Source: a virus
IMG/VR virus record: IMGVR_UViG_3300042090_002485
Location: 62,001 to 126,000 of that record
Length of the DNA: 64,000 nt
Direction: 5' to 3' (one strand)
Part shown: one piece after another, positions 1-64,000 of the stretch
Numbering within the stretch: position 1 is the stretch's first letter
Layout of the letters: each line of letters begins with the position of its first letter
Program-made: the position numbers and the translations under genes
The notes under the pieces: generated by a model
Seen by the model: the letters and a program-made list of their open reading frames with translations, nothing else
The model's database searches: none
Told to the model about the DNA's origin: nothing

Positions 1-4
1 TCAC

Positions 5-1981
5 ATGACGCGCACCAGGATGGACGTCCGCGTCGGCCGCGCGGGCAACGGCACCCCGGTCTTCATGATCCCGGGCCAGTCGCTCACCCACGGCCGCATC
101 TTCGGCGCGACGTGGGACGAGCAGCGCGGGCTGTGGATGTACCCCGCGTTCTTCCCGGCGTCCGAGAAGGTGCTGGCCGACTTCGACGTGATCTCGCGCG
201 ATGCCGAAGTGGTGTTGTCCCCCGTCGCCCAGCAACACATCGCTACCCTCGCCACGACCAAGGCCGCCCTCGCCGCGCGCGAGCTGCCGGCGTACTTCGA
301 CTACATCACCAAGCCGTACGCTCACCAGGTCGATGGGCTCTGCCACGTCTTCCACAACATCCGCGCCGCGCTCTACTTCGACCCTGGTCTGGGCAAGTCG
401 AAGATCGCCATCGACCTGGTGCGGCTGCTGCGGCTCGGCGGGATGCGAGGCTGCGCGCTCGTGCTCGGACCACGCGTCACCGTCGAGAACTGGGGTCGCG
501 AGATCGATCGTCATTCCGACCGCCAGCTCAGGTGGGTCGCGCTCGTCGGCTCGCCGAAGGAGAAAGAGGCTGCGCTCGACCGCGCCGCGCAGGAGCGCGT
601 CGACATCGTCTTGGCCACGTACGACACTGCCAAAAGGATAGTAGATTCGCTGGTTGCGCGACTACCCTACGAAGCGCTGATCCTGGACGAGAGCCACAAC
701 GTCAAGGCGTGGACGTCCAACCGGACGACGGCTGCGTGGGAAATCGCGCAGAAGGCCCAGCGCCGGGTGCTCATGACCGGTTCGCCGACCGAGGGCGACC
801 CACGGGACGTCTACGCGCCCTACAAGATCCTGGGTGACTGCTTCATGCCCGAGCCGCACCACAAGTTCGCGCGGATGGTGACCAAGCGCCCGTCGGAGCG
901 GTCGCACGTCGTGCACGGTTTCAAGAACCTCGACCTGGTCAACGCCCGCACCACGTTCCTGAGCATGCGACGGACCAAGGAGGAGTGCCTGGACCTGCCT
1001 GCGCGGACCTTCGTTGACGTCGACTACCGCCTCACCGACCGCCAGACCGCGCTCTACAACCAGGTGGTCGAGGATATGGGCATCGACCCGGTGGCGTTGG
1101 CGAACTTCGCCGCGCTGCTGCGCGCCGGCGCGGTGCCCCCCGCGCTGCTTCCTGGGCAGGGGTTCCAGGGCATGACGATGCCGCACCGCGCGGTTGCGCT
1201 GCTCAAGCTGCTGCAGATCACGTCCGGCTTCATCATCAACAACATCGTCGACAACAGCTACTGCGACACGGTGAACGGCGGCAATCCTTGCGCGCATCGG
1301 CAGCACTGCGTCGACCGTGAGATTAAGCCGCGCACGTCGAAGTGCCTCGTTGACAAGACGCCGTGGCCGACCGAGACGATCTACACTGACGCCAACCCCA
1401 AGCACGACGCGATCGCGGAGCTGATCGACAGCATCATCCAGGTCCCGGACGCCAAGGTCATCGTGTGGTGTGTGTTTCACCCCGAGATGGACTCAATCGC
1501 GCAGCGTGTGCAGGACGCGGGCATCGGGCACGTCCGAGTCGACGGGACGACCGCCAAACCGATGAAGGTGATCGATCGGTTCAACGACGATCCGTCCGTT
1601 CGGGTGTACATCGGGCAGGTCGCCTCCGGTGTCGGCGTGAACTTGGTGTCAGCCGCCTACGTCATCTACAGCTCGCTGCCGTACGCGCTCACGGCCTACT
1701 TGCAGAGCCTGGACCGGAACTACAGGATCGGGCAGGACAAGCCCGTCACGGTCTACCGCATGATCGGCTTGCAGACGCTGGAGGCCGCGGTCGCGTTCCT
1801 GCTAGACCACAAGGTCGATGTGGATGCGCTGATGACCAACAAGATCGAGTGCGGACTGTGCCCTCACGTCCTGCGCTGCCAAGCCGAGCGCATCGAGCCG
1901 TTCGAGACCGGCTGCATCCATCCCAAGACGATGAAGCGCCCCGTGCTGCGGGCCCACTCGATCCACCAGAACGGAGGCTGA
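5..1981 (+). CDS. SNF2/SWI2-family DNA helicase-translocase
   Basis: A 658-aa superfamily 2 ATPase. Visible motifs are Walker A (DPGLGKS, about residues 126-132), a DESH Walker B box at 228-231, motif III (TGSP) and a C-terminal helicase lobe ending in the SNF2 signature Q-S-L-D-R-x-x-R-I-G-Q at about 567-577. Two Cys-rich patches (a C-x-H-R-x-H-C stretch near 435 and C-x-x-C near 622) could bind zinc or an Fe-S cluster. Phage SNF2 proteins of this size are ATP-driven dsDNA translocases implicated in recombination or replication restart. The next gene begins 2 nt after its stop codon. The ATG at position 5 lies at the window edge and the frame is open upstream, so the true start could be earlier. 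Confidence 0.9.
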   Translation: MTRTRMDVRVGRAGNGTPVFMIPGQSLTHGRIFGATWDEQRGLWMYPAFFPASEKVLADFDVISRDAEVVLSPVAQQHIATLATTKAALAARELPAYFDYITKPYAHQVDGLCHVFHNIRAALYFDPGLGKSKIAIDLVRLLRLGGMRGCALVLGPRVTVENWGREIDRHSDRQLRWVALVGSPKEKEAALDRAAQERVDIVLATYDTAKRIVDSLVARLPYEALILDESHNVKAWTSNRTTAAWEIAQKAQRRVLMTGSPTEGDPRDVYAPYKILGDCFMPEPHHKFARMVTKRPSERSHVVHGFKNLDLVNARTTFLSMRRTKEECLDLPARTFVDVDYRLTDRQTALYNQVVEDMGIDPVALANFAALLRAGAVPPALLPGQGFQGMTMPHRAVALLKLLQITSGFIINNIVDNSYCDTVNGGNPCAHRQHCVDREIKPRTSKCLVDKTPWPTETIYTDANPKHDAIAELIDSIIQVPDAKVIVWCVFHPEMDSIAQRVQDAGIGHVRVDGTTAKPMKVIDRFNDDPSVRVYIGQVASGVGVNLVSAAYVIYSSLPYALTAYLQSLDRNYRIGQDKPVTVYRMIGLQTLEAAVAFLLDHKVDVDALMTNKIECGLCPHVLRCQAERIEPFETGCIHPKTMKRPVLRAHSIHQNGG

Positions 1982-1983
1982 CC

Positions 1984-2439
1984 ATGAAGATCGCCATCAC
2001 CTACGACAACGCTGACATCACTCGGCTCATCCGGCAGGACCTGGCACGCCAGGGTATTCGGGCCGCCGATTGCGCGGTGAGGTACAGCAAGGGCGTCGCG
2101 CATGTCGACGTAGAGGTGCAGCCAGATGACGACGTAGCCGCCGCGCCGCCAGTCGTTGTCGCGCCGTCGATCGAGCAGGCCGCCGCCCTGCCGCCGCGCA
2201 ACCTCGACGTCAACCTCGAGCGCGAACAGGAGCGCGAACAGGAGCGCGAGAGGATGCGTGAGCGGGAGGCCCGCCGCCAGCCGAACCTCGAGGCTATCGA
2301 GGGCGGCAACAACCCGGCTGACTTCTCGGATGTGATGCGCGCCTCGCGAAGCATCGAGCGTCAGGGCGGCGGGATGTTCCCGCCGAGCCAGCGCCAGTTG
2401 ATGGATGGCGAGTCCTTTGACCCGCCGGGAGACCGCTGA
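1984..2439 (+). CDS. hypothetical protein with charged EQERER repeat
   Basis: A 151-aa protein of unknown function. The start is supported by a GGAGG Shine-Dalgarno 6 nt upstream, overlapping the end of the SNF2 gene. The N-terminal ~50 residues look folded (alternating hydrophobics). A Pro/Ala linker follows, then a highly charged stretch made by tandem copies of an EREQ unit (roughly residues 78-97), probably a long single helix or coiled coil. The C-terminus is disordered and ends in PPGDR. Its stop overlaps the start of the following nuclease gene (TGATG), so the two are probably translationally coupled. No enzymatic motif is seen. Confidence 0.75.
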   Translation: MKIAITYDNADITRLIRQDLARQGIRAADCAVRYSKGVAHVDVEVQPDDDVAAAPPVVVAPSIEQAAALPPRNLDVNLEREQEREQERERMREREARRQPNLEAIEGGNNPADFSDVMRASRSIERQGGGMFPPSQRQLMDGESFDPPGDR

Positions 2440-3368
2440 TGCCTGTTGGAATGGAAGAAGTCGAAGAGATCCTCGATCCGTCGTTCGAGATCCCGCCGGA
2501 CCTCGAGCCGGATCTGATCGATATGCTGCCGCGCGGCTACCTGTCGCCGTCGCAGGTCGCAATGTTCCTCAAATGCCCCCACTCGTGGGAGCTGGCCTAC
2601 GTTCACGGCAAGCCGAAGAAAACGGTCGCCCGGATGTTCCAGGGCATCTTCGTGCACAACGCTGTCGAGACCGTGCTTCGCGAACGCCTCGTGCAAGGCA
2701 AGCTGCCGCCGATGGATGCGGCGTTCGCGGCGTTCTCCGATTCGTTCGACAAGTCCAAGAACCTCATCGAGGACTGGGAAGATGAGAGCGAGGGCGCGGT
2801 CAAGGACACCGGCATCAAATGCACGAAGGCCTACTACACCGAGGCCGCGGTCGACGCGCACCCGATCGCCGTGGAGAAGACGTTCTCCGTTGTCATCAAG
2901 TCGTCGGACGGCAAGGTCCGACTGCCGATCTTGGGGCGCATCGACTCCATCCAGGTCCAGGCGCACTCCGAGCAGGAGTACATGGACATTCGCGAGAAGG
3001 TCGCGGCTGCGGGCGACGAGGCGTCCGTCACCAAGCCCAAGCGCGTCCATGACCTAAAGGTCACGACGGACAAGTGGTCGCAGTCCGACTTGGACAACGA
3101 CCTGCAGTTCGCGATCTACTCTGGCGTGGAGCACGTCCCGGACGTCCAGGTAGACCAGATCGTCAAGGGCCGGGCGAAGGAGCCCAGGCCGCGTTATGAG
3201 AAGCTGACGACAGTCATGTCGTCCAGGCAGGTCGACCACGCGGTGAAGGTGGTGGAGGGGGTCGCGAAGTCGATCGGCTTGGGCCACTTCCCGATGACGG
3301 ACCCGGGCAATTGGTGGTGCTCGGGCAAATGGTGCTCGATGTGGGCGCATTGTCGCGGCAAGCAGTGA
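2439..3368 (+). CDS. PD-(D/E)XK nuclease, RecB/Cas4-like, with candidate Fe-S cysteines
   Basis: A 309-aa protein with the layout of the RecB/Cas4 nuclease family. It has an N-terminal LSPSQVAMFLKCP element (C46), a GRID motif with D169, a second acid-lysine pair D205-L-K207 in a HDLK context, a QFAIY helix, and a C-terminal cysteine group C294-x4-C-x5-C305. The four cysteines match the arrangement that holds a 4Fe-4S cluster in Cas4 and AddB. The expected activity is exonuclease or end processing in recombination. It sits directly behind the SNF2 helicase, suggesting a helicase/nuclease pair. A second gene of the same family lies at 7753-8574. Confidence 0.85.
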   Translation: MPVGMEEVEEILDPSFEIPPDLEPDLIDMLPRGYLSPSQVAMFLKCPHSWELAYVHGKPKKTVARMFQGIFVHNAVETVLRERLVQGKLPPMDAAFAAFSDSFDKSKNLIEDWEDESEGAVKDTGIKCTKAYYTEAAVDAHPIAVEKTFSVVIKSSDGKVRLPILGRIDSIQVQAHSEQEYMDIREKVAAAGDEASVTKPKRVHDLKVTTDKWSQSDLDNDLQFAIYSGVEHVPDVQVDQIVKGRAKEPRPRYEKLTTVMSSRQVDHAVKVVEGVAKSIGLGHFPMTDPGNWWCSGKWCSMWAHCRGKQ

Positions 3369-3401
3369 CACCAGCAGGTCGAGCGTGATACGGAAAGGTT
3401 T

Positions 3402-3785
3402 ATGTCGCAAGCACACGCGCAGAAGCCCAACCAGACCCCGCAGACCTCGAACGCCGGCCAGCCCAGCATCGGTGCCGCTGCCGCAGCTGCCGCAGCCGCC
3501 ACCGCGAAGCCGACGGAGGCCAAGCCGGACGCCAAGCCCGAAGAGAAGACGGACACCAAGCCGGACAGCGCTACGACCGGCACCGCGACGGGTGCTGCAG
3601 CCGATGCCGCCAAGCCCGAGAAGAAGGGGCCGGCGCGCAAGCTGCTCATCATCGTCGGACAGGTTCACGAGTTCGACACGCCGGCCAAGGCCGAGGCCTT
3701 CTTGAACGGGCCGGATGCCCCCAAGGAGTTCCAGGTTTACCGGGGCAACGCGATCTCGACCCGGCGCAAGGTCTCTCTGCGTTAG
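3402..3785 (+). CDS. hypothetical protein, Ala/Lys/Pro-rich N-terminus
   Basis: A 127-aa protein. The first ~85 residues are low complexity, with a run of alanines (about 25-34) followed by KP-D/E-K repeats, and are probably disordered. The last ~45 residues (from ARKLLIIVGQVHEFDTP) form a compact domain with beta-alpha character that may be the functional part. A short AAAGG sequence precedes the ATG. Function not recognised. Confidence 0.65.
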   Translation: MSQAHAQKPNQTPQTSNAGQPSIGAAAAAAAAATAKPTEAKPDAKPEEKTDTKPDSATTGTATGAAADAAKPEKKGPARKLLIIVGQVHEFDTPAKAEAFLNGPDAPKEFQVYRGNAISTRRKVSLR

Positions 3786-3794
3786 AGTCAGGGG

Positions 3795-3953
3795 ATGGAG
3801 AAGTACGGCGTCGACGTTGATCCGGCCGCGGTCAAGCAGGCTTCCCAGGAGCCCGTCCAGGCATGCCCGTCCTGCCAAACGCCTCTCCGAACCGGCACCA
3901 ACGTGCCAACATGTCCAAAGTGCGGAACGCGCCCGTACGAGCAAAGCGAATGA
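3795..3953 (+). CDS. small zinc-ribbon protein (52 aa)
   Basis: A 52-aa reading frame beginning MEKYGVDVD and ending in KCGTRPYEQSE. It has two C-x-x-C knuckles (CPSC and CPKC, 14 residues apart), a classic minimal zinc ribbon. The ATG has GGGG immediately upstream. Its stop codon overlaps the ATG of the next gene (ATGA), which supports it as a real gene. Likely a small phage regulatory or adaptor protein; function unknown. Confidence 0.65.
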   Translation: MEKYGVDVDPAAVKQASQEPVQACPSCQTPLRTGTNVPTCPKCGTRPYEQSE

Positions 3954-4192
3954 GCCGCCGCCGCGGTGCACGCAGCGGCGTTGCGCTGCGCGTTGCTACG
4001 GACATCGCGTCGCGCTATCGCGACATCAAGGCCGCGTGGCTCGCGGTTCACAACGACCCGACCCGTTCGGTCGACTCCCTCGCCGCCGAGTTCTTCTTCA
4101 TGGTCGGCGACATCATGGAGGGCCGTCCCCTCCGCACGCTCAAGTTCACCAACATCAACCGCGACCGCGCCCTCGCGCACGCGGAGGAGTGA
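3950..4192 (+). CDS. hypothetical protein (80 aa)
   Basis: An 80-aa protein starting MSRRRGAR at an ATGA overlap with the upstream zinc-ribbon gene. The N-terminus is very basic (four Arg in the first eight residues). The rest looks helical with an amphipathic stretch around SLAAEFFFMVGDIMEG. The same frame is open further upstream, but the stop-start overlap makes position 3950 the best start. Function unknown. Confidence 0.6.
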   Translation: MSRRRGARSGVALRVATDIASRYRDIKAAWLAVHNDPTRSVDSLAAEFFFMVGDIMEGRPLRTLKFTNINRDRALAHAEE

Positions 4193-4197
4193 TCTAC

Positions 4198-4350
4198 ATG
4201 CGTACTGTCACGTCGGCGCGCCTTCGTGCCGTCGGTTTCCTATTGGTTGAGGCCGCCGGCCTCGCCATCCTGCTGTGGGACCGCGTCGGCAAGGACGCGC
4301 CCGTTCGCGCGGCCGTACTCGGCTTCGTTCGTCGCTTGAGGGCGATCTGA
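4198..4350 (+). CDS. small putative membrane protein (50 aa)
   Basis: A 50-aa frame, MRTVTSARLRAVGF onward, starting 5 nt after the preceding stop. It has a single hydrophobic segment (about residues 11-27, FLLVEAAGLAILLW) flanked by Arg residues, consistent with one short transmembrane helix and a basic C-terminal tail. Its stop overlaps the next start (TGATG). Function unknown; coding status rests on spacing and overlap. Confidence 0.5.
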   Translation: MRTVTSARLRAVGFLLVEAAGLAILLWDRVGKDAPVRAAVLGFVRRLRAI

Positions 4351-4865
4351 TGACGGTCAAGACGCTCGACGAGCTAGCTGAGATCGACACGGACGAGACG
4401 TTCGACTTGCCGCTGCCGCTCACGGTCACGTTCACGCTGACCGAACACACGTCGCCGGGCGCGTTCAAGAACCTCGCGACGCTCAAGCGCCTCGGCATCG
4501 ACCTGGGCGAGGCCTTGATGTCGGTGCTTGCGGTCGCGCCGGTCGACCCGATCAACCTGGCACGGACGCTCCTTCAGCACGACCCGAGCACTTGGAAGTT
4601 CGCGCCGCACGACTGCGCGTTCGTGCGCGTGCTGGCGCGGGCGCCGGACAAGAGCGTCGCGGCTGCGCTGCGCGTCGACCTCATCGGCGGCGACCTTGTC
4701 ACGCTCGTGCAGAACCGGGCGAGGCAGCTGACCATGTACGAGACGCTCGCTATCGAGCCAGGCCCGGACGTTGAGAAGAAGATCCAGGCGCTGTGCGACC
4801 GTGCCGTTGCGGCCGCCGCACGTGAGAGCAAGCCGCCCGTAACATCAAAAGGTTCCGAAACATGA
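4350..4865 (+). CDS. hypothetical protein (171 aa)
   Basis: A 171-aa protein, start chosen at the ATG overlapping the previous TGA (MTVKTLDEL). Codon use is typical of the neighbours. It resembles a small phage tail or assembly-type alpha/beta protein (an early LPLPLTVTFTLTEHTS strand pair, then helices), but no diagnostic motif is present. Its stop overlaps the ATG of the next gene. Function unknown. Confidence 0.65.
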   Translation: MTVKTLDELAEIDTDETFDLPLPLTVTFTLTEHTSPGAFKNLATLKRLGIDLGEALMSVLAVAPVDPINLARTLLQHDPSTWKFAPHDCAFVRVLARAPDKSVAAALRVDLIGGDLVTLVQNRARQLTMYETLAIEPGPDVEKKIQALCDRAVAAAARESKPPVTSKGSET

Positions 4866-5248
4866 ATCGCAACAAGCACACCTTTCAGTTCAGCGGCTCC
4901 GCCATCGCGGAGGCTGCTGGGCGCGAGGCCGAGTACCACGGCGTTCGCTTGGCGTGGTGGACCGCCGAACAAGACAAGGCGACCCGCGCAGCGAAAGAGA
5001 AGGGCATCGAGATCCGTGAGTACGATGTCACGGGCGGCAAGCGTGCCGAGATGGTGATCGACGCGACGCTGCAGGGGCGTCTCACCGAGTGCGCGAACAA
5101 GATCTACGCACACCGTAAGGCAGCCGAACAGTTCCGCATCGAGGCAGGTGCGTACGCCGCTAACCCGACACGTGTTTACGAACTAGACCCAGAGGATGTC
5201 GTCTACTTTCGCTTGGCGGGCCTCTCGGCCAGTCAGCGCGAGGACTAG
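4862..5248 (+). CDS. hypothetical protein (128 aa)
   Basis: A 128-aa protein beginning MNRNKHTFQFSGS. It is helix-rich with a central DVTGGKRAEMVIDATLQ segment. It is the last gene of this + strand run. Its TAG stop lies in a CTAG that also supplies the stop of the convergent sigma-factor gene, so the two genes share four bases. Function not recognised. Confidence 0.65.
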   Translation: MNRNKHTFQFSGSAIAEAAGREAEYHGVRLAWWTAEQDKATRAAKEKGIEIREYDVTGGKRAEMVIDATLQGRLTECANKIYAHRKAAEQFRIEAGAYAANPTRVYELDPEDVVYFRLAGLSASQRED

Positions 5249-6333
5249 CTGCCCATCGCCGCGAACACGGACATCGGTTCGATGACCATGCCGACATGCG
5301 AGTGCAGTTCGCCGCGGAGCCGGCGCATCGCCTCAGCTTGAATGCGACGGACACGCTCGGGCGGCAGCGCCATCGTGCGCGCCACGTCGTCGGGGGCAAC
5401 TAGTTCCCCCTCAGGCCCAAAGCTGCGCTCGATCACGGTGCGCTCGAGCAGCGGCAAGCTCGTCACCGCCCCCATCACCAATTCGCGGTGGAGCAGGCGC
5501 ATGCCCGAGACCTTGAGCTGGCGGACACGCTCGGAGCACATCTCCATCATCGACGCGATCTGCACCAGGTTGCGGGCCTCGTCCTTGACGCCGAAGCACA
5601 AGTTCAGGACGGTCTGCTCACGGATGGGCAGGCGCGCGATGGCCTCGCGGACCAGTCCGCGGAGGCGTTCGGCGTCGTAGCTTGCGGTCGGTTCGGCCTC
5701 GGGCAACTCGGGCGTGTTACGCGCTGCGTCGATCGGCGTTACGACGCCCTGCGGCAAGCCAGGTTCGCTGGCCGCCTCGAGCAGGCGGATCTGCTTCTCG
5801 ATGCGCTCGAGCGCTGGGCCCTTGGCGGCCTGAGCACGCTCGCGTAGCTTGGCGAGCTTGGCGTCGGCGTTCTCGGCGTGCTCGGCCACCTTCTCGGGGC
5901 CGTGCTCCTGTAACGCGGCGCGATGCTCGCGGGCTTGTCGGCGCTGCAGTTTGTGCTTGTGTGCTGGAACGTGGACCAGCGACGCCATTGTGTAGTCCTG
6001 GTTCGACATCTCCTCGTAGATCCACCAGCCGGCGTAGGTCAGGAAGCGGATGTATGGTTTGCGGTTGGTGTCGAACTTGTCGGCCGCTTTGAGGAGGCCC
6101 AGATTGCCCGCGGCGATGTAATCCTTCACCGCCTCGGGGTCCTTGGTCCGCTTGTGCGCCATCTTCACGACGAAGCGAAGGTGCGTCTTCACGATGGCGT
6201 CTCGCGCAGCGACGTCCTTCCGCAGCTGCCACCGGCGCAGGAGCTTGCGCTCTTCTCCAGGGTCATCCACGAGCGGCGCTCGGGCGATTTCGGCGTAATA
6301 CGCGGCCGATACGCGCTGTGCGTCATTGCCCAT
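5245..6333 (-). CDS. phage RNA polymerase sigma-70-family factor with two tandem region-4-like domains
   Basis: A 362-aa protein. Residues 25-120 match sigma region 2: DYIAAGNLGLLKAADKFD is the core-binding helix and FLTYAGWWIYEEM corresponds to the FSTYATWWIR -10 recognition helix. Residues 120-190 are a charged helical insert. Two HTH units then follow: 228-285 (AIARLPIREQTVL ... SERVRQLK) and 288-345 (SLPLLERTVIERSFG ... ERVRRIQ), both resembling sigma region 4. Housekeeping sigma factors carry only one region 4, so the duplication is unusual. Expected role: redirect host core RNA polymerase to phage promoters. It is transcribed divergently from the 6514 gene across a 180-bp region. Confidence 0.9.
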   Translation of the reverse strand: MGNDAQRVSAAYYAEIARAPLVDDPGEERKLLRRWQLRKDVAARDAIVKTHLRFVVKMAHKRTKDPEAVKDYIAAGNLGLLKAADKFDTNRKPYIRFLTYAGWWIYEEMSNQDYTMASLVHVPAHKHKLQRRQAREHRAALQEHGPEKVAEHAENADAKLAKLRERAQAAKGPALERIEKQIRLLEAASEPGLPQGVVTPIDAARNTPELPEAEPTASYDAERLRGLVREAIARLPIREQTVLNLCFGVKDEARNLVQIASMMEMCSERVRQLKVSGMRLLHRELVMGAVTSLPLLERTVIERSFGPEGELVAPDDVARTMALPPERVRRIQAEAMRRLRGELHSHVGMVIEPMSVFAAMGS

Positions 6334-6513
6334 GCCTGGTCACAAGCTACCCCGGCACGGACGAGCAATCAAATAGTTCGATGGGGTTCTAGTGGTGGTC
6401 GTTCGATCCCCAGCCGCCCCTAGGGTCACGAAACTTTCAGGCGATGCTTGCCAAGCAAACATCGTCGTCGATAGGGTGGCCTTCCACCCATCATCATACA
6501 AAGGCATTTTGAC
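6334..6513. other. divergent intergenic region between sigma-factor gene and 6514 gene
   Basis: This 180-bp non-coding stretch separates divergent genes and must hold their promoters or leaders. It contains a perfect inverted repeat TGCTTG-C-CAAGCA (6445-6457) running into AACA, resembling the 17-bp element found before other operons. It is visibly richer in A/T than the flanks near 6480-6510. No small ORF or RNA gene is evident. Confidence 0.5.
6445..6461. promoter_or_regulatory. dyad element between divergent genes (TGCTTGCCAAGCAAACA)
   Basis: A 6-bp perfect inverted repeat with a 1-bp spacer, continuing into AAACA. It lies about 50 bp before the 6514 start and about 110 bp before the sigma-factor start. 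It shares the TG-n-TTG ... AAACA outline with the elements at 12920, 16417, 50976, 56216 and 58431. It could be an operator or promoter element; function is inferred only from position and similarity. Confidence 0.35.
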
Positions 6514-7563
6514 ATGAACGATACCGACACCACCGAGTCCCCCGAGACGCCCGAGACCACCGTTCTGGCAGCCCCCGCCGAGGTCAAGCCGGTCAAGGTC
6601 AAGCCGATCAAGCCTCACATGGGCTTGGCCGCAGCGCAGGCCGACCCGGTCGACCTCGAGAACGCCATCGTCACGCGCCGCGACAAGCTGTTCAGCCTCG
6701 CGGACGATCAGACGCTCCCCGAGCCGGTCCGCAAGGCGGTCGCGGACCTCGCGCGCGCGGCGTCGCCGACCAAGCCCGGCCTCGAGGAAGTGTTCACCTC
6801 TTGGAGGGCGCCGCGCCTGGTGATCCGCCAGCCGACCACGCGGTCGGAGGCGTGCCCGGACTCGGCGAAGAACGGCGACTTCTACTCGACCGCCGGCGAG
6901 ATCGTCACCAACCCGCTCGAGGTCATTCCGCTCTACTTCCACGAGGAGAACATCAACTTCGCCGACAACCAGAAGAACCCGATCTGCTCGTCGCCCGACG
7001 CCAAGCTGGGTTCGCCGTTCGGCGAGTGCCTGAAGTGCCCGCACCTGCCGTTCGGCAAGCAGAACAACGGCAAGGGTGACCAGGTGCAGACCCAGTGCAT
7101 CAACAACGGCGTATGCGTCGCGCTGACGGCTGACCTATCGCAGGTCTACGTCATCCAGTTCGGCAAGACGTCGCGCAGCGCTGGGCACCGACTGCTCCAG
7201 CTCGCCGGTGCCAAGACGCTGGTGTGGGCGCAGAGCTACAAGCTCAGCACCGAGAAGAAAACCAACGACTCGGGCATGTGGTGGTTCTACAAGGTCGCGG
7301 CGACTGGCACGAACACGCCGGCGCACGTCGGCAAGCTCGCCGAAGCGCTGTACTCGCTGTACGTCGCCGAGCGCCGGCTGATGCTGCACCACCACTACAG
7401 CCGCCCGGCGCAGGCGCCGCAGGCTGCGATCGAGGCGGAGGGCGAGTTCGCCGCCGGCGCGATCGAGGCCGGCCTCGCGGGTGAGGTGGGCATGGAGCCC
7501 AACTTCGACGAGGCGGCGCCCGCGAAGGCGCCGAGCGCGCGCGGCGCCAGCAAGCCGATGTAG
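6514..7563 (+). CDS. phage protein with Cys-rich core, possible ssDNA-binding protein
   Basis: A 349-aa protein. The N-terminal ~50 residues are Pro/Thr/Glu-rich. The core contains a cysteine module (ICSSPD ... GECLKCPHLPFGK ... TQC, about residues 150-190) followed by a beta-rich region ending near residue 290, and a disordered acidic/Ala tail. Proteins with this CSS-D ... G-x-C-x-x-CP ... FG signature are widespread in tailed phages next to replication and recombination genes; their biochemistry is poorly defined. Position ahead of a Cas4-like nuclease, primase and polymerase is compatible with an ssDNA-binding role, but that is inference. Confidence 0.8.
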   Translation: MNDTDTTESPETPETTVLAAPAEVKPVKVKPIKPHMGLAAAQADPVDLENAIVTRRDKLFSLADDQTLPEPVRKAVADLARAASPTKPGLEEVFTSWRAPRLVIRQPTTRSEACPDSAKNGDFYSTAGEIVTNPLEVIPLYFHEENINFADNQKNPICSSPDAKLGSPFGECLKCPHLPFGKQNNGKGDQVQTQCINNGVCVALTADLSQVYVIQFGKTSRSAGHRLLQLAGAKTLVWAQSYKLSTEKKTNDSGMWWFYKVAATGTNTPAHVGKLAEALYSLYVAERRLMLHHHYSRPAQAPQAAIEAEGEFAAGAIEAGLAGEVGMEPNFDEAAPAKAPSARGASKPM

Positions 7564-7752
7564 CTGCCGCGCGCTTGTGCGCGAACACGCGAGACCAAGG
7601 AAACGTAGAGCCTGGGGATAAAGCGAGGGGCAGGTCGCTCCTGCACCGTTTGAGCAAAACAGGTCGATTGGTCGACGCCCCGAACAAACGTGACAGCTCG
7701 GAGAGACGGCACTTTCTTTTTTGGCCGCGGGTGCGGCGGCCTGAGGTAGTCG
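7564..7752. other. 189-bp non-coding gap
   Basis: No convincing ORF is seen. Just after the stop is a GC hairpin (CGCGC-ttgt-GCGCG). Further on is a GTTTGAGCAAAAC dyad at 7648-7660, similar to but shorter than the 17-bp element elsewhere. A CTTTCTTTTTTGG tract and a GGCCGC ... GCGGCGGCC imperfect inverted repeat lie just before the next gene, whose TGAGGT Shine-Dalgarno is at about 7741. The gap could contain an internal terminator plus a promoter. Confidence 0.35.
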
Positions 7753-8574
7753 ATGCCCTCCTTCACGGTCACGCCGCTCGCCCGCAAGTTCGGCCCTTGG
7801 TCGTTCTCCAAGATGGAGACGGCCGAGTCGTGCCCGGCTCAGTTTGGGCACAAACACGTGACCAAGACGGCCGCGGCGCCGGCGCCGTCGGACACCAAGG
7901 TCGGCATCGTCGCGCACGCTATCCTGGAGCGCCGCATCAAGGGCGAGCAGGACAAGGACGCACGTCGCGCCGCCATCGAGAAGGACCCGCTCACCACACA
8001 GGAGCAGGACTCGCTCAGGACGCTCGGCGAGGCGATGGACGAGTTCCTCAAGCGCTTCGACGTGTTCTGCAAGCGTGAAGGCGTCACCCGCGTGTTGTGC
8101 GAAGAGGACTGGGGCTTCACCGAGACCTACGGCAAGACCGGCTTCTTCGACAAGGATGTCTTCTTCCGCGGCAAGCTCGACCTCGGCGCCATCACGCGCG
8201 ACAACGACCTCTACCTGATCGATCACAAGTCGGGACGGGCCAAGCCCCTCGACCGCGACCAGAAGAAGCGGCAGCAGCTCCAGGCCTACGCGGTGCTCGC
8301 CCTCGCGAACCTGCCCGACGTCGCGGGCGTGCGTGGCGGCATCAACTTCTTGCAGGGCGACGAGAACCTCCGCCTCCAGTTCAACACCTACACCCCGGCT
8401 GACCGCGTGCGTGCGGTGTTCGCGCCGTGGTTGTACATGCGGATCAACGCGGCCGCCGAGAACCTTGAGGGACCCCTCGAGGCCCGTCCGGCGACGCGAT
8501 GGCCTTGCGCTTGGTGCCAGTACCAGGCGGTGTGTGAGCCCTACAAGAGGATGATCGCCAATGCCGAAGTTTAA
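7753..8574 (+). CDS. PD-(D/E)XK nuclease, Cas4/AddB-like with Fe-S cysteines
   Basis: A 273-aa nuclease. Motifs: N-terminal SFSKMETAESCP (C27), GKLDLG with D143, D157-H-K159 in LIDHKSG, and a QLQAYAV helix. The C-terminal C252-x2-C255-x5-C261 triad together with C27 is the standard four-cysteine 4Fe-4S ligand set of Cas4/AddB-type nucleases. It overlaps the start of the primase gene by 14 nt, so it is probably co-translated with the replication block. It is a second, divergent paralogue of the 2439-3368 protein. Likely role: 5' or 3' end resection or degradation during recombination-dependent replication. Confidence 0.87.
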   Translation: MPSFTVTPLARKFGPWSFSKMETAESCPAQFGHKHVTKTAAAPAPSDTKVGIVAHAILERRIKGEQDKDARRAAIEKDPLTTQEQDSLRTLGEAMDEFLKRFDVFCKREGVTRVLCEEDWGFTETYGKTGFFDKDVFFRGKLDLGAITRDNDLYLIDHKSGRAKPLDRDQKKRQQLQAYAVLALANLPDVAGVRGGINFLQGDENLRLQFNTYTPADRVRAVFAPWLYMRINAAAENLEGPLEARPATRWPCAWCQYQAVCEPYKRMIANAEV

Positions 8575-11500
8575 GAAGCCCCTCGACGCCAAGGACGCCC
8601 TCAATCGACTCGATCGCATCTGGAACGACGTCGACCTGACGGCGTGGGCGGCATGGCTCGCCGAGGTCAAGCCCGACGCGCGGTTCTTCACGTCTGGTCC
8701 GCACGTCAAGGGTCGCTGCCCGTTCCACGGCGACACCGACCCGTCGTTCGTGGTCACGCCGGGCAAGGCCATCGCACGCTGCTTCGGTTGCCACCGCGCG
8801 TTCTGGAATCCGATCCACCTCGTCGCCGAGCTGAACGGCACGAGCTGGGCGGAGGCGTTGCTGTTCATGAAGAAGCGGTGGGGCCTGTCCGCCGCGATCC
8901 CCAAGGCGCTGTACGAGACGTTCAAGGAGCGCGAGGAGTACGCCAAGCTCAAGGAGAAGCTCATGCGGTATTTCGCCGAGCTGCTCCACGAGTGCCTGTC
9001 GTCGTATGCGCGCAAGTCGCTCGATGCCGACGGCAAGAACTGGTCGCGGCCGACCGTCGAGTACTTGCTCGACCGCCGGCTCGGCGAGAACGGGCTCAGC
9101 GAGCTGGTCGCGCCCGGCCAGGAAAGCAACGGCGAGTTCGATCAGTACGGCGTGCTGATGACAATGATCAACACGCACGCGCTCATCGGCATTCTGCCGT
9201 CGCTGGGCGACGTCCGCGCCAAGTTCGGCGACGGCTCGGAGGAAGCCAAGTTCTTCGAGAGCTACTTCGCCGACTACATCAACGGCGCGCAGTACATCGG
9301 CTACCTCGTGTTCCCGTACGACGACTCGCCGACGACGCTGTGCCGGTTCAAGATGCGCGAGCCCATGAAACCCTGCAAGAAGCAGGTGTGGGTCAAGGAC
9401 AAGTACGAAGACGAGAACAACGCGTTCCACGGGTTCTACGGGCTGCGCTACTACCGCACCTACCTGACGCTCCAGGAGCACGGTGACAACGGACCCGAGA
9501 AGGGGTTCCCCGCGTACCTCACCGAGGGCGAGTTCGACGCGCTCTCGGCGATCGCGCAGCAGATCCGCCGGTCCAACGACGATTACATGGCGCTCGGCAT
9601 GAGCGGCGGCGGCGCACAAGGCTTGGACTGGTTCGCCAAACTCAACGTCCTACGCATCAGGTTCCTCCAGGACCGCGACCACGGCGGCAACAAGTTCATC
9701 AAGCAGGTGCTCGAGAAGACCCACAAGAAGGTCTTCGGCGTTCGCGTGTTCAACTGGCCGGACGAGTACGTGGATTGGAAGGACCCCAAGCGGCCCGACG
9801 CGCGGATCAAGGACGTCGACGACGCCATCCGCGAGGTCGGCTACAAGCGCTGGGTCCGCTACGTCACGAACGACGATATGTACGACGCGGTCGAGAAGTG
9901 GACCTACGACCGGGCCTCCGACGCGATCGAACAGCTCCACGTCCGCGACGTCGCGTCGATCAACCGGACGGCCAAGGAGTTCGGTGCGCTGCTGCGCGAC
10001 GAACAGGTCTGCCGCGCGTTCTGCACGATGGTGGCCGACGGCTTTGGTCTCGACGGCGCGATCCTTCACCGCGACATCTTCGTCAAGGAGGACAACGAGG
10101 TCGAGTTCACCAAACGGATTCATGCCGCGGTGCTCGAGCACTGGCATCCCATCGGCATCCAGAATGCGGAGGGCCGCAAGCGCCTGCTGCTGATGTGGCA
10201 CAAGACGTCGAAGACGACGTCGTCGGTTGTGCTTGGCGACGAGCGCGCGGCCGAGACATTCGTCGCGCCGCACTTCGGGCCGATCTACGACTTCATCGCT
10301 GCCACGGTCAGCGACGCGATGTTCCTGGTCGGCGACGATACCGACCTCGAGCCGGCCTTCAACGTTACCTCCCGCGCGAAGCGGTACTGCGAGTACTTGA
10401 AAAACGCGCTGCTCATCGCAGCGAAGGGGCTCCCGTCAATGGACCACGCTCCCACGCGCGCCCAGGGCGTGCACATGGCCCGTCACGCGGGCGACCAGAT
10501 GCTGTCGTACATGATCAACGGCCGCGACGTCTACGTGCTCAAGCACGACGGGCCCGCGTTCACGGCGACCGCGCTGGACGGACCGAGCCATGAGGGCTTC
10601 GTGTTCCAGAACACCGGCAAGACGTGGATCGAGTCGGTCACCAAGGCTGAGGATCTGCTCGCTGACGTTGACCTGGTGGCCCTGTTCCATCGCGTCCGCG
10701 ACATGATCGACTCAGGGTGGACGTTCCGCTACCAGCAGCTCGACTGCATGTTCCTGGCGGCCTACGTCATGAGCCTCGCCGTGATGACCGTGTTCACACG
10801 GCAGACCGCCGTCATCCTCAACGCCGAACACCAGGCCGGCAAGAGCCGGTTCACGTCCGGCTTCGTCGGCGGCACCGGCTTCGGCCGCATCAATGTCGTC
10901 GCGCACGCGCTCGCGATGCAGGGCTATACCGCCGCGTCGATCCGCCAGCAGCACAGCGACACCAGCCTGTGCCTGTGCCTGGAGGAGTTCGAGGACTACG
11001 GCGGCAACGACGCCAAGTCGATCGCGGTGCGCAAGGTACTCGAGCTGACACGCGACCTGATCTCGGAGAACGCGGTGAACTGGTCGATCGGCACGGCCAC
11101 CGGCGAGAGTCGGACCTACCGCCTGCGGTTTCCGCTGATGACGTGCGCCATCCGGCCGCTGCGCGACGCGGCGTCGCTGTCGCGGTTCATCCGTTTCGAG
11201 CTGGTCAAGGACGACGCTCGCATCGACCCGGTCGACGCGCTGGTCGGCAAGTTCGGCGAGGACCTGATCAAGAAGACCCGCCACGACATGTTCGTGGGCG
11301 TGCTCCGCCACATGTTGACGCTGCGCAAGACCCAGAGCGAGGTCGGGACGGAGTACTCGTCCAACACGATCCTGCCCGCCCACGCGTCGTCGCGGTTCCG
11401 CGAGGCGCTCGTGCCTATCCTCAGCATCCTGCGCTTCATCGGTGAGCTGGCGGTCGCGTCGGGGCGGCCGGAGCTGGCGCCGGACTACAAGAAGTTCGCG

Positions 11501-12064
11501 TACGACTTCGCCGAGACGCGCCGCGAGCAGCTCGCGCAGCTCAAGAGCACCGCCCAAGACGAACAGGTGTTCGAGGCCGTGATCAGCTCGACATTCCAGG
11601 TCGCCAACGTCGGTGACAAGAACACGCTGACCGGCACCAAGTCGCTACGCCAGATGTTCCTCGACCTGAACCAGCTCGAGGACATCAACAAGACGATGCA
11701 GGGCGTCTACATCGACACGAAGATGGAGTGGCTGGTGGTCAGCTGGTACGAGGCTCAGAACGGCGTCCTGTCGCAGTCGATGTTTCGCAACACGCCGCCG
11801 ACGTGGCTCCGCGACGTCGCCCAGCGCTCGCCGTTCCACGTCCCTGCCGAGGAAGTCAAGAACGCCCGTGTGCTCGAGCGGCTGATGAATGTGATGGGCC
11901 CGGCGCAGAACCCCGACATGATCTCGGTGTTCTCGGTCAAGCACATGCTCGACATCGTGCGGGCGCACCGCGACGCGGCGATGAAGAAGTCGGAGACGCC
12001 GGTGGACGAGGCCAAGGAGATCGACCCGAACAAGGTCCAGGGCGATGAGGACATCATCGTATGA
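8561..12064 (+). CDS. DNA primase-helicase, CHC2 zinc finger plus Toprim plus P-loop domain
   Basis: A 1167-aa replication protein. Residues 53-77 hold a CHC2-type zinc finger (C53-P-F-H56 ... C74-F-G-C77). A Toprim domain follows, with catalytic E322 (TEGEFD) and D371-R-D373. The C-terminal half carries a P-loop (HQAGKS, K761/S762) and an acidic Walker B-like LEEFED at about 807-812. This is the bifunctional layout of primases fused to a DNA helicase, much longer than T7 gp4, with a ~380-residue spacer between the modules. The start overlaps the nuclease gene and its stop overlaps the next ATG. Confidence 0.88.
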   Translation: MPKFKKPLDAKDALNRLDRIWNDVDLTAWAAWLAEVKPDARFFTSGPHVKGRCPFHGDTDPSFVVTPGKAIARCFGCHRAFWNPIHLVAELNGTSWAEALLFMKKRWGLSAAIPKALYETFKEREEYAKLKEKLMRYFAELLHECLSSYARKSLDADGKNWSRPTVEYLLDRRLGENGLSELVAPGQESNGEFDQYGVLMTMINTHALIGILPSLGDVRAKFGDGSEEAKFFESYFADYINGAQYIGYLVFPYDDSPTTLCRFKMREPMKPCKKQVWVKDKYEDENNAFHGFYGLRYYRTYLTLQEHGDNGPEKGFPAYLTEGEFDALSAIAQQIRRSNDDYMALGMSGGGAQGLDWFAKLNVLRIRFLQDRDHGGNKFIKQVLEKTHKKVFGVRVFNWPDEYVDWKDPKRPDARIKDVDDAIREVGYKRWVRYVTNDDMYDAVEKWTYDRASDAIEQLHVRDVASINRTAKEFGALLRDEQVCRAFCTMVADGFGLDGAILHRDIFVKEDNEVEFTKRIHAAVLEHWHPIGIQNAEGRKRLLLMWHKTSKTTSSVVLGDERAAETFVAPHFGPIYDFIAATVSDAMFLVGDDTDLEPAFNVTSRAKRYCEYLKNALLIAAKGLPSMDHAPTRAQGVHMARHAGDQMLSYMINGRDVYVLKHDGPAFTATALDGPSHEGFVFQNTGKTWIESVTKAEDLLADVDLVALFHRVRDMIDSGWTFRYQQLDCMFLAAYVMSLAVMTVFTRQTAVILNAEHQAGKSRFTSGFVGGTGFGRINVVAHALAMQGYTAASIRQQHSDTSLCLCLEEFEDYGGNDAKSIAVRKVLELTRDLISENAVNWSIGTATGESRTYRLRFPLMTCAIRPLRDAASLSRFIRFELVKDDARIDPVDALVGKFGEDLIKKTRHDMFVGVLRHMLTLRKTQSEVGTEYSSNTILPAHASSRFREALVPILSILRFIGELAVASGRPELAPDYKKFAYDFAETRREQLAQLKSTAQDEQVFEAVISSTFQVANVGDKNTLTGTKSLRQMFLDLNQLEDINKTMQGVYIDTKMEWLVVSWYEAQNGVLSQSMFRNTPPTWLRDVAQRSPFHVPAEEVKNARVLERLMNVMGPAQNPDMISVFSVKHMLDIVRAHRDAAMKKSETPVDEAKEIDPNKVQGDEDIIV

Positions 12065-12915
12065 AGGGCGACGGCGGCAGCTTCGTCCACTACGATAATG
12101 ACGGTTCGGAGCCTGTCTACAACGCTTTTGGTCGGAAGCAGGGTACCTATGGCAAGTGGCAGGACCCTGATGTTCCTGGTGTAGGTTGGTCATGGGACGA
12201 CTGGCAGGACCTTGGGGAGCAAAACGCGCTGTGCACGATGTGCGAACACGTTGAGCACAGATATGAGTTTACGATGCGGCACCCGGGCTACCCAGACGTG
12301 TTGTACGTCGGAAAGTATTGCGCGGGTTGGATGTTGGGCGATGTCGACCTAGGCCCTGCAATCGAACAGTGGGCTCTCAGCGAACTCGGAAAGTGGCAAA
12401 CGAAGTGTCGCAAGGTTGAAGAGGCGCGCGCCGCCTACAAGAAGAAGATGAACGATGTGTACTTGACCGCGCAGGAGCGTGTTGCCCGAGAACGTAAGGA
12501 ATTGCCCTGGGAGCAGCGCACCAACGGTAACTGGGCGTCGTACGCGCGTTATTACGACCTACTGATCTACAAGGAGCGCAACGGAACGCGGTGGGGGTAC
12601 AGGATTCAACGCATGGGCGTGAAAGAGTGGAGCAAGGTCTTGTATCCGACCGTGAAAGCGGCTGCGACCGCGTGCAAGCAGGCCTTCATCCCAGACCCAG
12701 AACCACTCGAATCGGATGTCGAGGTCGCCAAGCGGTTCCCCATGCCCGAGAAGCCGATGTTCAACCAGAAAACGTGGGGTGACTTCGCGAAGAACAACCC
12801 AGACCGGGTTGCTGAAATGAAAGCGCAATCCCTCCGCCGGCGGCGGAAGAAGAACATCCCGGACAATCCCGTTCGTCACTTCTTGCGAGATCTCATCAAA
12901 GACGACGATCACTAA
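12061..12915 (+). CDS. hypothetical protein with Cys-His domain (CxxC ... VGxxCAGWM)
   Basis: A 284-aa protein starting at an ATGA overlap with the primase stop. It contains CTMCEHVEHRYEF, RHPGYPD and VGKYCAGWM (about residues 59-92), a probable metal-binding module, followed by a WEQRTNGNW and KERNGTRWGYRIQ region and a basic tail. Similar modules occur in unannotated bacterial and phage proteins, with no known activity. Base composition and codon choice are noticeably less GC-biased than the primase and polymerase on either side (many T/A third positions), which suggests later acquisition. Confidence 0.7.
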   Translation: MKGDGGSFVHYDNDGSEPVYNAFGRKQGTYGKWQDPDVPGVGWSWDDWQDLGEQNALCTMCEHVEHRYEFTMRHPGYPDVLYVGKYCAGWMLGDVDLGPAIEQWALSELGKWQTKCRKVEEARAAYKKKMNDVYLTAQERVARERKELPWEQRTNGNWASYARYYDLLIYKERNGTRWGYRIQRMGVKEWSKVLYPTVKAAATACKQAFIPDPEPLESDVEVAKRFPMPEKPMFNQKTWGDFAKNNPDRVAEMKAQSLRRRRKKNIPDNPVRHFLRDLIKDDDH

Positions 12916-12919
12916 CCGA

Positions 12920-12936
12920 TGTTTGTGGCATAAACA
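12920..12936 (+). promoter_or_regulatory. 17-bp element TGTTTGTGGCATAAACA before polA
   Basis: A near-palindrome (TGTTTGTG-G-CATAAACA with one mismatched pair) in the 30-bp gap before the DNA polymerase gene. The ATG lies only 9 nt downstream and no Shine-Dalgarno is present. If the element acts as a -10-type promoter, the mRNA would be nearly leaderless. Closely related sequences occur at 16417, 50976 (- strand), 53120, 56216 and 58431. Confidence 0.5.
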
Positions 12937-12945
12937 CAAGACCCG

Positions 12946-15900
12946 ATGGCCGAGAAGAAGCCCAAGACCAAACTGCCGGTCATCCCGCTCGACCATCCGT
13001 CGCTCGACCCCGAGATGCAGGGGTCGCAGAAGACTGGGATGGCCTGCAACGGCTGCGACCTGTTCTACAAGCGGCGCGTCACCGGCCAGGGCGCGTTCGG
13101 TAAGGTCGACATCCTGCTGCTCGGCGAGTCGCCGTCGTCGTGGTCGGTGCACAACGAACAGGTGTTCTACGGGCGCGGCGGTCGCATCATCCGTCAGGTC
13201 TGGCGTGAGCTGAAGGACCTCGATGCCAAGCGCGGGGGCCACCTCAAGATGGCCCACCTGAAGAAGTGGGAGACCTACGCCGTCCAGTGCCAGGTCGAAG
13301 AAGGGCGCGACCAGAATGCGACGGCGACCGCAGCGACCGTGCACCGCTGCTCGCACTACCTGCGCGCCAAGCTCCACAACTGCAAGCCGAAGATCATCCT
13401 GGCGTTCGGCGCCACCGCGCTGCGCTCGCTCGGCTACAAGAGCGACAAGTTCATGGAGGCGCGTGGGCGCCTGCTCGACGTCGAGATCGACGGGGTGGTC
13501 TACAAGGTCCTGCCGACGTTCTCGACCAAGCACCTCGTCGCCAAGACCGGGCTCTACAACCTGTTCTACGCCGACTTCGTGCGCGCGGTGCGCATCGCTG
13601 GCGGCGTCGACGAGGTTGGTGCGAACACCACGCTCGAGGAGATCACCAAGGAGTACCGCATCCCCAAGACCGTGGAAGAGGTCGGGGAGCTGTGCGATCA
13701 CATCATCAACTACGTCGTCGAGGGCGCCAAGACCGCGGCGCAGTGCGCGATCGCGGTCGACACCGAGACCAACACGGTCAACCCGCACCGCCGCGACGCG
13801 AAGCTGCTGTGCATCTCGTTCGCGTGGGACACCGGGCGGTCCTGCGCGATCCCGCTGTTCCACAAGGAGGCGACGTGGACACCGCAGGAGCTGGAGGCCG
13901 TCGTCGCGCACGTCCAGCGCGTGCTCGCCTGCGCCAAGCCCAAGGTCTTCCACAACGCCAAGTTCGACCTCAAGTTCATCGAGCTGCGCTACGGCTGGCG
14001 CGTCAACAACGTGCAGTGGGACTCGCTGCTCGGCGAGCACCTGCTGCGCGAGGACATGTCGGGGTCATACTCGCTCAAGACGCTCGGGCGCAGCTACTTC
14101 CCGATGTTCGGCAGCTATGCGGACAAGGTCCACGAGCTGGCGGAGAAGATGACACCCGAGGAGGTCGGGCTGTACTCGGTGCTCGACGGGGTCAAGAAGG
14201 GCAAGCCGAAGAAGGATGTGGTCGGCATCGAAGAAGGCCAGCTCTACCTCTACTCGAAGAAGGAGATGGAGCAGTACCTGTTCGGCACCAAGCGTGAGCG
14301 CAAGAAGAAGGTGTTCGACGCGGGTTACGAGCGCGTGCCAATCGACACCCTGTTGATCTACGCGGCCGTCGACACCGACTTGACCCGCCGCCTGCTCCGC
14401 CACCAATTCGCGCGCGCGCAGGCGGAGAACTTCATTGGCTCGGCTCGCGGCCTGATGGCGTCGCACTGCATCCCGGCGTCGCGCGCGCTCGGCAAGATGG
14501 AGTTCGACGGCTTCCGCGTTGACCGTCCGTACCTCGACAAGCTCGAGGTCGACCTGGGCAAGATCGTCGAGGATAAGCGCAAGCTGCTCGAGGCCTACTG
14601 GGCGCCGACCTCGATGAGTCGCAAGGGTGTCGAGTTCAACCCCAACTCGACCCAGCACATCGAGCAGGTCATCTTTCAGACCGGCGTCGGTCCCGACGAA
14701 GTCACTCAGGCGGCCTACCGCAAGGCCGTCGATCGTTTCGCCGTCAAGAACAAGTCGGGCTTCTATAAGACCGACAAGAAAACGCTCAAGGGCATCGCTG
14801 AGCAGACGAAGTGTCCGTTCTCTAAGGCGCTGCTCGAGTACCGCGCGGCGCACAAGGCGCTCTCTGGGTTCGTCAAGGACATCAAGGACCTCTCGGAGTA
14901 CGACGGCTACCTCCACACCAGCTTCCACCTGCACGGTACGTCGACGGGGCGCCTGTCGTCGTCGAACGTGAACATGCAGAACCAGCCCAAGAAGCTGGCC
15001 GGGGTGAACATCAAGAAGATCTTCATCCCGGATGACCCGGACGAAGAGGTGGTGTTCAACGTCGACTGGAAGGGCGCCGAAATCCGCGTGTTCACGGCCT
15101 ATGCGCCAGACCAGCAGCTGATCGACGCGCTCAACGCGGGGCAGGACGTCCACAGCTGGTTCACGCAGGAGATCTACGGCATCCCGTACGAAGAGGTCGA
15201 GGCCAAGAAGGAGGACACCGACTACATCGTCCCCGGCCACGGCATCACCATGAACATGTTGCGGACGACCGTGAAGCGCGTCGTGTTCGGCATCCTCTAC
15301 GGCGCGATGGCAAAGAAGATCGCTGAGACGGCTAGCATCTCCGAGGAGATGGCCCAGGGCGTCATCGACAAGCTGTTCGAGCGGTTCCCGTCGCTGAAGA
15401 ACTACATGGACGAGGTGGTGGCGCAGATCCACCAGCACGGCTTCGTCGAGACGCTGTTCAACCGCCGCCGCCGCTTCCCGCTGCAGTCCGTCAACGGCTT
15501 CTTCCGCGGTCAGGCCGAGCGCCGCGGCAAGAACATGAAGATCCAGTCGACGTCGTCGGACATCGTCGTCGGCCAGCTGATCGAGATCTTCGAGCACATC
15601 CGCGAGCTGGGCGGGCGGCTCGCCATCACCGTGCACGACTCGATCGTCGGCACGATCAAGAAGAAGCTCCTCCACCAGGCCAAGGCGTTCTTCGACCTGT
15701 ACTGCGTCAAGCGCGTGCGCGAGAAGTGCCCGTGGCTGCCCGTCGACTTCGCGTACGACCTGGCGGTGGGCCCGAGCTACGGCGAGGTCATCTCGCTGGA
15801 GGACTACTTGAAAAAGAACCCGGGCATCACCCAGACGCCCGAGCAGGAGTTCCTCGAGCTGCTCGATCAGGACGCGATGGCGTCGTTCGTCCTCGACGAG

Positions 15901-15975
15901 GACGGCGCGCGACCGGACTCGATGTTCGACACCGAGGACCCCGGACCCGAGGACGAAACCAAGGAGGCGTCGTGA
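12946..15975 (+). CDS. polA: family A DNA polymerase with N-terminal uracil-DNA-glycosylase-like domain and 3'-5' exonuclease
   Basis: A 1009-aa replicative polymerase in three parts. Residues 30-220 resemble family 4/5 uracil-DNA glycosylase: Fe-S-type cysteines C34, C37, C115 and C135, a GESPSSW loop at 60-66, and a KPKIILAFGATA strand. Residues 260-480 are a DnaQ-fold 3'-5' exonuclease (D272-x-E274, HNAKFD at 336-341). The polymerase domain has motif A (D707-W-K-G-A-E), motif B (R773 ... K777 ... Y785-G786) and motif C (H897-D898-S). A UDG-PolA fusion is known in SPO1-type phages. The ATG follows a 17-bp promoter-like element by 9 nt with no Shine-Dalgarno. Its stop overlaps the next GTG. 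Confidence 0.93.
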   Translation: MAEKKPKTKLPVIPLDHPSLDPEMQGSQKTGMACNGCDLFYKRRVTGQGAFGKVDILLLGESPSSWSVHNEQVFYGRGGRIIRQVWRELKDLDAKRGGHLKMAHLKKWETYAVQCQVEEGRDQNATATAATVHRCSHYLRAKLHNCKPKIILAFGATALRSLGYKSDKFMEARGRLLDVEIDGVVYKVLPTFSTKHLVAKTGLYNLFYADFVRAVRIAGGVDEVGANTTLEEITKEYRIPKTVEEVGELCDHIINYVVEGAKTAAQCAIAVDTETNTVNPHRRDAKLLCISFAWDTGRSCAIPLFHKEATWTPQELEAVVAHVQRVLACAKPKVFHNAKFDLKFIELRYGWRVNNVQWDSLLGEHLLREDMSGSYSLKTLGRSYFPMFGSYADKVHELAEKMTPEEVGLYSVLDGVKKGKPKKDVVGIEEGQLYLYSKKEMEQYLFGTKRERKKKVFDAGYERVPIDTLLIYAAVDTDLTRRLLRHQFARAQAENFIGSARGLMASHCIPASRALGKMEFDGFRVDRPYLDKLEVDLGKIVEDKRKLLEAYWAPTSMSRKGVEFNPNSTQHIEQVIFQTGVGPDEVTQAAYRKAVDRFAVKNKSGFYKTDKKTLKGIAEQTKCPFSKALLEYRAAHKALSGFVKDIKDLSEYDGYLHTSFHLHGTSTGRLSSSNVNMQNQPKKLAGVNIKKIFIPDDPDEEVVFNVDWKGAEIRVFTAYAPDQQLIDALNAGQDVHSWFTQEIYGIPYEEVEAKKEDTDYIVPGHGITMNMLRTTVKRVVFGILYGAMAKKIAETASISEEMAQGVIDKLFERFPSLKNYMDEVVAQIHQHGFVETLFNRRRRFPLQSVNGFFRGQAERRGKNMKIQSTSSDIVVGQLIEIFEHIRELGGRLAITVHDSIVGTIKKKLLHQAKAFFDLYCVKRVREKCPWLPVDFAYDLAVGPSYGEVISLEDYLKKNPGITQTPEQEFLELLDQDAMASFVLDEDGARPDSMFDTEDPGPEDETKEAS

Positions 15976-16241
15976 TCATCGTCTGCGAGTTGGCGTCCTG
16001 TCCGAGCTGCGGCCGGGCGCCCAAGCCCTCGTTTCAGAGGACCAAGGAATACGTCCGCTGCTACTTCGGCTGCACCTGCGGCTGGGCCGGCCCCCTCGTC
16101 GCCCAGGCGATCCCGCCAGCCGCGAAGCCCGGGTCTCCGTCGGTGTGCAAGCGCACCGACACTAGGGCCTGGGCTCAGTACAACGCGGCCGAGGCGTGGA
16201 ACACGGCGGTGACTCAAGTGCGGGCGGCGAAGCCCGTGTAG
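15972..16241 (+). CDS. Lar-like restriction alleviation / zinc-ribbon protein
   Basis: An 89-aa protein with a GTG start inside the polA stop region (GTGA overlap). It has CPSCG near the N-terminus, a second C-x3-C-x-C group (CYFGCTCGWAGP), and a C-terminal NAAEAWNTAV, i.e. the CPFCG ... C-x-x-CGA-x-GP ... EA-x-x-AWN plan of the Lar family. Rac-prophage Lar modulates type I restriction. Many phages carry similar proteins of unproven function, so the assignment is to fold and family, not to activity. Confidence 0.6.
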   Translation: MIIVCELASCPSCGRAPKPSFQRTKEYVRCYFGCTCGWAGPLVAQAIPPAAKPGSPSVCKRTDTRAWAQYNAAEAWNTAVTQVRAAKPV

Positions 16242-16484
16242 GAGGTTTGGGACCGGCTACGAGGGGTCCACGGTGCGCACTACCTCTCCTTGCCCTTCTG
16301 AAGCGTCTGTTCGGCGAGCTGGCGATAGAGTGTGCGACGACAGGTTGGTGTAGGCCTGTCGGGCTCGAGTCCATAGCTAGCTCTAGGCCGCGAAGCAGAT
16401 GTGCCGGTTCCTCTTTTGTTTGTGCGGTAAACACTTGCGAAGTAACCCTATTGTCTTGGTATAAGCTGGTGCAGAGGACCATCG
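16242..16484. other. 243-bp non-coding region before dnaQ-like gene
   Basis: No ORF with a plausible start was found. A 6-bp hairpin GACAGG ... CCTGTC with a 10-nt loop lies at 16339-16360. The 17-bp element is at 16417-16433. A TATAAG sequence at about 16460 and an AGAGGA ribosome binding site sit before the ATG at 16485. The region may hold a terminator-like hairpin for the polA operon, a small RNA, and the promoter for the next gene. Confidence 0.4.
16417..16433 (+). promoter_or_regulatory. 17-bp element TGTTTGTGCGGTAAACA
   Basis: It differs from the - strand element at 50976-50992 at a single position and from the polA element at three. It lies 51 bp before the ATG of the DnaQ-like gene. 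Repetition in unrelated intergenic regions argues for a phage promoter or operator. Confidence 0.5.
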
Positions 16485-17051
16485 ATGCCCTTCCTGCCGT
16501 TGAACGACCACAAGCTGTTCTTCTTCGACTGCGAGACCGGGGGCCTGGACCCGTCCAAGACCGACATGGTCGAGGTTGCCTGCGTGGTCACCGACCCGAC
16601 AGGGCGCAACATCCTGTCGGAGTACCACGCTCGCGTGTTCCCGCGGCGGCCGGTCGAGGCGAAGGCGGCGTCGATCAACGGCTATAACGAGGAGAAGTGG
16701 GCCGAGGACGCCGTGACAATCGACGTCGCGATGGTCAAGCTGCTCGAGCGGGCGAAGGACTGCTTGTTCTGCTCGCACAACACCCCGTTCGACTGGGGCT
16801 ACTTCTCGACAGCGATGCTGGAGCGCGGCGGGCGTTGGCGGGGCGACTACCACCGCATCGACACGGTGGCGCTCGCGACGCCGCTGCTCAAGGCCGGCAA
16901 GGTCATCGACTTGAAGCTCGGCACGCTGTGCGACCACTTCAGCATCGACAAGGGCGAGCCGCACCGGGCGATGAGCGACGCGCGGGCGTGCCATCAGCTC
17001 TACCTGAAGCTGATGGACATCTACGCCCCGCTATTCGTGCGCGCGCCGTAG
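16485..17051 (+). CDS. DnaQ-like 3'-5' exonuclease (DEDDh)
   Basis: A 188-aa exonuclease of the RNase T/DnaQ superfamily. Exo I is FFFDCETGG (D15, E17), Exo II is SHNTPFDWGYF, and Exo III is H-R-A-M-S-D-A, giving the DEDDh set. The length matches stand-alone DnaQ/RNase T-type enzymes. Because the polymerase already has its own proofreading domain, this enzyme more likely serves repair, RNA turnover or degradation of host DNA. An AGAGGA ribosome binding site precedes the ATG. The TAG stop abuts the convergent terminase stop (TAGCTA). Confidence 0.9.
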   Translation: MPFLPLNDHKLFFFDCETGGLDPSKTDMVEVACVVTDPTGRNILSEYHARVFPRRPVEAKAASINGYNEEKWAEDAVTIDVAMVKLLERAKDCLFCSHNTPFDWGYFSTAMLERGGRWRGDYHRIDTVALATPLLKAGKVIDLKLGTLCDHFSIDKGEPHRAMSDARACHQLYLKLMDIYAPLFVRAP

Positions 17052-19769
17052 CTACGTGAAGCGCAAGTTGCCGCTTAGGACACCGTTGGCGAGCCAGCCG
17101 AAGACCTGGGCGTGAAGCGAGTCGTCGGGCATGGTCGGGGAGTGGCGCCAGACCCTGCGCCCGGCGTGCGTGACCTCCTCGTAGACGTTGAGGATGTCGT
17201 TGATGGCTGGCTGCGCGTCCGACAGGCGCGGGAAGATGACCTGCTTGTGCAAGAGCTGACGGGCGTAATTGTCGATCATCGTCGTGCGGTCGACGTGGTA
17301 GGCCAGCGTCGAGGGGTTCCAGGTCTCCATCGGCTTGGACAGGTTCAGGTAGCGGAACGCGAGCACACGATGGTCACCGAGCCGCTGACGTAGGAACGAG
17401 TTGGCCAACATGCCCTCGCCCGCGTCGGCGCCGACCATCTCGACGCCCCACTTGTTGCACAGCTCGACGATCTCGTCGATCCAGCCCACGGCGTGGCCGT
17501 TCGGGAAGATCTTCGACGTCAGGGTGCGGAGCCGTCCGTCGGCCTGCTGACCCCAGATGTGGAGCACGGTGCGGGATTTGTAAAGCCCTTCGCTGCCTTT
17601 GACTTCGCCGCCGCCACCCGACCAGTCAACGCCCGCCGTCGTGCGGACGATGCCCTTCTTCGCGCCGGGCTGCGGCAATCGTTCGATGACGAGCTTCTCG
17701 TCACACAACGATTCGAGGACCTCCTTGGTCAGGAGGCGCACGCCGGTCGACGTGCTCACGCCGATGCACTCGTTCAAGAACTTGGACTCGCCGTAGAGTG
17801 GCGAGTTCATCTTGTAGAGCAGCTTGTCCCAACGCTCGACAGCACGGTCGAAGCCTTCGCTGCCGGGAACCCACGCGGCGGGCACGTCCGTCGGCATGAT
17901 GGCCTGGCTAACGTGGAAGCCCTTGATGCTCGCCCCGGGCACCATGTCGACCCACTTGCCCGCCCGCGGGTTCAGTAGGTGGCCGCACGAGACGCAGATC
18001 AGACCCTTCTTGCCGAGCGCCTTGACGCCGTCGACGAACGTCCACTTGCTGCAACCGTCGCACCGCATACACCACTCGGTCTGGGTCGACAGCGACCACA
18101 GGACCTCGATGGTGTTCTCCATCGTCTTGGGCGTGCCCGCGTACGCCGAGTACTGGTAGTTCGAGCGGGCCATGCACTCCTCGATGACGGGGATGACGGC
18201 CTCGTAGAGCATGTCCTGGATCTCGTCGAAGCACTGACCCGCGATTATCGGTCGTTGATCGACCCCGCCGCGCACGATGGGCCGATGATGCGGCACCGTG
18301 AAGCAGTAGACCGGTTCGTTGACGACTTCTTCAACAGACACGCGTCGCTTGGTCGCATATTCAGATCGCCAGAACACGGCGTGCGACTCGGCGTACGCCT
18401 GCACCTCGTAGAGGGGAAGTGGCGGTCCGCCAGGGCGCTGCGGCATCTGCCGCGTGTGTACGACCGCAGGGCGCCCGAGCAGCGCCCAGGCGCGATGCAC
18501 GTCGTCGGCCAGGCGACGCGACCGCGTTCGCAGCGTGCCGTGGTCCCACCGGTCGATCACGATACTCGCGTCACCTTGGTAAAGAGCCCGCAGCAGGGAT
18601 GGCAGCAGTGCCGGGTGCTCGAAGAACACGGCTGGGATGTACTTGCTGAAGCTGTTCCCCAAGGGCGCGACGTACTGACAAACCTGCGAGGACGCGATTA
18701 CGTAGGTGTGTTTGACGACGCGCCCTTTCTTGGTCTGACGCGACGACGGCTGCCGCGAGTACGTGAACCCGCAGCGACGCAGGCAGTCCTCGATGTCGAG
18801 ACTGTATCGGGATGCGTTCTGCGTGATGATGGCACTACCGTTCCGGCGCACTCCCTTCGTCCGGCGCCAAGAAACGTGGCCCTCCGCAAGGTACCAGCCC
18901 ATGAACTCAGAGAAGGCGCGCGCGTCGACATCGACCGGCGAGCGGCTCGTCGCGTAACCAATGGAACTGCCGGGCACGTGGATGACGACAGGCGGGGCAT
19001 CGTCGATGCGACACGCGCTTGTCATCTTGAAGCCCATGCGTTCAGTGCGTGCGATGTCCAGCGCGGAAGCGAATTGCCAGACATCTGGTGTCTTGTAGCG
19101 CGGGCCCGTCTTTACGCGAAAGTTGACCCACATCTTGTGGTCCCCGGTCACGCGAAGGTCCATCCCGGCGTGGTGAAACTTGACCATCTGACCGGTGTAC
19201 GGCAACGCGAAGAGCTTCGACGGACGGTGCCACCGGATACAGCCCTCGTCATCTACATCAGCGACTTCGTCTGCGAGGGTCAGGTCTTTGACGCAGCGCC
19301 AGCCGGCACGCGTAAGCACTTGAGCGCTCGCGTCGAAGCAGCACCGGTCTGCCGAGTAACCACGAGCGCGGTCCGGGTCGTCCATGGCGTACGTGAACGC
19401 CATCTCCGACCCGTTCTTGAGCATGCGCAACAGGACGTTGTCGATCGACTCCGGGCCGACGAACGCCTTCCGCACGTCGGGGCTGTACGCCAGGATCTTG
19501 GCGACGCGGGTGTGCGAGAACTTCCGCGTTTGCTCCTGGGTCGGCGAAATGTAGTACGACCTGAACGGCGCGGACGCGATGGCCTCGGCGATCATGAACG
19601 CCGCAAGCGTCGTCGACTTGGTGACCTGGCGCCCGGTCTTCAGCAGCAGGCGCGAGTAGTTGCCGTCGAACACGGCCTGGAACATCGGGTAGTCCGCCAG
19701 TGACAGCGGCTTGCCGTCGACGTAGAACAACCCCTGCGCGATGGTGGAGCGATAAACCTCTTCCGACAT
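17052..19769 (-). CDS. terL: terminase large subunit interrupted by an intein
   Basis: A 905-aa precursor. The mature terminase would be 536 aa. Its ATPase has a P-loop-like GRQVTKST at 46-53 and a Walker B CFDEIQDM that is created only after splicing. A zinc ribbon (CMRCDGC ... CVSCG) follows, then an RNase H-fold nuclease with acids in GVDWSGG, GADAGEG and PDDSLHAQ. The intein occupies residues 144-512. TerL cuts and pumps concatemeric DNA into proheads at the portal. The zinc ribbon between ATPase and nuclease resembles GpA-type terminases. It is transcribed alone on the - strand, divergent from the MoxR gene across 37 bp and with a weak Shine-Dalgarno. Confidence 0.92.
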   Translation of the reverse strand: MSEEVYRSTIAQGLFYVDGKPLSLADYPMFQAVFDGNYSRLLLKTGRQVTKSTTLAAFMIAEAIASAPFRSYYISPTQEQTRKFSHTRVAKILAYSPDVRKAFVGPESIDNVLLRMLKNGSEMAFTYAMDDPDRARGYSADRCCFDASAQVLTRAGWRCVKDLTLADEVADVDDEGCIRWHRPSKLFALPYTGQMVKFHHAGMDLRVTGDHKMWVNFRVKTGPRYKTPDVWQFASALDIARTERMGFKMTSACRIDDAPPVVIHVPGSSIGYATSRSPVDVDARAFSEFMGWYLAEGHVSWRRTKGVRRNGSAIITQNASRYSLDIEDCLRRCGFTYSRQPSSRQTKKGRVVKHTYVIASSQVCQYVAPLGNSFSKYIPAVFFEHPALLPSLLRALYQGDASIVIDRWDHGTLRTRSRRLADDVHRAWALLGRPAVVHTRQMPQRPGGPPLPLYEVQAYAESHAVFWRSEYATKRRVSVEEVVNEPVYCFTVPHHRPIVRGGVDQRPIIAGQCFDEIQDMLYEAVIPVIEECMARSNYQYSAYAGTPKTMENTIEVLWSLSTQTEWCMRCDGCSKWTFVDGVKALGKKGLICVSCGHLLNPRAGKWVDMVPGASIKGFHVSQAIMPTDVPAAWVPGSEGFDRAVERWDKLLYKMNSPLYGESKFLNECIGVSTSTGVRLLTKEVLESLCDEKLVIERLPQPGAKKGIVRTTAGVDWSGGGGEVKGSEGLYKSRTVLHIWGQQADGRLRTLTSKIFPNGHAVGWIDEIVELCNKWGVEMVGADAGEGMLANSFLRQRLGDHRVLAFRYLNLSKPMETWNPSTLAYHVDRTTMIDNYARQLLHKQVIFPRLSDAQPAINDILNVYEEVTHAGRRVWRHSPTMPDDSLHAQVFGWLANGVLSGNLRFT
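18234..19340 (-). mobile_element. LAGLIDADG intein in TerL Walker B
   Basis: A 369-aa protein intron. Block A starts CFDASAQVLTRAGWRCVKDL. Block B has the T-G-D-H motif (208-211). Two dodecapeptides of a LAGLIDADG homing endonuclease are FMGWYLAEGH (289-298) and LLRALYQGDA (392-401). Block F is PVYCFTVPHHRPIVRGG. The intein ends in A-G-Q before Cys+1 (CFDEIQ). The terminal Gln and the lack of the usual penultimate His are non-canonical but known in some inteins. Both junctions carry the same 10 bp (plus strand CGTCGAAGCA at 18224-18233 and 19331-19340). Confidence 0.9.
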
Positions 19770-19806
19770 ACAGCTAGCAACTCAAATCTTCCGAAGGAAT
19801 TCGACC

Positions 19807-21081
19807 ATGAGCAAGACCGAAACGCCGAAGGCCGCCGACGATACGTTCGCCTCCAAGCTCGGCATCAAGATGTGCACGCCGAGCCAGTACGAGGAGCAGA
19901 TCCTCCTGCGCGCGGGCACGCCCGACGTCGCGTGCGCGATCGGCCCGTCCGGCATCGGCAAGACCGCCATCCCCAAGCAGGTGGCGGCAGGGCGGAACAA
20001 GGGCAAGGGTGTGCCGTACTGCGCGCTGTTCATGCCGACCGCGACGCAGGAGGGCTTCTTCATCCCGACCACCGCGCAGGACACCAAGGTCTTCTTCGAC
20101 CAGCGCATCCCGCGCACGTTCCAGAAGCTCCTCGAGCACGGCGAGGCGATGGACAAGAAGTACGGCGAGGGCAAGGTTCCCAAGGACCTGTGCCCGATCC
20201 TCGCCATCGAGGAGCTGAACCGCGCCTCGGACAAGTCGGTCACGCGTGCCGCGTTCGTGCTCATCGGTGATCGGATGATCGGCGACGTGCACCTGCCGTC
20301 CTGCGTGCAGATCGTCGCGACCATGAACCCGTCCGGTGCGGGCTTCGTCGTCAACGAGTTCGAGAAGGACCACGCGATGCGGCGCCGGCTCTGCTGCTTC
20401 GGCGTCCAGCACAGCTACGGCGACTTCATGAAGTACGCCCAGAGCGCGAAGTTCCATCCCAAGGTGATCGCGTTCCTCGGTGCGACGCCGTCGTTCGCGT
20501 ACGATGAGACTGCGCAGCTGGCAGGCAAGGCGTTCGCGTGCCCGGCGACCTGGGAGGTGGCGTCCAGGACGTGCTACCAGCTCGACGCCGCCAAGATCCC
20601 GTTGACCGCCCCGACCGCGGAGATCGCGCTCGCTGGTTCGATCGGTGAGGCCGCCGCGCTGGCGTTCGGCGAGTTCGCCAAGGACCACACGCTGCTGGTC
20701 ACGCCGCAGGACGTGCTCGACACCTACGCCGTCGGCAGCGAGGCGCAGCGACGGTTCAAGGCCTACCTCACCGAAGACGGTGGTCGGTTCGACAAGATCT
20801 CCGAGCTGGTCACGGGTGTCGTCGTCCGCATCTTCGCGGACACCAAGCGCCCGGCCGAGTCCATCGCCAAGCAGACGGCGCTGTTCATCAGCGACCTGCC
20901 CGCCGAGATCACGATGTCGATGATGAGCAAGCTGGCCGAGGAATCGGGGCGCGTGGGCAGCGACGCGAAGAGCTACTTGACCCGCATCAACCAGCTGTGG
21001 GCTGCGGACCCGATCTACACCGAGGCGCTGACCCGGCTCGACGCGGCCCGCCGCGCCGCGTCCAAGAAGGACGCTGGCTAG
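19807..21081 (+). CDS. MoxR/CobS-type AAA+ ATPase
   Basis: A 424-aa AAA+ ATPase. Walker A is GPSGIGKT (46-53), Walker B is ILAIEELNRA (E135/E136), sensor 1 is VATMNPSG, and an RRR arginine-finger segment follows. This is the MoxR/RavA/CobS clade, whose members act with VWA-domain partners to remodel protein complexes or insert metals. A VWA/metallopeptidase gene follows at 22772 after two reverse-strand genes. GAAGGA precedes the ATG. CobS-like annotation is common for phage homologues, and a B12-dependent RNR is encoded 7 kb away, but a cobaltochelatase role is only an inference. Confidence 0.87.
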   Translation: MSKTETPKAADDTFASKLGIKMCTPSQYEEQILLRAGTPDVACAIGPSGIGKTAIPKQVAAGRNKGKGVPYCALFMPTATQEGFFIPTTAQDTKVFFDQRIPRTFQKLLEHGEAMDKKYGEGKVPKDLCPILAIEELNRASDKSVTRAAFVLIGDRMIGDVHLPSCVQIVATMNPSGAGFVVNEFEKDHAMRRRLCCFGVQHSYGDFMKYAQSAKFHPKVIAFLGATPSFAYDETAQLAGKAFACPATWEVASRTCYQLDAAKIPLTAPTAEIALAGSIGEAAALAFGEFAKDHTLLVTPQDVLDTYAVGSEAQRRFKAYLTEDGGRFDKISELVTGVVVRIFADTKRPAESIAKQTALFISDLPAEITMSMMSKLAEESGRVGSDAKSYLTRINQLWAADPIYTEALTRLDAARRAASKKDAG

Positions 21082-21095
21082 GCGCGGTGCCGGCG

Positions 21096-21755
21096 TCACG
21101 CGACTCCGGCGAGGTCCTGCTGCGCCTTGCTGCGCCGTCCTTGGACGCGCAGCTCGACGGCCGCCAGGCGCGCGATCTGAACGTCCTCAGGCGTCTCGCC
21201 CAGCGAGAGTTGCGTGAGGTGCTCGGCGCTGACGCGACTCCACCGTGCGCGCACGGCCTCGAGCAAAGTGCGGTCGGGCGCGTTCTCACGGTCAAGCGCG
21301 ACCTGGGCAAAGTCGAGCGTCGCGGGCGCCAGAACGAAGCCCGCTCGGTGCAGGACGACACCCGCGTAGCCGCGCGGCTCGGAGCCGAACTCCCACGTCG
21401 CGTTGTGGGCGTCGCGGATGACCCAGGCGGCTTCGACGACAGCCCACGCCATCTGTGCGGGTGTCGCTTCCTCGAGGATGTCAGGGTTGCCGGGCACGTT
21501 ATCGAACGCCAGCGCTGTTTTCTCGAACACGACGCCATCCCAGTAGAACGCCGGCACGGTGAGCAACGCGTGCGCGGCCATGAGCTTGGCGCGGTTGCCT
21601 GCCGGGACGTCAACGCCGCGGTGCTGCAGTTCCAGCCACACCGATTCGGGCTCCCAGGTGACGACGTCGCCCAGGAGAACGCGCGCAGCACGCGCCAGAC
21701 CGACGGCGGTTGCGCCCTCATCGCGGAAGAGCGCAGCTGCGCGTTCGGTCGACAC
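21096..21755 (-). CDS. hypothetical protein (219 aa)
   Basis: A 219-aa protein with a GTG start 4 nt behind the stop of the upstream - strand gene. It is helix-rich, with a central WDGVVFEKTALAFDNVPGNPD stretch and a C-terminal Arg/Lys/Gln tail. It has no signal peptide, membrane segment or recognised catalytic motif. It forms a two-gene - strand unit inserted between the MoxR and VWA genes and converges on MoxR with a 14-bp gap. It could be a virion or accessory protein; function unknown. Confidence 0.65.
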   Translation of the reverse strand: MSTERAAALFRDEGATAVGLARAARVLLGDVVTWEPESVWLELQHRGVDVPAGNRAKLMAAHALLTVPAFYWDGVVFEKTALAFDNVPGNPDILEEATPAQMAWAVVEAAWVIRDAHNATWEFGSEPRGYAGVVLHRAGFVLAPATLDFAQVALDRENAPDRTLLEAVRARWSRVSAEHLTQLSLGETPEDVQIARLAAVELRVQGRRSKAQQDLAGVA

Positions 21756-21758
21756 GGC

Positions 21759-22748
21759 TCAGCGCATCTGCGCGGAGAGCACGCGCTGCATGTCGGCGGG
21801 AAGCGTGTCGAGCACGGCGGCGAGTCGGACTGGGTCCATCTGACCGGCGCCGTCGGAAGCCTCGCGGACGATGTCGTCGCCGAGCACGTCGGCGTAGAAG
21901 CTCGACGGGTAGGCCGCGAGCTGGTGCATCGGCATGAACCGGCCCGCGAGCGTCGCGCCCGGGCCTGCCACCTTGGTCGTGTTGAACACGGTCATGAGCG
22001 GGTCGGGGAGACGCTTGCCCCAGTGCTGGGAAAGCCCAGAGGCTTGGTCCAGCTCGTCGAGCGCGTCAGCGAGCTTGACCTGGGTCTCGCGGTCACGGAC
22101 TTCAGCAGGGAGCCGGCGCGCGGCCGCGGCGAGCTTGGTGTAGCCGTCTTTGTGCTCGACCGGCGCCGCCTCGGCGCGCGCGCCGAGCCAGTCGACGAGC
22201 TGCTGGCGATCGGTGGCGGTCAGGCCCGCGAGCTTGAGCGTCTCGGCACGCAGCTGCACGCCGTGGAACGCCGCCTTCTTGACGAGGTTGCCGGCGGCGA
22301 ACGCGCGGTGCGCAGCGGTGAGCTTGCCGCCCTCGTTGCGGAGCTTCTCCTCGGCGGTCTTGACGCTCTCGGCGTCGGTGACGCGGAGCCGGCGGATGTC
22401 GGGGAGGAGGTACTCGTCATTCGTCGGAAGAGTGGTCGCCGCGACCTTTGGCCGCGTGAACAGCGACTCGTCGACGCCATAGACGTCACAGGCCTGCTTG
22501 AGCGTATCGTCGACGTGGGCCGGCACGCCGGGCACGCCCTCACGGTAGGCCCGCGACATCATCGTGTGCTCACGGCAGTGAATCGGGAAGGCGCGCTTCT
22601 CGGGCCACGCGAAGGCCGTATCGGGCAGGCTGTCGACCTCGCCCGTGTCCACGTCGAAATCTGCAAGCGCAGCGGCGAGCTTGGGCCGGTCGGCCACGCG
22701 CCGCACCAGGTGTGCCATGACGGGGTCCGAGAATTGATCCACGACCAT
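21759..22748 (-). CDS. hypothetical protein (329 aa)
   Basis: The start chosen, MVVDQFSDPVMAHLV, leaves a 23-bp gap to the divergent VWA gene. A longer frame exists, but it would run into that gene. The protein has an FPIHCREHTMMSRAYREG segment, a long helical middle (KTAEEKLRNEGGKLTAAHRAF onward) and a C-terminal MPMHQLAAYPSSFYADVLG region. No family is recognised. The sequence character (large, helical, no enzyme motifs) would suit a virion or head-associated protein, but that is speculative. No clear Shine-Dalgarno is seen. Confidence 0.65.
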   Translation of the reverse strand: MVVDQFSDPVMAHLVRRVADRPKLAAALADFDVDTGEVDSLPDTAFAWPEKRAFPIHCREHTMMSRAYREGVPGVPAHVDDTLKQACDVYGVDESLFTRPKVAATTLPTNDEYLLPDIRRLRVTDAESVKTAEEKLRNEGGKLTAAHRAFAAGNLVKKAAFHGVQLRAETLKLAGLTATDRQQLVDWLGARAEAAPVEHKDGYTKLAAAARRLPAEVRDRETQVKLADALDELDQASGLSQHWGKRLPDPLMTVFNTTKVAGPGATLAGRFMPMHQLAAYPSSFYADVLGDDIVREASDGAGQMDPVRLAAVLDTLPADMQRVLSAQMR

Positions 22749-22771
22749 GTTGAAATGATAGGGGATCCGCG

Positions 22772-24280
22772 ATGCTAACCAAACTGTCTGAGTTCTTCGT
22801 CTACATGCTGGTCCGCAAGGGGTTCTACGGCCGGCTCGCATCCAGCATGACCCGCGTTGCGACCAACCGCATCCCGACCCTGGCCGTCGGCATGCGCGAT
22901 GGACGCATCACGCTGTTCTACAATCCGACGTTCCTCGACGGCCTGTCGTACAAGGCCGCAGCGTTCATCCTCGAGCACGAGATGATGCACGTCATCCTCG
23001 ACCACATCCCGAGGTTCCTCGAGCTGCTTGCGGTGTGTCCAACGGACCAGGACCGTGTCAAGGCGGCCGCGGTCTACAACATCGCAATGGACGCGCCGAT
23101 CAACGACCTGTTGCGCGGCCACGAGGGCTTCCAGGAGGCTGACGACTACACCAAGCAGTACGTCCTCACCGAAGTCAGGAAGCGAACTGGCGACGAGACG
23201 AGCCAGCCGCACGAGAAGGACGGCATGGTGCTGCCCGAGCGCTTTGAGCTGCCGGTGAGTGGTTCGTTCGAGGACTACCTCTGGGTGCTGATGCAGCGCG
23301 TACACATCGTCGAAATCGCAATCCAGCTGGTCGGTGGCTCGAACCATCAGATGTGGATCCAGGGCGGCGCAGGCGAGGGTGACCAGCCGGGCAACAAACA
23401 GGGCGAGAGCGACGGCGAGCAGGACGGCGACGGCCAGCAACCTGGCGGCAAGGGCAAGGGCAAGGACGGCAAGAAGGGGCCCGTGGACTACATCTTCGGC
23501 GACGCTGCCGAAGGCGTGTCCGCCGGTGACCTGTTGTCCCAGGCGCACAACGCGCGCCAGCACCTCAAGAACACGCTGCGCTCCGTCGTGCGCTCGAACG
23601 GAGGGCTGGGCCGTGGGCTCCTGCCTGGCAACCTCGAGGAGTGGCTCGAGGCCTACCTCGCTGACCCGGTGATGCCGTGGTGGGAGATCTTCTCAACGCG
23701 GGCGAAGATGTCGCGGGCATCGAAGCAGCGGCGTTCGGTCGCGTTGCCCAACCGCATGCTGCTCGGCCTGGCCGAGGAGGACGACCGCGTCATCCCGACG
23801 CCCGGCAAGACCCGCGACAAGTCGTGGCGTGTGTTCGCCATGGTCGACACGTCGGGGTCAATGGACACCGAGTCGCTACGCATCTTCCAGAGCGAGCTGC
23901 ACGCCATGCTCTCCGTCGACGAGAACATGGAGGTCCGCTACATGCAGGGCGATGCCGCGGTGCACTTCGACCTGGTGCTCAAGACGGGAGACCCCATCCC
24001 GGGCAACATGATCGGGCGCGGCGGCACCGACTTCACGGCGTACTTCGAGTACATGAAGCAGTACTGCGATGACCCGGAAACGACGCCAGACATCGTCGTC
24101 GTCTACACCGACGGCTTCGCGCCGCCGATCGCGCCCGAGAGCCGGCTGTCCATCGAGATCCCGGTGATCTGGTTGGTCACGCCGCAGCACGCTACGCAGA
24201 TGGCAGACGGCTACGGCGAGATCATCGTGTGCGACCCGGAGCACAACGAGCGGTATCGGGACGAGGATGAAGCGGCGTGA
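22772..24280 (+). CDS. VWA-domain protein with N-terminal zinc-metallopeptidase-like domain
   Basis: A 502-aa protein. The N-terminal half has H69-E-M-M-H73 in a helix typical of the VWA-linked putative metallopeptidase family (DUF2201 type). A Gly/Lys/Gln/Asp-rich linker (about 205-237) follows. The C-terminal VWA domain has the MIDAS motif D359-T-S-G-S and later TDG (VYTDGFAPP). Such proteins pair with MoxR AAA+ ATPases like the one at 19807. AGGGGAT provides the ribosome binding site. Its stop overlaps the GTG of the next gene. It may act as a metal-dependent chaperone or CobT-like partner; whether the HExxH is proteolytic is unknown. Confidence 0.87.
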   Translation: MLTKLSEFFVYMLVRKGFYGRLASSMTRVATNRIPTLAVGMRDGRITLFYNPTFLDGLSYKAAAFILEHEMMHVILDHIPRFLELLAVCPTDQDRVKAAAVYNIAMDAPINDLLRGHEGFQEADDYTKQYVLTEVRKRTGDETSQPHEKDGMVLPERFELPVSGSFEDYLWVLMQRVHIVEIAIQLVGGSNHQMWIQGGAGEGDQPGNKQGESDGEQDGDGQQPGGKGKGKDGKKGPVDYIFGDAAEGVSAGDLLSQAHNARQHLKNTLRSVVRSNGGLGRGLLPGNLEEWLEAYLADPVMPWWEIFSTRAKMSRASKQRRSVALPNRMLLGLAEEDDRVIPTPGKTRDKSWRVFAMVDTSGSMDTESLRIFQSELHAMLSVDENMEVRYMQGDAAVHFDLVLKTGDPIPGNMIGRGGTDFTAYFEYMKQYCDDPETTPDIVVVYTDGFAPPIAPESRLSIEIPVIWLVTPQHATQMADGYGEIIVCDPEHNERYRDEDEAA

Positions 24281-24483
24281 GCCGTACTGCGTACGAGGGC
24301 CGCTGGGAAGATCAGTACGGAGTGGTTCACGCGGGTTGTTTCCTTCGAGAGGTAACACCAAATAAACGTCCAGTCGTCGGAACAGCATGCACGTCTTTAT
24401 CGGCCGGACGTGTACTTCAATTACATGAGCGTCCGAAACGGGCGCTAGTCACATGTGTGCTATGCGTCGCGAGCGGTTCGTAG
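24277..24483 (+). CDS. small Cys protein, VTCVxC family member 1
   Basis: A 68-aa protein with a GTG start overlapping the previous stop (GTGA). Pattern: D-Q-Y-G-V-V-H near residue 13, a single Cys mid-protein (TACTS), and C-terminal LVTCVLCVA. The same plan recurs in the next two genes, making three tandem paralogues. The region has lower GC than its surroundings. Conserved Cys/His positions suggest one zinc site per protein. Function unknown. Confidence 0.65.
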   Translation: MSRTAYEGRWEDQYGVVHAGCFLREVTPNKRPVVGTACTSLSAGRVLQLHERPKRALVTCVLCVASGS

Positions 24484-24659
24484 ACCAGGACGGCGTCGTT
24501 CACGGTTCCCTACGGTACCCTGCAAACGTCGGGTGCCTGACCATTGCGTGTGAGACGCAGCTCTATCGATATGGGCATTTTGAACGTCTAAAGGTCGACC
24601 AATGCGAAAACGAGCGCGTCGTAACATGCGTCCGATGCCTCGCCCTACTATCGTCCTGA
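24453..24659 (+). CDS. small Cys protein, VTCVxC family member 2
   Basis: A 68-aa paralogue: V-D-Q-D-G-V-V-H, TIACETQ and VVTCVRCLA. Its ATG (24453, or ATG 24462 three codons later) lies inside the sequence encoding VTCVLC of the previous gene, in another frame. The start of each paralogue is therefore embedded in the conserved Cys motif of the one before. No independent Shine-Dalgarno is visible, so translation is probably coupled. Confidence 0.6.
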   Translation: MCAMRRERFVDQDGVVHGSLRYPANVGCLTIACETQLYRYGHFERLKVDQCENERVVTCVRCLALLSS

Positions 24660-24847
24660 CTAGACACCTAGATGTTCATGGCGTCGTGCACTACAAGCAT
24701 GGCGGCTTGTTAACCATCACACTGTGCGGTCATGATCTTGACGGTATTTTTCGATTCAACGAAATCCTAACTTCCGCACCGGTCACATGCGTCCGGTGCA
24801 TCCATGAATTTCACGAATTCAACGAACCTCAGAAAGAGCAACCATGA
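24602..24847 (+). CDS. small Cys protein, VTCVxC family member 3
   Basis: An 81-aa paralogue with D-V-H-G-V-V-H, ITLCGHD and PVTCVRCIHEF. The likely real start is the ATG at 24635 (MPRPTIV), by alignment with its neighbours, again lying within the Cys-motif codons of the preceding gene. ATG 24602 is the longest possibility. Its end overlaps the start of the DUF932-like gene. Function unknown. Confidence 0.55.
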   Translation: MRKRARRNMRPMPRPTIVLTRHLDVHGVVHYKHGGLLTITLCGHDLDGIFRFNEILTSAPVTCVRCIHEFHEFNEPQKEQP

Positions 24848-25992
24848 TCCACCACGACCACCGCGACTACGACCAGGCCGTCGATGCGACGGCAAAGCGC
24901 TTCCGGGCCCAGCTCGAGGAGACCATCCACAAGAGCCAGGGCTCTGCGATGTCCGTCATCGAGAAGGTGCAGAACGAGACGCCGCGCGACGCGCTCGCTG
25001 ACTCGAAGGCACTCGAGTTCGCAGTCGACGGGACCGAAGGCTCCAACGCCATCATGATCGGCCTGCAGAACCGCCGCGCGGAGCACTACTTCTGCGACAA
25101 GCTCCACAAGAACGGGCTCGACCAGGTCGCCGAGCGCGCGGGCATCCCCGGGACCTACGTCAACCGGTTGCTCGACCGGCCCTACGGTCGTGAACTGATC
25201 GTCGAGAACCTATCGCGCATCTACCGCGAAGAGGACAACAAGAAGCTGCTCGTCCGGTCGGTGAACGGCGAGGTTCGCGGCGTTCTGTCCAACGCGTTCA
25301 AGCGCATGGACTCAGGTCCCATCATCGAGGCGTTCGCGCAGGCGTGCGCAGACATCGGCGCGCAGCCCGTGGAGGGCATCGGCGGCGATCTGCGCTGGGC
25401 GATCAAGGCGATCTTGCCGATGGTGTTCCAGCCGTCGAAGAAGCCGGGGTCCGAGGAGCTGATCGCGTTCGGCGTTCAGCTGTCGAACAGCGACTTCGGC
25501 AAGGGCACGCTGAGCCTCAACGCCTTCATGACGCGCGTGGTCTGCACGAACTACGCGACGTTGCAGCAGGTGTTGCGCGAGGCGCACCTGGGCAAGCGGC
25601 TCACCGACGACATGGTGTTCTCGCAGCAGACCTACGAGCTGGACACCAAGACGCAGGTGTCGGCCATCAACGACCTGGTGCGCGGCACGCTTGCACCCGG
25701 CAAGGTCAACGAGCTGGTCGGCTGCATCGGCCAGGCGCTCGAGGAACGCATCGACACCAAGTCGGTGTGGGCGGAGCTGCCCAAGCGCGGCCTGCTCAAG
25801 GGCGAGATCGACCAGGTCAAGGAGCTGTTCGTCGACGGCGACGTCGAGATCTTGCCGCAGGGCACGACCAAGGCGCGGCTCGCCAACGCCATCAGCTGGT
25901 TCGCCAAGAGCGCGACGCCGGAACGGCGGCTCGAGCTGGAAGAGGTCGCCGGCGAGATAATGGTGCCGCAGGAGAAGAAGAAAGCGGCGTGA
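24844..25992 (+). CDS. DUF932-like phage protein
   Basis: A 382-aa protein with the features of the phage/plasmid DUF932 family: a central LLVRSVNGEVRGVLSNAFKRMDS strand-loop and a later VQLSNSDFGKGTLSLNAFMTRVVCTN segment, followed by a helical C-terminus rich in Lys/Glu. DUF932 proteins are common in phages near recombination genes and have no established biochemical role. An AAAGAG site lies before the ATG. Its stop overlaps the following GTG. Family assignment is moderate because it rests on pattern recall only. Confidence 0.7.
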   Translation: MIHHDHRDYDQAVDATAKRFRAQLEETIHKSQGSAMSVIEKVQNETPRDALADSKALEFAVDGTEGSNAIMIGLQNRRAEHYFCDKLHKNGLDQVAERAGIPGTYVNRLLDRPYGRELIVENLSRIYREEDNKKLLVRSVNGEVRGVLSNAFKRMDSGPIIEAFAQACADIGAQPVEGIGGDLRWAIKAILPMVFQPSKKPGSEELIAFGVQLSNSDFGKGTLSLNAFMTRVVCTNYATLQQVLREAHLGKRLTDDMVFSQQTYELDTKTQVSAINDLVRGTLAPGKVNELVGCIGQALEERIDTKSVWAELPKRGLLKGEIDQVKELFVDGDVEILPQGTTKARLANAISWFAKSATPERRLELEEVAGEIMVPQEKKKAA

Positions 25993-26126
25993 CGCTCGTC
26001 CTCGCGTGCTTCTTGTGGGCGTGGGCCTGGGGCGGCGTCGCCAACTGGGATGGCGGCGACGGCGACGATGACGACGACATGCCGGTCGACGACATGCCTG
26101 ACGTCCCGCCGCAGCTGCGGCCGTAG
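25989..26126 (+). CDS. small membrane protein with acidic tail (45 aa)
   Basis: A 45-aa frame with a GTG start overlapping the DUF932-like stop (GTGA). It begins MTLVLACFLWAWAWGG, a Trp-rich hydrophobic segment that could cross or insert in the membrane, then switches to GGDGDDDDDMPVDDMPD and a Pro-rich end. It is the last gene before the 26.15 kb terminator region. It could be a lysis-related or signalling micro-protein; coding status is probable from the overlap alone. Confidence 0.45.
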   Translation: MTLVLACFLWAWAWGGVANWDGGDGDDDDDMPVDDMPDVPPQLRP

Positions 26127-26130
26127 TTAT

Positions 26131-26166
26131 CCGCCGGGGCCCCCCCCTTTTTTTTTTTTTGGCCCC
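26131..26166. terminator. C8-T13 tract flanked by GGGGCC/GGCCCC (bidirectional terminator candidate)
   Basis: Located between convergent operons. GGGG (26136-26139) is followed by 8 C and 13 T, then GGCCCC (26161-26166). GGGGCC and GGCCCC can pair around a 19-nt loop. On the + strand the T-run could also be the U-tract of a GCCGGGG/CCCC hairpin. The long homopolymers are also a place where a sequencing or assembly error would be easy. Confidence 0.5.
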
Positions 26167-26171
26167 AACGA

Positions 26172-26210
26172 ATCGCGCCACAATTTGGCGCGATCGCGCC
26201 AATCGCGCCA
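26172..26210. repeat. 18-bp perfect palindrome with three ATCGCGCCA repeats
   Basis: TTGGCGCGATCGCGCCAA at 26185-26202 is a perfect palindrome. The 9-mer ATCGCGCCA occurs at 26172-26180, 26193-26201 and 26202-26210, the last two in tandem. It sits in the 84-bp space between convergent gene sets, immediately after the homopolymer tract, and could form a strong hairpin for the - strand operon end or be a protein-binding site. Confidence 0.6.
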
Positions 26211-27191
26211 CTAACCCGGGACGTACGGAACCGACGTCGGGTCGAAGTCTGGGCACACCGCAAGCACCGCGGCAAGCGCGGCGGCGGTCAGCGCGGTCGC
26301 TGCGGTCAAGGCCTGCGCCTGCGTGATCTGGTTGTTCTGCGCCGCCGCGAGCGCGGTCGCCGAGTTCGTGACGTCGGTCAGGCGCGCGGTCTGGTAGGCC
26401 GATGCCGCGGTCGTCGCCGCAGTCGCGTCGGTCTGGTAGCCCGGCATCGATGCCTGCTGGGTCTGCGCCAGCGTGACCGCGGCGAGCATCGCGGCCGCGC
26501 CAGCGCCGCCCGTGTTCGCGGTGTAGAACGTGTTCGCGGCCGTGAGCAGCGCGCTGAACTGCGTCACGACCGTCGTCATCTCGGTCTGGACCAACGTCGC
26601 CTTGGTGACGACGCTCGCGATGCCAGTCAGCAGGCTCGACTTGTACGTGTAATCTGCCTGCGCAGCAGTCAGCGCAGCGTTGGCGGCGGTCGAGGTTTGC
26701 TGCTGGGTGTAACCTGCCTGCTTGGCGGCGGCGTACGCGTTGATCAGCGCCTGCGCCTGCGTCGGGTCGACGCGCGGCAGCGTGTACATCGCGGGCGTCG
26801 GCGTCGGCGCGCTGAACTCGCTCTCGAACAGGATCCAGTCGCTGATCAGCGTGTTGACGCGGTCGACGAACGTGGTCGCCGCCGTGTTGGCTGTCTGCAG
26901 GTCGGAGTAGCTGACCGTAGCAGCCTGCGACAGGTACTCGATGCCGTTGGGGCCTGGCGCCGCGATGCCTGCGTCGCGGCCGATCGGCAGGAGCGAGAGA
27001 TCGGCGATGCCCGCGACGCGTGCCAGCAGGTCCTGAGTCGGGTCGTTCGGGTCGGAGACCGCGATGACGAAGATGTTGAGATGCGGCAGCTCGGTCGGAA
27101 TTGCCGCCGAGGCCATGAAGTTCTGGATGACGAACGACTCAGCGGCACCAACCACCAACTCGGGGCTTCGCACTTGTTCAAAGATGGCCAC
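26211..27191 (-). CDS. Ala/Thr/Gln-rich helical virion protein
   Basis: A 326-aa protein. The N-terminal ~120 residues form a folded domain (MAIFEQVRSPELVVGAAE onward). From about residue 145 it is dominated by Ala, Thr and Gln with spacing typical of long helices (TAANAALTAAQADYTYKSS and similar), suggesting a coiled-coil or fibrous structure. It is the last gene of the - strand tail/structural transcript and follows a 122-aa gene by 1 nt. A virion or fibre-associated role is likely from composition and position, but no family is recognised. Confidence 0.65.
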   Translation of the reverse strand: MAIFEQVRSPELVVGAAESFVIQNFMASAAIPTELPHLNIFVIAVSDPNDPTQDLLARVAGIADLSLLPIGRDAGIAAPGPNGIEYLSQAATVSYSDLQTANTAATTFVDRVNTLISDWILFESEFSAPTPTPAMYTLPRVDPTQAQALINAYAAAKQAGYTQQQTSTAANAALTAAQADYTYKSSLLTGIASVVTKATLVQTEMTTVVTQFSALLTAANTFYTANTGGAGAAAMLAAVTLAQTQQASMPGYQTDATAATTAASAYQTARLTDVTNSATALAAAQNNQITQAQALTAATALTAAALAAVLAVCPDFDPTSVPYVPG

Positions 27192-27192
27192 G

Positions 27193-27561
27193 TCAGCAGC
27201 TCGTCACGGTGGTGGTGGTCGTGCCAACCAGCGGGCCCTGTAGCGCGTTGATCTCGTTGGCCAGCGACTGGGCGCGGCATAACGAATACGACAGGTCGTA
27301 GTTCATCCTCTTGACGGTGTCCCATACCCGCGTAACCGCAGGCAAGCGATAGAAGGAGGCGCCGATCTGCGCAGCGACGTTTGGATCTGTGGGCCACTGC
27401 GTCATGTCGGCCGCGGTAGCGTAGTGGCTGAAGCACTGCGTCGAAGTTTTGAAAACGTAGATGTTGGGGTCGGCTCCGACCGCCGTGACCACCACGTTCG
27501 CGACCTGGTACTTGTCCACCTGAACGATCGACGTGGTTTGCTGGAGCGTGAAGCTGACCAC
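27193..27561 (-). CDS. hypothetical structural protein (122 aa)
   Basis: A 122-aa protein with a GTG start supported by AGGAGATCCC directly upstream. It is beta-rich at the N-terminus (VSFTLQQTTSIVQVDKYQVANVVV), mixed afterwards, with a Thr/Val-rich end. It heads a two-gene - strand unit separated from the main tail operon by the RNR/RuvC block. A TATAAT hexamer lies upstream in the divergent gap. Function unknown. Confidence 0.6.
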   Translation of the reverse strand: MVSFTLQQTTSIVQVDKYQVANVVVTAVGADPNIYVFKTSTQCFSHYATAADMTQWPTDPNVAAQIGASFYRLPAVTRVWDTVKRMNYDLSYSLCRAQSLANEINALQGPLVGTTTTTVTSC

Positions 27562-27597
27562 GGGATCTCCTAGATCGTCGCGCGAGAACTTGCGAAA

Positions 27598-27618
27598 GCC
27601 CGCCCTAAAATTATAGGG
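27598..27618 (-). promoter_or_regulatory. TATAAT-containing dyad between divergent genes
   Basis: CCCTAAAATTATAGGG forms an inverted repeat (CCCTA/TAGGG). On the - strand it reads CCCTATAATTTTAGGG, giving a perfect -10 hexamer about 45 nt before the GTG of the 122-aa gene. No convincing -35 is visible. This A/T-rich island stands out in the GC-rich surroundings, so host-type sigma recognition is plausible. Confidence 0.4.
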
Positions 27619-27638
27619 TGGCGGCTCCGCGTTCTGCC

Positions 27639-28184
27639 ATGAGGTTCTTAGGGATCGATCAGTCGCTGCGCGCGACCGGGTTGTGTCGGCTGAACGGCGA
27701 TGGTGCCGTGACGGCCTCCGCGACCGTCACTACTGGCGACCTACGGGATGGCGAGCGCCTTTCCTTCATCCGTCGCGCCGTCATGGGACTGCTCGATGGC
27801 GTCACCTTCGCCACGATCGAAGGTTACTCCTACGACTCGGTGGGTCGCGTGTTCGAGCTGGGCGAGGTTGGCGGCGTCATCAAGCTCACGCTGGTCGAAC
27901 GCGAGGTTCCGTACATCGTCGTACCGCCTGTCCTGGTCAAGAAGTACGCGACTGGTAACCCCATGGCGACCAAGGAGCAGGTCATCGCGGCGGCGCGTGC
28001 AGGCAGCTTTGAGCCAGGGGATGACAACCAGGCCGACGCCTTTTTCCTGGCGCACATCGCGCGGGCGTGTTCGATAGACGTTGCTCGCTACCGCCGCGAG
28101 TTGGAGGTGCTGCGCACGCTCAGGGAGCCGCGCCGCAAGAAAACAGTCCGTCGTGTGCGCCGTTTGATCAAAGCGGCCGTCTGA
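27639..28184 (+). CDS. RuvC-like Holliday junction resolvase / RNase H-fold nuclease
   Basis: A 181-aa protein from the chosen ATG (MRFLGIDQSL). RuvC-type acidic residues are visible: D7 in FLGIDQS, the Glu in TIEGYSYD, and the terminal DDNQADAFFLA acids. A basic tail (EPRRKKTVRRVRRL) suits DNA binding. Likely role: resolving branched intermediates before packaging. A GTG at 27618 in the same frame would add seven residues; neither start has a strong Shine-Dalgarno. Next gene: class II RNR, 22 nt downstream. Confidence 0.82.
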   Translation: MRFLGIDQSLRATGLCRLNGDGAVTASATVTTGDLRDGERLSFIRRAVMGLLDGVTFATIEGYSYDSVGRVFELGEVGGVIKLTLVEREVPYIVVPPVLVKKYATGNPMATKEQVIAAARAGSFEPGDDNQADAFFLAHIARACSIDVARYRRELEVLRTLREPRRKKTVRRVRRLIKAAV

Positions 28185-28206
28185 CAACCGAAGAGGAGCC
28201 AAGTCG

Positions 28207-30447
28207 ATGCAACCGTCGTTCGATCTTCCCATTGTTCAACCCACCACGGTTCGCAAGCGCGACGGCCACACGACACAGCCGTTCGACGTCGGGAAGATCG
28301 AAGCTGCGGTAAGGAAGGCCTGGCTGGAAGTCGAGGGCGCCGCCGACGCCGAGGAAGTCCAACGCGTCGTCACCTTCGTCGCAGCGACGCTCCCCGCGGA
28401 GGTCGCCGACGTCGAGCAGATCCAGGACGCCGTCGAGGTCGCGCTCATGCGCGCTAAGAAGTTCGCGGTCGCGAAGGCCTACATCCTCTACCGGAACATG
28501 CGTTCCGAGGCGCGCGCCGAGCGCCGCCACCCAGACTCGCTCGCGGTATCGGAATACATCCACGCCGGCAAGTACGCGCGCTACATCCAGGAGCTGCAGC
28601 GTCGCGAGGTCTACGACGAGACTGTCGACCGCGTCGAAGGCATGCACCTTCGCCGCTTCGCGCATCTGCCACAGCTCCTGCCGCACATCCGGCGCGCGTA
28701 TGACATCGTGCGCGCCAAGCGCGTCCTGCCGTCGATGCGATCGATGCAGTTCGGCGGTCGCGCCGTCGAAGTCAACCATAACCGACAGTACAACTGCGCC
28801 GCCACACTGATTGACCGGCCACGCGCCTTCGCCGAAGCGATGTTCCTCCTGCTGTCGGGTTGCGGCGTTGGCTACTCCGTCCAGTTCGAACACGTCGAGA
28901 AGCTCCCGCCGATCGCGGACATCGACTACAAGAAGGTCGTCCACCACGTCATCGACGACACGATCGAGGGCTGGGCCATCGCGCTCGACGCTCTGGTCAA
29001 CGGCTTCATCGGCGGCTACCACGTCGAGTTCGCCTACCACCAGATCCGCCGAGCGGGCACGCCGCTCAAGACGTCGGGTGGCCGCGCTCCGGGACATCTG
29101 AAGCTCAAGCTCGCGCTCGAGCGCGTGCGCGGGGTGCTCGAAGGCGCACAGGGCCGCCGGCTGTGGCCAGTCGAGTGTCACCGCATCATGTGCCACACAG
29201 CCGACGCGGTGCTGTCGGGCGGCATCCGCCGCAGCGCGATGATCTGTCTGTTCTCGCTCGAGGACAGCGAGATGATGAATATCAAGTCGTACCGCGGCTG
29301 GGACAAGAAGGAGCCGTGGCTCGTCAACGCCAACAACTCGGTCGTGCTCAAGCGCGACGAGATCAAGGAGAAGCAGTTCAAGCGCATCTTCGGGATGACG
29401 CGGAACTACGGCGAGCCGGGCGTGTTGTTCGTCAACGACTACGACCACGTCACCAACCCGTGCGCCGAGATCGGCCTCGACCCGGTGCTGGTCAACGCCG
29501 ACGGCTCGAGGTCGACGGGCTGGGCGATGTGCAACCTGTGCGAGATCAACGCGGCGAAGCTGACGTCGTTCGACGACTTCGTCGAGGCCGCGTGGGCAGC
29601 GACCCTGATTGGCACGATGCAAGCGACCTACACGGACATGCCGTTCCTGGGCAAGGTCACCGAGGCGATCGTCCGGCGCGACGCGCTGCTCGGCATCGGC
29701 ATGACCGGCATGCAGGACGCCCCGCATATCGCGTGCAACCCCGCCTTCCAGCGCGCGATCGCCGAACGCATCGTCGCGTGGAACCGCGAGTGGGCGGAGT
29801 TGCTCGGCATCAACCCCGCGGCGCGGACAACGTGTGTGAAGCCGTCGGGCACGACGTCGCTCGAGCTGGGCAACGTCGGCTCGGGCATTCACCCGCACCA
29901 CGCCCGGCGCTACATCCGTCGCGTCACCGCCGACGAGTACGAGATCCCATTCCAGGCGTTCAAGCAAATCAACCCGCACATGTGTCAGCAGATGCCGAAT
30001 GGCAAGTGGACCATCGAATTCCCGGTCGAGGCCCCCGACGGCGCGATGCTCAAGGAGGACCTGTCGGCTGAGCAGTTCATGGACGTGGTTCGGTCCACCC
30101 AGGACAGCTGGGTGCTCCCTGGCCGCGCCCGCCCCGACCAGTCGCCGGGCCTGTCGCACAACGTGTCGAACACCATCACGGTTCGCTCGGACGAGTGGGG
30201 CACGGTCGCGGACTACCTGTGGAAGCACCGCGATAGCTTCACGGGCGTTTCGCTGCTGCCGGACACCGGCGATACGATCTACCCGTTCGCGCCGTTCGAG
30301 GCCGTAAAGACGGAGGCACAGGAGCGGCGCTGGAACGAGCTGATCGCGCACTACCGCCCGGTCGACTACTTCTCGATGGTCGAGGCCGAAGACGGTACCA
30401 GTGTGACGGCAGAGCCGGCATGCGCCAGCGGTGCTTGCGCCATCTGA
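28207..30447 (+). CDS. nrdJ: adenosylcobalamin-dependent (class II) ribonucleotide reductase
   Basis: A 746-aa protein. The N-terminal ATP-cone (VRKRDGHTTQPFDVGKI, residues ~15-95) suggests allosteric control. The catalytic barrel includes NCAAT for the first redox cysteine, SGCGVGYSVQF, the NPCAEIGL active-site loop with radical Cys419, and MCNLCEIN. The C-terminal CASGAC pair would re-reduce the active site. The layout resembles single-chain class II reductases and no small subunit gene is nearby. It makes dNTPs for replication with ThyX and dNMP kinase, using host or salvaged B12. AGAGGAG precedes the ATG. Confidence 0.93.
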   Translation: MQPSFDLPIVQPTTVRKRDGHTTQPFDVGKIEAAVRKAWLEVEGAADAEEVQRVVTFVAATLPAEVADVEQIQDAVEVALMRAKKFAVAKAYILYRNMRSEARAERRHPDSLAVSEYIHAGKYARYIQELQRREVYDETVDRVEGMHLRRFAHLPQLLPHIRRAYDIVRAKRVLPSMRSMQFGGRAVEVNHNRQYNCAATLIDRPRAFAEAMFLLLSGCGVGYSVQFEHVEKLPPIADIDYKKVVHHVIDDTIEGWAIALDALVNGFIGGYHVEFAYHQIRRAGTPLKTSGGRAPGHLKLKLALERVRGVLEGAQGRRLWPVECHRIMCHTADAVLSGGIRRSAMICLFSLEDSEMMNIKSYRGWDKKEPWLVNANNSVVLKRDEIKEKQFKRIFGMTRNYGEPGVLFVNDYDHVTNPCAEIGLDPVLVNADGSRSTGWAMCNLCEINAAKLTSFDDFVEAAWAATLIGTMQATYTDMPFLGKVTEAIVRRDALLGIGMTGMQDAPHIACNPAFQRAIAERIVAWNREWAELLGINPAARTTCVKPSGTTSLELGNVGSGIHPHHARRYIRRVTADEYEIPFQAFKQINPHMCQQMPNGKWTIEFPVEAPDGAMLKEDLSAEQFMDVVRSTQDSWVLPGRARPDQSPGLSHNVSNTITVRSDEWGTVADYLWKHRDSFTGVSLLPDTGDTIYPFAPFEAVKTEAQERRWNELIAHYRPVDYFSMVEAEDGTSVTAEPACASGACAI

Positions 30448-30464
30448 CGTCGGCACGGTAAACA
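30448..30464 (+). promoter_or_regulatory. partial 17-bp element (CGGTAAACA) before 30472 gene
   Basis: Only the right half (GCACGGTAAACA) matches the 16417 and 50976 elements. The ATG comes 7 nt later and has no Shine-Dalgarno, the same close spacing as at polA. Weaker candidate than the others. Confidence 0.3.
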
Positions 30465-30471
30465 TAGACGC

Positions 30472-30678
30472 ATGCATAACTGCGACAATTGCCAGGTGCC
30501 CTTCGATCCCGACAAGGAGGGCCTGGTTACCCGCGAGCGGGGACGTTTGGCGTCCGGCATCTGCGCCGCCTGCATCAAGGACGTGACGCTCCTCAAGATT
30601 GTCCTACGACGCAAGGATGTCGGCGGGTTTGCGTACGAGCAGTACGCTCCGCTCGAAGTCCGCAAGAAGGCCGGGTGA
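30472..30678 (+). CDS. small zinc-finger protein (68 aa)
   Basis: A 68-aa protein with CDNCQVPFD at the N-terminus and CAACIKD about 20 residues later, giving two C-x-x-C knuckles and probably one structural zinc. The C-terminus is basic. It begins 24 nt after nrdJ with no Shine-Dalgarno but close behind a partial promoter-like element. It overlaps the next GTG by 4 nt. Possibly a small regulator; function unknown. Confidence 0.6.
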   Translation: MHNCDNCQVPFDPDKEGLVTRERGRLASGICAACIKDVTLLKIVLRRKDVGGFAYEQYAPLEVRKKAG

Positions 30679-30965
30679 CGTCTCGCGTCGACCACAAGCT
30701 CGGCCTGACCCCGATGCTGAAGCGGCTGGCGTTCTACTACCTGCAGCGCGGCGTCGGTGAGTACACCGGCGAGCCATTGCCCGCGATCTACACGAAGATC
30801 GTGGTGCGCTCGCTGTACGACTGGAAGACGCCGAGCGACCCGGAGCTGCCGAGCCAAGGCGGCGTCGTCGTCGAGTTCTTCCGCGGTGAGCGGCGCGTGC
30901 GCTGGGTCGAGTTCGGCTGTCGGGTGATCGGCGGCGGCGGCGACCCGATCGTCCGCGAGGTCTAG
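30675..30965 (+). CDS. hypothetical protein (96 aa)
   Basis: A 96-aa protein with a GTG start overlapping the previous stop (GTGA). It is mixed alpha/beta with a hydrophobic MLKRLAFYYLQRG helix and two beta strands near GGVVVEFF. Its TAG stop lies in a CTAG palindrome whose other strand is the TAG of the convergent tail-fibre gene, the same arrangement as at 5245-5248. Function unknown. Confidence 0.6.
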   Translation: MTSRVDHKLGLTPMLKRLAFYYLQRGVGEYTGEPLPAIYTKIVVRSLYDWKTPSDPELPSQGGVVVEFFRGERRVRWVEFGCRVIGGGGDPIVREV

Positions 30966-33439
30966 AGTACGTCGTTCGAGAGCAGGTGGTTCCACACCCG
31001 CCGCACGCGGCCAACGTTCATGCTGTACGGGCCGCCCGTCGAGTTGGAGTACGTCTCGAAGAAGGGTTTGACGTCGGGGGTGCTCCACGTGACGCTGGCA
31101 AACGATGCCACGAGTGCGCCGTTGATGTAGCAACGCAGCTCCGCCTGGCCCGATGATAGGGCGGCCACGTTCGCGCCTTCGAACTCGAGCCGAACACGGT
31201 AGGTCGTGTTGGCGGTAACAGCAACGCCCGTGTCAGCGCTGCTGGTCACGCTATCAGCGACACCGAGGTCGAGGTTGGATTCGACCTGGAAGCGCCAGTT
31301 CGTGAGCGTATGGTCCCAGTAGATGCCAAACGCCTGCGCGTCCAACGTGTCATCGGTGACCATCGCGCGAAACACCGCGCCGTGGGCAGAGTCGTCAACG
31401 GCCACCGCTCGCAACATGAACTCGATGACATAGGTCGAGTTGTCGTCGAGCGTTTCGTTGTAGTTGATGGGCCGCACGAATGCGTAGCGGTTGATGCCGG
31501 TGCCAGATGACAGCGCGAGCGAGCGCTGCCGCAAGTTGGAATCGGTCGCTGTGCTGACTGTGATGAAGCCGTTGTTGCCGCCACCTGCGGCACTGACTTG
31601 GAGCGCCCAGCTGAGCGGCATCGAGATGTAGTCGATCTCGATCTGGTAGATGTCGGTCGAACCGCCAACGGAGCCGCTCACCGTCATCTGCAGGTTGAGC
31701 GAGTAGGTCGTGGCGTCGTAATACGCTGGCAGTGCGCCCGCGGACGGGGAAGTACCGAGCGAAAGCACGAAGGGGCTATTGCCGGTGCGGTGGTTGGCGA
31801 CGATCGTCGTCTGCGTGCCGCCGGTGTCGACGTTTTGCAGTGTGGCTGTGAATGTGCTCGTGGCGTCACCGGCCCCCCCGTAAACAGTCACGCCCGTGAT
31901 AAACGAACCATCAGGGATGCCGGCGAGCGCAAGGTCGTACGTTCCACCAGCACTCGGGCTGAAGATGAGCGCGGCGGGCGCTGTGTTCCACGCACCCGTG
32001 GTCCCCGAACCAACAGCGAAGGCCGCAGCCGACGGCGAGATCTTGACAGTGCGCGTCCGCAGCTCAGACCAGTCGTCATTGATCTCGGTGACCTGACCCA
32101 TCCGATAGCCGTTGTGGTCAACGAGCGACCGCGGACGCGTACCGAAGTCACGGTATGTCGCCAGTGGAACGACGTCGCTGTCCGCGAGCGGGCGTGGGTT
32201 ACGCGCAAGCTGCTCGAGCTTGGTGAGCTGCGCCGCGAGCGTGCCTGCGGTCAACCACGACGAGACCGTCGAGCCCTGAACCTTGCCGGTGCCGGTCGAG
32301 CCTGCGAGGTCAGAGACGATCTTGGACAGCTGCAGCTGAACGGTCGTCGCTGGGTTGGTGGTAGCGTCTGCCCAGGCAGGCCCACCTGCGTAGCTCACGC
32401 TCGCCGCGCTGACGGTGCCAAGGTTGACGGCGACGGCGCCGGCGGGCACGGTCACGCCGGTTGCGAACACCAGGTAGCCGTTGACCACCTTGCAGATCGG
32501 GATGGCGTTGACGAGCTTCTCGGGATGGACGCGGCTGTTGAAGAACGTGCCGACGGCAACGGCGGTGTTCGAGTTCTCCGGGATTGCCTGGCGGCGGCCA
32601 CCTGTCGACCCGGTGTCTGACACCATCACGTACTGCAGGCACAGCGCATCGCCCTCGGCCAGGGCCGAGCTGGGGTTGCCAGAGAAGAACGCCGCGAGGT
32701 TCGCCGGCGTGATGGTGTGGCCCTCGCCGTCGTAGTTGCCGGACATGAACTGCTTGGTCTGCGGCGCCAGAAGCAGGTCCGAGCCCGAGGCGCCGACCGC
32801 CAGCGCCGCCGATACGATAGGTGTGGTGTCGCCGACGGGGCCCGCGGGCGTGAGCGCGTTGAGCGCGTTGATCACGGTGGTCAACGTCGTCGAGCCCGTC
32901 GCCACGATGTGGATCGTGCGCTGGTACGTGGTCTCAGCGTCGAGCGTGCAGGAGAACGACGCGCCTGATGCCACATCGATGCTGATCTGGTCACCGTTGG
33001 CGTAGTTGCGGCGCAGCGACGTGACGACGATGCCCGCTGCAGGACCGGTCTTCTGCAGGCCGATCGTACCGAACACCGAGGCGACCGGTGGGATCGGCGG
33101 GGTCTGCGCCGACCCGGGGGTCAGCATCGGCATGAGGTAGAGGTTGTCGCTGATGACGGGGATGCCGCTGGCGGCCACCGTCGTACTGCCGGGCCAGGTG
33201 ATCAGGCCGGGACCCGCGAGGATCAGGTTGCGGTCAGCGTCGCGGAGGTACAGCGAGTCCTTGAAGGTGTTGCGGATCGCTTCGGAGCGCTGCCGGAGGC
33301 TCTGATCGCCGCTGGTGATGTGCGCCGAGTCGAGCGGCTGGCTGTCTTGCAGCGCGTTGATCGACGCGGCGTTGTTCTCGCCGGTGTCGCTGGCGGTGTT
33401 GACCGAGTAGTCGATGAACTGCTGTACGTCGCCAGGCAT
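30962..33439 (-). CDS. tail fibre / receptor-binding protein with concanavalin-like C-terminus
   Basis: An 825-aa protein beginning MPGDVQQFIDYSVN; GGAGG sits 4 nt before this ATG, which excludes the longer frame. The N-terminal region looks like an attachment domain. The middle is Gly/Ala/Thr/Val-rich beta structure typical of fibres. The C-terminal ~200 residues (NETLDDNSTYVIEFMLRA ... AELRCYINGALVASF) match a LamG/concanavalin-like jelly roll, a common carbohydrate-binding fold. Location downstream of the baseplate genes supports a host-recognition role. It is the distal gene of the main - strand tail operon. Confidence 0.75.
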   Translation of the reverse strand: MPGDVQQFIDYSVNTASDTGENNAASINALQDSQPLDSAHITSGDQSLRQRSEAIRNTFKDSLYLRDADRNLILAGPGLITWPGSTTVAASGIPVISDNLYLMPMLTPGSAQTPPIPPVASVFGTIGLQKTGPAAGIVVTSLRRNYANGDQISIDVASGASFSCTLDAETTYQRTIHIVATGSTTLTTVINALNALTPAGPVGDTTPIVSAALAVGASGSDLLLAPQTKQFMSGNYDGEGHTITPANLAAFFSGNPSSALAEGDALCLQYVMVSDTGSTGGRRQAIPENSNTAVAVGTFFNSRVHPEKLVNAIPICKVVNGYLVFATGVTVPAGAVAVNLGTVSAASVSYAGGPAWADATTNPATTVQLQLSKIVSDLAGSTGTGKVQGSTVSSWLTAGTLAAQLTKLEQLARNPRPLADSDVVPLATYRDFGTRPRSLVDHNGYRMGQVTEINDDWSELRTRTVKISPSAAAFAVGSGTTGAWNTAPAALIFSPSAGGTYDLALAGIPDGSFITGVTVYGGAGDATSTFTATLQNVDTGGTQTTIVANHRTGNSPFVLSLGTSPSAGALPAYYDATTYSLNLQMTVSGSVGGSTDIYQIEIDYISMPLSWALQVSAAGGGNNGFITVSTATDSNLRQRSLALSSGTGINRYAFVRPINYNETLDDNSTYVIEFMLRAVAVDDSAHGAVFRAMVTDDTLDAQAFGIYWDHTLTNWRFQVESNLDLGVADSVTSSADTGVAVTANTTYRVRLEFEGANVAALSSGQAELRCYINGALVASFASVTWSTPDVKPFFETYSNSTGGPYSMNVGRVRRVWNHLLSNDVL

Positions 33440-33449
33440 GGGGCCTCCG

Positions 33450-33542
33450 TTACGAGATGCGGTTGCGGTGGTCAACGAGGCGCGTCAACCACGCCAAGTA
33501 GTCAGACATCGACATGGTCAATCGACCATATTCAGGTTTCAT
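33450..33542 (-). CDS. possible 30-aa micro-protein
   Basis: A short frame MKPEYGRLTMSMSDYLAWL ending in DHRNRIS fills the gap between two tail genes. Its stop precedes the Shine-Dalgarno of the fibre gene. No clear ribosome binding site is seen, so it may be leader sequence rather than a gene. Confidence 0.25.
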   Translation of the reverse strand: MKPEYGRLTMSMSDYLAWLTRLVDHRNRIS

Positions 33543-33562
33543 TTGTGCAATCCGTCCCATTG

Positions 33563-34108
33563 TTAGGGCGTCGCCGTGAAACTGATGGTCCAACTATAAT
33601 CTATGACAATTGCTGAGCTTTTCGCAATGCCGGGGTAGACCTGGTGCGCGAACAAGCGAGTGGTGCCTGGCGTGGTGCCTGGCGTGTCGCTGGTCGAGAA
33701 CGCGGTGCCGCCTGTGAACAGCCCCGCCTCGGTCAGCGTGTGGCCGTTGGCATCGCCAGATTCGAGCGTCGCGATGAAGCTGATCTCGCCCTGGGCGATG
33801 GTGACCTTGCCGACGTCGCCGAGCGCGACGCCGAACACGAACGCGCCGAGGTTGATGTCCGAGCGCGACGGCTGGTTGGTCGACGTACCCATGCGCATCG
33901 AGTAGATCGCGTCGCCGAGTGCGGTCGGGTCGGTCGCACGCTGCGCGATCAGCTCGACCAGGACGTCAGCGGCGAGGAAGGTGATCTTGTTGCGGATCGC
34001 CTGGCGACGGATCGGCTTGCGTGTTCGGGCGTCGCGCACCACCATCTCGATGGTTCCGCGCATCGGGATTCCCATCGCGCGCTGCTGCTGTACTCGCTTC
34101 TGGCGCAT
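33563..34108 (-). CDS. tail fibre / collar-type structural protein
   Basis: A 181-aa protein. Its C-terminal half follows the pattern of small phage tail-fibre-related proteins: TLTEAGLFTGG, RLFAHQVYPGIAKS and IDYSWTISF, i.e. the EAGL ... LFAR ... F-x-x-I-x-K ... I-x-W-x-I-x-F signature. The N-terminus is basic. It lies between the 799-aa baseplate protein and the fibre gene and probably forms part of the fibre or its connector at the baseplate rim. Confidence 0.7.
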   Translation of the reverse strand: MRQKRVQQQRAMGIPMRGTIEMVVRDARTRKPIRRQAIRNKITFLAADVLVELIAQRATDPTALGDAIYSMRMGTSTNQPSRSDINLGAFVFGVALGDVGKVTIAQGEISFIATLESGDANGHTLTEAGLFTGGTAFSTSDTPGTTPGTTRLFAHQVYPGIAKSSAIVIDYSWTISFTATP

Positions 34109-34126
34109 GTTCCGGGCCTCCGAATT

Positions 34127-36526
34127 CTAGGTCACGACGAGGATGAGCGGGCTCTCCACCATGCCGATGTCTCGCGGCGCGGTCACCCCCTCTATAGTAC
34201 CGTCCCACCCCGTGGCGGAAGGGTCGAAGGCCGCTGTTGTCATGGCCGGATCGATCCCACCCGTCTGCAGCGCCATGTCGCCGACCGTAGGGTCGACCGA
34301 GCTGGTGGAGATGTTGCCGATGTTGAGCTGGCGGAACGTGACGTTGACGGTGGTTGCGGTCCAGGCCGTCAGCCGGGTAACCGTGCAGTTGACGTAGTCC
34401 ACAGAGTAGTCGACGTTCTCGACCAGCGCCAAGCCGCCGATCGACCCGGCGGACATGTCAACCTTGACCAATCGACGCCGGTGGGGCGCCGATGGAGCGT
34501 CGGGCAGCGTCACGGGCACGCTGGGCGTCGGGAACGCCGTGGATGCCGTGAAGACCTCGTAGTGGAAGAAGTCCCCCGAGATCCAGCCGTTCACCCCGGA
34601 CGTCGGTGGGTCGTCGGTGAAGATCACCTCGTCGGGGCCGTAGACCCGCGAGCCCACCAGTCGGTCAAACGAGATGTCGACCTCGTCGACCTCGACATCG
34701 TCCGAGAGGTAGGTGCCGGGCACGGTGAACGCGAAGGTGTGCGCGGGCTTGGCCGACTGGACCAGCGTGTTCAGGTTGTCGAGGCTCTGCGCGAATGCAG
34801 CGGCCGACGACGCGATGGCGGACAGCGCGATCGCGTCGAACGACACGGAGAACGTGTGGAACTTGAGGTACTGGTCCATCAGGACGAACGCGAGGCGGTG
34901 ACGCAGGATGGGCAGCGTGACGCCGTCCTCGACGCGCGGGGTCGGGATGAAGCCGTTCTCGTCGGCGCCGCAGAACAGGCCGGGGTCACCGCACAGAGCG
35001 CCGTCGTCTGGGTTGCAGACGTGAGCCACGAACACCGAGCTGGCGGTGCGCCGGCTGATCGGAGGCGGCGTGCCACCGAACAGCTGCTTGGGGATGACTT
35101 GCCCGTACCACCAGTTGGGCGTCTGGACGTAGTCCGTCACCGTGACCGCCGTGGTCAGCACCTCGAACGCCATCAAGGTTGTGCCCTGCGTTAGGTCCGT
35201 GCGCAGCGGCGTGTTCGGCGGGAAGTCGTACGTGATGGTCTGGCCCGACGATGGCGACGTCGTGAAGATGCGCCACACCGTCGGGTCGCTGGTGTCCGTC
35301 GACTGGTAGATCTCGCCGTCGCCGTGCACGACCGGCAGGTTCATGACGACGTTGAGCGCGCTCTCGATGCGGTCGAGCACGGGCCCGAGGATGTAGAGCT
35401 GGAAAATGCCCTGCAGGAACGCGCGGTACGCTTCCGAGCTGGGCTGGACGAAGCCGATCAGCGAGCCGAAGTTGTTCGCCAGCGTCATCTTGTCGACGAG
35501 CGCGTCCGGGGCCCACGCGGCGATCTCCAGGGCGGTCGTCGTGGTTGCCTGCGCCTGGATGACGCCGGTCGAGACGAGCCGCGGCGAGCTGCCCGACGTT
35601 GGGTAGACCTCTTCTTGCCACGTGTAGCTCATCCCGTAGGGCCCCGGCAGGTACAGCCACGTCGTGAGCACGTAGATGATGCCGGCTTCGTAGTTGACCT
35701 CGTAGTCCACCCCCTCGACAACGTTCGCGCCCGTCGGTCCCGAGGCGAAGATCGTCAACGAGCCCTGGTCGATGCGCGTGTGGGCGAGCTGGATCTGGCC
35801 GCCAACGACGGCATCCGATTCTGAGATCACCTGAGCGTTCGCAGGCACGCGCAAGATGACGTAGTCCACGCCCGACGCGAGCGCGGGCAGCGCATTGGTA
35901 GCGGTCACGAACAGCGCCGGGGTCCGCACCAATGCGATCGGGTAGTCGCCGAGCTTGCGCTGCGCGCCGTTGGTGCCAACGGCGAGCAGTCGAATGGTGT
36001 CACCCTTCTCGACGGGGGTCGTTGTCCAGTCGGTGACGCCAGCGTCGGTAAACTGGCCACCAACCGCGACGTCGACGGTCCGGCGCGCGAAGCCATCGAG
36101 CGGTACGCCGTTGCCGGTGGGGTCGGTCGGGTCGGCGTGGAACAGCACCACGCCGGAGGCAACCTCGTAGTCGAGGTTGGGCTCGAGCGACGCGGTTGGC
36201 TCGACCACTTGGTTGTCGATCGATGCGAACGAGACGACGGGGCTCGGCAGCGTGAACGCCCAGCGATTCGCAGGGGACGTCGTACCCTCGATGAAGCTGA
36301 TCTCGTCCTCGCGGATCGTCAGCATCTGGAACAGCTCGCGGTCGAGCGCGACGCAGTCCTGCAGCGACACGCCGAGCATCGCGGAGAGGTAGTCGAGGTA
36401 GGCCTGGCCGATGAGGATGGCCGTGCCCTCGTAGAGCGAGCCGAGCTGGTCGGCATCGGCGAAGAAGCGATTCCAGAAATCGCTAAGGCCACTTATCAGA
36501 TTATAAGAATATCCAACGGCGGGCAT
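34127..36526 (-). CDS. large baseplate/tail structural protein (799 aa)
   Basis: A 799-aa, beta-rich protein with short motifs typical of virion proteins (many T/V/D/N loops) and an N-terminal helical block (ISGLSDFWNRFFADADQL) of the kind that packs on other baseplate wedge proteins. A Cys cluster (HVCNPDDGALCGDPGLFC) lies near residue 500. It is immediately downstream of the baseplate J homologue and a transplanted HNH gene, whose stop overlaps its ATG (TAATG). Likely a baseplate wedge or fibre-attachment protein; exact family not recognised. Confidence 0.7.
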   Translation of the reverse strand: MPAVGYSYNLISGLSDFWNRFFADADQLGSLYEGTAILIGQAYLDYLSAMLGVSLQDCVALDRELFQMLTIREDEISFIEGTTSPANRWAFTLPSPVVSFASIDNQVVEPTASLEPNLDYEVASGVVLFHADPTDPTGNGVPLDGFARRTVDVAVGGQFTDAGVTDWTTTPVEKGDTIRLLAVGTNGAQRKLGDYPIALVRTPALFVTATNALPALASGVDYVILRVPANAQVISESDAVVGGQIQLAHTRIDQGSLTIFASGPTGANVVEGVDYEVNYEAGIIYVLTTWLYLPGPYGMSYTWQEEVYPTSGSSPRLVSTGVIQAQATTTTALEIAAWAPDALVDKMTLANNFGSLIGFVQPSSEAYRAFLQGIFQLYILGPVLDRIESALNVVMNLPVVHGDGEIYQSTDTSDPTVWRIFTTSPSSGQTITYDFPPNTPLRTDLTQGTTLMAFEVLTTAVTVTDYVQTPNWWYGQVIPKQLFGGTPPPISRRTASSVFVAHVCNPDDGALCGDPGLFCGADENGFIPTPRVEDGVTLPILRHRLAFVLMDQYLKFHTFSVSFDAIALSAIASSAAAFAQSLDNLNTLVQSAKPAHTFAFTVPGTYLSDDVEVDEVDISFDRLVGSRVYGPDEVIFTDDPPTSGVNGWISGDFFHYEVFTASTAFPTPSVPVTLPDAPSAPHRRRLVKVDMSAGSIGGLALVENVDYSVDYVNCTVTRLTAWTATTVNVTFRQLNIGNISTSSVDPTVGDMALQTGGIDPAMTTAAFDPSATGWDGTIEGVTAPRDIGMVESPLILVVT

Positions 36527-37086
36527 TAGTGCTCCTGCGTGTGGTTATACACACGTCGAACCCACTCGATGAACACGTCGATAGTCATGTCCCGCTTCGC
36601 ACAGTTGCAGGTACGACAGCACGCGACGACGTTGACTGCAGTGTATCCACGGTTATTGTCGACCCGATCAATACCATTGTATTTGAACGGAATTGCGTGT
36701 TTGAACCTCAAATTAAGACTATTGGAAAAGGATGTGCCGCAGTAGTTACAGGGGGCCTTAAATAAGGTAATGCAGGTCTCCAGCGAGAGGCGCCAGGCTA
36801 GATTGCGTAGACGGGCCTCGCGCCGGTATGTCGCAATCACCGCGTTAATGGCGCAGCGTTGTGGATCATCGTATCGACGTCCTTGCATGCTCCCGCAGCT
36901 CTTGGTCTTTCCGTTGCGGAGATGTGCGCCCAAAACTTCAACCGTTTTCTCGCAACGGGGACTTGAACAGCGACATGCGCAAATCCAATACAAACCACCT
37001 CCAGAACTGCGACGTTGCGTGTGGCGCAACACGGTCAAGAATCCGTAAACATTTCCGCTTTCGTCAATCGCACGGAGGTCTAGCAT
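36526..37086 (-). CDS. HNH homing endonuclease
   Basis: A 186-aa protein starting MLDLRAIDESGNVYG. The C-terminal half has APCNYCGTSF, then GIDRVDNNRGYTAVNVVACCRTCN, the HNH-type beta-beta-alpha metal fold with zinc-knuckle cysteines (C-x-x-C ... C-x-x-C), and K-R-D-M afterwards. An upstream CRCSSPRCEKT adds two cysteines. Composition is clearly lower in GC than the tail genes. Both ends overlap neighbours by one base (TGATG upstream, TAATG downstream), so it sits between baseplate J and the wedge gene without disrupting either. Free-standing selfish gene. Confidence 0.87.
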   Translation of the reverse strand: MLDLRAIDESGNVYGFLTVLRHTQRRSSGGGLYWICACRCSSPRCEKTVEVLGAHLRNGKTKSCGSMQGRRYDDPQRCAINAVIATYRREARLRNLAWRLSLETCITLFKAPCNYCGTSFSNSLNLRFKHAIPFKYNGIDRVDNNRGYTAVNVVACCRTCNCAKRDMTIDVFIEWVRRVYNHTQEH

Positions 37087-39086
37087 CAGGTCCCCACCGG
37101 CTTGACGATGACGTCGGTCGTGTTCGCGACGTAGCGTATCGTCCGGTCGGTCACGCCGTAGGCGGCGAGCGTGTAGCTGGACGGTCCGCTGACCAGCTTG
37201 GATGGGTCGACGGTCACGACGTCGGTCGTTGCGTAGGTCCACACGTCGCCCGTGGGTGCGCGCAGTGCGTAGTTGATGGTCAGGATCGGGTTGCCTGCGA
37301 GCGCCGGCACGATGTTGGCGATCGTCGGGTACTCGTCCTTGACCGCCTGGATGATCGTCGAGACGTCGAGGCTGGCGACGCTGGCGTCGAAGCCACTGAT
37401 GAAGTCGGCGATGAACTGCGCGACCGCGTCGTCGTCGAGCGTCGCCGTCGCGTTGGCCGCGAGCTTGTAGGTCAGCACCATGCCGACGTTGACGGGGTTG
37501 TGCGCGCGGGGCAATTGGTAGGCCGCGACGACGCGCTCGACCGGACCGCGCACGAACTGGTCGATCGCGTCGAACTGATCGATCGTCCGGTAGGTCACGC
37601 GTAGGTTGTAGCCGTCGAACCGCGCCTGGACGGCGTCAGTGCCAACGATGATCTCCATCCACTGTTGTGCGCTCTGCGCCATCCCCGGGTTGTGCACGAC
37701 GGTCTGGAACTGAAGGCCGGTCGCTGGCGTCGCGGCCTGCTGCGGCGTCTGGTTGACCTGGTTGGGGAAGTGCTCGAAGCCGTCCTGTGTCGACACGAAC
37801 GCCGACTCCGCAATTGGCGGGTTGATGATCGCGACGTCGAGGATGTCCATCACCGGGCCGCCGGGCATGGTGGCGCGGCCGGACATGCCGACCGATGCTG
37901 ACGTCGAACCCGTAGTGTAGGGCACCCCGCCGGTGTCCGCGACGACGTCGTTGAACAGCGGTGGCACACGCCCGATGGTGTAGCTCACCGTCGTCGGCGG
38001 GTCGCCCTGGTCGGTGGCCACAGGGAACGGCGCCTGCTCGCTGACCAGCAGCGCCGTGCCCAGGTTCTCGGTCACCAGGAACTGCAGCGGGACCGTCGGC
38101 AGGCCCTCTGTGATGCTGATGATGTCGCCCGGTAAGACGCCGGTGAGGTCGACGATGCCGTCGCGGAACGCATTGGCGACGCCGTCAGGGCGTTGGTACA
38201 GCGCGCCTACCGCGCCGGTGAACGTGGTCTCGACCAGCGCGGTGCGCAGATAGATATCGACGCAGCCCCCGACGTGGACCTTGAGGTACGGTGCGACCGT
38301 CGGCACGATGTCGCGGATCATCTCCGCGTCGCCCATGCCGATGACGAGCACGGCGTCGATGCCGTCGAAGTTCTGGTCGAGTGTTGCGGGAATCGACCGG
38401 TTGTTGATGAGGTTGCGGACCGAGATTGCAGTCGGCGCGCGCGCGATCAACGCAGCCGTGTCCTCAGGCGGGTTGCCGCCGGAGAACTGCGCCGTCACCT
38501 CGATCGATGTGACGTAGGGGTTGAACCGGTCGAACCCCGCGAACTGGCCGGGCGCGACGTTGTACTGGCTGCCCGTCGCGACCGCGACCAGTGGGATGCG
38601 GAACTCGTAGTCGGTGACGCTGCCGGTGGTGTCGATGATCGGCACGAGCTGCGCCGCGGGGATAAACAGCGTGTCCCCCGCGTTGTCGACCACGAACACC
38701 AGGCCCGCCGAGTACGTGAACGCGACGGTCGCGGGCACGAACACGTCGACCTGGGTGGTCGAGTGGCCGATCGCGTAGCCGCGCGAGAACGTGCCCGCGC
38801 CCGCAGTGACGAAGAAGTTGGACAGGATGCCCGTGACGGCGTCGGCGAGCGCCTCTGGGTCGCCGCCAGTCGCGGCTTGGACCGAGACCAGCGACTGGGT
38901 CTGCCGGATCTGCGCGGCGTCGGCGCGCAGGAACGCCACCACCGCGGCGAGCGCCTGCACGGTGAGGTCGCGCAGCGCCGTGCCCGAGGAGAAGTCGCCC
39001 TCGGGGTTCTGGTCGCTGAGAAACTGCTCGAGGAAGTTCGCCGCCGCGATGACGTCCGTGGGGCTGATGGTGACTTGGACGCTCAT
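37086..39086 (-). CDS. baseplate J-like protein
   Basis: A 666-aa protein matching the baseplate J / T4 gp6 family: an N-terminal helical region with GDFSSGTALRDLTVQALA, then AATGGDPEALADA, and a core with PPEDTAALIARAPTAISVRNLINNRSI and VLVIGMGDAEMIRD. This protein makes the inner wedge ring of contractile-type baseplates. It is longer than P2 gpJ. It overlaps the gp25-like gene by 4 nt and is followed by the HNH gene. Confidence 0.85.
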   Translation of the reverse strand: MSVQVTISPTDVIAAANFLEQFLSDQNPEGDFSSGTALRDLTVQALAAVVAFLRADAAQIRQTQSLVSVQAATGGDPEALADAVTGILSNFFVTAGAGTFSRGYAIGHSTTQVDVFVPATVAFTYSAGLVFVVDNAGDTLFIPAAQLVPIIDTTGSVTDYEFRIPLVAVATGSQYNVAPGQFAGFDRFNPYVTSIEVTAQFSGGNPPEDTAALIARAPTAISVRNLINNRSIPATLDQNFDGIDAVLVIGMGDAEMIRDIVPTVAPYLKVHVGGCVDIYLRTALVETTFTGAVGALYQRPDGVANAFRDGIVDLTGVLPGDIISITEGLPTVPLQFLVTENLGTALLVSEQAPFPVATDQGDPPTTVSYTIGRVPPLFNDVVADTGGVPYTTGSTSASVGMSGRATMPGGPVMDILDVAIINPPIAESAFVSTQDGFEHFPNQVNQTPQQAATPATGLQFQTVVHNPGMAQSAQQWMEIIVGTDAVQARFDGYNLRVTYRTIDQFDAIDQFVRGPVERVVAAYQLPRAHNPVNVGMVLTYKLAANATATLDDDAVAQFIADFISGFDASVASLDVSTIIQAVKDEYPTIANIVPALAGNPILTINYALRAPTGDVWTYATTDVVTVDPSKLVSGPSSYTLAAYGVTDRTIRYVANTTDVIVKPVGT

Positions 39087-39532
39087 TGCCGCACCGCCAA
39101 GGTTGGGAGCAGGAACTGCAGCTGCTGGCCCGAGACATTCGTGATCAAGATCTGCGCGGCGAACCCGGGCCCGTCGGGGATCTCGATGTAGGCCGTCACG
39201 GCCAACGTCGCAAGCCGCTCGTCGTCGGGCACCGCCGTGTCGCCCGACTGCCAGCCCGTGATCGCTTCGGCTGTCGAGGTGACCGCGGCGTCGAGCACCT
39301 CTCGCGCGTCCTCGAGCGCGACGTTGGAGCCGAGGAGGTAGGTGAGGTTGGTGCCGTAGGTCGAGTCGAGTGGGTCTGTGCCAATTGGCGTGAGCAGGTA
39401 CTTCGCCGCCATGTTGACGAGCTTCTGGATGCCACGCACTCCAAGCGAGCGCGTCTGGCCGAACGAGTAGAACGCCATGCCGTTGTAGTCGGCAGCGGGA
39501 ACGATCTGGATGTTGATGTCGTAGGCGGGCAT
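39083..39532 (-). CDS. gp25-like baseplate wedge protein
   Basis: A 149-aa protein with the gp25/W outline: LGVRGIQKLVNMAAKYLLTPIGTDPLDSTYG, a NLTYLLGS turn and a C-terminal beta strand pair. gp25-like proteins initiate sheath assembly on the baseplate, which supports a contractile tail although no sheath gene lies in this window. It overlaps both neighbours by 1-4 nt in the order M23-like, gp25, J. Confidence 0.75.
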   Translation of the reverse strand: MPAYDINIQIVPAADYNGMAFYSFGQTRSLGVRGIQKLVNMAAKYLLTPIGTDPLDSTYGTNLTYLLGSNVALEDAREVLDAAVTSTAEAITGWQSGDTAVPDDERLATLAVTAYIEIPDGPGFAAQILITNVSGQQLQFLLPTLAVRQ

Positions 39533-40635
39533 CAGGTTGGCTTCCCGTCTGACCAGAGGCCGGTCGTGAAGTCGAACGTCATCGGTGTCTGGACCTGGGG
39601 GCTGGCGCCAGTGAACCCCGTCGTCGCCGCGGTGAGCGCGGAAGTCTCCACCGCGATGGTCAGGGCGACGAAGTTGGCGTGCGCGGACTGCAGCGCCTTA
39701 ACGGCAGCGACGTTGTTATTCTCAAGCGTCGTCGCGCGATCGACGGTGAGCGACAAGTTGGCCGCGCGCGCGGTCGCCATCTGACTGCCGACCGGCGCGA
39801 GCGGCGGTACGGCGACGGCCGCCGAGCTGCCCGCGATGGTCGAGTCGGGATGGCCGGGCCAGTAGTTCGGCACCAGCGATGTCGGGTTGACTAGCGCGCG
39901 CAGCGCCCCGGAGATCAGCGCGGCCTGGAACCGCATCACGATGCCTGTCGCGGCCTGCGTCGAGAATCCAGGCTTGGTCCATCCCGTGGCGCCGCCCGCC
40001 CCGCCGACGGTGCCGATCGCCTGACCGGCGCCGATGACCTGGCCGTTCTTCACCGAGACCTGGGAGAGCCGGTAGTACTCGGTCTGGTAGCCCTGGAAGT
40101 CGCCATTGTGCTGGATGACGACGTAGATTCCGCCGTAGCCGATGTTCCCCATCGCAGCGGACGCGACCACCGTATCCTGGAAGTCGAGGACGGTCTGCGC
40201 CTGCTCGTTCGCATGCACGTCCGCAACCTCGGCCGAGCCCTGGGTCAGCTGAACGCCGACGAAGCGCACGACGCCGTCGGCGGCGGCGAACACGCTCTCA
40301 CCGAGCGTCGCGGCGTACTCGAGCGCCTGGTTGTAGGTCGCCACGCTGCCTGGCGGCGTTGCGGCGAACGGCAGCGGGTCGCCCCAGCCGCTGGTGACCA
40401 ACCGCTCGTTGCCCGGACCCTGCGCGAGCCCGCCTTTCTCGGCGAGCGGAGAACCGAACTGCTGGCGCAGCGGCGCCGGCGCGGTCTCGTAGAAGTAGGT
40501 CTTCGTCACCGGGTCGAACTCGGGGAAGGCCGGCGCCTGGTTCAGGTCCGAGCCAACGCGAGCGCGCTGCGCGGCGACCGCGCGCATCAGGTTCTGCGCG
40601 ATCGCGTCCTGCGGGGAGGCGGGGCTACCGGCCAC
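39532..40635 (-). CDS. tail/baseplate protein with degenerate M23 peptidase fold
   Basis: A 367-aa protein. Residues about 110-225 follow the M23/lysostaphin fold: AAADGVVRFVG, YGGIYVVIQHNGDF, TEYYRLSQVSVKNGQVIGAGQAIGTVG. The active-site HxH that normally appears in an H-L-H-F-E strand is replaced by MRFQAAL, so zinc catalysis is doubtful. It may be a structural hub or spike that uses the fold for binding. The C-terminal third is helical, Ala/Thr-rich. It begins inside the end of the sigma-like gene and ends in the gp25 start. Confidence 0.7.
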   Translation of the reverse strand: MAGSPASPQDAIAQNLMRAVAAQRARVGSDLNQAPAFPEFDPVTKTYFYETAPAPLRQQFGSPLAEKGGLAQGPGNERLVTSGWGDPLPFAATPPGSVATYNQALEYAATLGESVFAAADGVVRFVGVQLTQGSAEVADVHANEQAQTVLDFQDTVVASAAMGNIGYGGIYVVIQHNGDFQGYQTEYYRLSQVSVKNGQVIGAGQAIGTVGGAGGATGWTKPGFSTQAATGIVMRFQAALISGALRALVNPTSLVPNYWPGHPDSTIAGSSAAVAVPPLAPVGSQMATARAANLSLTVDRATTLENNNVAAVKALQSAHANFVALTIAVETSALTAATTGFTGASPQVQTPMTFDFTTGLWSDGKPT

Positions 40636-41383
40636 GGTCTTTACCCTCAGTGACGGCCTGGACGCGCGCGACGAGCTTGCCCTTGAGGTGCGAGTACTGC
40701 CCCTGTGTCAAGCCGAGCTTCTTCTGGATGTCCTGGTTCGACAACACCTCGGAATTCGCATAGCCAGTGAGGTGCTCGAAGATCACCTTCTGCGGCGGCG
40801 GTAGGTCGTGGTGGATGAAGTCGACGATGTGGTCGCTCTCGTCGGCGTCGTAGAGCCCGGCGTCGCTGCCCTCGAACAGGCCGCCGCTCTCGAGCATCTC
40901 GCGGCGCCCAATCGAGCGCTGGTACTCCCCGACCTTGTCGATCGGCCACGCCAGGCGGTCCGCCAGCTCGTCTACCGTCGGCGCGCGTCCGAGCGCGTCG
41001 GACAGCTCAGCGTGGGCGACATTGTAGCCGTGATAGAGCAACATGCGATTTTCTGGAAGTCGAGCGACATTCTGGTTAGTGTAGGACAGCCGCGACATGC
41101 GCTGCAGCTGGTTGACGACATGCGTGCCCAGCGCCGCGCCCTTCGCCGGATCGTAGCTGTGGAACGCCTGCATCGCGAGGCGTTTGCCTTCCGTCTCTAG
41201 CAGCGGCCGCGCGAGCGTGCCCGACCACTTATTCGCCTCGCGGTGGATCAGCGGAGAAACCTGCGCGAGCAGCGCGCTCGCGTTGGCATCCGTCGGCGCT
41301 GCCTTCCACACGCGCCACGCGTCCATGTCCGACGTCTGTCGGGTGGTCGCAGCGAGCTTCGCGATGGCAGCGAGCTTGGTCAC
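40625..41383 (-). CDS. second sigma-70-like factor, embedded in the tail operon
   Basis: A 252-aa protein. AFHSYDPAKGAALGTHVVNQLQRM resembles region 2. NVARLPENRMLLYHGYNVAHAE plus GRAPTVDELADRLAWPIDKVGEYQR is a clear region 3-like segment (compare the LGREPTxEELA motif of sigma factors). The C-terminus DLPPPQKVIFEHLTGY ... QDIQKKLGLTQGQYSHLKGKL is a region 4-like HTH. It is much smaller than the 5245-6333 factor. It may direct late transcription or be carried in the virion; both are inferences. Overlaps its neighbours by 4 and 11 nt. Confidence 0.78.
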   Translation of the reverse strand: MTKLAAIAKLAATTRQTSDMDAWRVWKAAPTDANASALLAQVSPLIHREANKWSGTLARPLLETEGKRLAMQAFHSYDPAKGAALGTHVVNQLQRMSRLSYTNQNVARLPENRMLLYHGYNVAHAELSDALGRAPTVDELADRLAWPIDKVGEYQRSIGRREMLESGGLFEGSDAGLYDADESDHIVDFIHHDLPPPQKVIFEHLTGYANSEVLSNQDIQKKLGLTQGQYSHLKGKLVARVQAVTEGKDRGR

Positions 41384-44300
41384 GTACGCGGGGCCTTGGC
41401 GACGAGAACATTGTCGCGGTAGGCGAGCAGAGCGGAATCCCAGTTCGCGGCGATCTGCGGGAACGACTGGTTGAGGCCAGGCACTGCCGTTGTGGTCGTG
41501 CCGTCGGCGCCCGGCGGCGGCGCGAAGTTGTCCGGCGGCGGGATGAACGTACGAACGCGCTCGAAGAAGCGAGCCCCGACGGAGCGAGGATGACCGAACG
41601 CGGGGATCGCGCCGATGCCAGCAACGTCGTAGAAGATGATGTACTCATCGAGCGTGCAGATCGGCCGCCAGTTGTAGCGCATCGCAGCGTCACGGCTGTC
41701 GAACATCGCCTGCGCTGACGGCAGCGGCACGAGCACTCGGCTCGGGTCGAGGTTGTGCTGGACCTGGGCGATGCCCGCAACGCTCGAGGGCGCCTGCAGT
41801 ATCGCGAGCTGGATCGCGAGCTGCTTGTTGAGCGACGTGAGCACGGCAGACGACACGTTGAGCTGCGTCTGCAGGACGGAAGTGTTGGCCACTTGCTCGT
41901 TGTACTGGGCCTGCAGCACGGTCGACGGCGTGCCGTCCGAGATCGCCTGTGCAGTGGACGCCTCTGCCGCTTGCGCCGCCGCGACCTGCGAGGTCAGCAG
42001 CGCGACCTGCGCGCTGATCTCCTGCTGCTGCGCGGTCAACGCCAGGATCTTCTGTGCCGTGGTCGCATTCGCGGTTTGCGCGCCCGAGTCTGGGCCGTCG
42101 ATGAAGATCGGTTCCGGCGAGCCACCGACGACCTCGGACTCGTAGCCCACGACGGTGCGGAAATCGAACGACGCGGGGCGGCCGAACAGCTGCTGGCCGC
42201 CGCAGAACAGCTGCTGATAAAACGTCTCGGCCTGCGGGAACGACTGCAGCACGTCGCTGACCGCGTTGATCGGCTCCTGCGGCCCCGAGCCGCGCGCGAA
42301 CGCGTCGTTTTGCTGGAACTCCGTGATCAGCGCCTCGAACATCTCCTGGAACTGGCGACCGTAGAGGTACGACAGCGTCGTGGCGCGCTGCCCATCGTGC
42401 GACATGAACTGCTGAACCGTCGTGAGGTAGACCATCAGGTCAACGCGCGTGGCGCGCTGGTCGAAGATGACGCCAGGGAAGCCGGGCACGACGTAGGGAT
42501 TCCACGCCACGGTCGCCGAGCCTGAGCGGCGCGCGTAGCGCTCGCGGAAGTACTCATACTTCGCGTAGAGGTGGTAGACGTCCTCAGCAGAGGCAGCGAT
42601 GGTCGCCTGCGTTGCCGTGGCGATGACCGGCGCGGGCGGTGGCTCAGGCGTCGGCGCCTGCGTGGTCGCCGGGGTCGGCGCTGCGGGCGCGGGCGTCCCA
42701 GCCGACGCAGTGAACGGCTGCGTGTTGCCCGCCGTAAGCATGCTGCCAGACGCCGTCGAGACGACGCCGCCCACGCCCGTGGCGTTGTTGATGTAGGCCT
42801 GCTCGATCGGCGTTAGCGACGGCGCAATCGCGTTGAACATCTGGTCCCACGACGTGGGCGTGCCGCCGAGCGCTGTAGTCGCGCGCGGAATGAAACCCTT
42901 TGGACTGTTGAAGAAGAATCCAGGCCCGACGTGGATCGCTTTGGCGAGGCGCCACTTGTCGCCCTCGGACCAGCCGGTGAGGCCGAACTGCGGCGCGTAG
43001 CGGTTGTCGACCTGCGTACGGTAGTAGCGTGCAAGCTTGCAACCCGCGTCGAGCGAGACCGCCTTGTTGGTCGACAGCAGCGCAGTCGGGCTCGGGTCAG
43101 GGCCTAGCTGACGCGGTGCGATCAGCGACGGACCGTTGACGCCGGTGTCCGCGGTGGTCAGGCCGATGATGCCGGCCTCGACCTGCGCGAGCGAGCGACC
43201 GTTGTTCGGCCCCATGATTTGGAAGTAACCGCGCTCGTTGAGGTTGGTGAGGCTCCTGATGTTGCCGCCGGACTCGTGGTTGATCCACGCGAGCGCGAAC
43301 TCCTCGGGGATGCCGTACTTGGTGATCGCAGCCTTGAACGCAGGGTCGTTGCGCAGCGCCTCGACGGCAGGCAAGTACTTGCGCGGGCTCGTCGGGCCGA
43401 AGCCGACCTGCGCCGACGTGCAATTCATGCAATTCGACGGCACGCTCGCCTTCTGCGGCGGGGTCGTCGTGCCGGTGCGCGCGGGCGGCGCCTGGTTGGC
43501 CGGCGGCGCGCCGGGGTTGTCTTTTGGGACCGTGGTCTTCGTGTTCTCCTTCTGCTTGATCCCGAACAACCAGGGGGGCACCGGGCGGCGGTCCATGACC
43601 GGGCCCTTGAAGAACTCTTCGGGGTAGAGCAGGAAGTTCTTGTTGTTGAGGTTCGGCGTGGTCTTGCTGACCTGCAGATTCTTATCGGCCTGCGGCGGGT
43701 AGCCGATGGCGAGCGCGTTCATGATCGAGTCGCGCAGGCCGCTGGTCGGGACCTTGAGGATCTGCGCGATGACCTCGTCGTTGAAGTACAACCGCGTCGG
43801 CTGGGTCGCGTAGTTCTCCTCGTATGCGATCGTCTTGAGCTGCGAGGGGAAGATGACGTTGCACGCTGGCGGGATGCTGAACAGCATCTGCGGCTTGGGG
43901 AAGTAGTTCTGCATCCGCAGCGGTGCCTTGGCGCGGCTGGCATCGGATACGGCAGGCACCCACTGGCCAGACGCGCTCGCCGCCGACGCGGCCGCCGCCG
44001 GCGCATTGTCCGGCCCGGAGATGCCGGGACCCGACGTGAATACGTCGGAGAGCACGAGCTGGTGGCTTGCGAAGTCGGTGGCCAAGACGAGGCTTGACGC
44101 AAAGTCGACACTCACCAGCGGCATCGCCGGTAGCATCGCGACCTCCATCAGCATGGTCTGGAAGACCAGCTGCAACATGTCCCAGATGGACCCGGTGTTC
44201 TGGACCTGCTGCATCAGGTTCTTGCAGACGGTGTTGATGGCCGTCGTACTCTGCACCGCCTGCAGTACCGGAAAGATGCTCGCGTTACCAGCGTTCAAAT

Positions 44301-44979
44301 TGTCGAACGACGGGCAACCCACGAATCGATTGTGAAAGTTCGTCAGGCGCGCCCAACGCGTGAAAAAATTCGCGGCTGGAACAGTGCGCTGGTCGGCCGG
44401 AACGACCGCGTCCATCATGCCCCGGACGGCGTTGTACAGGAAGTCGAACGGCCGCGTAATGAGCGAACTGGCCTGTCCTTGGGCTGGCAGCAGGCCCTGC
44501 TGGAAAAGCGCGAACGGGTAGACGATCTGGCTGGTCGGATTAGCGAGCTGGTTGGTCGACGAGATGGGCGCGGAGTAGCCCACCATATCGTCGAGCGTGG
44601 TCATGAACTGGACGAACAGCTGCGAGAAGATCGCGATCTGGTTGACTACCGTGAAGATGATCGACCGGCCGCCTGAGACGTTGCGGTAGCCCCACCCAGT
44701 GATCTCACCCTCGCCAAACATACGGAACGTCGGCTTGACGCTGGGGTCGACATCACAGTCGTCGAGGTAGAACACCGCGACCTGGACGCGGTCTAGGTTG
44801 CCGAGCCGGATAAGCACTGGGTCCGCGACCATCTCGACCTGCATCTCGGGCACCTGCCACACGCCGTAGCGGATCGACGCGGACTTCGCCGGGACCTCGA
44901 GGCCGTTGATGTAGACGATGAACGGCGCGGGATGCGGGCTGCTCGCCGCGAACGTGCTGACGCTTGGCGGTGTGGTCAC
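41380..44979 (-). CDS. baseplate hub / tail protein with lytic transglycosylase domain
   Basis: A 1199-aa protein with a GTG start overlapping the previous stop. Residues 1-~330 form a tail hub-like domain. A lysozyme-like (SLT) domain spans about 545-700: YGIPEEFALAWINHESGG with catalytic E569, then ERGYFQIMGPNN. Pro/Thr/Ala linkers (about 460-500 and 755-800) isolate it. A C-terminal region with a coiled coil (about 1010-1090, QQQEISAQVALLTSQVAAAQ) completes the chain. The lysozyme would cut peptidoglycan during DNA injection. Confidence 0.8.
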   Translation of the reverse strand: MTTPPSVSTFAASSPHPAPFIVYINGLEVPAKSASIRYGVWQVPEMQVEMVADPVLIRLGNLDRVQVAVFYLDDCDVDPSVKPTFRMFGEGEITGWGYRNVSGGRSIIFTVVNQIAIFSQLFVQFMTTLDDMVGYSAPISSTNQLANPTSQIVYPFALFQQGLLPAQGQASSLITRPFDFLYNAVRGMMDAVVPADQRTVPAANFFTRWARLTNFHNRFVGCPSFDNLNAGNASIFPVLQAVQSTTAINTVCKNLMQQVQNTGSIWDMLQLVFQTMLMEVAMLPAMPLVSVDFASSLVLATDFASHQLVLSDVFTSGPGISGPDNAPAAAASAASASGQWVPAVSDASRAKAPLRMQNYFPKPQMLFSIPPACNVIFPSQLKTIAYEENYATQPTRLYFNDEVIAQILKVPTSGLRDSIMNALAIGYPPQADKNLQVSKTTPNLNNKNFLLYPEEFFKGPVMDRRPVPPWLFGIKQKENTKTTVPKDNPGAPPANQAPPARTGTTTPPQKASVPSNCMNCTSAQVGFGPTSPRKYLPAVEALRNDPAFKAAITKYGIPEEFALAWINHESGGNIRSLTNLNERGYFQIMGPNNGRSLAQVEAGIIGLTTADTGVNGPSLIAPRQLGPDPSPTALLSTNKAVSLDAGCKLARYYRTQVDNRYAPQFGLTGWSEGDKWRLAKAIHVGPGFFFNSPKGFIPRATTALGGTPTSWDQMFNAIAPSLTPIEQAYINNATGVGGVVSTASGSMLTAGNTQPFTASAGTPAPAAPTPATTQAPTPEPPPAPVIATATQATIAASAEDVYHLYAKYEYFRERYARRSGSATVAWNPYVVPGFPGVIFDQRATRVDLMVYLTTVQQFMSHDGQRATTLSYLYGRQFQEMFEALITEFQQNDAFARGSGPQEPINAVSDVLQSFPQAETFYQQLFCGGQQLFGRPASFDFRTVVGYESEVVGGSPEPIFIDGPDSGAQTANATTAQKILALTAQQQEISAQVALLTSQVAAAQAAEASTAQAISDGTPSTVLQAQYNEQVANTSVLQTQLNVSSAVLTSLNKQLAIQLAILQAPSSVAGIAQVQHNLDPSRVLVPLPSAQAMFDSRDAAMRYNWRPICTLDEYIIFYDVAGIGAIPAFGHPRSVGARFFERVRTFIPPPDNFAPPPGADGTTTTAVPGLNQSFPQIAANWDSALLAYRDNVLVAKAPRT

Positions 44980-45416
44980 TGGAGTGCAACTCCGAGCAGG
45001 ACGGTCGAAGCCAGAGCGCTCATACGGTAGCGTGGGTAGTCCGCGGCAGCGTAGATCCGCAACAGATCGACGTATGGCGTCGGGATCTTCGAGTAGGTCG
45101 CGAGCGCGGTGAGCGCGGGGTTCACCAGGAACGACTGCAGACGCATGTCAGAGTCGACGTCGATGTAGTGCCGGCGCTCGCAGACGGTGACCGACTGCGT
45201 GCTGGGCGGGAACGCGACGACCTTGAGCAACGCGACGCTGATCTCGGTGTCGAGCACCATCTGCAGCAGCACGCGTGCCGACGTCGTGGGCGATCGCGAC
45301 GTGGTCAACGCGTAGAGGAACCGCTGGCGCAGCTGCTCGAGCGCATAGGACGGCAACGGCTGCAGGAGTTGCAGCTCGAGCGCCGACGACGGGCCGTACC
45401 AGCAGGCGGCGCTCAC
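44976..45416 (-). CDS. hypothetical tail protein (146 aa)
   Basis: A 146-aa protein with a GTG start, overlapping both neighbours by 4 nt (GTGA). It is helical at the N-terminus and beta-rich in the middle (SVTVCERRHYIDVDSD). By position between the tape-measure-proximal 333-aa gene and the hub gene it probably belongs to the tail tip or baseplate hub. No family recognised. Confidence 0.6.
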   Translation of the reverse strand: MSAACWYGPSSALELQLLQPLPSYALEQLRQRFLYALTTSRSPTTSARVLLQMVLDTEISVALLKVVAFPPSTQSVTVCERRHYIDVDSDMRLQSFLVNPALTALATYSKIPTPYVDLLRIYAAADYPRYRMSALASTVLLGVALQ

Positions 45417-46414
45417 TCGAACCCCGTAGCAAACGATGGCGGCGGAACGGGCGCCCCCGGGTTGATGTTGCCGCGGATGTTGCTGGTCGGCGACGGTGGC
45501 TGGCTCGCCGCGTTCGCGGCCGCGACGGTCTGCTGCTGTGCAGTCTGCGACGCGTCAACCACGTTGGTGTTCTGCGCCGCGCCGGCGGTCGACGTAGCGG
45601 CTGGGATCGGCGGCGGCACCGCAACCGCGGTTACGCCCTTGGTCTGTACGGTGCCGATCGACGACAGGTTGGCGACCGCAAGGTCAGCCGCGAGCTGAAC
45701 GTACTGCGACTGGTTGACCTTGGCGAACGGCAGGTTGGTCTGGATAACGTAGTCCTTCACCAGGAAGGAGAACGAGAACGGTACCGCCAGCTCGTTGTCG
45801 GCGTTGAGCGTCTGCTGGTGTGCGAGCATCGTGCCCGACACGATCACCGAGTCATAGCGCAGGCGCGCGAGCGCGCCGCGGCGCGCCAGCTGGGTACCGC
45901 GCAGCAGCGCGCTGTATGCGCGCAGGAAGCCTGAGCGCTGGTCATCCTGCAGCGAGTTGAGCAGGAAGCCGGAGTACTCGAACCGCGGCGGCTCCTGGCC
46001 GAAGAAGAACGCGACGTAATCGTCCGACAGCACCTTGTCGAGCTGAACGACCTCCTGGAACCGCTCGCTGGCCTGACTCAGGAAGAAGTCAACGAAGCCG
46101 GTGCCGCCGCCTGGGCCAGCAATCATCACCTGCGCGAGCGCCTTTGTTGCGGGGTCGGACGGCAGGCTGTTCAGAAACGCGGTGCGCACCGCCGGGTCGA
46201 CCGAACCGTCGCCTAGAGTCGGCAGCGAAATGTAGAGCCGCGCCAGCGTGTCCTTGTACTCGGCGTCGCGCGGCTGCCACTTCGCGTACTTCGGCGTCAT
46301 CAGCGGATTCAGGCCGAAGACGCCCTGTTGCCCAGGGCTGGTACCGCCGTTGTTCGCGGCGACGAAAGGCAGCGCGAAGGGCGGGCCGCTACCGAAGGGT
46401 CCTGTGCTAGCCAC
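45413..46414 (-). CDS. tail/baseplate structural protein (333 aa)
   Basis: A 333-aa protein with a GTG start behind GGGAGG. The N-terminus is Gly/Pro-rich. The core has SQASERFQEVVQLDKVLSDD and a beta region around SVIVSGTMLAHQQTLN, DNELAVPFSFSFLVKDY. The last ~90 residues are Ala/Gln/Thr/Pro low-complexity. The strand pattern is reminiscent of tail tube or hub proteins that follow the tape measure gene, but no specific family can be assigned. Confidence 0.6.
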   Translation of the reverse strand: MASTGPFGSGPPFALPFVAANNGGTSPGQQGVFGLNPLMTPKYAKWQPRDAEYKDTLARLYISLPTLGDGSVDPAVRTAFLNSLPSDPATKALAQVMIAGPGGGTGFVDFFLSQASERFQEVVQLDKVLSDDYVAFFFGQEPPRFEYSGFLLNSLQDDQRSGFLRAYSALLRGTQLARRGALARLRYDSVIVSGTMLAHQQTLNADNELAVPFSFSFLVKDYVIQTNLPFAKVNQSQYVQLAADLAVANLSSIGTVQTKGVTAVAVPPPIPAATSTAGAAQNTNVVDASQTAQQQTVAAANAASQPPSPTSNIRGNINPGAPVPPPSFATGFE

Positions 46415-49400
46415 TTAGCCGCCTCCCTTCAAGGCCTGCTTCCACACGGCGGCCGCGTCCAGCTTCGCGTCATCGCCATGGCCGGCCATGATCTTGACCG
46501 CGTCGGCAAACAACCGCACAGAGTCGGAGAACATCTTCTGCGACGGGTCGGTCGCGGCCTGGCCGGTGTCGTCCTCCGCGCGGTCCGCCTCGTCGGAAAG
46601 CTTGGCGTAGTCCTTGTCCAGCTGATCAAACACCGAGCTGGCAGCGTCGGAGTGGCGCATCGTCCGGTTCGTCGGCCCGGCCGCGCCGACGACGTCCTGC
46701 AGCTTGGCAGTGTTCCCCGTCTTCTTGAACTCCATGATGGCGGCTTTCGTCTTGGGGTCGAGCGCGTCTAACTCGTCGCCCTCGCTGATCGACTTGGCCG
46801 CTTCTTCGACGGACATACCGGTGAGGTCTTTGCGTCCTGTCTTCGACGCGAGGTTCTGCAAGAACTCCTTTTCAGCGGCGATCTGCATCTTGCCGGTGAG
46901 TCCCTCCTCGGCCTTGCCTAGGCGCGTCAGCACACCCCCCGCGCCTCCTTCTTTGTACGCGGCCGTGGGTTGGAGTGTCGACATGAGCGCGCCCGCTGCG
47001 TCCTTCGAGAGCGACTGCGCGAGCGTCTTGGCCTCGCGCATCTTTTTCCCGTAGTCCTTGCCGAGCCGCTTCTGCATGTCGGCGTCAACGACCGCGGCGC
47101 CACGCTGTTCCTGGTAGGTCCCTGATGTGTTCGCTCGGATGGTGGCGGCCAGCGCCACGACGTCCTTGTCATGGCCGCCAAGCACCGCCTTCACCTCCTG
47201 GGCGGTCTTGTCGTTCATGTCGAACATCCACGACTCGTCGAGCTTGCTCTTGACGGCCTTCTCGGCTTCGTCGGTCGACTGCCCTATGTCGACAGCGCCT
47301 GCCCGCGCCGCGACTTCCTGCGCCTTGACGAGCGGCTCGGCGAGTTCCTTGTTGCCGCTGGCCTTGACGTCTTCAATGACGCTGGCCATGACCTGATTCT
47401 TGGTCTGCCGCCAAGCAGCACCGGCCTCCTGACGCGTCATGCCTTGGTTCGTTGCCTCCTGCATCCAGGACTCCTTGAAGTCGGACTCCGCGAACGCGGA
47501 TGCTGACTTGATGAGTCCCGCCTTCATGCCCTGGAGCTTGCGCACTACGTTCTGGGTGGTCGCGCCGAGGATCGCCCCGGCGTTGAACTTCTTTCCCGGA
47601 GTCTTGCTCGCGTCGGAGATGCGTTGGTACATCGTGTCGAGCTGATCGGCGGTCTGCGGGGCGGCTCCAGCGGCGCGCCCGACGCCCGTGACGTCTTGGA
47701 CGCGCCGCCGCGCGTCCTGCGCGTCGCCGAACGTCTCGCCGAAGCTCGTGAAGCGCCCCTGGCTGTAGTCCGCAATTGCGGCGATTCGGTTGTCATCGCT
47801 TTCGGAAGCGAGACCCAAGAAACTGCCGATGCGGTTGATGGACCGCCTGTTGATGGCGCCCACACCTCGGCCAAGATCATTGGATAAAGACGTGCCGCCG
47901 CCCTTGAGGAGGAATCCTCGCTGGAGCCCGCGCTTGAGCATCGCGCGCTCTGCCGCGTCGTGTGCGATGTCGACGTCGTCGTAGCGGCTGATCCGCTCGC
48001 CGGCGTCGGCCGCCGCCTCATCCTCGCCGACGCGATCGAGGCGCTCGGATAGGCTGCGGAACGGCGACGAGATCGCGTCGCCGGCGGCGCCGAGCTTGTC
48101 GCGAATGCCCCGGCCCATCCGCGTCATCAAGCCCGGCGTACGGAAGCTCTCGCGGTGCGCGCGCTCCTCCTCCATCAGCTCGCGCCGGCGCACACGGTTC
48201 TGCTGCATCATCCCCTGCCAGTAGCGCCGGCTGCCGAACTGGTGCTCGAGGACGCCGGCCTCCTCCGCGCTGATGCCCGCGGTCTGCTGTAGCGCGGAGC
48301 CGAGGTTCATCGTCGGCACGGCGGCCTGGAGCTGGCGCGCCTGCGCGAGCATCATCTGCTGCATCTCACCAGGCCGGAGCTGCTGCGCGATCTGGTCCTT
48401 CAGCTCCTGCTTGTGGGTGTTCCACTCGAAGATGCCCGTCTTCCCCATGTTGAGGAGCGAGTCGGCGGCAGCGCGCTGCACCTCCTGGAACGACATGTTC
48501 TGGGTCGCGCGATAGCGATCCATGTCGACCGTCATGTGGCCCTTGGAATCGCGGCCCATCGCGGCGAGCAGGTACTGCTCGTTCTGCATCGCGGCGAGTC
48601 CGCCGCGCGCGTTGAGCTGTCCCAAGCCGCTGACGCCGCCGACGCGTGCCAGGCCGATCTCGCCGACCGCGCCCGACGACGCCGCAACATTAGCGGAGCC
48701 CGCGCCGAACATCGCCGCGTTCGCACCGGTCGCGCCAACCAGGCCGTACTGCGCCGCAAGGTCTCCGCCCGCCATCATCGTGGCGGTCATTTGCGCCTGC
48801 GACTGTCCGGCCATGCGCGCGAACGTCGCGCGGTTCGCCACTGCACCTGCCTGCGCGGCGAGACCCTGGAAGCCGAGGTCACGCATCTGGCCAAGCGAAC
48901 GGATGGCATCGCGGACGTCGGGGTCGCCCGTGATCCTCATCAGCATCTTGACGGTCTTGGAGATCTCCTTGACCTTCTGGACGATCTGGTCGGGCGCCTG
49001 CGTGCCGGTGAGCAAGCCTTGCTCAGCGGACATCGACATGATGCGCATCGCATCTTGGGTGTTGAATCCAGTGCGCTCAAAGTCGTGGTCGCGGTTCAGG
49101 TGGCGGATGCCCGACGCGATGTCGCGCGCACCCTGCGCGGAGAACCCTTGACCCGTCGCCGAGTTCAGGTTCGCGCCGGTGACCATGAACGGCGCAGTCA
49201 TCTGCTGGATCTGGCGGCCGCGCGCGAAGTCCTGCGTGACCGGGTTGAAGATCGTGTTGGCGACGACGCCGCCGACCTTGTTGCCGAGCCAGCTGCCCGC
49301 CATCGTGCCAAGCGGACCGAACATCGAGCCAATGGCGCCGCCGAGCATCGACCCACCAATGCCGAGCGCGCCCTCGCCGACGCCCGCGATTGCACCCATC

Positions 49401-49876
49401 ATCTGCGCCTGATGGTGCCCGTGGAACTGCAGCCCTTGCATCGCGGGCGACATGAAGTGCGCGCCCGGCATCGTCGGTGCCATCGGGTTGAAGATCGACG
49501 GCATCGACGCGGCAGCAGATCCAAAGCCGCCACCGAACCCCGGTACGCCGCCACCGAACCCGCGTGGCCCCGGCATCGGGGAGTACGCCGCCATCGCGCT
49601 GAGCGCGGGCATCGGCGCCGACGGCGGCGGCATGTAGCGCGTCGCCTGCGCGGCGTGCAGCGTCTGCTGCATCATGGCCTGCTGTGCGGCCATCGCATCG
49701 GCAGCAGCCTCTGCTGGGTGGCGAATTGGTGGTGGCGGCGGTGCAACTTGGAACGGTGCTGGCGCGCCCGCCATCGACTGCGCCATGGGCATCGGAAGCA
49801 GCCCCAAGTTCTGCTGCATGGCCGAGAATCCGGCCATCATCTGGCGGATCGTCTCGTTCGACTGCTGATCGGCCAC
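46415..49876 (-). CDS. tape measure protein
   Basis: An 1153-aa protein with a GTG start. The N-terminal ~130 residues are Met/Ala/Pro/Gln-rich. A Gly-rich hydrophobic stretch follows (about 165-205, IGGSMLGGAIGSMFGPLGTMAGSWLG), as found in tape measure membrane segments. The remaining ~900 residues are mostly long charged helices. The gene lies directly behind the frameshifted tail-assembly chaperone pair, the classic position. At about 1.5 angstroms per residue it would predict a tail in the 170 nm range (inference from the general rule). Confidence 0.82.
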   Translation of the reverse strand: MADQQSNETIRQMMAGFSAMQQNLGLLPMPMAQSMAGAPAPFQVAPPPPPIRHPAEAAADAMAAQQAMMQQTLHAAQATRYMPPPSAPMPALSAMAAYSPMPGPRGFGGGVPGFGGGFGSAAASMPSIFNPMAPTMPGAHFMSPAMQGLQFHGHHQAQMMGAIAGVGEGALGIGGSMLGGAIGSMFGPLGTMAGSWLGNKVGGVVANTIFNPVTQDFARGRQIQQMTAPFMVTGANLNSATGQGFSAQGARDIASGIRHLNRDHDFERTGFNTQDAMRIMSMSAEQGLLTGTQAPDQIVQKVKEISKTVKMLMRITGDPDVRDAIRSLGQMRDLGFQGLAAQAGAVANRATFARMAGQSQAQMTATMMAGGDLAAQYGLVGATGANAAMFGAGSANVAASSGAVGEIGLARVGGVSGLGQLNARGGLAAMQNEQYLLAAMGRDSKGHMTVDMDRYRATQNMSFQEVQRAAADSLLNMGKTGIFEWNTHKQELKDQIAQQLRPGEMQQMMLAQARQLQAAVPTMNLGSALQQTAGISAEEAGVLEHQFGSRRYWQGMMQQNRVRRRELMEEERAHRESFRTPGLMTRMGRGIRDKLGAAGDAISSPFRSLSERLDRVGEDEAAADAGERISRYDDVDIAHDAAERAMLKRGLQRGFLLKGGGTSLSNDLGRGVGAINRRSINRIGSFLGLASESDDNRIAAIADYSQGRFTSFGETFGDAQDARRRVQDVTGVGRAAGAAPQTADQLDTMYQRISDASKTPGKKFNAGAILGATTQNVVRKLQGMKAGLIKSASAFAESDFKESWMQEATNQGMTRQEAGAAWRQTKNQVMASVIEDVKASGNKELAEPLVKAQEVAARAGAVDIGQSTDEAEKAVKSKLDESWMFDMNDKTAQEVKAVLGGHDKDVVALAATIRANTSGTYQEQRGAAVVDADMQKRLGKDYGKKMREAKTLAQSLSKDAAGALMSTLQPTAAYKEGGAGGVLTRLGKAEEGLTGKMQIAAEKEFLQNLASKTGRKDLTGMSVEEAAKSISEGDELDALDPKTKAAIMEFKKTGNTAKLQDVVGAAGPTNRTMRHSDAASSVFDQLDKDYAKLSDEADRAEDDTGQAATDPSQKMFSDSVRLFADAVKIMAGHGDDAKLDAAAVWKQALKGGG

Positions 49877-49906
49877 GGCGACCCTTATTGTAGGAGATCT
49901 GCTGAG

Positions 49907-50320
49907 TTACTTGTTCTGCTTGGGCTTTTTCGAGGCCTTCTCGGCGGCGATCTTCCTGTCGACATACTCCCCCATCTTGTCGAGCACGCGCAGCGCGTTT
50001 TCATCACGAAGTCGGCGGTCGCGTATCGCGGCCTGCGTCGCACGGCGATGGGCGACCTTGCGTCGCAAGAGGTCAGCATCGTAGGTCTCCTGGAACACCT
50101 CGGTCGCGTACTCCGCCACGATCGGGCCGAACGTTGTGTTGGCGTCGACGCCGAACACCCGCGCGATCATCTTGGCAATCGCGTCGACGTGGGCAACACG
50201 CTCCTGGCGTTCCCGGAAGACCATCTCGCGCATCAGGCGGTCCTCGACCGAGCCATAGGGCGCGAGCGGTACGCCACGTGCGAACAGGACCGCGCGCGCG
50301 TTGCCTCCCGGGTTACCTAG
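49907..50320 (-). CDS. tail assembly chaperone, frameshift extension (gpT-like)
   Basis: The region downstream of the chaperone stop is open in the -1 frame from the slippery site through 49907. After slippage, translation continues CTA-GGT-AAC (L-G-N-P-G-G-N-A-R-A-V-L ...) into MREMVFRERQERVAHVD, adding 137 residues to the 207-aa product. A separate internal start (ATG at 50233, giving 108 aa) exists, but the uninterrupted frame back to the heptamer favours the fusion. Charged and helical throughout, ending KKPKQNK. Role: G/GT-type chaperone that coats the tape measure protein. Confidence 0.75.
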   Translation of the reverse strand, partial: LGNPGGNARAVLFARGVPLAPYGSVEDRLMREMVFRERQERVAHVDAIAKMIARVFGVDANTTFGPIVAEYATEVFQETYDADLLRRKVAHRRATQAAIRDRRLRDENALRVLDKMGEYVDRKIAAEKASKKPKQNK

Positions 50321-50940
50321 AAATTTTCGATGGTGCCCTCCTCGAGGGCGGTTGCGACCTGGTTGTCGAACGTGAAGAGCTTCTTGAACAGCAGGGGCAG
50401 CACCGGATCGGCGAGCCCATCGACGTAGGCAAGCCGCTCGGCATACGCCTTCTCGACGACATCGGCTGCCACCTTGCGCGTGTCGGGATACTCGAGCTTC
50501 TGCGAACCGAATTGCTCGAGCGATGCCGCGAGCAAGAGCCGGCTCTGTGCTTGATAGTAGTGCGCGTCGAGCGACCAGCGCTGCGCCTCGAGCATCTCGT
50601 TGGCCCGGCGCGAATCGCGCGCGCCACGGGTGCGCAACCGGATCTTGATCGTCCGGGTGAGCGGGATCTCCTCGGAGTAGAACCCACGCGACATGATCGC
50701 ATCGATGATCATGGCGGCCTTTTCCTTGGTGAGCTTGGCTGCCTTGAGCTTGTCCTCGTAGGACGCCATCGGCTTGAGCGCCGCTTCCGCGCGAGAGGCT
50801 TCCTCGCTGAGAACAGCCTCCGCCTGCACCAGCGCGTCGTGGGTTGCGCCGCTCGGCGCGGCGCCGGGCGCGGTCGACGTGGGCCGCGGCACCACGGGCT
50901 TGGAGAAGTCACCGATGCGAGGCTCGTCCGAGTTGGCCAT
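50317..50940 (-). CDS. tail assembly chaperone (gpG-like), frameshift donor
   Basis: A 207-aa helical protein starting MANSDEPRIGDFSKP. The longer frame upstream would overlap the DinG gene, and a promoter-like element (50976-50992, - strand) lies 35 nt before this ATG. No Shine-Dalgarno is evident. The gene ends GAA-AAT-TTC-TAG, placing the slippery heptamer A-AAT-TTC directly before the stop. Position immediately upstream of the tape measure gene and the -1 reading frame are the hallmarks of G/GT tail chaperones. Confidence 0.78.
   Translation of the reverse strand: MANSDEPRIGDFSKPVVPRPTSTAPGAAPSGATHDALVQAEAVLSEEASRAEAALKPMASYEDKLKAAKLTKEKAAMIIDAIMSRGFYSEEIPLTRTIKIRLRTRGARDSRRANEMLEAQRWSLDAHYYQAQSRLLLAASLEQFGSQKLEYPDTRKVAADVVEKAYAERLAYVDGLADPVLPLLFKKLFTFDNQVATALEEGTIENF
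50320..50326 (-). other. -1 programmed ribosomal frameshift site (AAATTTC)
   Basis: A canonical X-XXY-YYZ heptamer, A-AAT-TTC in the zero frame, followed at once by TAG. Slipping back one base lets both tRNAs re-pair on AAA-TTT, and the -1 frame then stays open for 137 codons. A GC-rich stretch (GGTAACCCGGGAGG then a CG run) lies just downstream and might form a stimulatory structure. Confidence 0.75.
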
Positions 50941-50975
50941 CGTTATTTGGTACAAGGAAACGACGCCGGACACAA

Positions 50976-50992
50976 TGTTTACCGCACCAACA
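50976..50992 (-). promoter_or_regulatory. 17-bp element TGTTGGTGCGGTAAACA between divergent tail and DinG genes
   Basis: On the - strand it differs from the 16417 element at one base. It lies 35 bp before the chaperone ATG, so it probably drives the whole late tail operon, and 2-20 bp before the divergent DinG start. The dyad-like nature could let it serve both directions. Confidence 0.5.
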
Positions 50993-51012
50993 TCATGGTA
51001 GAAGGGAGAACC

Positions 51013-53133
51013 GTGCCGACGCTCCAAGAACTGCTCTCCAACCCCGCTCACGGTCTCGTCAAGGAAGCGCGTCCCGCTCAGCTCGCGATGGCCGCAGCTG
51101 TCGAGCAGGTCTTGCGTGACGGTGGAGCTTACTTCGTCGAGGCGCCGGTTGCTACCGGCAAGACGTACGCGTACCTGCTGCCTGCGCTGCTCGCTCAAGG
51201 CAAGCGCGTTGTGGTGGCGACCGCCAAGAAGCAGCTGCAAGACCAGATCGTCGAGAAGGACTTCCCCGCGCTCAAGCGCATCCTCGGCATCCGCGCCGCT
51301 TCGATGGTGGCCACGCCGCTCAAGGGCAAGGGCACCTACGCTTGCCAGCTCGCGGCCAATGCGATCCTGGACCGCGGCGACGAAGACCGCACGGTGTTCG
51401 ACCGGTTCCTGGCGCGCTCGCTCTATGGCGACCGAGCCGACTACGGCGGCGCTGTGCCAGCGTGGTGGTCACAGGCCACCGCGGAAGACTGCGTCGGCAA
51501 GCGCTGCGCTTACTTTAGCGACTGCGGCTATATCCGCCTCAAGCAAGCCGTGCGCGAGTCCCAGCTCGTCGTCGTCAACCATCACGTCCTGGGTGCCGAC
51601 ATGTTCTTGGGCCTGGGCAAGATGGTGGGTGGCGCCTACGACGTCCTGGTCGTCGATGAGGCCCACACGCTCGCCGCCGGTATCCGCGCTGCGTTCTCGC
51701 ACAAGCTCGGCGAGGACTCGATCGGCCAGGTCTGGGAGCTGCTCAAGCGCACAGGCCTGGTGTTCCCGCAACTGCGAAAGCTGCTCGAGCCGTGGGGCGC
51801 GATGTTCGAGGCTGTCCCCGATCGCGGGTTCGAGTCGAAGTCGCGCGAGGCTCCGGTATTCCCCGGCGGCATGGCCGCCGCGATCATCGAGAACCTGCGG
51901 CTCGCCGCGGGTGAGCTGGCCAAGACGCTGACGACGTTCGGCGGCACCGCGTTCGAAGACGCGCCGGAGGAGATGCCAGAGGACATCTACGTCGACGGCG
52001 AGCCGATCGAGGCCATCGAGGTGGACAAGGCCGCGCACGCGATTGCGGTCGAGGAGGAGAATGCGCGCGTTCAGGGCGTGCTGACCCAAGCCCAGAAGCG
52101 CGTCGACCAGCTGCTCCGCGGTTTGTCGACAGCGCAGGGCGTGGTCGAGCCGGACACCACCATCACCGACCCCGAGCAGGTAGAGATGCGGCGCGCGCGC
52201 ATCTTGGCCAACACGGCGATCTACTCGACGGTCGATGACCGCGGGCGCTTCGCAGTCAAGTGCGAGCCCGTGAGCGTAGGTGGCATCGCTGGGCGCTACC
52301 TCGCCGCGCTCAAGACGGTCGTGGTGTGCAGCGCGACACTCGCGCACGACAGCAAGTTCGAGCACGTCGAGAACATGACCGGCCTATCTCCGGTCAAAGC
52401 CGAGGTCCTGCCGACGTCGTTCGACTACGACAAGCAGGGCTTCGTGTTCATCCCGCGGGGGCTGGCCATCCCCGGGCGCAAGGACCCGGAGTACGACGCC
52501 GTCATGCGCAAGCGCGTCGACATGGCGGTGCGCCTGGTCGAGCTGTCCGAGGGCGGCGCGTTCATCTTGACCACCGCAAACGACGAGCTGGATGCCTTCG
52601 CGACCGCACTCAAGCAGCGCTTCCCGGGCCGCACGTTCGCGCAGGGCCACCGCAAGAACCCATGGGACGGTGACCCCAACGCCGCGCTCGCCAAGTTCAA
52701 GACGACGCGCGACTCCGTGCTGGTCGGCTCGAAGTCGTTCTGGGAGGGTGTCGATGTACCCGGCGGCGACCTTCGCCTGGTGATCGTCGCGAAGCTGCCG
52801 TTCCCGCACTTCAACGACCCGATCATCAAGGCCCGCGAACGGCTCGCGGGCGACAACGCGTTCCGTGACGTCCAGCTCGTAGACATGTTGGTTGACCTGC
52901 GCCAAGGCGTCGGGCGGCTCATCCGTACGCGCGCGGACCGCGGCTGCGTCGCCATCCTAGATTCCCGGATCTGGGAGAAGGGCTACGGCGGGCTCGTGCG
53001 CCGCGCGTTGCCGTGGTCGAACAACCTGGTGACGTCGGACTTCGCGAACTGCGAGAAGATCCTGCCGCGCTACGTGGCGTACTTCCGGCGTCAAGCCCTC
53101 GCAGGTAGCTCCGCTCTGGCGTTTGTGGGATAA
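51013..53133 (+). CDS. DinG/XPD-like superfamily 2 helicase
   Basis: A 706-aa helicase. Walker A EAPVATGKT (43-51), motif Ia ATAKKQLQ, a four-cysteine Fe-S region (GTYACQ ... DCVGKRCAYFSDC), VNHH, DEAH in VVDEAHTL, VVVCSATL, and a final GVGRLIRT motif VI. This is the Fe-S DinG/XPD type, a 5'-3' helicase in repair or R-loop removal. The GTG at 51013 has GGGAG 5 nt upstream. The in-frame ATG at 50995 is possible, but its Shine-Dalgarno would have to lie inside the promoter element. The stop codon falls within the next 17-bp element. Confidence 0.88.
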   Translation: MPTLQELLSNPAHGLVKEARPAQLAMAAAVEQVLRDGGAYFVEAPVATGKTYAYLLPALLAQGKRVVVATAKKQLQDQIVEKDFPALKRILGIRAASMVATPLKGKGTYACQLAANAILDRGDEDRTVFDRFLARSLYGDRADYGGAVPAWWSQATAEDCVGKRCAYFSDCGYIRLKQAVRESQLVVVNHHVLGADMFLGLGKMVGGAYDVLVVDEAHTLAAGIRAAFSHKLGEDSIGQVWELLKRTGLVFPQLRKLLEPWGAMFEAVPDRGFESKSREAPVFPGGMAAAIIENLRLAAGELAKTLTTFGGTAFEDAPEEMPEDIYVDGEPIEAIEVDKAAHAIAVEEENARVQGVLTQAQKRVDQLLRGLSTAQGVVEPDTTITDPEQVEMRRARILANTAIYSTVDDRGRFAVKCEPVSVGGIAGRYLAALKTVVVCSATLAHDSKFEHVENMTGLSPVKAEVLPTSFDYDKQGFVFIPRGLAIPGRKDPEYDAVMRKRVDMAVRLVELSEGGAFILTTANDELDAFATALKQRFPGRTFAQGHRKNPWDGDPNAALAKFKTTRDSVLVGSKSFWEGVDVPGGDLRLVIVAKLPFPHFNDPIIKARERLAGDNAFRDVQLVDMLVDLRQGVGRLIRTRADRGCVAILDSRIWEKGYGGLVRRALPWSNNLVTSDFANCEKILPRYVAYFRRQALAGSSALAFVG

Positions 53134-53136
53134 ACC
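53120..53136 (+). promoter_or_regulatory. 17-bp element CGTTTGTGGGATAAACC before XRE gene
   Basis: It matches the GTTTGTG-n-n-ATAAAC core of the polA element. It overlaps the TAA stop of the DinG-like gene and lies 25 nt before the XRE regulator ATG. It would allow independent transcription of the 53.2-55.9 kb cluster. Confidence 0.45.
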
Positions 53137-53161
53137 TGCAACGACTATCATTCCGCTCGCA

Positions 53162-53368
53162 ATGCACGCCAAGGACTATGACGCCCTGCTCAAGGAACTG
53201 CGCGAGACGCGGGAAGCCCGCGGCATGACGCAGGCACAGGTTGCCCAGGGCATCAAGCTGTCGCGGGCGCAGTACACGGCAATCGAACGCGGCCGCTCCC
53301 TGCTCAACTGGACCCACCTGAAGCGCTTGGCCAAGGTCCTCAAGCGCAGCTGGGTCATCAAGGCATGA
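53162..53368 (+). CDS. XRE-family helix-turn-helix regulator
   Basis: A 68-aa protein, MHAKDYDALLKELRETREARG, followed by the HTH MTQAQVAQGIKLSRAQYTAIERG, the Cro/CI (XRE) pattern in minimal length. It is likely a DNA-binding regulator of phage genes. A promoter-like 17-bp element lies just upstream, so it could be autoregulated. Its stop overlaps the next ATG (ATGA). Confidence 0.82.
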   Translation: MHAKDYDALLKELRETREARGMTQAQVAQGIKLSRAQYTAIERGRSLLNWTHLKRLAKVLKRSWVIKA

Positions 53369-53514
53369 CTGCCGGCCGCCCCAAGGGCACGCGCGTCGTG
53401 GTGTGTCGCTGTGGGTGGCGCGTGACGGGCCATGGCGAGTCGGGCACGTGCACCACGTGCGGTGCGCGCGTCCGCTTCCCCAAGCGCAAGCGCAGGAAGG
53501 CCAAGAAGTCATGA
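53365..53514 (+). CDS. small basic zinc-ribbon protein (49 aa)
   Basis: A 49-aa frame, MTAGRPKGTRVVVCRCGWRV, with C-R-C and C-T-T-C-G knuckles and a Lys/Arg tail (FPKRKRRKAKKS). It overlaps both neighbours by ATGA junctions, which strongly supports it although it is short. It resembles the nucleic-acid-binding zinc ribbons of ribosomal type. Function unknown. Confidence 0.65.
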   Translation: MTAGRPKGTRVVVCRCGWRVTGHGESGTCTTCGARVRFPKRKRRKAKKS

Positions 53515-54173
53515 GGTACGTCATCGGCGTAGATGAGTCGGGCTGCGGCGCCCTTGTTGGGCCGCTCGTCGTGTGCGCAGCCGCGTTCGCCGAGGGAGCG
53601 GAGCGCGTCAGCGCGGCGTGGCATGGTGTCCGCGAGGACAAGATCTTGCTCGCTGGCGACTCCAAGGGATTCAAGCACGCTGAGCACCGCGCAGCGCTCG
53701 CCGAGGCGGTCCGCGCGGCGAGCCCGTCGCTCATCACCATCGAGCGTTCGAGCGCCGACATCGACCAGCACCTGCTCGGCGGCGTGTTCAGCGAAGCCCT
53801 CCAGCTCGCAGCACTGCGCTGCCTCGAGCGCCTGAAGACCCTTGACCCAAGCGTCACCAGCGGCGACATCACGGTGATGGTCGACGGCGACGTCCCGCAA
53901 CCAAACCTGCCGTGCGTCGTGCGCTGCATCCCCAATGGCGACAAGACCGACTGGCGCATCGGCGCCGCGTCGATCGTCGCGCGCGCGATCTGCGACCAAC
54001 GCATCGACGCGATTCACGCGGAGTACCCGCGCTGGGGCTTCGACAGGAGCAGAGGCTACCCAACACCCGAGCACAAGGCGCTGCTGCTCGAGCGCGGGCC
54101 GTTGCCCATCCACCGCAGGACGTTCAAGCCGGTGCGGGACGTGTTGCCGACGCCGATCGGGGTGGAAGAGTAG
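53511..54173 (+). CDS. rnhB: ribonuclease HII
   Basis: A 220-aa RNase HII. YVIGVDESGCGALVGPLVV holds catalytic D8 and E9. Further motifs are DSKGFKH (compare DSKKLS), VDGD, GAASIVARAICD and WGFDRSRGYPTPEH. It would remove ribonucleotides or RNA primers from DNA. The start is fixed by ATGA overlap with the zinc-ribbon gene; a longer upstream frame is rejected. RNase HII in a phage is less common than RNase H1 types. Confidence 0.9.
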   Translation: MRYVIGVDESGCGALVGPLVVCAAAFAEGAERVSAAWHGVREDKILLAGDSKGFKHAEHRAALAEAVRAASPSLITIERSSADIDQHLLGGVFSEALQLAALRCLERLKTLDPSVTSGDITVMVDGDVPQPNLPCVVRCIPNGDKTDWRIGAASIVARAICDQRIDAIHAEYPRWGFDRSRGYPTPEHKALLLERGPLPIHRRTFKPVRDVLPTPIGVEE

Positions 54174-54175
54174 CC

Positions 54176-54382
54176 GTGTCGCGTCGCATCACCGCAAAGG
54201 ACGAACGGGTTCGGATGATCGAGCAGATCGAGCGAATGCGCGCGCTGCTTGACGGCCTTGCCCTGACCGTCAACATGAACGTACCGTGTAGCGAGTCCGC
54301 GCAGGCGGTCGCCGATGCGAGCATCCGGCTCGTCGCTGCTGCCGCGCGTCACGACACCTACCAGCGTGTAGAGGAGCCGTAG
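54176..54382 (+). CDS. hypothetical helical protein (68 aa)
   Basis: A 68-aa protein with a GTG start 2 nt after rnhB. A coiled-coil-like ERVRMIEQIERMRALLDGLAL helix is followed by a second helix. One Cys only. The next gene starts 2 nt after its stop. Function unknown. Confidence 0.55.
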   Translation: MSRRITAKDERVRMIEQIERMRALLDGLALTVNMNVPCSESAQAVADASIRLVAAAARHDTYQRVEEP

Positions 54383-54384
54383 CT

Positions 54385-54621
54385 ATGCCCGGTCTCGACA
54401 TCCTCAAGCAGCGCGTCTCGCACACTACCTGCGCGCGCTGTCGCAAGCCGTTCAAAGCCGGTGACCGCTGCCTGCCGGCTTACATCATCCTCAAGCCGAA
54501 CACGCGGAACCCGCAGACCAGGGAGCTGGCCGCGGAGATGTCCGGTGAGTTCGAGTTCGTCCACGCGTCGTGCGCGGACCCCTCGCTCGAGGGCATCACG
54601 TCGAGCATCATCACGTCGTGA
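54385..54621 (+). CDS. Cys-containing small protein (78 aa)
   Basis: A 78-aa protein with CARCRKPFKAGDRC near residues 16-29 and EFVHASCAD later, i.e. C-x-x-C ... C ... H-x-x-C, a LIM- or treble-clef-like ligand set. This plan is frequent in small phage and actinobacterial proteins of unknown role. Its stop overlaps the next GTG (GTGA). Confidence 0.6.
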   Translation: MPGLDILKQRVSHTTCARCRKPFKAGDRCLPAYIILKPNTRNPQTRELAAEMSGEFEFVHASCADPSLEGITSSIITS

Positions 54622-55085
54622 CCAGCCCGAAGAAGCCTGGCATCGTCGATCCATGGCGCGTCGTCGACCCGATCGAGGCGCCCAAGCGTCCGCCGCCGAC
54701 GGGACTCGACCTCGACGCCGACCTGCGCGTGCCAGGACGTTACGTCATCCGGTCGGAGCACTGTAGCTTCGACGTCACCTCGCACAAGATCACCGAACCA
54801 GCCGACGCTGTCGATGTGTTGGTCGAGTGCCTGGCTGAGCTGCTAAAGCTCAGGATCATGGCTGCCGCGTTCGCGGCCGCGGGCATCGGTCTGCGAGTCG
54901 GAACGTGGGCGTGGAACGCCCCTGAAGGCGTCCGCGCTGCCAGCCTACACAACGAAAAGTCCACCGTGTGGTTCACCGGCAAGCCCTTCGCAGAAGGCAT
55001 GCTGGTGCTGGCGCGGCTGCTGCGTGAACCGGCATGCGCCCACGTCATGCGCCACTATGGCATCGTCGTCATGATCGCTGCGTAG
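54618..55085 (+). CDS. hypothetical protein (155 aa)
   Basis: A 155-aa protein with a GTG start overlapping the previous stop. The N-terminus is Pro-rich (SPKKPGIVDPWRVVDPIEAPK). The C-terminal ~100 residues are alpha/beta with an AVDVLVECLAELLKLRIMAAAFAAAG helix. No motif recognised. Confidence 0.6.
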   Translation: MTSPKKPGIVDPWRVVDPIEAPKRPPPTGLDLDADLRVPGRYVIRSEHCSFDVTSHKITEPADAVDVLVECLAELLKLRIMAAAFAAAGIGLRVGTWAWNAPEGVRAASLHNEKSTVWFTGKPFAEGMLVLARLLREPACAHVMRHYGIVVMIAA

Positions 55086-55098
55086 AGAGGAGTCAACC

Positions 55099-55401
55099 GT
55101 GGCTGAGAAACCCTGCAACCAGTGTCAGCACTACGACCCAATCATTCGAGGCAAGGACAAGCAAGGCAAGCACGGACGGTGCGCCGCCAAGTCGACCTAC
55201 CCCGCCACCGAGCAGAAGGGCCAGGTGTTCCCGCCCGGCGTCGCCCGCGCGCCGGACGGTGAACTGTGCAAGCCCGTCATCGTGATCGGAACGGAGATCG
55301 TCGCGACCTGCGACCTGTTCAAGATCAAGCCGACAGTCAAACCCATCCCCCGCGGCGCGCCCAAGCCCCTGCCGCCGAACCCGACCATCAGGAGGCGGTG
55401 A
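55099..55401 (+). CDS. Cys-rich small protein (100 aa)
   Basis: A 100-aa protein behind GAGAGGAG. It has CNQCQHYD, GRCAAK, ELCKP and ATCDLF, i.e. five cysteines in a C-x-x-C ... C ... C ... C pattern that could ligate a metal or Fe-S cluster. The tail is Pro/Lys/Arg-rich (KPIPRGAPKPLPP). The stop overlaps the next ATG. Function unknown. Confidence 0.62.
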   Translation: MAEKPCNQCQHYDPIIRGKDKQGKHGRCAAKSTYPATEQKGQVFPPGVARAPDGELCKPVIVIGTEIVATCDLFKIKPTVKPIPRGAPKPLPPNPTIRRR

Positions 55402-55715
55402 TGGCGAACCCCGAGAACAAGAAGTTCGCGGAAGGCGTCACGATGTCCGACGCTGCCCGTCAGGAAGTTCAGAAGCGCATCGACGCCCGCACTGCGAACG
55501 ATCACCTGCTCGAGGCTGCCAAGGAGGCCGAGGACTTGGTCCGCCTCATGGTCGGACGTTGGCAGGAGCGCGGGTTCACGTTCGAGCAGGGCACGTTTGC
55601 GCTCGCGCTTGCAACCATCAACTTCCGCGAGACCGCACCGGAGAAGAATGGCGGCAAAGAAGCGTTCGACCTCGTCGCGCACGAGGCCCACGTCTACTAC
55701 CACGCCAACAAGTAG
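55401..55715 (+). CDS. hypothetical helical protein (104 aa)
   Basis: A 104-aa protein starting MANPENKKFAEGV at a TGATG overlap. It is almost entirely helical and charged (VQKRIDARTANDHLLEAAKEAEDLVRL). No cysteines or catalytic motifs. The next gene appears to begin inside its 3' end. Confidence 0.6.
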   Translation: MANPENKKFAEGVTMSDAARQEVQKRIDARTANDHLLEAAKEAEDLVRLMVGRWQERGFTFEQGTFALALATINFRETAPEKNGGKEAFDLVAHEAHVYYHANK

Positions 55716-55926
55716 CGGGCGGGTATACGGTACCGTCGTCGACGTCGAAGGCGTTCGCCATCACGCGTCAGCCATGTCTCACGCGGTTTTCGGCGGGGAC
55801 ACGATCACCTCGTGCAACCGGTATCTCAGCCTGCCGCCGCAACCCGGCGGCACGGTGACGTGCGTACGCTGCATCGCACGCACGCTGATCCCTGTGAAGG
55901 GGGAGGACATCCTCCGTGGCGACTAG
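55648..55926 (+). CDS. small Cys protein, VTCVxC family member 4
   Basis: A 92-aa protein, ATG behind GGAG (GGAGAAGAATG), overlapping the previous gene by 68 nt. After a Ser/Thr/Arg-rich lead it has VEGVRHH, TSCNRYL and TVTCVRCIA, matching the D-x-x-GVVH ... C ... VTCVRC plan of the tandem paralogues at 24.3-24.8 kb, 31 kb away. A start at a later codon is possible, because the homologous core begins near residue 28. Confidence 0.55.
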   Translation: MAAKKRSTSSRTRPTSTTTPTSSGRVYGTVVDVEGVRHHASAMSHAVFGGDTITSCNRYLSLPPQPGGTVTCVRCIARTLIPVKGEDILRGD

Positions 55927-56194
55927 CAAGACCGACCCGGACGTCGCCTGGCGCGACGGCGATGCTGAGATCGGGATCGGTTGCGACGACCGCCCACGCA
56001 GCGAGATCATCCACTGGGTGCGTGCGATCGCTTACGGCACCTACGGCTGGTCGCTGAGCCTGGCCTGCGGGCCCGGCCAGGGCTACCGGAGCCGACTCGT
56101 TAAATGGCCGCAGTGGCTGACCCGCGCGCACGTCAACTGCGTGCAGTGCCTCGCAAGCGACCGCTTCGCGCGCTACGCCTACGCGACAAGTTGA
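55916..56194 (+). CDS. small Cys protein, VTCVxC family member 5 (divergent)
   Basis: A 92-aa protein with a GTG start overlapping the previous stop, preceded by a GGGGGAGG ribosome binding site. A Trp-rich middle is followed by SLACGPG and HVNCVQCLA, the VTCVRCLA motif with one change. The GVVH block is weak (EIIHWVRAIAYGTYG). Probably a diverged member of the same family. Confidence 0.55.
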   Translation: MATSKTDPDVAWRDGDAEIGIGCDDRPRSEIIHWVRAIAYGTYGWSLSLACGPGQGYRSRLVKWPQWLTRAHVNCVQCLASDRFARYAYATS

Positions 56195-56215
56195 CGCGTT
56201 TTCACTAATCTTCTA

Positions 56216-56232
56216 TGTTGGTCTGACAAACA
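56216..56232 (+). promoter_or_regulatory. 17-bp element TGTTGGTCTGACAAACA before DGQHR gene
   Basis: It matches the 50976 element at 13 of 17 positions, including both TGTTGGT and AAACA ends, and lies 19 nt before the ATG in a 57-bp gap. Consistent with a repeated phage promoter or operator. Confidence 0.4.
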
Positions 56233-56251
56233 TCACAAGCAAGGAACCACC

Positions 56252-57217
56252 ATGTCTCTCAAGCTCATCAAGCCGACCACCGACGCGCAGCTAACCACGC
56301 ACACGACGACCGATACCCTCGAGGTCACCCCAGACGTCGTGCGGAGCTGGGAACTGCCGCCTTTCCAGCGCGACCTCAAGGTCACCGACCGCCTCATTGA
56401 CATCGCCAAGGAGATCAAGGCGAACTCCGGCGTCATCCCGGGCGTCATCACGCTCGGCGTGCTCGAAAACATCCGTTACAAGGTCGACGGGCAGCATCGC
56501 CTCGAGGCGTTCCTGCAATCGGAGTGTCTCGTCGGGTACTGCGACGTCCGCATCCTGTACTTCAAGACGATGGCCGAGATGGCCGCCGAGTACTACCGGC
56601 TGAACTCGCGCATCGTCAACATGAAGCCGGACGACTATCTCAAGGCGCTCGAGAGCGAGAACACAGCGCTCGCGAAGCTTCGCAAGCGGTGCCCGTTCAT
56701 CGGCTACGGCATGATCCGTCGCAACGACAAGGGTCCGATCTTGTCGATGTCTGCGGTTCTCCGTGGCTGGAACCTGGCGTCCAAGGACACCCCGAGCGGT
56801 GGCGGCTGCGCGACGACGGACATCGCCAAGACGCTTAGCGTCGACGACGTGGACCAGCTCGGCGCGTTCTTGACCGCGGCGATCACTGCGTGGGGGCGCG
56901 ACCGCGAGTACATGCGCCTGTGGGGCGGGCTCAACCTGACCCTGTGTATGTGGCTCTACCGCCGCCTCGTGATCGAGCAATACTCGACCAAGACGCCGAA
57001 GCTCACCAACGAGCAGTTCGGCAAGTGTCTGATGGCGGTGTCGGCGGACTCGCTGTACCTGAACTACTTGCAGGGGCGCCAGCTCTCGCACGAACATCGC
57101 AGCCCGACGTACAACAAGCTCAAGCAGATCTTCGCAGGTCGGATCGAGGTTGACACGGGGAAGAAGCCGCAGCTTCCGCAGCCGTCGTGGACGTCGTCGA
57201 TGCGTGGTCACCGGTAG
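56252..57217 (+). CDS. DGQHR-domain / ParB-like protein
   Basis: A 321-aa protein. LPPFQRDLKVTDRL and YKVDGQHRLEAF are the two landmarks of the DGQHR/ParB-like fold seen in DndB and in phage proteins. The C-terminal two thirds are helical, with several Cys. DndB regulates DNA phosphorothioation genes; phage homologues are uncharacterised and may bind DNA or nucleotides. It is preceded by an A/T-rich gap with the 17-bp element and CAAGGAACC as ribosome binding site. It converges on the dNMP kinase gene. Confidence 0.72.
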   Translation: MSLKLIKPTTDAQLTTHTTTDTLEVTPDVVRSWELPPFQRDLKVTDRLIDIAKEIKANSGVIPGVITLGVLENIRYKVDGQHRLEAFLQSECLVGYCDVRILYFKTMAEMAAEYYRLNSRIVNMKPDDYLKALESENTALAKLRKRCPFIGYGMIRRNDKGPILSMSAVLRGWNLASKDTPSGGGCATTDIAKTLSVDDVDQLGAFLTAAITAWGRDREYMRLWGGLNLTLCMWLYRRLVIEQYSTKTPKLTNEQFGKCLMAVSADSLYLNYLQGRQLSHEHRSPTYNKLKQIFAGRIEVDTGKKPQLPQPSWTSSMRGHR

Positions 57218-57220
57218 GCG

Positions 57221-57243
57221 AGGCGACGAACTCTGTCGCGCCT
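57221..57243. terminator. bulged hairpin between convergent genes
   Basis: An AGGCG-a-CGA stem pairs with TCG-CGCCT across ACTCTG, in the 24-bp gap between the DGQHR gene and the dNMP kinase stop. No U-tract follows on either strand, so it is only a candidate bidirectional terminator. Confidence 0.3.
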
Positions 57244-58018
57244 ATTCGTGGCGCATTCGAAACGACTCGTATTGCTCGACCACGCGAGCGCGGAGCACCT
57301 CGAGCGTGGCGTCGTTCATGATGACGGCGTCGAACTCCGTGTCCGGGATGGTGTCCATCTCGGTTTCCGACTGGTGCTTGGCAAGTCCGGTCTGTCGGTT
57401 GTCGTACTCGGGACGACGCACGCGCCAGACCTCACCACCCGCTGCCTTGATCGCGGTCATCTCGCTCTTGAACCGGCAGTCGGTGATGGCGACGAAGAAG
57501 CAGCCCGGCGTGATCGTCGACGGCACGCTACCGTCAGTCGAGCCCAAGCCCATCGGCGTCATCAGACGCGTGATGGCCTTGAACGCGTGGCGCACCCACA
57601 CGTTTGCGTCGACCGCACGACCGAACTCGGTGCCAGCGAACTGGCAGATCTCGCGCCATTCCCAGAACGTCGAGAACGACTTGGTCTCGCCGAGCGCGTT
57701 GCATGACAGGCACTGGGTCTGACCGTCCCGCCCCGGCGACGCAACCTCGCACTTGATGGACTGGCACGCCGGACACTTGAGCAACGGGAAGCTCGTCTTC
57801 GACTTCTTGCCCTCCTCGGTGTAGAGCTGCTCATGTGTGGCGCCGAACAGGTCGGCGACCGCCATCTTGAGCTTGTCGGCGAAGGCGACGAGCCCGCCAC
57901 GCGGATCATGCGCAATGAGCATCTCGCCGACGGTGTCCTTGCCGCTCTTGCTCTTGCCCATGATGCCGATGACACGCTTCGGTTGCACGTCGTGGGTCTT
58001 TTCGGTGTTGCTGTTCAC
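57242..58018 (-). CDS. deoxynucleoside monophosphate kinase
   Basis: A 258-aa kinase with a GTG start (NSNTEKTHDVQPKRVIG) after GGAGG-ttct. The P-loop GKSKSGKDT is at 21-29, followed by GGLVAFADKLK, a T4 gp1/dNMP-kinase-like layout. A Cys-x-x-Cys pair of knuckles (CPACQS ... CLSCNA, about 80-105) forms a zinc-ribbon insertion in the lid region. ITDCRFKSEM is the downstream motif. It phosphorylates dNMPs, complementing RNR and ThyX. It overlaps the upstream gene by 4 nt (GTGA). Confidence 0.85.
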   Translation of the reverse strand: MNSNTEKTHDVQPKRVIGIMGKSKSGKDTVGEMLIAHDPRGGLVAFADKLKMAVADLFGATHEQLYTEEGKKSKTSFPLLKCPACQSIKCEVASPGRDGQTQCLSCNALGETKSFSTFWEWREICQFAGTEFGRAVDANVWVRHAFKAITRLMTPMGLGSTDGSVPSTITPGCFFVAITDCRFKSEMTAIKAAGGEVWRVRRPEYDNRQTGLAKHQSETEMDTIPDTEFDAVIMNDATLEVLRARVVEQYESFRMRHE

Positions 58019-58425
58019 AGAACCTCCAAGTCTTCGATGTACATGACGCGCGTGGGCCAGAACGGCTGCGCGCCGACTCTCATCCCGCAGTCGTCGTCGT
58101 AGAGGTCGACGAACTGACGGACCAGCGTGAGGTGTTCGTCGTCGATGCGCCAGGCTGGACGCGGCGAACCAGACCAGAAGGCGTCGTACTCCGCCCGCCC
58201 GCACGCTTCGCCATCAAACACGATCGCCCGGACCTGCGGGTTGGCAAGGATGTCGCGTACGACGTCCCGCACGAACTTCGCCGAGTCGCCAACGGCCGCG
58301 CAGGCGCGGCCTTTCCACCGCTCAAGGACGCCCGGCCAACGCGGGCTGAGCGGGCAGCTGACGACCAAAATCTGACCCTTAGGCTCGAGGGGCGTGTAGT
58401 CCACCTTCGAGACGGGTCTCCACAT
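58015..58425 (-). CDS. hypothetical protein, MtrA/DUF4346-like
   Basis: A 136-aa protein. GDSAKFVRDVVRDILANPQVRAIVFDGEACG resembles the Nii-x-NP-x-iR-x-l-i-x-G core of MtrA/DUF4346 proteins, a domain sometimes linked to phage thymidylate synthases. It is coupled to dNMP kinase by GTGA overlap, so a nucleotide-metabolism role is plausible but unproven. A promoter-like dyad lies directly upstream, giving a leader of about 5 nt. Confidence 0.55.
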   Translation of the reverse strand: MWRPVSKVDYTPLEPKGQILVVSCPLSPRWPGVLERWKGRACAAVGDSAKFVRDVVRDILANPQVRAIVFDGEACGRAEYDAFWSGSPRPAWRIDDEHLTLVRQFVDLYDDDCGMRVGAQPFWPTRVMYIEDLEVL

Positions 58426-58430
58426 CCCTA

Positions 58431-58447
58431 TGTTTTTGGCATAAGCA
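58431..58447. promoter_or_regulatory. 17-bp dyad TGTTTTTGGCATAAGCA between divergent genes
   Basis: Differs from the polA element at two positions. On the - strand it reads TGCTTATGCCAAAAACA, 13 of 17 matching the same consensus. It sits in the 41-bp gap between the divergent 58425 and 58467 genes, so one element could control both. Confidence 0.45.
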
Positions 58448-58466
58448 TCCGAAGGAACGCAACCTC

Positions 58467-59741
58467 ATGGCTAAGATCTCGCTCACTATCGACAAGAACT
58501 ACGCCGCGGACTGGAAGGTCTTCGCCGGCATCCGCGAGCTGTTGGCGAACGCCAAGGACGCCGACGAGGACGGGTTCAAGATGACCGTCCAGCACTTCCC
58601 CAAGACCGATCGCCTCGAGATCACCAGCGCAGGCATCTACGTCGACCCCGCCAAGCTCCTGATCTTGGGCAAGTCGGACAAGGGTGATGGGCGCCACCGC
58701 GGGCGGTTCGGTGAAGGCTTCATCATCGGAACCTTGGCGCTCGAGCGCGAAGGCTTGCCGGTGAGCTTCCGCAACGGTGATGCATCGTGGACCATCTCAT
58801 TCGAGGAGCCTGACGCAGGCCATCCGCTAGCAGGAAACTCGCTGATGACCTTCCGTTCGCGCAAGCTGTCGGTGCGGGAGGCCGACTTCGTCGTCACGGT
58901 CGGCAACATGCCCACCATCGTCTGGGACACGCTCAAGAAGCTGTTCTTGTTCATCGAGGAACCACCAGTGGACAGCGTGATCAGGGTTGACGGCTGCCGC
59001 GTACTACTCGAGGAGGAACGCAAGGGTCAGGTGTTTTCGCGCGGCGTGTTCGTGCGCAAGTTCGACGACTTGACGTGCGGCTACGACCTCGACAACCTGC
59101 CACTCGACCGCGATCGCCGGTTCGTCGACGAATGGGACCTGCACCACAAGCTCGGCGCCGCTTGGAAAACGGCCTGCGATGCCAATCCCGAGTTCGCTGC
59201 GCCCCGCATCTACAACATGGCGAAGACCGGCGGCGCTGAGGCGCAGCACTTCAAGTGGCACGCCGACGAAAAGCTGCTCAAGAACGTGCGTGAGCGGTTC
59301 ACCGGGGAGCACGGCAACGATGCTGTGCCGGTGGCAACGATGACCCAGGCCCGCGAGGTCGAGGCCGTCGGTGGCAAGCCGGCGATGGTCAGTGAGGTGC
59401 TGCGCGAGCTGCTCGAGAAAAGCGGGCTGTCTGCTGAGGGAGCGAAGAAAGCACTCGAAGGTCAGGTTGAGCAGCGGCATCTACCCTCGGACCTGACGGA
59501 CGTGGAGCGTGTCGTCGTCGATCACCTCGGCAACGTCGTCAAAGACATCGCCGTCGTGACGTTCAAGGGCGAGAAGGCGGCGTGCCGGTTGATCGACGGC
59601 GACAAGGTGGTCGGTGTCGACCGTAGAGCATTGCTCGGGTCCTACAAGACCCTGCTTCGCCAGGTGGTCGCAGCCGAGGCCAAGCGGCGCTCGGTCGAGC
59701 CGTTCGACCTGCTGTTGGAACACCTAGCCCAGCCGCTATAG
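58467..59741 (+). CDS. GHKL-type ATPase
   Basis: A 424-aa protein with a Bergerat (GHKL) ATP-binding fold: IRELLANAKDADEDG (E24, N28, the N box), an ITSAGIYVDPAKLLILGKSDK strand and lid, and GRFGEGFIIG as a G-box. This fold is shared by Hsp90, MutL, gyrase B and MORC. No MutL, gyrase or kinase domains follow; the C-terminal ~200 residues are a separate alpha/beta part. GAAGGA lies before the ATG. A stand-alone phage GHKL ATPase has no defined role. Confidence 0.75.
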   Translation: MAKISLTIDKNYAADWKVFAGIRELLANAKDADEDGFKMTVQHFPKTDRLEITSAGIYVDPAKLLILGKSDKGDGRHRGRFGEGFIIGTLALEREGLPVSFRNGDASWTISFEEPDAGHPLAGNSLMTFRSRKLSVREADFVVTVGNMPTIVWDTLKKLFLFIEEPPVDSVIRVDGCRVLLEEERKGQVFSRGVFVRKFDDLTCGYDLDNLPLDRDRRFVDEWDLHHKLGAAWKTACDANPEFAAPRIYNMAKTGGAEAQHFKWHADEKLLKNVRERFTGEHGNDAVPVATMTQAREVEAVGGKPAMVSEVLRELLEKSGLSAEGAKKALEGQVEQRHLPSDLTDVERVVVDHLGNVVKDIAVVTFKGEKAACRLIDGDKVVGVDRRALLGSYKTLLRQVVAAEAKRRSVEPFDLLLEHLAQPL

Positions 59742-59755
59742 GCTGAGACGCAACA

Positions 59756-60127
59756 ATGCCCCGACGTCCTGAACTTGCCTGCCACCGCTGCGGCAACGAG
59801 GAAGACCTAGGACCTTGGCAAGACGGGTACTGGTACTGTCGCCCGTGCATGACGTGTCCGCACGTGCACTGGTGCAGCAGCGTGGCCGATGTATGCCTGA
59901 CCTGCGTGCGCGAGCTGCACACGGTGGTAGCCCCGTCTGGCCCGCGCATCACGGACCTGGAGACCTACGTGATCTGCGCGAGAGACGAGTACGACGTCGA
60001 CATCCACGAACTCAGGCTGTGGAGCTACGAAGAGGAAGGAGAGCTGCAGCGGCACGCGATGGTGTTGCTGATGTGTCCGCGAGTCATACAGGACCGCCCG
60101 GCCCCGCCACATCACCGGCTGGACTGA
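59756..60127 (+). CDS. Cys-rich protein (123 aa)
   Basis: A 123-aa protein with CHRCGNEED, YWYCRPCMTCPHVHWCSS and CLTCVRE, i.e. at least eight cysteines and two histidines in the first 60 residues, consistent with two zinc ribbons or a treble clef. The second half is acidic and ends in HHRLD. It converges on the ThyX gene with a 44-nt overlap of coding ends. Function unknown. Confidence 0.6.
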   Translation: MPRRPELACHRCGNEEDLGPWQDGYWYCRPCMTCPHVHWCSSVADVCLTCVRELHTVVAPSGPRITDLETYVICARDEYDVDIHELRLWSYEEEGELQRHAMVLLMCPRVIQDRPAPPHHRLD

Positions 60128-61502
60128 CCGCCGCGCGCGCCTGGATGGTCTGCATCCCGCGCCGCACGGTCCAATCGTCATCGTCGGTGTCGGCGTGCAG
60201 TGCGATGTCCGGGTAGCGGCCACGGAACCATTCAGCCATCCGCAGCATCTTCTTGCGCAACGTCGGATGCACCGTCTTGCTGGTGCGCAGCTCGAGCACG
60301 TAGAGTAGCGCCGGCAGCGCGTACGTCAGATCGCACTGAACACGGAACCCGATGGGCACATAGTACTGCCGGAGCACTGGGTTGTTCGTGATCGCGTCGA
60401 GGCGGTTCTTCAGGCCGTAGACCAGATGGGTCGCCTCGGTGCGCAGACTGTCGTCGAGCTGCTCGAGGTACCAAGACTCGAACCCGTGCTCGGTCGTCAG
60501 CAGCGGCATCCGACACACGCCATTGCGCTGGCGCTGGATATCGCGGAACGAACCGAAATCGAGCATGAAGCTGAACCGCATCTGGCCGAAGTCGGTCATC
60601 CAGTGCGGCAGCACGCAGCCACGCGGACGCGTCGCGAGTACGCGTCCCCACGCCGCTGCGTCGAGCGAAAGCGTGCCGGTCGCGTGCAAGTCCAGGTACG
60701 TTTGCGGTCGGTCGACCTCGCGCGGGTACGCAAACGCCTCGGCGGTCGACGCCTCCCATGCAGCGCGCTCGGCCGCCCCGTCGCTCAGCGCGATGCCACT
60801 GACGCCCGCTCCGCCCTTGCCGAACCCGCTCGACGGGTAGCACGCGGCGAGGATGGTCTCGAGCCCTGCGGCGACCTCGGCGATCTCGGCTGACGGGTGC
60901 CGCGCGAGCCGCTGCAGATGGTCCCCTGCCTGGCGCAGGTTCGTGTGCCAGCTCAGCTGTGTCGAGATCCCCGCCGGCAGGAACCCGCGCATGATGTCGA
61001 ACGAGCGCGCAGCCACTGCGCGCTGGTAGGCGGCGTCGTTCTCTCCTTCACGCTTGGGGTGGCGCTCGGCGACGAGTCCGCGCACATGCTCCAGGTTGTT
61101 GGAGTAGAAGCGCATCAAGTCGGCGTGGATGGCGGCGGACTCCGTGCTGCCGATCGGATCGATGATGGCGCGTTTCGACATGTCGAGGTAACGCGTTGAC
61201 GTCTCCTGGCCGCTGTAGAGCGGATTATCCTGGACCGCCTTCGCCGCGAGCAGGCTGACACCCTCGATGAACGTCGTCGTGCTGCCGCAGTCGCCGATGC
61301 TCTTGTGGCCGTAGCCGACGTAGTGGCTCGCCATGAACTTACCCGAGCCCTGCGCCTTCACCTTCTCCAGGTGAATGGTGACGCTGTCGCCGCTGCGGCT
61401 GTAGAGCGCCTGCAGCATGGCTGCGTCCTCGGGGTGGAGGCCGTCCACCGCATACAAATTCGCGCCGCTCTTCGTCGTCCGCTCTTCAATCGTTGTTGTC
61501 AC
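60084..61502 (-). CDS. thyX: flavin-dependent thymidylate synthase, long ThyX-type
   Basis: A 472-aa protein with a GTG start after AGGAGG. The N-terminal half has GYGHKSIGD (compare E-H-x-x-F) and QETSTRYLDM, the STRY end of the ThyX signature. The C-terminal half has FGSFRDIQRQRNG, the R-x-x-x-R-H/Q-R region, and ESWYLEQL. This two-part layout is about twice the length of classical ThyX (~220-250 aa), a form seen in other phages and bacteria. It makes dTMP using FAD and methylene-THF. Its ribosome binding site adjoins the GGAGG of the divergent 61527 gene. Confidence 0.78.
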   Translation of the reverse strand: MTTTIEERTTKSGANLYAVDGLHPEDAAMLQALYSRSGDSVTIHLEKVKAQGSGKFMASHYVGYGHKSIGDCGSTTTFIEGVSLLAAKAVQDNPLYSGQETSTRYLDMSKRAIIDPIGSTESAAIHADLMRFYSNNLEHVRGLVAERHPKREGENDAAYQRAVAARSFDIMRGFLPAGISTQLSWHTNLRQAGDHLQRLARHPSAEIAEVAAGLETILAACYPSSGFGKGGAGVSGIALSDGAAERAAWEASTAEAFAYPREVDRPQTYLDLHATGTLSLDAAAWGRVLATRPRGCVLPHWMTDFGQMRFSFMLDFGSFRDIQRQRNGVCRMPLLTTEHGFESWYLEQLDDSLRTEATHLVYGLKNRLDAITNNPVLRQYYVPIGFRVQCDLTYALPALLYVLELRTSKTVHPTLRKKMLRMAEWFRGRYPDIALHADTDDDDWTVRRGMQTIQARAAVSPAGDVAGPGGPV

Positions 61503-61526
61503 GCGCTCCTCCTGGAGGTTTATGGT

Positions 61527-62108
61527 ATGAGCAAGCAACCTATGCTCCCCGAAGACGTCGAGCAAGCCGTTCTTGCGGCGAAGTGGGGAGATGCCGAAGC
61601 CGACGCCACCGAGGCGATCGCCAAGATGCTCGACGCGCCGCGCGAGCTGGTCGTGCGGGTGCACGCGGCCTACGCAATCGCGGCGAACCTGCGCATGACC
61701 CTCGTCGAGCCCGCCGACGAGGAGGTTCCCGAGGATGTACAGAACGCCATGGCTGCGCACCTTCGGCGCGCACTCACCCGTGTGCGGGTACGCCAGGCCA
61801 TTCGCGATGGCGACGTCGTGTGGATCTCCGTCAACAAGCTGATCAAGAACCCCGCGCACGTGTGTCGTGGATGCGTACACTCGGTGCGATGCATCGCCGA
61901 GTTGTTGTCGACGGCCGAGAAGTGCTTCGCGCAAGGGCCGCCGCACGTGATCGAGGAACACCCCGTCGTAGGGCTACGACTCGTACGCCCCGGGAAGGCG
62001 AGCGTCGCTGCGGCCCCTGTGAAGATCCGCGGTGACACGGTCACGGTTACCTGCCTCCACCCCGTGGGCACCTACACCATCGACGTCGGAGACATCCACT
62101 CGTCATGA
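61527..62108 (+). CDS. hypothetical protein with C-x-x-C ... C module (193 aa)
   Basis: A 193-aa protein starting MSKQPMLPEDVEQ; GGAGG lies 8 nt upstream, inside the 24-bp divergent gap. A helical N-terminus is followed by CRGCVHSVRCIAELLSTAEKC. The same C-x-x-C-x-x-SV-x-C-x-A pattern appears in the next gene (NCGTCPVSVHCMAK), so the two are probably paralogues. It may bind an Fe-S cluster or zinc. Stop overlaps next ATG. Confidence 0.62.
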   Translation: MSKQPMLPEDVEQAVLAAKWGDAEADATEAIAKMLDAPRELVVRVHAAYAIAANLRMTLVEPADEEVPEDVQNAMAAHLRRALTRVRVRQAIRDGDVVWISVNKLIKNPAHVCRGCVHSVRCIAELLSTAEKCFAQGPPHVIEEHPVVGLRLVRPGKASVAAAPVKIRGDTVTVTCLHPVGTYTIDVGDIHSS

Positions 62109-62557
62109 ACAAGCTCGGTTGGCTCATCCAAGAAGCCCTCGCTGCCCGCGTCCAGGACGTCGAGGCGTCGGCCGTCAACTGCGGCACCTGTCCGGTCAGC
62201 GTTCACTGCATGGCCAAGGCCACGGTGACGCAGGCGTGGGAGTACGCCTGCTGCAAGTCGCTCGTGCTCGAGCACGAGACCCTCGACGGCATGGGCATCT
62301 TCCTCATCCTCGACTGCGCGCGGCGCGACTTCGTGGTGCAGGCTACCCGCAAGCACCACAAGTGCACACTATGCTCGAGCGGCGCGCTCAATAGCGAACT
62401 GCGCGGCTGGACCGCCCAGCACCGCTGGCTGCCGACGGTCTACGCCGACCCATTACCACGAATACGTCTCGCGGCGTGGCGCACTGCTCTGCCGTCCATT
62501 CGCGAACGCATCAAGCGTGACGCGGAGATCAAAGCTCGTGGTAGCGTGAAACCGTGA
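62105..62557 (+). CDS. hypothetical protein, C-x-x-C ... SV-x-C-x-A family (150 aa)
   Basis: A 150-aa protein, ATG overlapping the previous TGA. NCGTCPVSVHCMA near residues 24-37, ACCKS and KCTLCSS give more cysteines. The C-terminus is basic and helical (RERIKRDAEIKARG). Paralogous Cys core to the upstream gene. Stop overlaps the next GTG. Confidence 0.62.
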   Translation: MNKLGWLIQEALAARVQDVEASAVNCGTCPVSVHCMAKATVTQAWEYACCKSLVLEHETLDGMGIFLILDCARRDFVVQATRKHHKCTLCSSGALNSELRGWTAQHRWLPTVYADPLPRIRLAAWRTALPSIRERIKRDAEIKARGSVKP

Positions 62558-62808
62558 CCTACCTCGAGTGGTACGTGGAACAGCTGAACGCGCAGCTCGA
62601 GGTCGGCGGTACTGAAGCTGAAGTCGAGCACGCGGTCACCGAGTTCAACAAACCCACGCGCGGTGGCTTCGAGAAGTACGCCGCCGACAAGGCCTTCAAC
62701 TGTGCGACCTGTGGCGACCTCCTCATCGCCGCTAGTCCCCTTCCCCCTCTAGACCAGGAGATCGCGTGCCCGAAGTGCGCACCACTGACGACGGCCAAGT
62801 CGTCGTGA
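62554..62808 (+). CDS. small zinc-finger protein (84 aa)
   Basis: An 84-aa protein with a GTG start overlapping the previous stop. A helical N-terminus (YLEWYVEQLNAQLE) is followed by CATCGDLL and CPKCAP, two C-x-x-C knuckles about 24 residues apart. It overlaps the next gene by 43 nt. Function unknown. Confidence 0.6.
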   Translation: MTYLEWYVEQLNAQLEVGGTEAEVEHAVTEFNKPTRGGFEKYAADKAFNCATCGDLLIAASPLPPLDQEIACPKCAPLTTAKSS

Positions 62809-62960
62809 AGACCAAGTCCAACGTTCTGCCGTTCCCGTCTCTGCAGCGCGCGCCCGCCGACGCGCCGCCCCCGCTGCCATTCGTCTTCGCCCTCATCGGC
62901 GTCGCGAGCGTCGTCGCCGGCGCATTGCTGGCGTGGTTGATGGTTCGAGCCTGGCTGTAG
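62766..62960 (+). CDS. small C-terminally anchored membrane protein (64 aa)
   Basis: A 64-aa protein, GTG behind AGGAG (CAGGAGATCGCGTG). The first ~38 residues are soluble with a Pro-rich hinge (APADAPPPLP). The last ~26 residues (FVFALIGVASVVAGALLAWLMV) are a clear transmembrane helix with Arg on the tail side. Such tail-anchored proteins in phages include lysis or superinfection factors; no specific role can be assigned. Confidence 0.55.
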   Translation: MPEVRTTDDGQVVVKTKSNVLPFPSLQRAPADAPPPLPFVFALIGVASVVAGALLAWLMVRAWL

Positions 62961-62965
62961 CTGCC

Positions 62966-63721
62966 ATGGGCGGACTCCAGGTCAACGTCCACGTCGACGC
63001 GCGCGCCGCAATCACCGCGGGCAAGACACGCGTGGGTTCGCAGGGCTTCACCGTGTCCGAGGAGGAACTCGCGGTGCTGCCTCTTGCGGAGCGCCTCGAG
63101 CTGGCCCTGGCTTACGAGGCTAACGAGGTGATCGGGACGACACCCGGAGAACCCGTCATCGTCGAGCCGACGCTCGAAGCTGTCAAGCCCGTCTTGGCTC
63201 GCCGTGCAGCGAAGCGCGCCGAGGTCGAGGCCGAGCGCGCCCGCGTGGAGGTCCGCCAGAAGGAAGAAGCGGCCGTGACCGCCCGGACAGCGACCGACCG
63301 CAACAACGCTCGCTCTCGCGCGCTGCGTGCGTGGGTCGACAAGCATGGTGACGACAACCAGAAGGCTCGGATGGCCGAGGGCTTCCTTCCCGAGGCGGAG
63401 ATCCTCGAAGACGTCTGCGACGAGCTGCTCGAGCTGACGGGTTTCTCCGCCTACGACCCGCTCAATCGTGGCCACGCATGCGAGTGCGCGTGCGCCGGCG
63501 ACGTTGTGATGTCCGTGCGAGCGCCGCAGTACCTCGACGACCGCCAGTTCTCTCGACTCCAGGCCGCGCGCGAGGATGCCCCCGAGGGCGCCGTCGTGAC
63601 GGTGCATGAACACAAGGCTGCCTGCCCGAGCTGCCCCTGCGTACCCATCGCGCGCCTCGAAGTGCGCCTGACGATGGAATGGCACGGCTTCGAGCTGGTG
63701 CGGCAATACAAGCTGGACTAG
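62966..63721 (+). CDS. hypothetical protein with C-terminal Cys cluster (251 aa)
   Basis: A 251-aa protein from MGGLQVNVHVDAR. The middle is a charged helix (ARRAAKRAEVEAERARVEVRQ, about 80-105). A C-terminal module has HACECACAG and ACPSCPCVP, six cysteines that could bind zinc. It starts 5 nt after the membrane-protein stop. Function unknown. Confidence 0.62.
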   Translation: MGGLQVNVHVDARAAITAGKTRVGSQGFTVSEEELAVLPLAERLELALAYEANEVIGTTPGEPVIVEPTLEAVKPVLARRAAKRAEVEAERARVEVRQKEEAAVTARTATDRNNARSRALRAWVDKHGDDNQKARMAEGFLPEAEILEDVCDELLELTGFSAYDPLNRGHACECACAGDVVMSVRAPQYLDDRQFSRLQAAREDAPEGAVVTVHEHKAACPSCPCVPIARLEVRLTMEWHGFELVRQYKLD

Positions 63722-63746
63722 CGCCAGCACAAAGAAAGGCTCGGCA

Positions 63747-64000
63747 TTGCCGAAGCAACCATGGACCGTCATCGCCACGTACGACGAGGACGGTACGCAG
63801 TTCTATGCCGTGGTCGAGGCCAGAGGCGCTGCTGAAGCGCTTCGCCAGGCCAAGCTCAAAGCGGACGGTATCGTCCTCTGGAGCGCGGCGGCGATCTTTG
63901 AGGGCAAAGTCAAGCCTGTCGACCTGAGCAACATCGCTGATGTCGTGCCGCTACGCGGGCACGGCCACGAAATCGAGGTGACGCTCATCCGTGTTGCCCG
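63747..64000 (+). CDS. hypothetical protein, truncated by window end
   Basis: An open frame running off the window end, read from a TTG start (PKQPWTVIATYDEDGTQFYAV). AAAGG lies about 9 nt upstream. At least 84 residues are visible: beta-strand-rich, with a central helix (ARGAAEALRQAKLKADG). A GTG in the same frame downstream is an alternative. Function unknown. Confidence 0.5.
   Translation, partial: MPKQPWTVIATYDEDGTQFYAVVEARGAAEALRQAKLKADGIVLWSAAAIFEGKVKPVDLSNIADVVPLRGHGHEIEVTLIRVA

What the first reader, a model, noticed from the sequence alone, without database searches (positions are those of the whole stretch)
5245..6333. Phage sigma factor with tandem region-4-like HTH domains
After a good region 2 and a charged insert, two successive LP-x-x-E-R/Q-T-V ... 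ER-V-R-x-I/L units occupy residues 228-285 and 288-345. Known sigma-70 factors end in one region 4. A duplicated region 4 could read two -35-like boxes or bind an anti-sigma or an activator.
Basis: partly seen in the sequence, partly recalled or inferred. Interest (0 to 1): 0.72.

Follow-up and report, generated by a model that had tools for sequence, protein, structure and literature searches.

The report
Phage sigma factor with duplicated tail
A large virus of bacteria that carries its own RNA polymerase also makes a promoter-finding (sigma) protein whose tail domain has been duplicated and which contains a piece resembling that polymerase; no such arrangement turned up in the literature searched here, and it can be tested directly in vitro.

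Summary
ORF 5245-6333 (minus strand, 362 aa) is a sigma-70-family protein whose two C-terminal units each pass Pfam's Sigma70_r4 cut-off alone (37.6 and 31.1 bits; cut-off 24.1). A second phage (76% identical) has the same tandem; the other 60 relatives extracted do not. The tandem is one clade (support 100/100), and internal duplication is the simplest origin. Both units are under purifying selection, and AlphaFold joins them by one continuous helix.

Two findings change the reading. (1) All 18 sigma-bearing phage contigs tested also encode an RNA polymerase beta subunit. Here it is a fused beta-beta' protein plus a beta' C-part; no alpha was found. The sigma therefore probably serves a phage core, not the host's. 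(2) The 'charged insert', found only in the tandem sigmas, matches the phage's own beta' (20/39 identical, no gaps).

Candidate late promoters (CCTAT[A/C]ATT, a -10-type element) show no significant upstream box in the tandem phages. U2's DNA-reading half has diverged (46% identical) while its other half is 92% conserved. 'Two -35 boxes' is unsupported; U2 is more likely a docking or activator-like module, which is inference.

The parts
5245..6333 (-). sigma-70-family ORF, 362 aa
6220..6306 (-). region 1.2-like helix, res 10-38
   Evidence: RpoS alignment starts at res 10; conserved in relatives
6007..6192 (-). region 2 (-10 reading, core binding), res 48-109
   Evidence: Pfam Sigma70_r2, 37.2 bits
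5755..5871 (-). linker insert res 155-193 resembling the phage's own beta' segment; only in tandem sigmas
   Evidence: 20/39 identical, score 98 against shuffle maximum 45; absent from single-unit orthologues
5491..5643 (-). unit 1: region 4, res 231-281
   Evidence: 37.6 bits alone
5458..5535 (-). continuous helix res 267-292 joining unit 1's recognition helix to unit 2
   Evidence: AlphaFold, fragment pLDDT 82, pTM 0.69
5314..5460 (-). unit 2: second region 4, res 292-340
   Evidence: 31.1 bits alone; purifying selection
6344..6372 (-). candidate promoter of the sigma gene, TTGATT-N17-TAGCTT
   Evidence: conserved position in L002 and L010; by eye
22754..22762 (-). candidate late promoter -10 element CCTATCATT
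27609..27617 (-). candidate late promoter -10 element CCTATAATT
34123..34131 (-). candidate late promoter -10 element CCTAGAATT (one mismatch)

Best explanation
The protein is a sigma-70-family initiation factor of a phage lineage that encodes its own multisubunit RNA polymerase. Region 2 recognises a -10-type late promoter (CCTAT[A/C]ATT). Unit 1 is the ordinary region 4: it docks on the beta flap (most likely the phage beta) and reads at most a weak -35. Unit 2 arose by duplication of region 4 in the ancestor of two phages. It is held on the end of unit 1's recognition helix and works mainly as an extra docking surface (flap, activator or upstream non-specific DNA), not as a second sequence reader. 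In the same clade the linker gained a helical segment resembling the phage beta' clamp region, which probably positions sigma on that core. Shown: domain identity, single-clade distribution, purifying selection, co-occurrence with a phage RNAP, similarity of the insert to beta'. Inferred: binding to the phage core, assignment of the promoters to this sigma, and the roles of unit 2 and the insert.
For: Both units pass Pfam alone. Tandem is one clade, 100/100. dN/dS 0.22 (U1) and 0.24 (U2); U2 first half 92% identical, HTH half 46%. Continuous helix in the model. 18 of 18 sigma-bearing contigs encode RNAP beta; RNAP and sigma are about 7-11 kb apart on the same strand in five phages. Insert matches the phage beta'. 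CCTAT[A/C]ATT is enriched in this clade, mostly on the strand of sigma and RNAP, with no significant upstream box in tandem phages.
Against: No experiment. The promoter-sigma link is indirect, and n=21 gives limited power to see a degenerate second box. In the window's own U2 the ERVR core is intact, so that copy could still read DNA. Only two distinct tandem sequences are known. pTM of the whole model is low (0.37).
Confidence: 0.5

Rival explanations
1. Unit 2 is a second DNA reader: the two region 4 units bind two tandem -35-like boxes.
For: U2 scores as region 4 and in the window keeps a basic PERVRRIQ recognition helix.
Against: No significant second box in 21 candidate promoters of tandem phages; in L009 the helix reads TVACVRRIQ, and U2's HTH half is the least conserved part.
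Confidence: 0.12
2. The two units serve two cores: one fits the phage beta flap, the other the host flap, so that one sigma can use or interfere with both polymerases.
For: The phage encodes its own beta with a diverged stretch where the flap tip should lie; U2's first half is nearly invariant; U2 of the window resembles RpoS region 4.
Against: Single-unit relatives also encode RNAP and manage with one region 4; no binding data.
Confidence: 0.2
3. The sigma acts on host RNA polymerase only, as in most sigma-bearing phages, and unit 2 is a minor addition.
For: Regions 2 and 4 resemble RpoS/RpoD; sigma-bearing jumbo phages without RNAP are thought to use host core (PMC7598289).
Against: RNAP beta is present in every sigma-bearing contig tested; the insert matches the phage beta'.
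Confidence: 0.15
4. Unit 2 is a decaying, non-functional tail.
For: Its HTH half has diverged between the two phages.
Against: dN/dS 0.24 overall and a 92% identical first half with dS about 1; kept in two phages 76% identical; confident fold.
Confidence: 0.05

Closest known systems
Bacterial sigma-70 family, RpoS/RpoD/SigA type
   Same: Region 2 and region 4 by Pfam, PDB and NCBIfam.
   Different: Two region 4 units, no detected region 3, a beta'-like linker insert, and a probable phage core as partner.
T4 late transcription: gp55 with gp33
   Same: Late promoters with a -10-type element and little or no -35 conservation; a flap-binding sigma4-like module is involved (PMC2988020, PMC7892883).
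   Different: gp33 is a separate protein with no sequence similarity to sigma and acts on host RNAP with a sliding clamp; here both units are true region 4 in one chain, and no DNA_pol3_beta-type clamp was found.
Multimeric RNAP-encoding Caudovirales (mReC, PMC7481178)
   Same: Phage contigs from IMG/VR that encode beta and beta' recognisable by cellular models.
   Different: That paper's main text does not mention sigma; here beta and the beta' N-part are fused. Clade membership was not tested.
Non-virion RNAP of phages AR9 and phiKZ
   Same: Multisubunit phage RNAP without alpha plus a phage specificity factor (PMC7598289).
   Different: AR9 gp226 has no sequence similarity to sigma; here the factor is a sigma-70 homologue.

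Membership tests
sigma-70 family | region 2 | tested here: met
   37.2 bits, cut-off 24
sigma-70 family | region 4 | tested here: met
   two units, 37.6 and 31.1 bits, cut-off 24.1
sigma-70 family | binds RNAP core and directs promoter-specific initiation | not testable with these tools
   needs biochemistry
sigma-70 family | a single C-terminal region 4 (usual, not strictly defining) | tested here: not met
   tandem
ECF (group 4) sigma factors | only regions 2 and 4 with a short linker | tested here: not met
   region 1.2-like part, long linker with insert, two region 4 units
T4 gp55/gp33 | region 4 function in a separate protein without sigma sequence similarity | tested here: not met
   both units are in one chain and recognised by Sigma70_r4
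mReC phages | encode beta and beta' RNAP subunits | tested here: met
mReC phages | RNAP, capsid and terminase fall in the mReC clade | not tested
   mReC reference sequences were not at hand

The most novel reading that the evidence does not exclude
A class of phages whose fused beta-beta' polymerase, apparently without alpha, uses a dedicated sigma-70 factor. In one branch that sigma acquired a second region 4 (a built-in activator-like or second flap-binding domain) and a segment captured from the phage's own beta', i.e. domain traffic between a polymerase and its sigma.
Probability: 0.4. Interest if true: 0.82.

Novelty: new variant of a known kind. Interest (0 to 1): 0.68.

Why it matters
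Region 4 holds the beta flap and reads the -35 box, and in the other relatives read here it occurs once. A natural tandem, with close single-unit orthologues as controls and candidate promoters in hand, lets one ask what a second copy does. A review describes jumbo phages with their own RNAP and those with sigma factors as separate, unrelated groups (PMC7598289); this family has both in every contig tested, so a phage core plus a sigma-70 factor could be reconstituted to see how sigma works without a phage alpha. If the insert is a captured beta' segment, a sigma would have acquired part of its own core enzyme.

Tried and rejected
1. Read-through or fusion with the downstream gene: rejected; the sigma stop codon overlaps the end of the convergent neighbour by 4 nt in the window, L009, L002 and L010, and the extra unit lies before it.
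2. Unit 2 as region 3 or an unrelated HTH: rejected.
3. The 155-194 match in a '1812-aa ORF' was first set aside as antisense noise. That was wrong: I had read the locus on the wrong strand; the ORF is the phage RNAP beta-beta'.
4. The 17-bp palindrome-like elements as this sigma's promoters: not favoured. They also occur in single-unit phages and some overlap or adjoin host-like -35/-10 hexamers, so they look more like operators; not settled.
5. A third region 4 hit at G000:C1:131393 looks like a LuxR/GerE-type HTH by eye.
6. Tandem region 4 elsewhere: none covering 80% of the tandem in annotated phage records, none in genome contigs by a close-relative pattern scan, one region 4 only in Aeromonas phage phiA8-29. 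Literature phrase searches found no case. None of these is exhaustive.
7. Gapped-dyad motif search gave nothing useful; the 6-mer list led to CCTATAATT.
8. Foldseek of the C-terminal module: single sigma4 matches only, high probability but E about 0.05 or worse; the viral library likewise.

Full report
OBSERVATION. ORF 5245-6333 (minus strand, 362 aa) carries Sigma70_r2 (res 48-109) and two stretches of Sigma70_r4. Tested apart, res 218-286 give 37.6 bits and res 287-362 give 31.1 bits, both above Pfam's curated 24.1. PHROGs assigns the protein to phrog_351, RNA polymerase sigma factor, E 2.9e-35. In the PDB unit 1 matches SigA/RpoD-type region 4 best and unit 2 matches RpoS region 4 best. The two units align without gaps over 55 residues, score 83 against a shuffle maximum of 45. 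Region 3 was not detected.

RELATIVES AND ORIGIN. A scan of IMG/VR gave 71 loci. Of 62 ORFs extracted, two distinct sequences have the tandem: the window's own (identical in contig L001/L032) and L009/L023 (76% identical). L002, L010, L024, L029 and others, 62-66% identical, have one region 4; L002 and L010 are syntenic with the window. On a maximum-likelihood tree the tandem is one clade (100/100) inside the single-unit group. U2 of L009 is closest to region 4s of the same sigma clade (score 104 to L027, 68 to RpoS); for the window's U2, RpoS (93) is comparable with the clade (102-88). U2 also ends like the single-unit proteins (HSRVGMSIE against KQRVGLSTE), and the stop codon overlaps the convergent neighbour by 4 nt in window, L009, L002 and L010. 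Internal tandem duplication is the simplest account; capture of a host region 4 is not excluded.

CONSTRAINT. Between the window and L009, dN/dS is 0.22 for U1 and 0.24 for U2, so U2 is maintained. Within U2 the first half (res 287-310, which by position corresponds to the flap-side helices) is 92% identical and the HTH half 46%. The ERVRQ-type recognition-helix core, kept in most single-unit relatives, has changed in both units of L009 (EQVRLLK and ACVRRIQ). This fits an extra docking module better than a second -35 reader.

STRUCTURE. AlphaFold of the whole protein: pLDDT 70.9, pTM 0.37. C-terminal fragment 215-362: pLDDT 82, pTM 0.69, two HTH modules joined by one continuous helix, res 267-292. 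Foldseek finds sigma4 structures for single modules (many with rmsd 1.1-2.0 A over 54-69 columns, probability 1.00, but E about 0.05) and no tandem structure. From general knowledge of sigma4-activator contacts, a domain hung on the end of the recognition helix would lie where class-II activators touch sigma4; that is inference.

THE CORE ENZYME. The five phages first tested (G000-G004) all encode an RNAP beta domain, and so do 13 further sigma-bearing contigs (one of them, G015, is the near-identical L001 contig). They were chosen by sigma similarity alone. In this phage the core is a 1804-aa fusion at record position 54348-59762, left of the window: its first part matches bacterial beta, res 1431-1802 match bacterial beta', and NADYDGD is present. 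A 592-aa beta' C-part lies at 51101-52879. RNAP and sigma lie about 7-11 kb apart on the same strand in G000-G004. No alpha (PF01193) was found in the five phages; the records may be incomplete. A review describes jumbo phages with their own RNAP and those with sigma factors as separate groups (PMC7598289). The main text of the mReC paper, whose phages these resemble, does not mention sigma (PMC7481178). The sigma therefore probably serves the phage core; this is inferred.

THE INSERT. Residues 155-193 match the phage's own beta' just before the LTKVPVTPPVIRP block: 20/39 identical without gaps, 77/120 nt, score 98 against a shuffle maximum of 45 in 2000, and the only strong non-self match among 1815 open frames of the phage (next best 56). 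L009's sigma insert matches its own beta' too (score 87). The insert is absent from the single-unit sigmas aligned. Both novelties thus appear in the same clade. Whether the segment was captured from beta' or converged on it is not proven.

PROMOTERS. CCTAT[A/C]ATT occurs 12, 3, 13, 10 and 12 times in G000-G004, against 0-1 for the reversed pattern, mostly on the strand of sigma and RNAP. Forty-nine intergenic sites were kept in four phages, many 5 nt before a start codon. In the window, a terminase and a tail-protein gene are on that strand. Orthologous genes keep the site. The pattern is rarer in most more distant sigma phages and absent in G009, G010 and G013. In the tandem phages no upstream box is significant (1.26 against a 95th percentile of 1.36, n=21); G000 alone shows a weak TTKG-type -35 signal (1.50 against 1.66, not significant). 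In single-unit phages the -35/spacer region is significant (2.16 against 1.09), partly because orthologues are not independent. T4 late promoters likewise lack -35 conservation (PMC2988020). The sigma gene itself has a host-like TTGATT-N17-TAGCTT (by eye).

VERDICT. A real, conserved tandem region 4, confined to one clade, in a sigma that co-occurs with a phage RNAP. The 'two -35 boxes' reading is unsupported. Unit 2 is most likely a docking or activator-like module, with moderate to low confidence in that step.

Noticed in passing
G000:C1:54348-59762 (-) (L008:14348-19762), left of the window: Fused RNAP beta-beta' N-part, 1804 aa, interrupted by an intein-like insert with a LAGLIDADG match at the conserved GDKLC/NRYGNKG site; beta' C-part is a separate ORF (L008:11101-12879).
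   Followed up: partly
window 17055-19769 (-): Terminase large subunit of 905 aa with a LAGLIDADG-type internal insert.
   Followed up: no
genome-wide; e.g. window 12920, 16417, 50975, 53120, 56216, 58431: About 25 mostly intergenic TGTTTGYGNRATAAACAT elements (34 sites scored, 2.8 expected by chance), usually oriented with and 5-50 nt before a gene; also in relatives. Operator, stoperator or promoter is not settled.
   Followed up: partly
window 22754, 27609, 34123 and further sites in four phages: CCTAT[A/C]ATT elements often lie only 4-6 nt before the start codon, which would make leaderless late mRNAs.
   Followed up: partly
L013, L014, L015 (sigma ORFs near 7.7-8.7 kb): Distant phage sigmas with zinc-ribbon-like CxxC inserts between the region 1.2-like part and region 2, and a further Cys cluster before region 4.
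   Followed up: no
L002:8771-9205 (-): A 144-aa HNH-like ORF (by eye) sits between the sigma gene and its usual convergent neighbour.
   Followed up: no
G000:C1:131354-131587 (+) (L016:5354-5587): Small protein with a LuxR/GerE-like HTH by eye that also passes Sigma70_r4 (24.7 bits); possibly a regulator.
   Followed up: no

What the first reader, a model, noticed from the sequence alone, without database searches (positions are those of the whole stretch)
12920..58447. Recurrent 17-bp TGTTTGTG-nn-rTAAACA element in several intergenic gaps
Sites at 12920 (TGTTTGTGGCATAAACA), 16417, 50976 (- strand), 53120, 56216 and 58431, with weaker ones at 6445, 7648 and 30448, all lie in short gaps before genes. 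Those at 16417 and 50976 differ by one base. Three of them (6445, 50976, 58431) sit between divergent genes. This looks like a phage-specific promoter or operator set, possibly read by the phage sigma factors.
Basis: seen in the sequence. Interest (0 to 1): 0.72.

Follow-up and report, generated by a model that had tools for sequence, protein, structure and literature searches.

The report
Phage-wide operator set, probably Cro-like repressor's
A large uncultured phage family carries about 20 copies of one mirror-image DNA tag just before its DNA-replication and other early-type genes, and almost never among its particle-building genes; the tag is most likely where a tiny phage-made switch protein sits to turn those genes down.

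Summary
The element is real, but it is a 17-bp imperfect palindrome (KGTTTRYnnnRYAAACM), not a one-directional box. A matrix trained on six related phages finds 23 sites in the 187,862-b record (0.7 expected), nine in the window. Seven reader sites hold up, 30448 is weak, 7648 is not a site, and 3397 and 61517 were missed. In six genomes 87 of 103 sites are intergenic (reversed-matrix control: 1 site). Fifteen gene families keep a site in at least 4 of 8 genomes (0.17 expected). Virion-gene gaps lack it (2/107 versus 105/498). The half-sites vary independently, so it is no RNA hairpin. At some genes it overlies the -35 or -10 of a sigma70-like promoter. Best explanation: operator of a dimeric repressor, most likely the phage's 68-aa Cro/C1-type (XRE) protein at 53162-53368, which stands behind a site, has an invariant recognition helix, and whose operon keeps the site even in distant outgroups. 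Sigma-factor recognition is not supported. Binding and repression are inferred, not shown. It works like the dispersed operators of P1 C1, mycobacteriophage L5 and SPbeta, but belongs to none of them.

The parts
3397..3413 (.). operator GGTTTATGTCGCAAGCA, overlapping the start of ORF g84 (3402-3785 +)
   Evidence: 20.3 bits; present at the same place in 5 genomes; the start codon of g84 is my own gene call
6445..6461 (.). operator TGCTTGCCAAGCAAACA between divergent g89 (sigma factor, -) and g90 (Pam3 gp34-like, +); -35-like TTGCCA 6448-6453 and -10-like TAGGGT 6472-6477, 18-bp spacer
   Evidence: 20.2 bits; conserved in 4 genomes
12920..12936 (.). operator TGTTTGTGGCATAAACA, 9 nt before g94 (UDG-exonuclease-DNA polymerase A)
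   Evidence: 26.3 bits; conserved before DNA polymerase in 5 genomes
16417..16433 (.). operator TGTTTGTGCGGTAAACA before g96 (RNase_T-type exonuclease)
   Evidence: 23.5 bits; conserved in 6 genomes
30448..30464 (.). weak candidate operator CGTCGGCACGGTAAACA before small CxxC ORF 30472-30678
   Evidence: 11.9 bits only; the orthologous ORF carries 20.8- and 17.3-bit sites in G009 and G003
50976..50992 (.). operator TGTTTACCGCACCAACA between divergent g121 (-) and g122 (helicase, +)
   Evidence: 22.6 bits; site kept in all 8 main-clade genomes and before g122 in both outgroups
53120..53136 (.). operator CGTTTGTGGGATAAACC before the XRE gene; overlaps -35-like TTGTGG (53123-53128); -10-like TATCAT at 53146-53151, 17-bp spacer
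   Evidence: 21.5 bits; operator plus TATCAT/TAAGAT/TAGAAT-type -10 conserved in relatives
56216..56232 (.). operator TGTTGGTCTGACAAACA before g132; its left half is part of a -10-like TATGTT (56214-56219) with -35 TTGACG (56191-56196), 17-bp spacer
   Evidence: 22.8 bits; promoter-like score 14.0
58431..58447 (.). operator TGTTTTTGGCATAAGCA between divergent g134 (-) and g135 (+)
   Evidence: 21.1 bits; conserved before g135 in 7 genomes
61517..61533 (.). operator GGTTTATGGTATGAGCA between divergent g136 (Thy1-like, -) and g137 (+)
   Evidence: 18.1 bits; g137 carries a site in 6 genomes
53162..53368 (+). 68-aa Cro/C1-type (XRE, HTH_3) protein g123, proposed reader of the operators
   Evidence: Pfam HTH_3 3.6e-12; helix-3 segment LSR[AP]QY[TA]AIExGRS conserved through the clade; four-helix HTH model, pLDDT 82
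51013..53133 (+). g122 helicase (DEAD / Helicase_C_2), first gene of the unit that contains the XRE gene
   Evidence: g122-g123 order kept in relatives and outgroups
5245..6333 (-). g89 sigma-70-type factor (regions 2 and 4)
40625..41383 (-). g115 second, weaker sigma-like protein (region 3), inside the virion-gene module

Best explanation
The element is the operator of a dimeric helix-turn-helix repressor, most likely the phage's own 68-aa Cro/C1-type protein (g123). Two subunits would bind the two half-sites (TGTTTRY and its mirror image) across a free 3-bp middle. Bound operators overlie the -35 or -10 of sigma70-like promoters, or sit a few bases before start codons of tandem genes, and so shut off initiation (and perhaps block elongation) of replication, nucleotide, methylase and regulatory genes, including the g122-g123 unit itself, while virion genes are left alone. 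The likely role is a genome-wide shut-off of early/middle genes with negative autoregulation. Shown: the site set, its palindromy, placement and conservation, and the conserved HTH protein. Inferred: that g123 is the binder, that it dimerises, that it represses, and the timing.
For: 23 sites in the record versus 0.7 in simulated sequence; 103 sites in six genomes, 87 intergenic, versus 1 for the reversed matrix. Fifteen gene families keep the site in at least 4 of 8 genomes versus 0.17 expected, maximum 3 in 1000 placements. Half-sites vary independently, as for a protein dimer on DNA and unlike an RNA stem. Sites in 2/107 virion-gene gaps versus 105/498 elsewhere, P = 8e-8. XRE gene behind a site, with a -10 conserved 17 bp downstream of a -35-like hexamer inside the operator. 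The XRE orthologue is the one HTH_3 protein over the curated cut-off in 11 of 14 records; the three without it are partial. Recognition-helix region nearly invariant while the whole protein is 44-71% identical. Outgroup phages with about 30% identical g122 and an XRE orthologue still carry a 19.8-bit operator directly before g122. The best -35-like offset (-25, of 44) is the register that puts the -10 on the left half-site, and -10-like hexamers cluster at offsets 22-27.
Against: No binding or expression data. Most sites have no recognisable sigma70 promoter. In G004 and G008 the site directly before the XRE gene is missing (kept before g122). A second conserved HTH protein exists (g26, MarR-like). 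The half-site nearer the gene is the stronger one in 68 of 96 cases, an asymmetry that a simple dyad operator does not predict. The 68-aa protein has no separate dimerisation domain. The outgroups carry a second palindrome of the same geometry (CTTTAC-N3-GTAAAG) whose reader is unknown.
Confidence: 0.66

Rival explanations
1. The element is an operator, but of another phage protein (for example the MarR-like winged-helix g26) or of a host regulator, and g123 is not its reader.
For: g26 is conserved in five genomes and is HTH-like. No binding data link g123 to the site. G004/G008 lack a site directly before g123.
Against: g26 was not recovered in the outgroups, which keep the site before the g122-g123 unit. 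The most widely kept site is that of the XRE operon, as expected for autoregulation. 17-bp dyads are typical of Cro/C1-type dimers (own knowledge).
Confidence: 0.2
2. The element is itself a phage promoter read by a phage sigma factor, possibly a symmetric element that fires both ways.
For: Sites are close to starts. The gene-proximal half (RTAAACA) is stronger in 68 of 96 cases. In divergent gaps the weaker half is slightly better than in tandem gaps, P = 0.02. Two sigma-like proteins exist.
Against: The dyad is kept in tandem gaps, where a second direction is useless. Some sites abut or overlap the start codon. Visible promoters use the element in two different registers. Virion genes, the usual target of phage sigma factors, lack it, and two of their modules have another element.
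Confidence: 0.08
3. Stoperator-like roadblocks: the bound protein mainly stops elongating RNA polymerase between tandem genes rather than initiation, as in L5-type mycobacteriophages. (This is a variant of mechanism, not of identity, and can coexist with the best explanation.)
For: Many sites lie in short gaps between tandem genes with no visible promoter, with an orientation bias.
Against: Promoter-overlapping examples exist. The dyad is largely symmetric, whereas L5 sites are asymmetric and orientation-dependent (PMC9283540).
Confidence: 0.25
4. RNA-level element (hairpin or translational operator before the start codon).
For: Positions close to start codons; inverted repeat.
Against: At every pair of positions, pairing is no more frequent than under independence, with no compensatory G-C among the common types at position 5/13. 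The stem would be only about 5 A-U-rich pairs.
Confidence: 0.02

Closest known systems
Phage P1 C1 repressor operators
   Same: About 20 dispersed 17-bp operators of one repressor across a large phage genome (22 in P1, PMC8546580); the repressor's own promoters are targets
   Different: The P1 operator is asymmetric (PMC8546580); here it is a dyad and the proposed reader is a 68-aa HTH_3 protein. P1 is temperate; here no integrase or ParA was found
Mycobacteriophage L5 / cluster A stoperators
   Same: More than twenty sites in promoters and short intergenic gaps, with orientation tied to transcription (PMC9283540)
   Different: L5 sites are 13-bp and asymmetric, bound by a 183-residue monomeric repressor; here a 17-bp dyad and only a bias in orientation
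SPbeta SPBRE / MrpR
   Same: Repeated intergenic element first found in silico and later shown to be the operator of the prophage's master repressor (PMC10516654)
   Different: SPBRE is 15 bp and read by a recombinase-like protein; unrelated reader
Cro / P22 c2 / restriction-modification C-protein type small HTH regulators
   Same: Single-domain HTH regulators of dyad operators; fold matches of the model include P22 c2, C.AhdI, C.Esp1396I and DdrO
   Different: Single operators dispersed over many genes rather than a few clustered operators at one switch

Membership tests
Cro/C1-type (XRE, HTH_3) protein (g123) | HTH_3 domain over curated cut-off | tested here: met
   PF01381 46.6 bits versus cut-off 23
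Cro/C1-type (XRE, HTH_3) protein (g123) | All-helical HTH fold of this family | tested here: met
   Helices 3-20, 24-30, 35-42, 50-60, pLDDT 82; best PDB matches are HTH regulators with probability 1.00, though none has E <= 0.001
Cro/C1-type (XRE, HTH_3) protein (g123) | Binds a dyad operator as a dimer | not testable with these tools
   Dyad found; binding needs EMSA or DAP-seq
Dispersed phage operator regulon (P1 C1 / L5 / SPbeta kind) | Many copies of one site before genes, far above chance | tested here: met
Dispersed phage operator regulon (P1 C1 / L5 / SPbeta kind) | Site at the regulator's own gene or operon | tested here: met
   Site before g123 in 5 genomes; before g122 in all main-clade genomes and both outgroups
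Dispersed phage operator regulon (P1 C1 / L5 / SPbeta kind) | Temperate phage; the repressor keeps the prophage silent | tested here: inconclusive
   No tyrosine or serine recombinase, no AAA_31 ParA, no relative found in GTDB genomes; records may be incomplete
L5-type stoperators | 13-bp asymmetric site | tested here: not met
   17-bp dyad
P1 C1 operators | Asymmetric 17-bp site | tested here: not met
Phage sigma-factor promoter | Directional -35/-10 elements at fixed spacing and register | tested here: not met
   Palindrome; two different registers to sigma70-like promoters
RNA hairpin / cis-regulatory RNA | Compensatory base-pair changes | tested here: not met
   Pairing equals independence at all positions

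The most novel reading that the evidence does not exclude
A clade of large phages with no sign of lysogeny uses one 68-aa Cro-like protein as a genome-wide switch: about 20 single dyad operators set against start codons and promoters shut off the replication and metabolism programme and leave virion genes to run. In a sister lineage the same protein family has moved to a dyad of the same geometry with a changed outer base (CTTTAC-N3-GTAAAG) and a different gene set, a natural rewiring of a regulon.
Probability: 0.3. Interest if true: 0.66.

Novelty: new variant of a known kind. Interest (0 to 1): 0.5.

Why it matters
Dispersed operator regulons are known chiefly from temperate phages (P1, L5, SPbeta). 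Here one appears in an uncultured large-phage clade that shows no lysogeny genes and whose closest cultured terminase is about 30% identical. It separates early-type from virion genes by sequence alone. It gives a one-protein, one-site hypothesis for temporal control that can be tested with a 68-aa protein and a 17-bp oligonucleotide. Together with the outgroup dyad it offers a possible natural case of operator rewiring.

Tried and rejected
RNA hairpin: no covariation. Sigma promoter: rejected on symmetry, register and gene set. Finding the host or a prophage: no relative of the XRE protein or terminase in GTDB genome contigs, no DNA match among phage records, no match of the XRE protein among phage records. 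The first low-threshold matrix iteration drifted to weak genic sites and was tightened. A general demonstration that sigma70 promoters underlie all sites failed: the signal is limited to a minority of genes. A counterpart of the outgroup dyad before virion genes of the main clade was not found, except at g109 of G011.

Full report
Names: gN is the ORF number from my own gene caller. G000 is the window's 187,862-base virus record, of which the window is bases 62001-126000. G001-G013 are related IMG/VR records reached through DNA-polymerase and XRE relatives. G014 and G015 are more distant outgroups reached through the terminase. Gene starts are computed, not curated.

Observation. The underlying element is an inverted repeat: TGTTT-N7-AAACA with one mismatch occurs at 11 places in G000 against one for the pattern read backwards, and relatives show the same excess. 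A symmetric 19-position matrix trained on six genomes (about 20 bits) gives 103 sites of at least 16 bits, 87 of them intergenic, against 1 for the reversed matrix; non-coding sequence is 7-13% of these genomes. G000 has 23 sites of at least 14 bits, against 0.7 in first-order simulated sequence. The matrix was trained on sites of these genomes, so the count alone is partly circular; the reversed control, the intergenic excess and the placement before orthologous genes are not.

Conservation. Upstream of DNA polymerase (g94) and of the XRE gene (g123) the element stands in relatives whose proteins are 63-75% identical. Over eight genomes, 15 gene families carry a site in at least four genomes, against 0.17 expected and at most 3 in 1000 random placements; g121/g122 carry it in all eight, g80/g81 and g135 in seven. 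In outgroups G014/G015, where g122 is 30-32% identical, a 19.8-bit copy still stands immediately before g122. G014 and G015 are 89% identical to each other, so this counts as one observation.

Placement. Among 96 sites within 150 nt of a start codon, the median distance from element to start is 18.5 nt and most lie between 0 and 30 nt. Sites occur in 105 of 498 other gaps but in 2 of 107 gaps inside the virion-gene modules (P = 8e-8; the modules were defined by me from position, strand and annotation). Genes behind sites include an adenine methylase (g22), SNF2 helicase (g81), the gap of a sigma factor (g89/g90), DNA polymerase A with a uracil-glycosylase-like N-terminus (g94), an RNase_T exonuclease (g96), a helicase (g122), the XRE gene (g123) and the gap of a Thy1-like gene (g136/g137).

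Anatomy. Each half-site is TGTTTRY with tolerated TGCTTGY and TGTTGGY. The two halves vary independently: at each position pair the frequency of pairing equals that expected from the column compositions. That fits a protein dimer on DNA and speaks against an RNA stem. Promoter-like sequences occur in two registers. In the first the element covers the -35 (XRE: TTGTGG-17-TATCAT; g90 of relatives: TTGCCA-18-TAGAGT; g22: TTTACA-17-TAGGGT). In the second its left half is part of the -10 (g132 and g169: TTGACG-17-TATGTT). Scored away from the element itself, -10-like hexamers cluster at offsets 22-27, and the best -35-like offset is -25, the register predicted for the second class, but only for a minority of genes. 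Either register places a bound protein on the promoter, so repression is the natural reading; an activator normally sits further upstream (own knowledge).

Reader of the site. g123 is a 68-aa HTH_3 protein. Eleven of 14 records hold one HTH_3 protein over the curated cut-off; the three without it are partial. Nineteen alignment columns are invariant across eight relatives, about half of them in and just after the recognition helix (LSR[AP]QY[TA]AIExGRS). The model is a four-helix HTH whose fold matches include P22 c2, C.AhdI, C.Esp1396I, SinR and DdrO (the model is small and no match has E below 0.001). Direct evidence that g123 binds the element is lacking; g26, a MarR-like protein, is the main alternative.

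Lifestyle. No tyrosine integrase, serine recombinase or AAA_31 ParA was found, and no relative in GTDB species genomes by the motif-based scan. A virulent lifestyle is therefore more likely than a prophage repressor system, but incomplete records and unknown maintenance systems keep this open.

Comparison. Dispersed operator sets with one repressor are known from P1 (22 asymmetric 17-bp C1 operators, PMC8546580), L5-like mycobacteriophages (more than twenty asymmetric 13-mers, PMC9283540) and SPbeta (SPBRE read by MrpR, PMC10516654). This set works like those but is a member of none: it is a dyad, its proposed reader is a minimal Cro-like protein, and it lies in a large phage without detected lysogeny genes. 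A sigma-factor reading has been suggested for intergenic motifs of PB1-like phages (PMC3008698); here the symmetry and the gene set argue against it.

Open point. The outgroups carry a second dyad of the same geometry, CTTTAC-N3-GTAAAG (24 and 17 sites, before virion and other genes and partly inside genes), and an XRE orthologue with altered residues around the recognition helix (CSRSQYAAIEYGHS). Whether the XRE protein changed its target there is not decided.

Noticed in passing
G014 and G015 (loci L124-L133 and L134-L140), e.g. L126 near base 8597: A second, nearly perfect dyad CTTTAC-N3-GTAAAG occurs 24 and 17 times in the two outgroup phages, before virion genes and also inside genes; same geometry as the main operator with the outer G changed to C. 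Reader unknown.
   Followed up: partly
window 50947-50956 (- strand); also G000:59771 outside the window: Asymmetric element CTTnTACCAA stands before virion genes g121 and g78 in most main-clade relatives; candidate late promoter or late operator.
   Followed up: partly
window 17052-19769 (- strand): The large terminase gene carries an insertion of about 360 aa with a LAGLIDADG_3 match next to the conserved CFDE (Walker B-like) segment; absent in G002, G004 and G009. Looks like an intein; G001 and G003 have similarly long versions.
   Followed up: partly
window 12946-15975 (+): DNA polymerase A fused to an N-terminal uracil-DNA-glycosylase-superfamily domain plus a 3'-5' exonuclease domain.
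   Followed up: no
window 53146-53162: The predicted -10 of the XRE gene lies so close to its ATG that the transcript would be nearly leaderless; some other operators abut the ATG directly (e.g. before g80).
   Followed up: no
window 40625-41383 (- strand): Second sigma-like protein (Sigma70_r3 only, weak PHROG sigma match) encoded within the virion-gene module.
   Followed up: no

What the first reader, a model, noticed from the sequence alone, without database searches (positions are those of the whole stretch)
18234..19340. Intein in the terminase Walker B with terminal Gln and duplicated junction sequence
The intein (C144-Q512) interrupts the Walker B strand, so TerL is inactive until spliced. 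It ends Ala-Gly-Gln rather than His-Asn. The plus-strand 10-mer CGTCGAAGCA is present at both junctions: intein and C-extein both begin Cys-Phe-Asp.
Basis: partly seen in the sequence, partly recalled or inferred. Interest (0 to 1): 0.7.

Follow-up and report, generated by a model that had tools for sequence, protein, structure and literature searches.

The report
Mobile terminase intein with terminal glutamine
A phage DNA-packaging gene carries a self-splicing, probably self-copying protein insert (an intein) in its ATP-hydrolysis motif; it is a new member of a well-known kind, but near-identical viruses with a related insert absent, at this site, or 57 bases downstream make its movement unusually visible.

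Summary
A 369-residue LAGLIDADG intein (C144-Q512, window 18234-19340, minus strand) splits the TerL Walker B strand at ADRC|CFDEIQD. Its AlphaFold model (pLDDT 91.8) matches complete VMA and PI-SceI inteins end to end (Z about 22-25). Empty alleles fix the boundaries: one virus (L124) has TerL with no insert, and its near-twin (L005, 97-98% DNA identity) carries a related intein at exactly this site; removing that intein leaves an identical TerL (535 residues).

The features flagged as odd are ordinary or have precedent. Penultimate Gly is the family norm (51 of 60). Terminal Gln is the norm in this clade (7 of 8) and is published for splicing-competent inteins. The junction 10-mer follows from Cys-Phe-Asp on both sides plus codon bias; other inteins at this site lack it.

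More interesting: related inteins occupy a second site 19 codons downstream. Near-identical viruses show all three states (empty, site A, site B), and sequence differences pile up beside the insertions, as homing would leave. Splicing and DNA cleavage are inferred, not shown. New member of a known kind.

The parts
17052..19769 (-). terL ORF, 905-aa precursor
   Evidence: open frame; PHROG 675 2.7e-36; GpA_ATPase 3.5e-10
19341..19769 (-). N-extein, residues 1-143, ends ADRC
   Evidence: empty alleles L017, L124
18234..19340 (-). intein, residues 144-512 (369 aa)
   Evidence: structure match over 1..369
17052..18233 (-). C-extein, residues 513-905, starts CFDEIQD (includes stop codon)
19611..19634 (-). 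Walker A region GRQVTKST of TerL
   Evidence: inside the GpA_ATPase match; motif read from sequence
18213..18233 (-). CFDEIQD, second half of Walker B, right at the C-junction
   Evidence: joined exteins give one continuous ATPase match
19331..19340 (+). CGTCGAAGCA, copy at the intein start (codes Cys-Phe-Asp on the minus strand)
18224..18233 (+). CGTCGAAGCA, copy at the C-extein start
19137..19148 (-). block B T65-G-D-H68
   Evidence: T65 and H68 at least 90% conserved in 20 inteins
18879..18905 (-). first LAGLIDADG motif FMGWYLAEG, acidic residue E153
   Evidence: invariant column; LAGLIDADG_3
18570..18596 (-). second LAGLIDADG motif LRALYQGD region, acidic residue D257
   Evidence: nearly invariant column
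18273..18311 (-). block F VYCFTVPHHRPIV, with Cys346 and candidate assisting histidines
   Evidence: C346 invariant
18234..18242 (-). terminal Ala-Gly-Gln of the intein

Best explanation
A class 1 LAGLIDADG homing intein in a GpA/PHROG-675-type phage terminase large subunit, at site A in the Walker B strand (ADRC|CFDEIQD). Inferred steps: the precursor is translated; Cys144 attacks the N-junction; the N-extein passes to Cys513; Gln512 cyclises, probably helped by block F histidines because the penultimate residue is Gly; the exteins join to give ...ADRCCFDEIQD..., restoring Walker B and the packaging ATPase. The nested endonuclease cuts empty terL alleles in co-infecting phages, and break repair copies the intein in together with flanking DNA. 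Shown here by comparison: fold, motifs, exact boundaries, empty alleles, horizontal spread, and sequence tracts that fit homing. Not shown: splicing, Gln cyclisation, DNA cleavage.
For: Fold: residues 1..369 align to complete inteins. Splicing and endonuclease motifs conserved. Joined exteins restore the ATPase profile: GpA_ATPase 47.5 bits in one stretch against 40.4 in pieces, Terminase_6N 29.6 against 15.6. Empty alleles L017 RC|CFDE and L124 RC|CYDE. L005, with a homologous intein at this site, has exteins identical to L124 over 535 aa. L124 and L005 differ at 21 of 300 positions just upstream of the insertion but 17 of 3494 elsewhere, Fisher p 3e-14. L029 shares 48% of the intein but only 33% of the extein with the window. 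The +1 residue is Cys in all six occupied site-A TerLs of this kind but C/S/T in only 27 of 87 empty ones. A second contig (L006) crosses the N-junction at 100% identity.
Against: No splicing or cleavage assay. Pol II inteins with terminal Gln splice slowly (PMC4031507). The NCBIfam intein_Nterm profile is only weakly matched (15.4 bits, cut-off 24.5). In the 300-base tract both intein-bearing genomes agree against the empty one at 14 sites, so three genomes do not settle which allele was converted.
Confidence: 0.93

Rival explanations
1. A splicing-poor or decaying intein: the fold remains, but terminal Gln plus penultimate Gly makes splicing inefficient and precursor or cleaved halves dominate.
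For: No His-Asn ending; Pab and Mma Pol II inteins with Gln splice slowly and improve with Asn (PMC4031507); L005 at the same site ends in Asn.
Against: CIV RNR splices better with native Gln than with Asn (PMC4031507). Gln is kept in 7 of 8 relatives across 41-51% identity, unlikely for a failing element in an essential gene. Penultimate Gly is usual here (51 of 60), and a phage RDF intein with Gly splices faster than its His mutant (PMC5050341).
Confidence: 0.05
2. The duplicated 10-mer is a footprint of how the intein entered (microhomology or a target-site duplication) and a device for its precise loss.
For: Exact 10-nt repeat in the window and an equivalent Tyr version (TGCTACGACG) in L005. 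Matches at intein positions 2 and 3 with the C-extein occur in 4 of 60 inteins against 1.24 expected, p 0.014, rows not independent. Recombination between the copies would restore the gene exactly.
Against: Homing leaves no target-site duplication. 37 of 60 family members start C[FY]D whatever their extein. Codon bias explains the DNA identity. L029 and L269 at the same site have no such repeat. Site-B inteins also start CFD, before a CM extein.
Confidence: 0.04
3. The boundaries are shifted by one: Cys143, not Cys144, is the first intein residue.
For: Two adjacent cysteines at the N-junction.
Against: Empty alleles keep both residues (RCCFDE in L017, RCCYDE in L124), and residue -1 is Thr in L004. 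Removing the C144-Q512 equivalent from L005 reproduces the L124 protein exactly.
Confidence: 0.01

Closest known systems
Mycobacteriophage TerL inteins, above all TerL1-e in Walker B (PMC5050341)
   Same: Class 1 inteins in the TerL ATPase domain, one set in Walker B; penultimate His often lost; five representatives spliced and two were tested and cut intein-less targets.
   Different: Those hosts are Terminase_1, Terminase_6 or Pham3880 proteins; this is a GpA/PHROG-675-type TerL of an uncultivated virus. The main text has no mention of Gln or glutamine.
Gln-terminated inteins: P. abyssi and M. marisnigri Pol II, Chilo iridescent virus RNR (PMC4031507, PMC8175363)
   Same: Gln replaces the terminal Asn and cyclises in step 3.
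   Different: Other host proteins; here Gln comes with penultimate Gly in a full-length LAGLIDADG intein and is the norm for a phage clade.
VMA-type LAGLIDADG inteins (PI-SceI, TliVMA, PhoVMA)
   Same: Whole splicing-plus-endonuclease architecture, residues 1..369 aligned, Z 22-25.
   Different: Only 12-16% identity; other host gene and endings.
Neighbouring MCM inteins of haloarchaea (PMC10643990)
   Same: Several intein sites close together in one gene; the +1 residue of many empty alleles must be co-converted.
   Different: There double-intein alleles exist and were tested in vivo; here the two sites are 57 bases apart, their inteins are close kin, and no double allele was seen.

Membership tests
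Intein | In-frame insert absent from otherwise intact homologues | tested here: met
   L124 empty, L005 occupied, exteins identical over 535 aa; many other empty alleles.
Intein | Intein (Hint) fold including both termini | tested here: met
   pLDDT 91.8; matches to VMA, PI-SceI, Prp8 and DnaE inteins that include residues 1 and 369.
Intein | Demonstrated protein splicing | not testable with these tools
   Needs expression.
Class 1 intein | Cys or Ser at position 1 and Cys, Ser or Thr at +1 | tested here: met
   C144 and C513.
Class 1 intein | Block B Thr and His | tested here: met
   T65 and H68 in VTGDH, at least 90% conserved.
Class 1 intein, canonical ending | His-Asn at the C-terminus | tested here: not met
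   Gly-Gln. PMC4031507 describes inteins ending in Gln as using the same mechanism with Gln cyclisation, so it is a variant ending and not grounds for exclusion from class 1.
Class 3 intein | No nucleophile at position 1 | tested here: not met
   Cys144 is present, although Cys346 lies in block F.
LAGLIDADG homing endonuclease | Two LAGLIDADG motifs with acidic residues | tested here: met
   E153 and D257; LAGLIDADG_3 30 bits, cut-off 22.5; I-DmoI matches over 118..319.
LAGLIDADG homing endonuclease | Cuts the empty allele, causing homing with co-conversion | tested here: inconclusive
   Difference tracts beside both insertion sites in natural alleles fit it; no cleavage assay.
Mycobacteriophage TerL1-e insertion | Same residue of Walker B in a Terminase_1 protein | not tested
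   Same motif by the paper's description; no TerL1-e sequence was aligned here.

The most novel reading that the evidence does not exclude
In this group of phages one intein lineage, which normally splices by Gln cyclisation, has hopped between two sites 57 bases apart in terL; the two versions now compete for and exclude each other from the same gene, so near-identical viruses exist as empty, site-A and site-B alleles.
Probability: 0.35. Interest if true: 0.5.

Novelty: new member of a known kind. Interest (0 to 1): 0.35.

Why it matters
The intein itself adds one case to a known pattern. Its relatives are more useful: a natural empty/occupied pair with identical exteins; a clade whose usual last residue is Gln, with one Asn relative at the same site; and a two-site system in one gene for studying how inteins change site and compete. 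The site-B inteins form one clade (100/100) among the site-A ones, and holding the site-A inteins together is weakly rejected (p-AU 0.03), which hints that B arose from A.

Tried and rejected
Class 3 intein (Cys in block F): rejected, Cys1 is present. Start at C143: rejected by empty alleles. Junction repeat as a signature: rejected by family statistics and by repeat-less inteins at the same site. Prevotella phage Lak-A1 and Mycobacterium C1 phage hits looked like TerL matches because the alignments ran into the N-extein; the Lak frame does not read as TerL and the C1 gene is annotated nucleotidyltransferase. Gordonia GMA6 TerL has an intein, but upstream of Walker B. L010 first looked like a Walker B deletion; L023 and L024 show it is an intein at site B (the L010 contig ends inside the intein, so its N-junction is unseen). 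A bacterial and archaeal genome scan gave only 22-29% relatives.

Full report
OBSERVATION. The gene is one open frame, 17052-19769 on the minus strand, 905 residues. Residues 144-512 are the insert. The window lies in a 187,862-base virus record.

HOST GENE. PHROG 675 (terminase large subunit) matches at 2.7e-36 and Pfam GpA_ATPase at 3.5e-10. With the exteins joined, GpA_ATPase becomes one continuous match (31-209, 47.5 bits, from 40.4 in pieces) and Terminase_6N rises from 15.6 to 29.6 bits. The restored string CCFDEIQD is read as the Walker B strand with its DE pair, so the insert splits Walker B. That the precursor is inactive follows from general knowledge of these ATPases and was not tested.

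WHAT IT IS. The AlphaFold model, built with 20 relatives, has pLDDT 91.8 and pTM 0.91. It aligns over residues 1..369 to whole LAGLIDADG inteins: TliVMA Z 25.1, PI-PkoII (2cw7) 24.2, PI-SceI 22.4; the middle part also matches I-DmoI. By sequence, the family profile reaches PI-PkoII and VMA inteins at about 1e-14. C1, T65, H68, E153, D257 and C346 are invariant or nearly so.

BOUNDARIES AND EMPTY ALLELES. TerL without insert reads ADRC|CFDEVQD in L017, ADRC|CYDEVQD in L124 and ADRC|NFDEVQD in L011. L124 and L005 come from near-identical viruses (98.2% and 97.2% DNA identity on the two sides). L005 has a homologous intein (48% to the window's) at this exact site, and its exteins equal the L124 protein over all 535 residues. 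That settles the boundaries and shows that the element is optional.

TWO SITES. L023, L024 and L010 carry related inteins (42-44% to the window's) at IEE|CM or INE|CM, 19 codons downstream; for L010 only the C-terminal junction is seen. The TerL of L023 is 98% identical to that of L124. So L124, L005 and L023 are one kind of virus in three states: empty, site A, site B. No gene with both was seen, in a small sample. In the tree, the site-B inteins form one clade (100/100) inside a supported seven-member group, while the hosts of A and B inteins fall into both of two TerL clades (L269, found later, is not in the tree). L029 shares 48% of the intein but 33% of the extein with the window. These patterns show horizontal spread. 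A single site-A clade is weakly rejected (p-AU 0.032), so B may derive from A.

TRACES OF HOMING. Empty against site A: 21 differences in the 300 bases upstream of the insertion, 17 in the other 3494 compared (Fisher p 3e-14). Empty against site B: 23 of 300 upstream and 54 of 800 downstream, against 33 of 1994 and 4 of 643 further out. This is what co-conversion during break repair leaves. Caveats: only three genomes, all metagenomic, and at 14 upstream sites A and B agree against the empty allele, so which allele changed is open.

THE ODD ENDS. In 60 related inteins, penultimate Gly occurs in 51 and terminal Asn in 54; the script misread the ends of two rows, L095 (true end CGN) and L035 (true end CGQ). 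Among the window's nearest kin, Gln ends seven of eight (window, L004, L023, L024, L010, L029, L269) and Asn one, L005. Published inteins cyclise Gln: Pol II inteins slowly, CIV RNR better with Gln than with Asn (PMC4031507; PMC8175363). Loss of the penultimate His is common in mycobacteriophage inteins, and Gly works in the RDF intein (PMC5050341). The ending is a variant within class 1.

THE 10-MER. C[FY]D starts 37 of 60 family members, and TerL's own Walker B gives CFD or CYD here. Given CFD twice, codon bias gives identical codons in 79% of cases. Matches at positions 2 and 3 exceed permutation slightly (4 against 1.24, p 0.014), but the rows are related TerLs. L029 and L269, at the same site, lack the repeat. 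Coincidence is the best reading. The repeat would permit precise loss by recombination; that is untested.

TARGET CHOICE. At site A the +1 residue is C, S or T in 27 of 87 empty TerLs but Cys in the six occupied ones of this kind (window, L004, L005, L027, L029, L269). Many empty alleles could therefore not splice without co-conversion of that codon, as described for MCM-d inteins (PMC10643990).

VERDICT. A real, intact and probably active homing intein; a new member of a known kind. The three allelic states and the two-site pattern are the parts worth following.

Noticed in passing
G000:C1:56367-57437 (L002), outside the window: A second LAGLIDADG intein in the same genome, in an RpoB-like RNA polymerase subunit (GDKL|CFDEATEVL...AWCGN|CNRYGNKG); similar inteins interrupt RNA-polymerase-like genes on other viral contigs.
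   Followed up: partly
L028, L065, L273, L248: TerL genes with other inserts: L028 and L065 have a short intein in Walker A (K|S) plus a LAGLIDADG intein just after the Walker B DE (DE|CQD); L273 also has two inserts; L248 has one at DE|C.
   Followed up: partly
L024, second LAGLIDADG motif of its intein (3501-4565): GDA is changed to GNA, so this site-B intein probably has a dead endonuclease while its ends are kept.
   Followed up: no
L124 about positions 961-1145, against L005 and L023: A further indel of roughly 180 bases between otherwise near-identical viruses, upstream of terL.
   Followed up: no
window 16485-17051 (+) and 19807-21081 (+): terL is flanked by an RNase_T-type exonuclease and a PHROG 1297 ATPase, both on the opposite strand.
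   Followed up: partly
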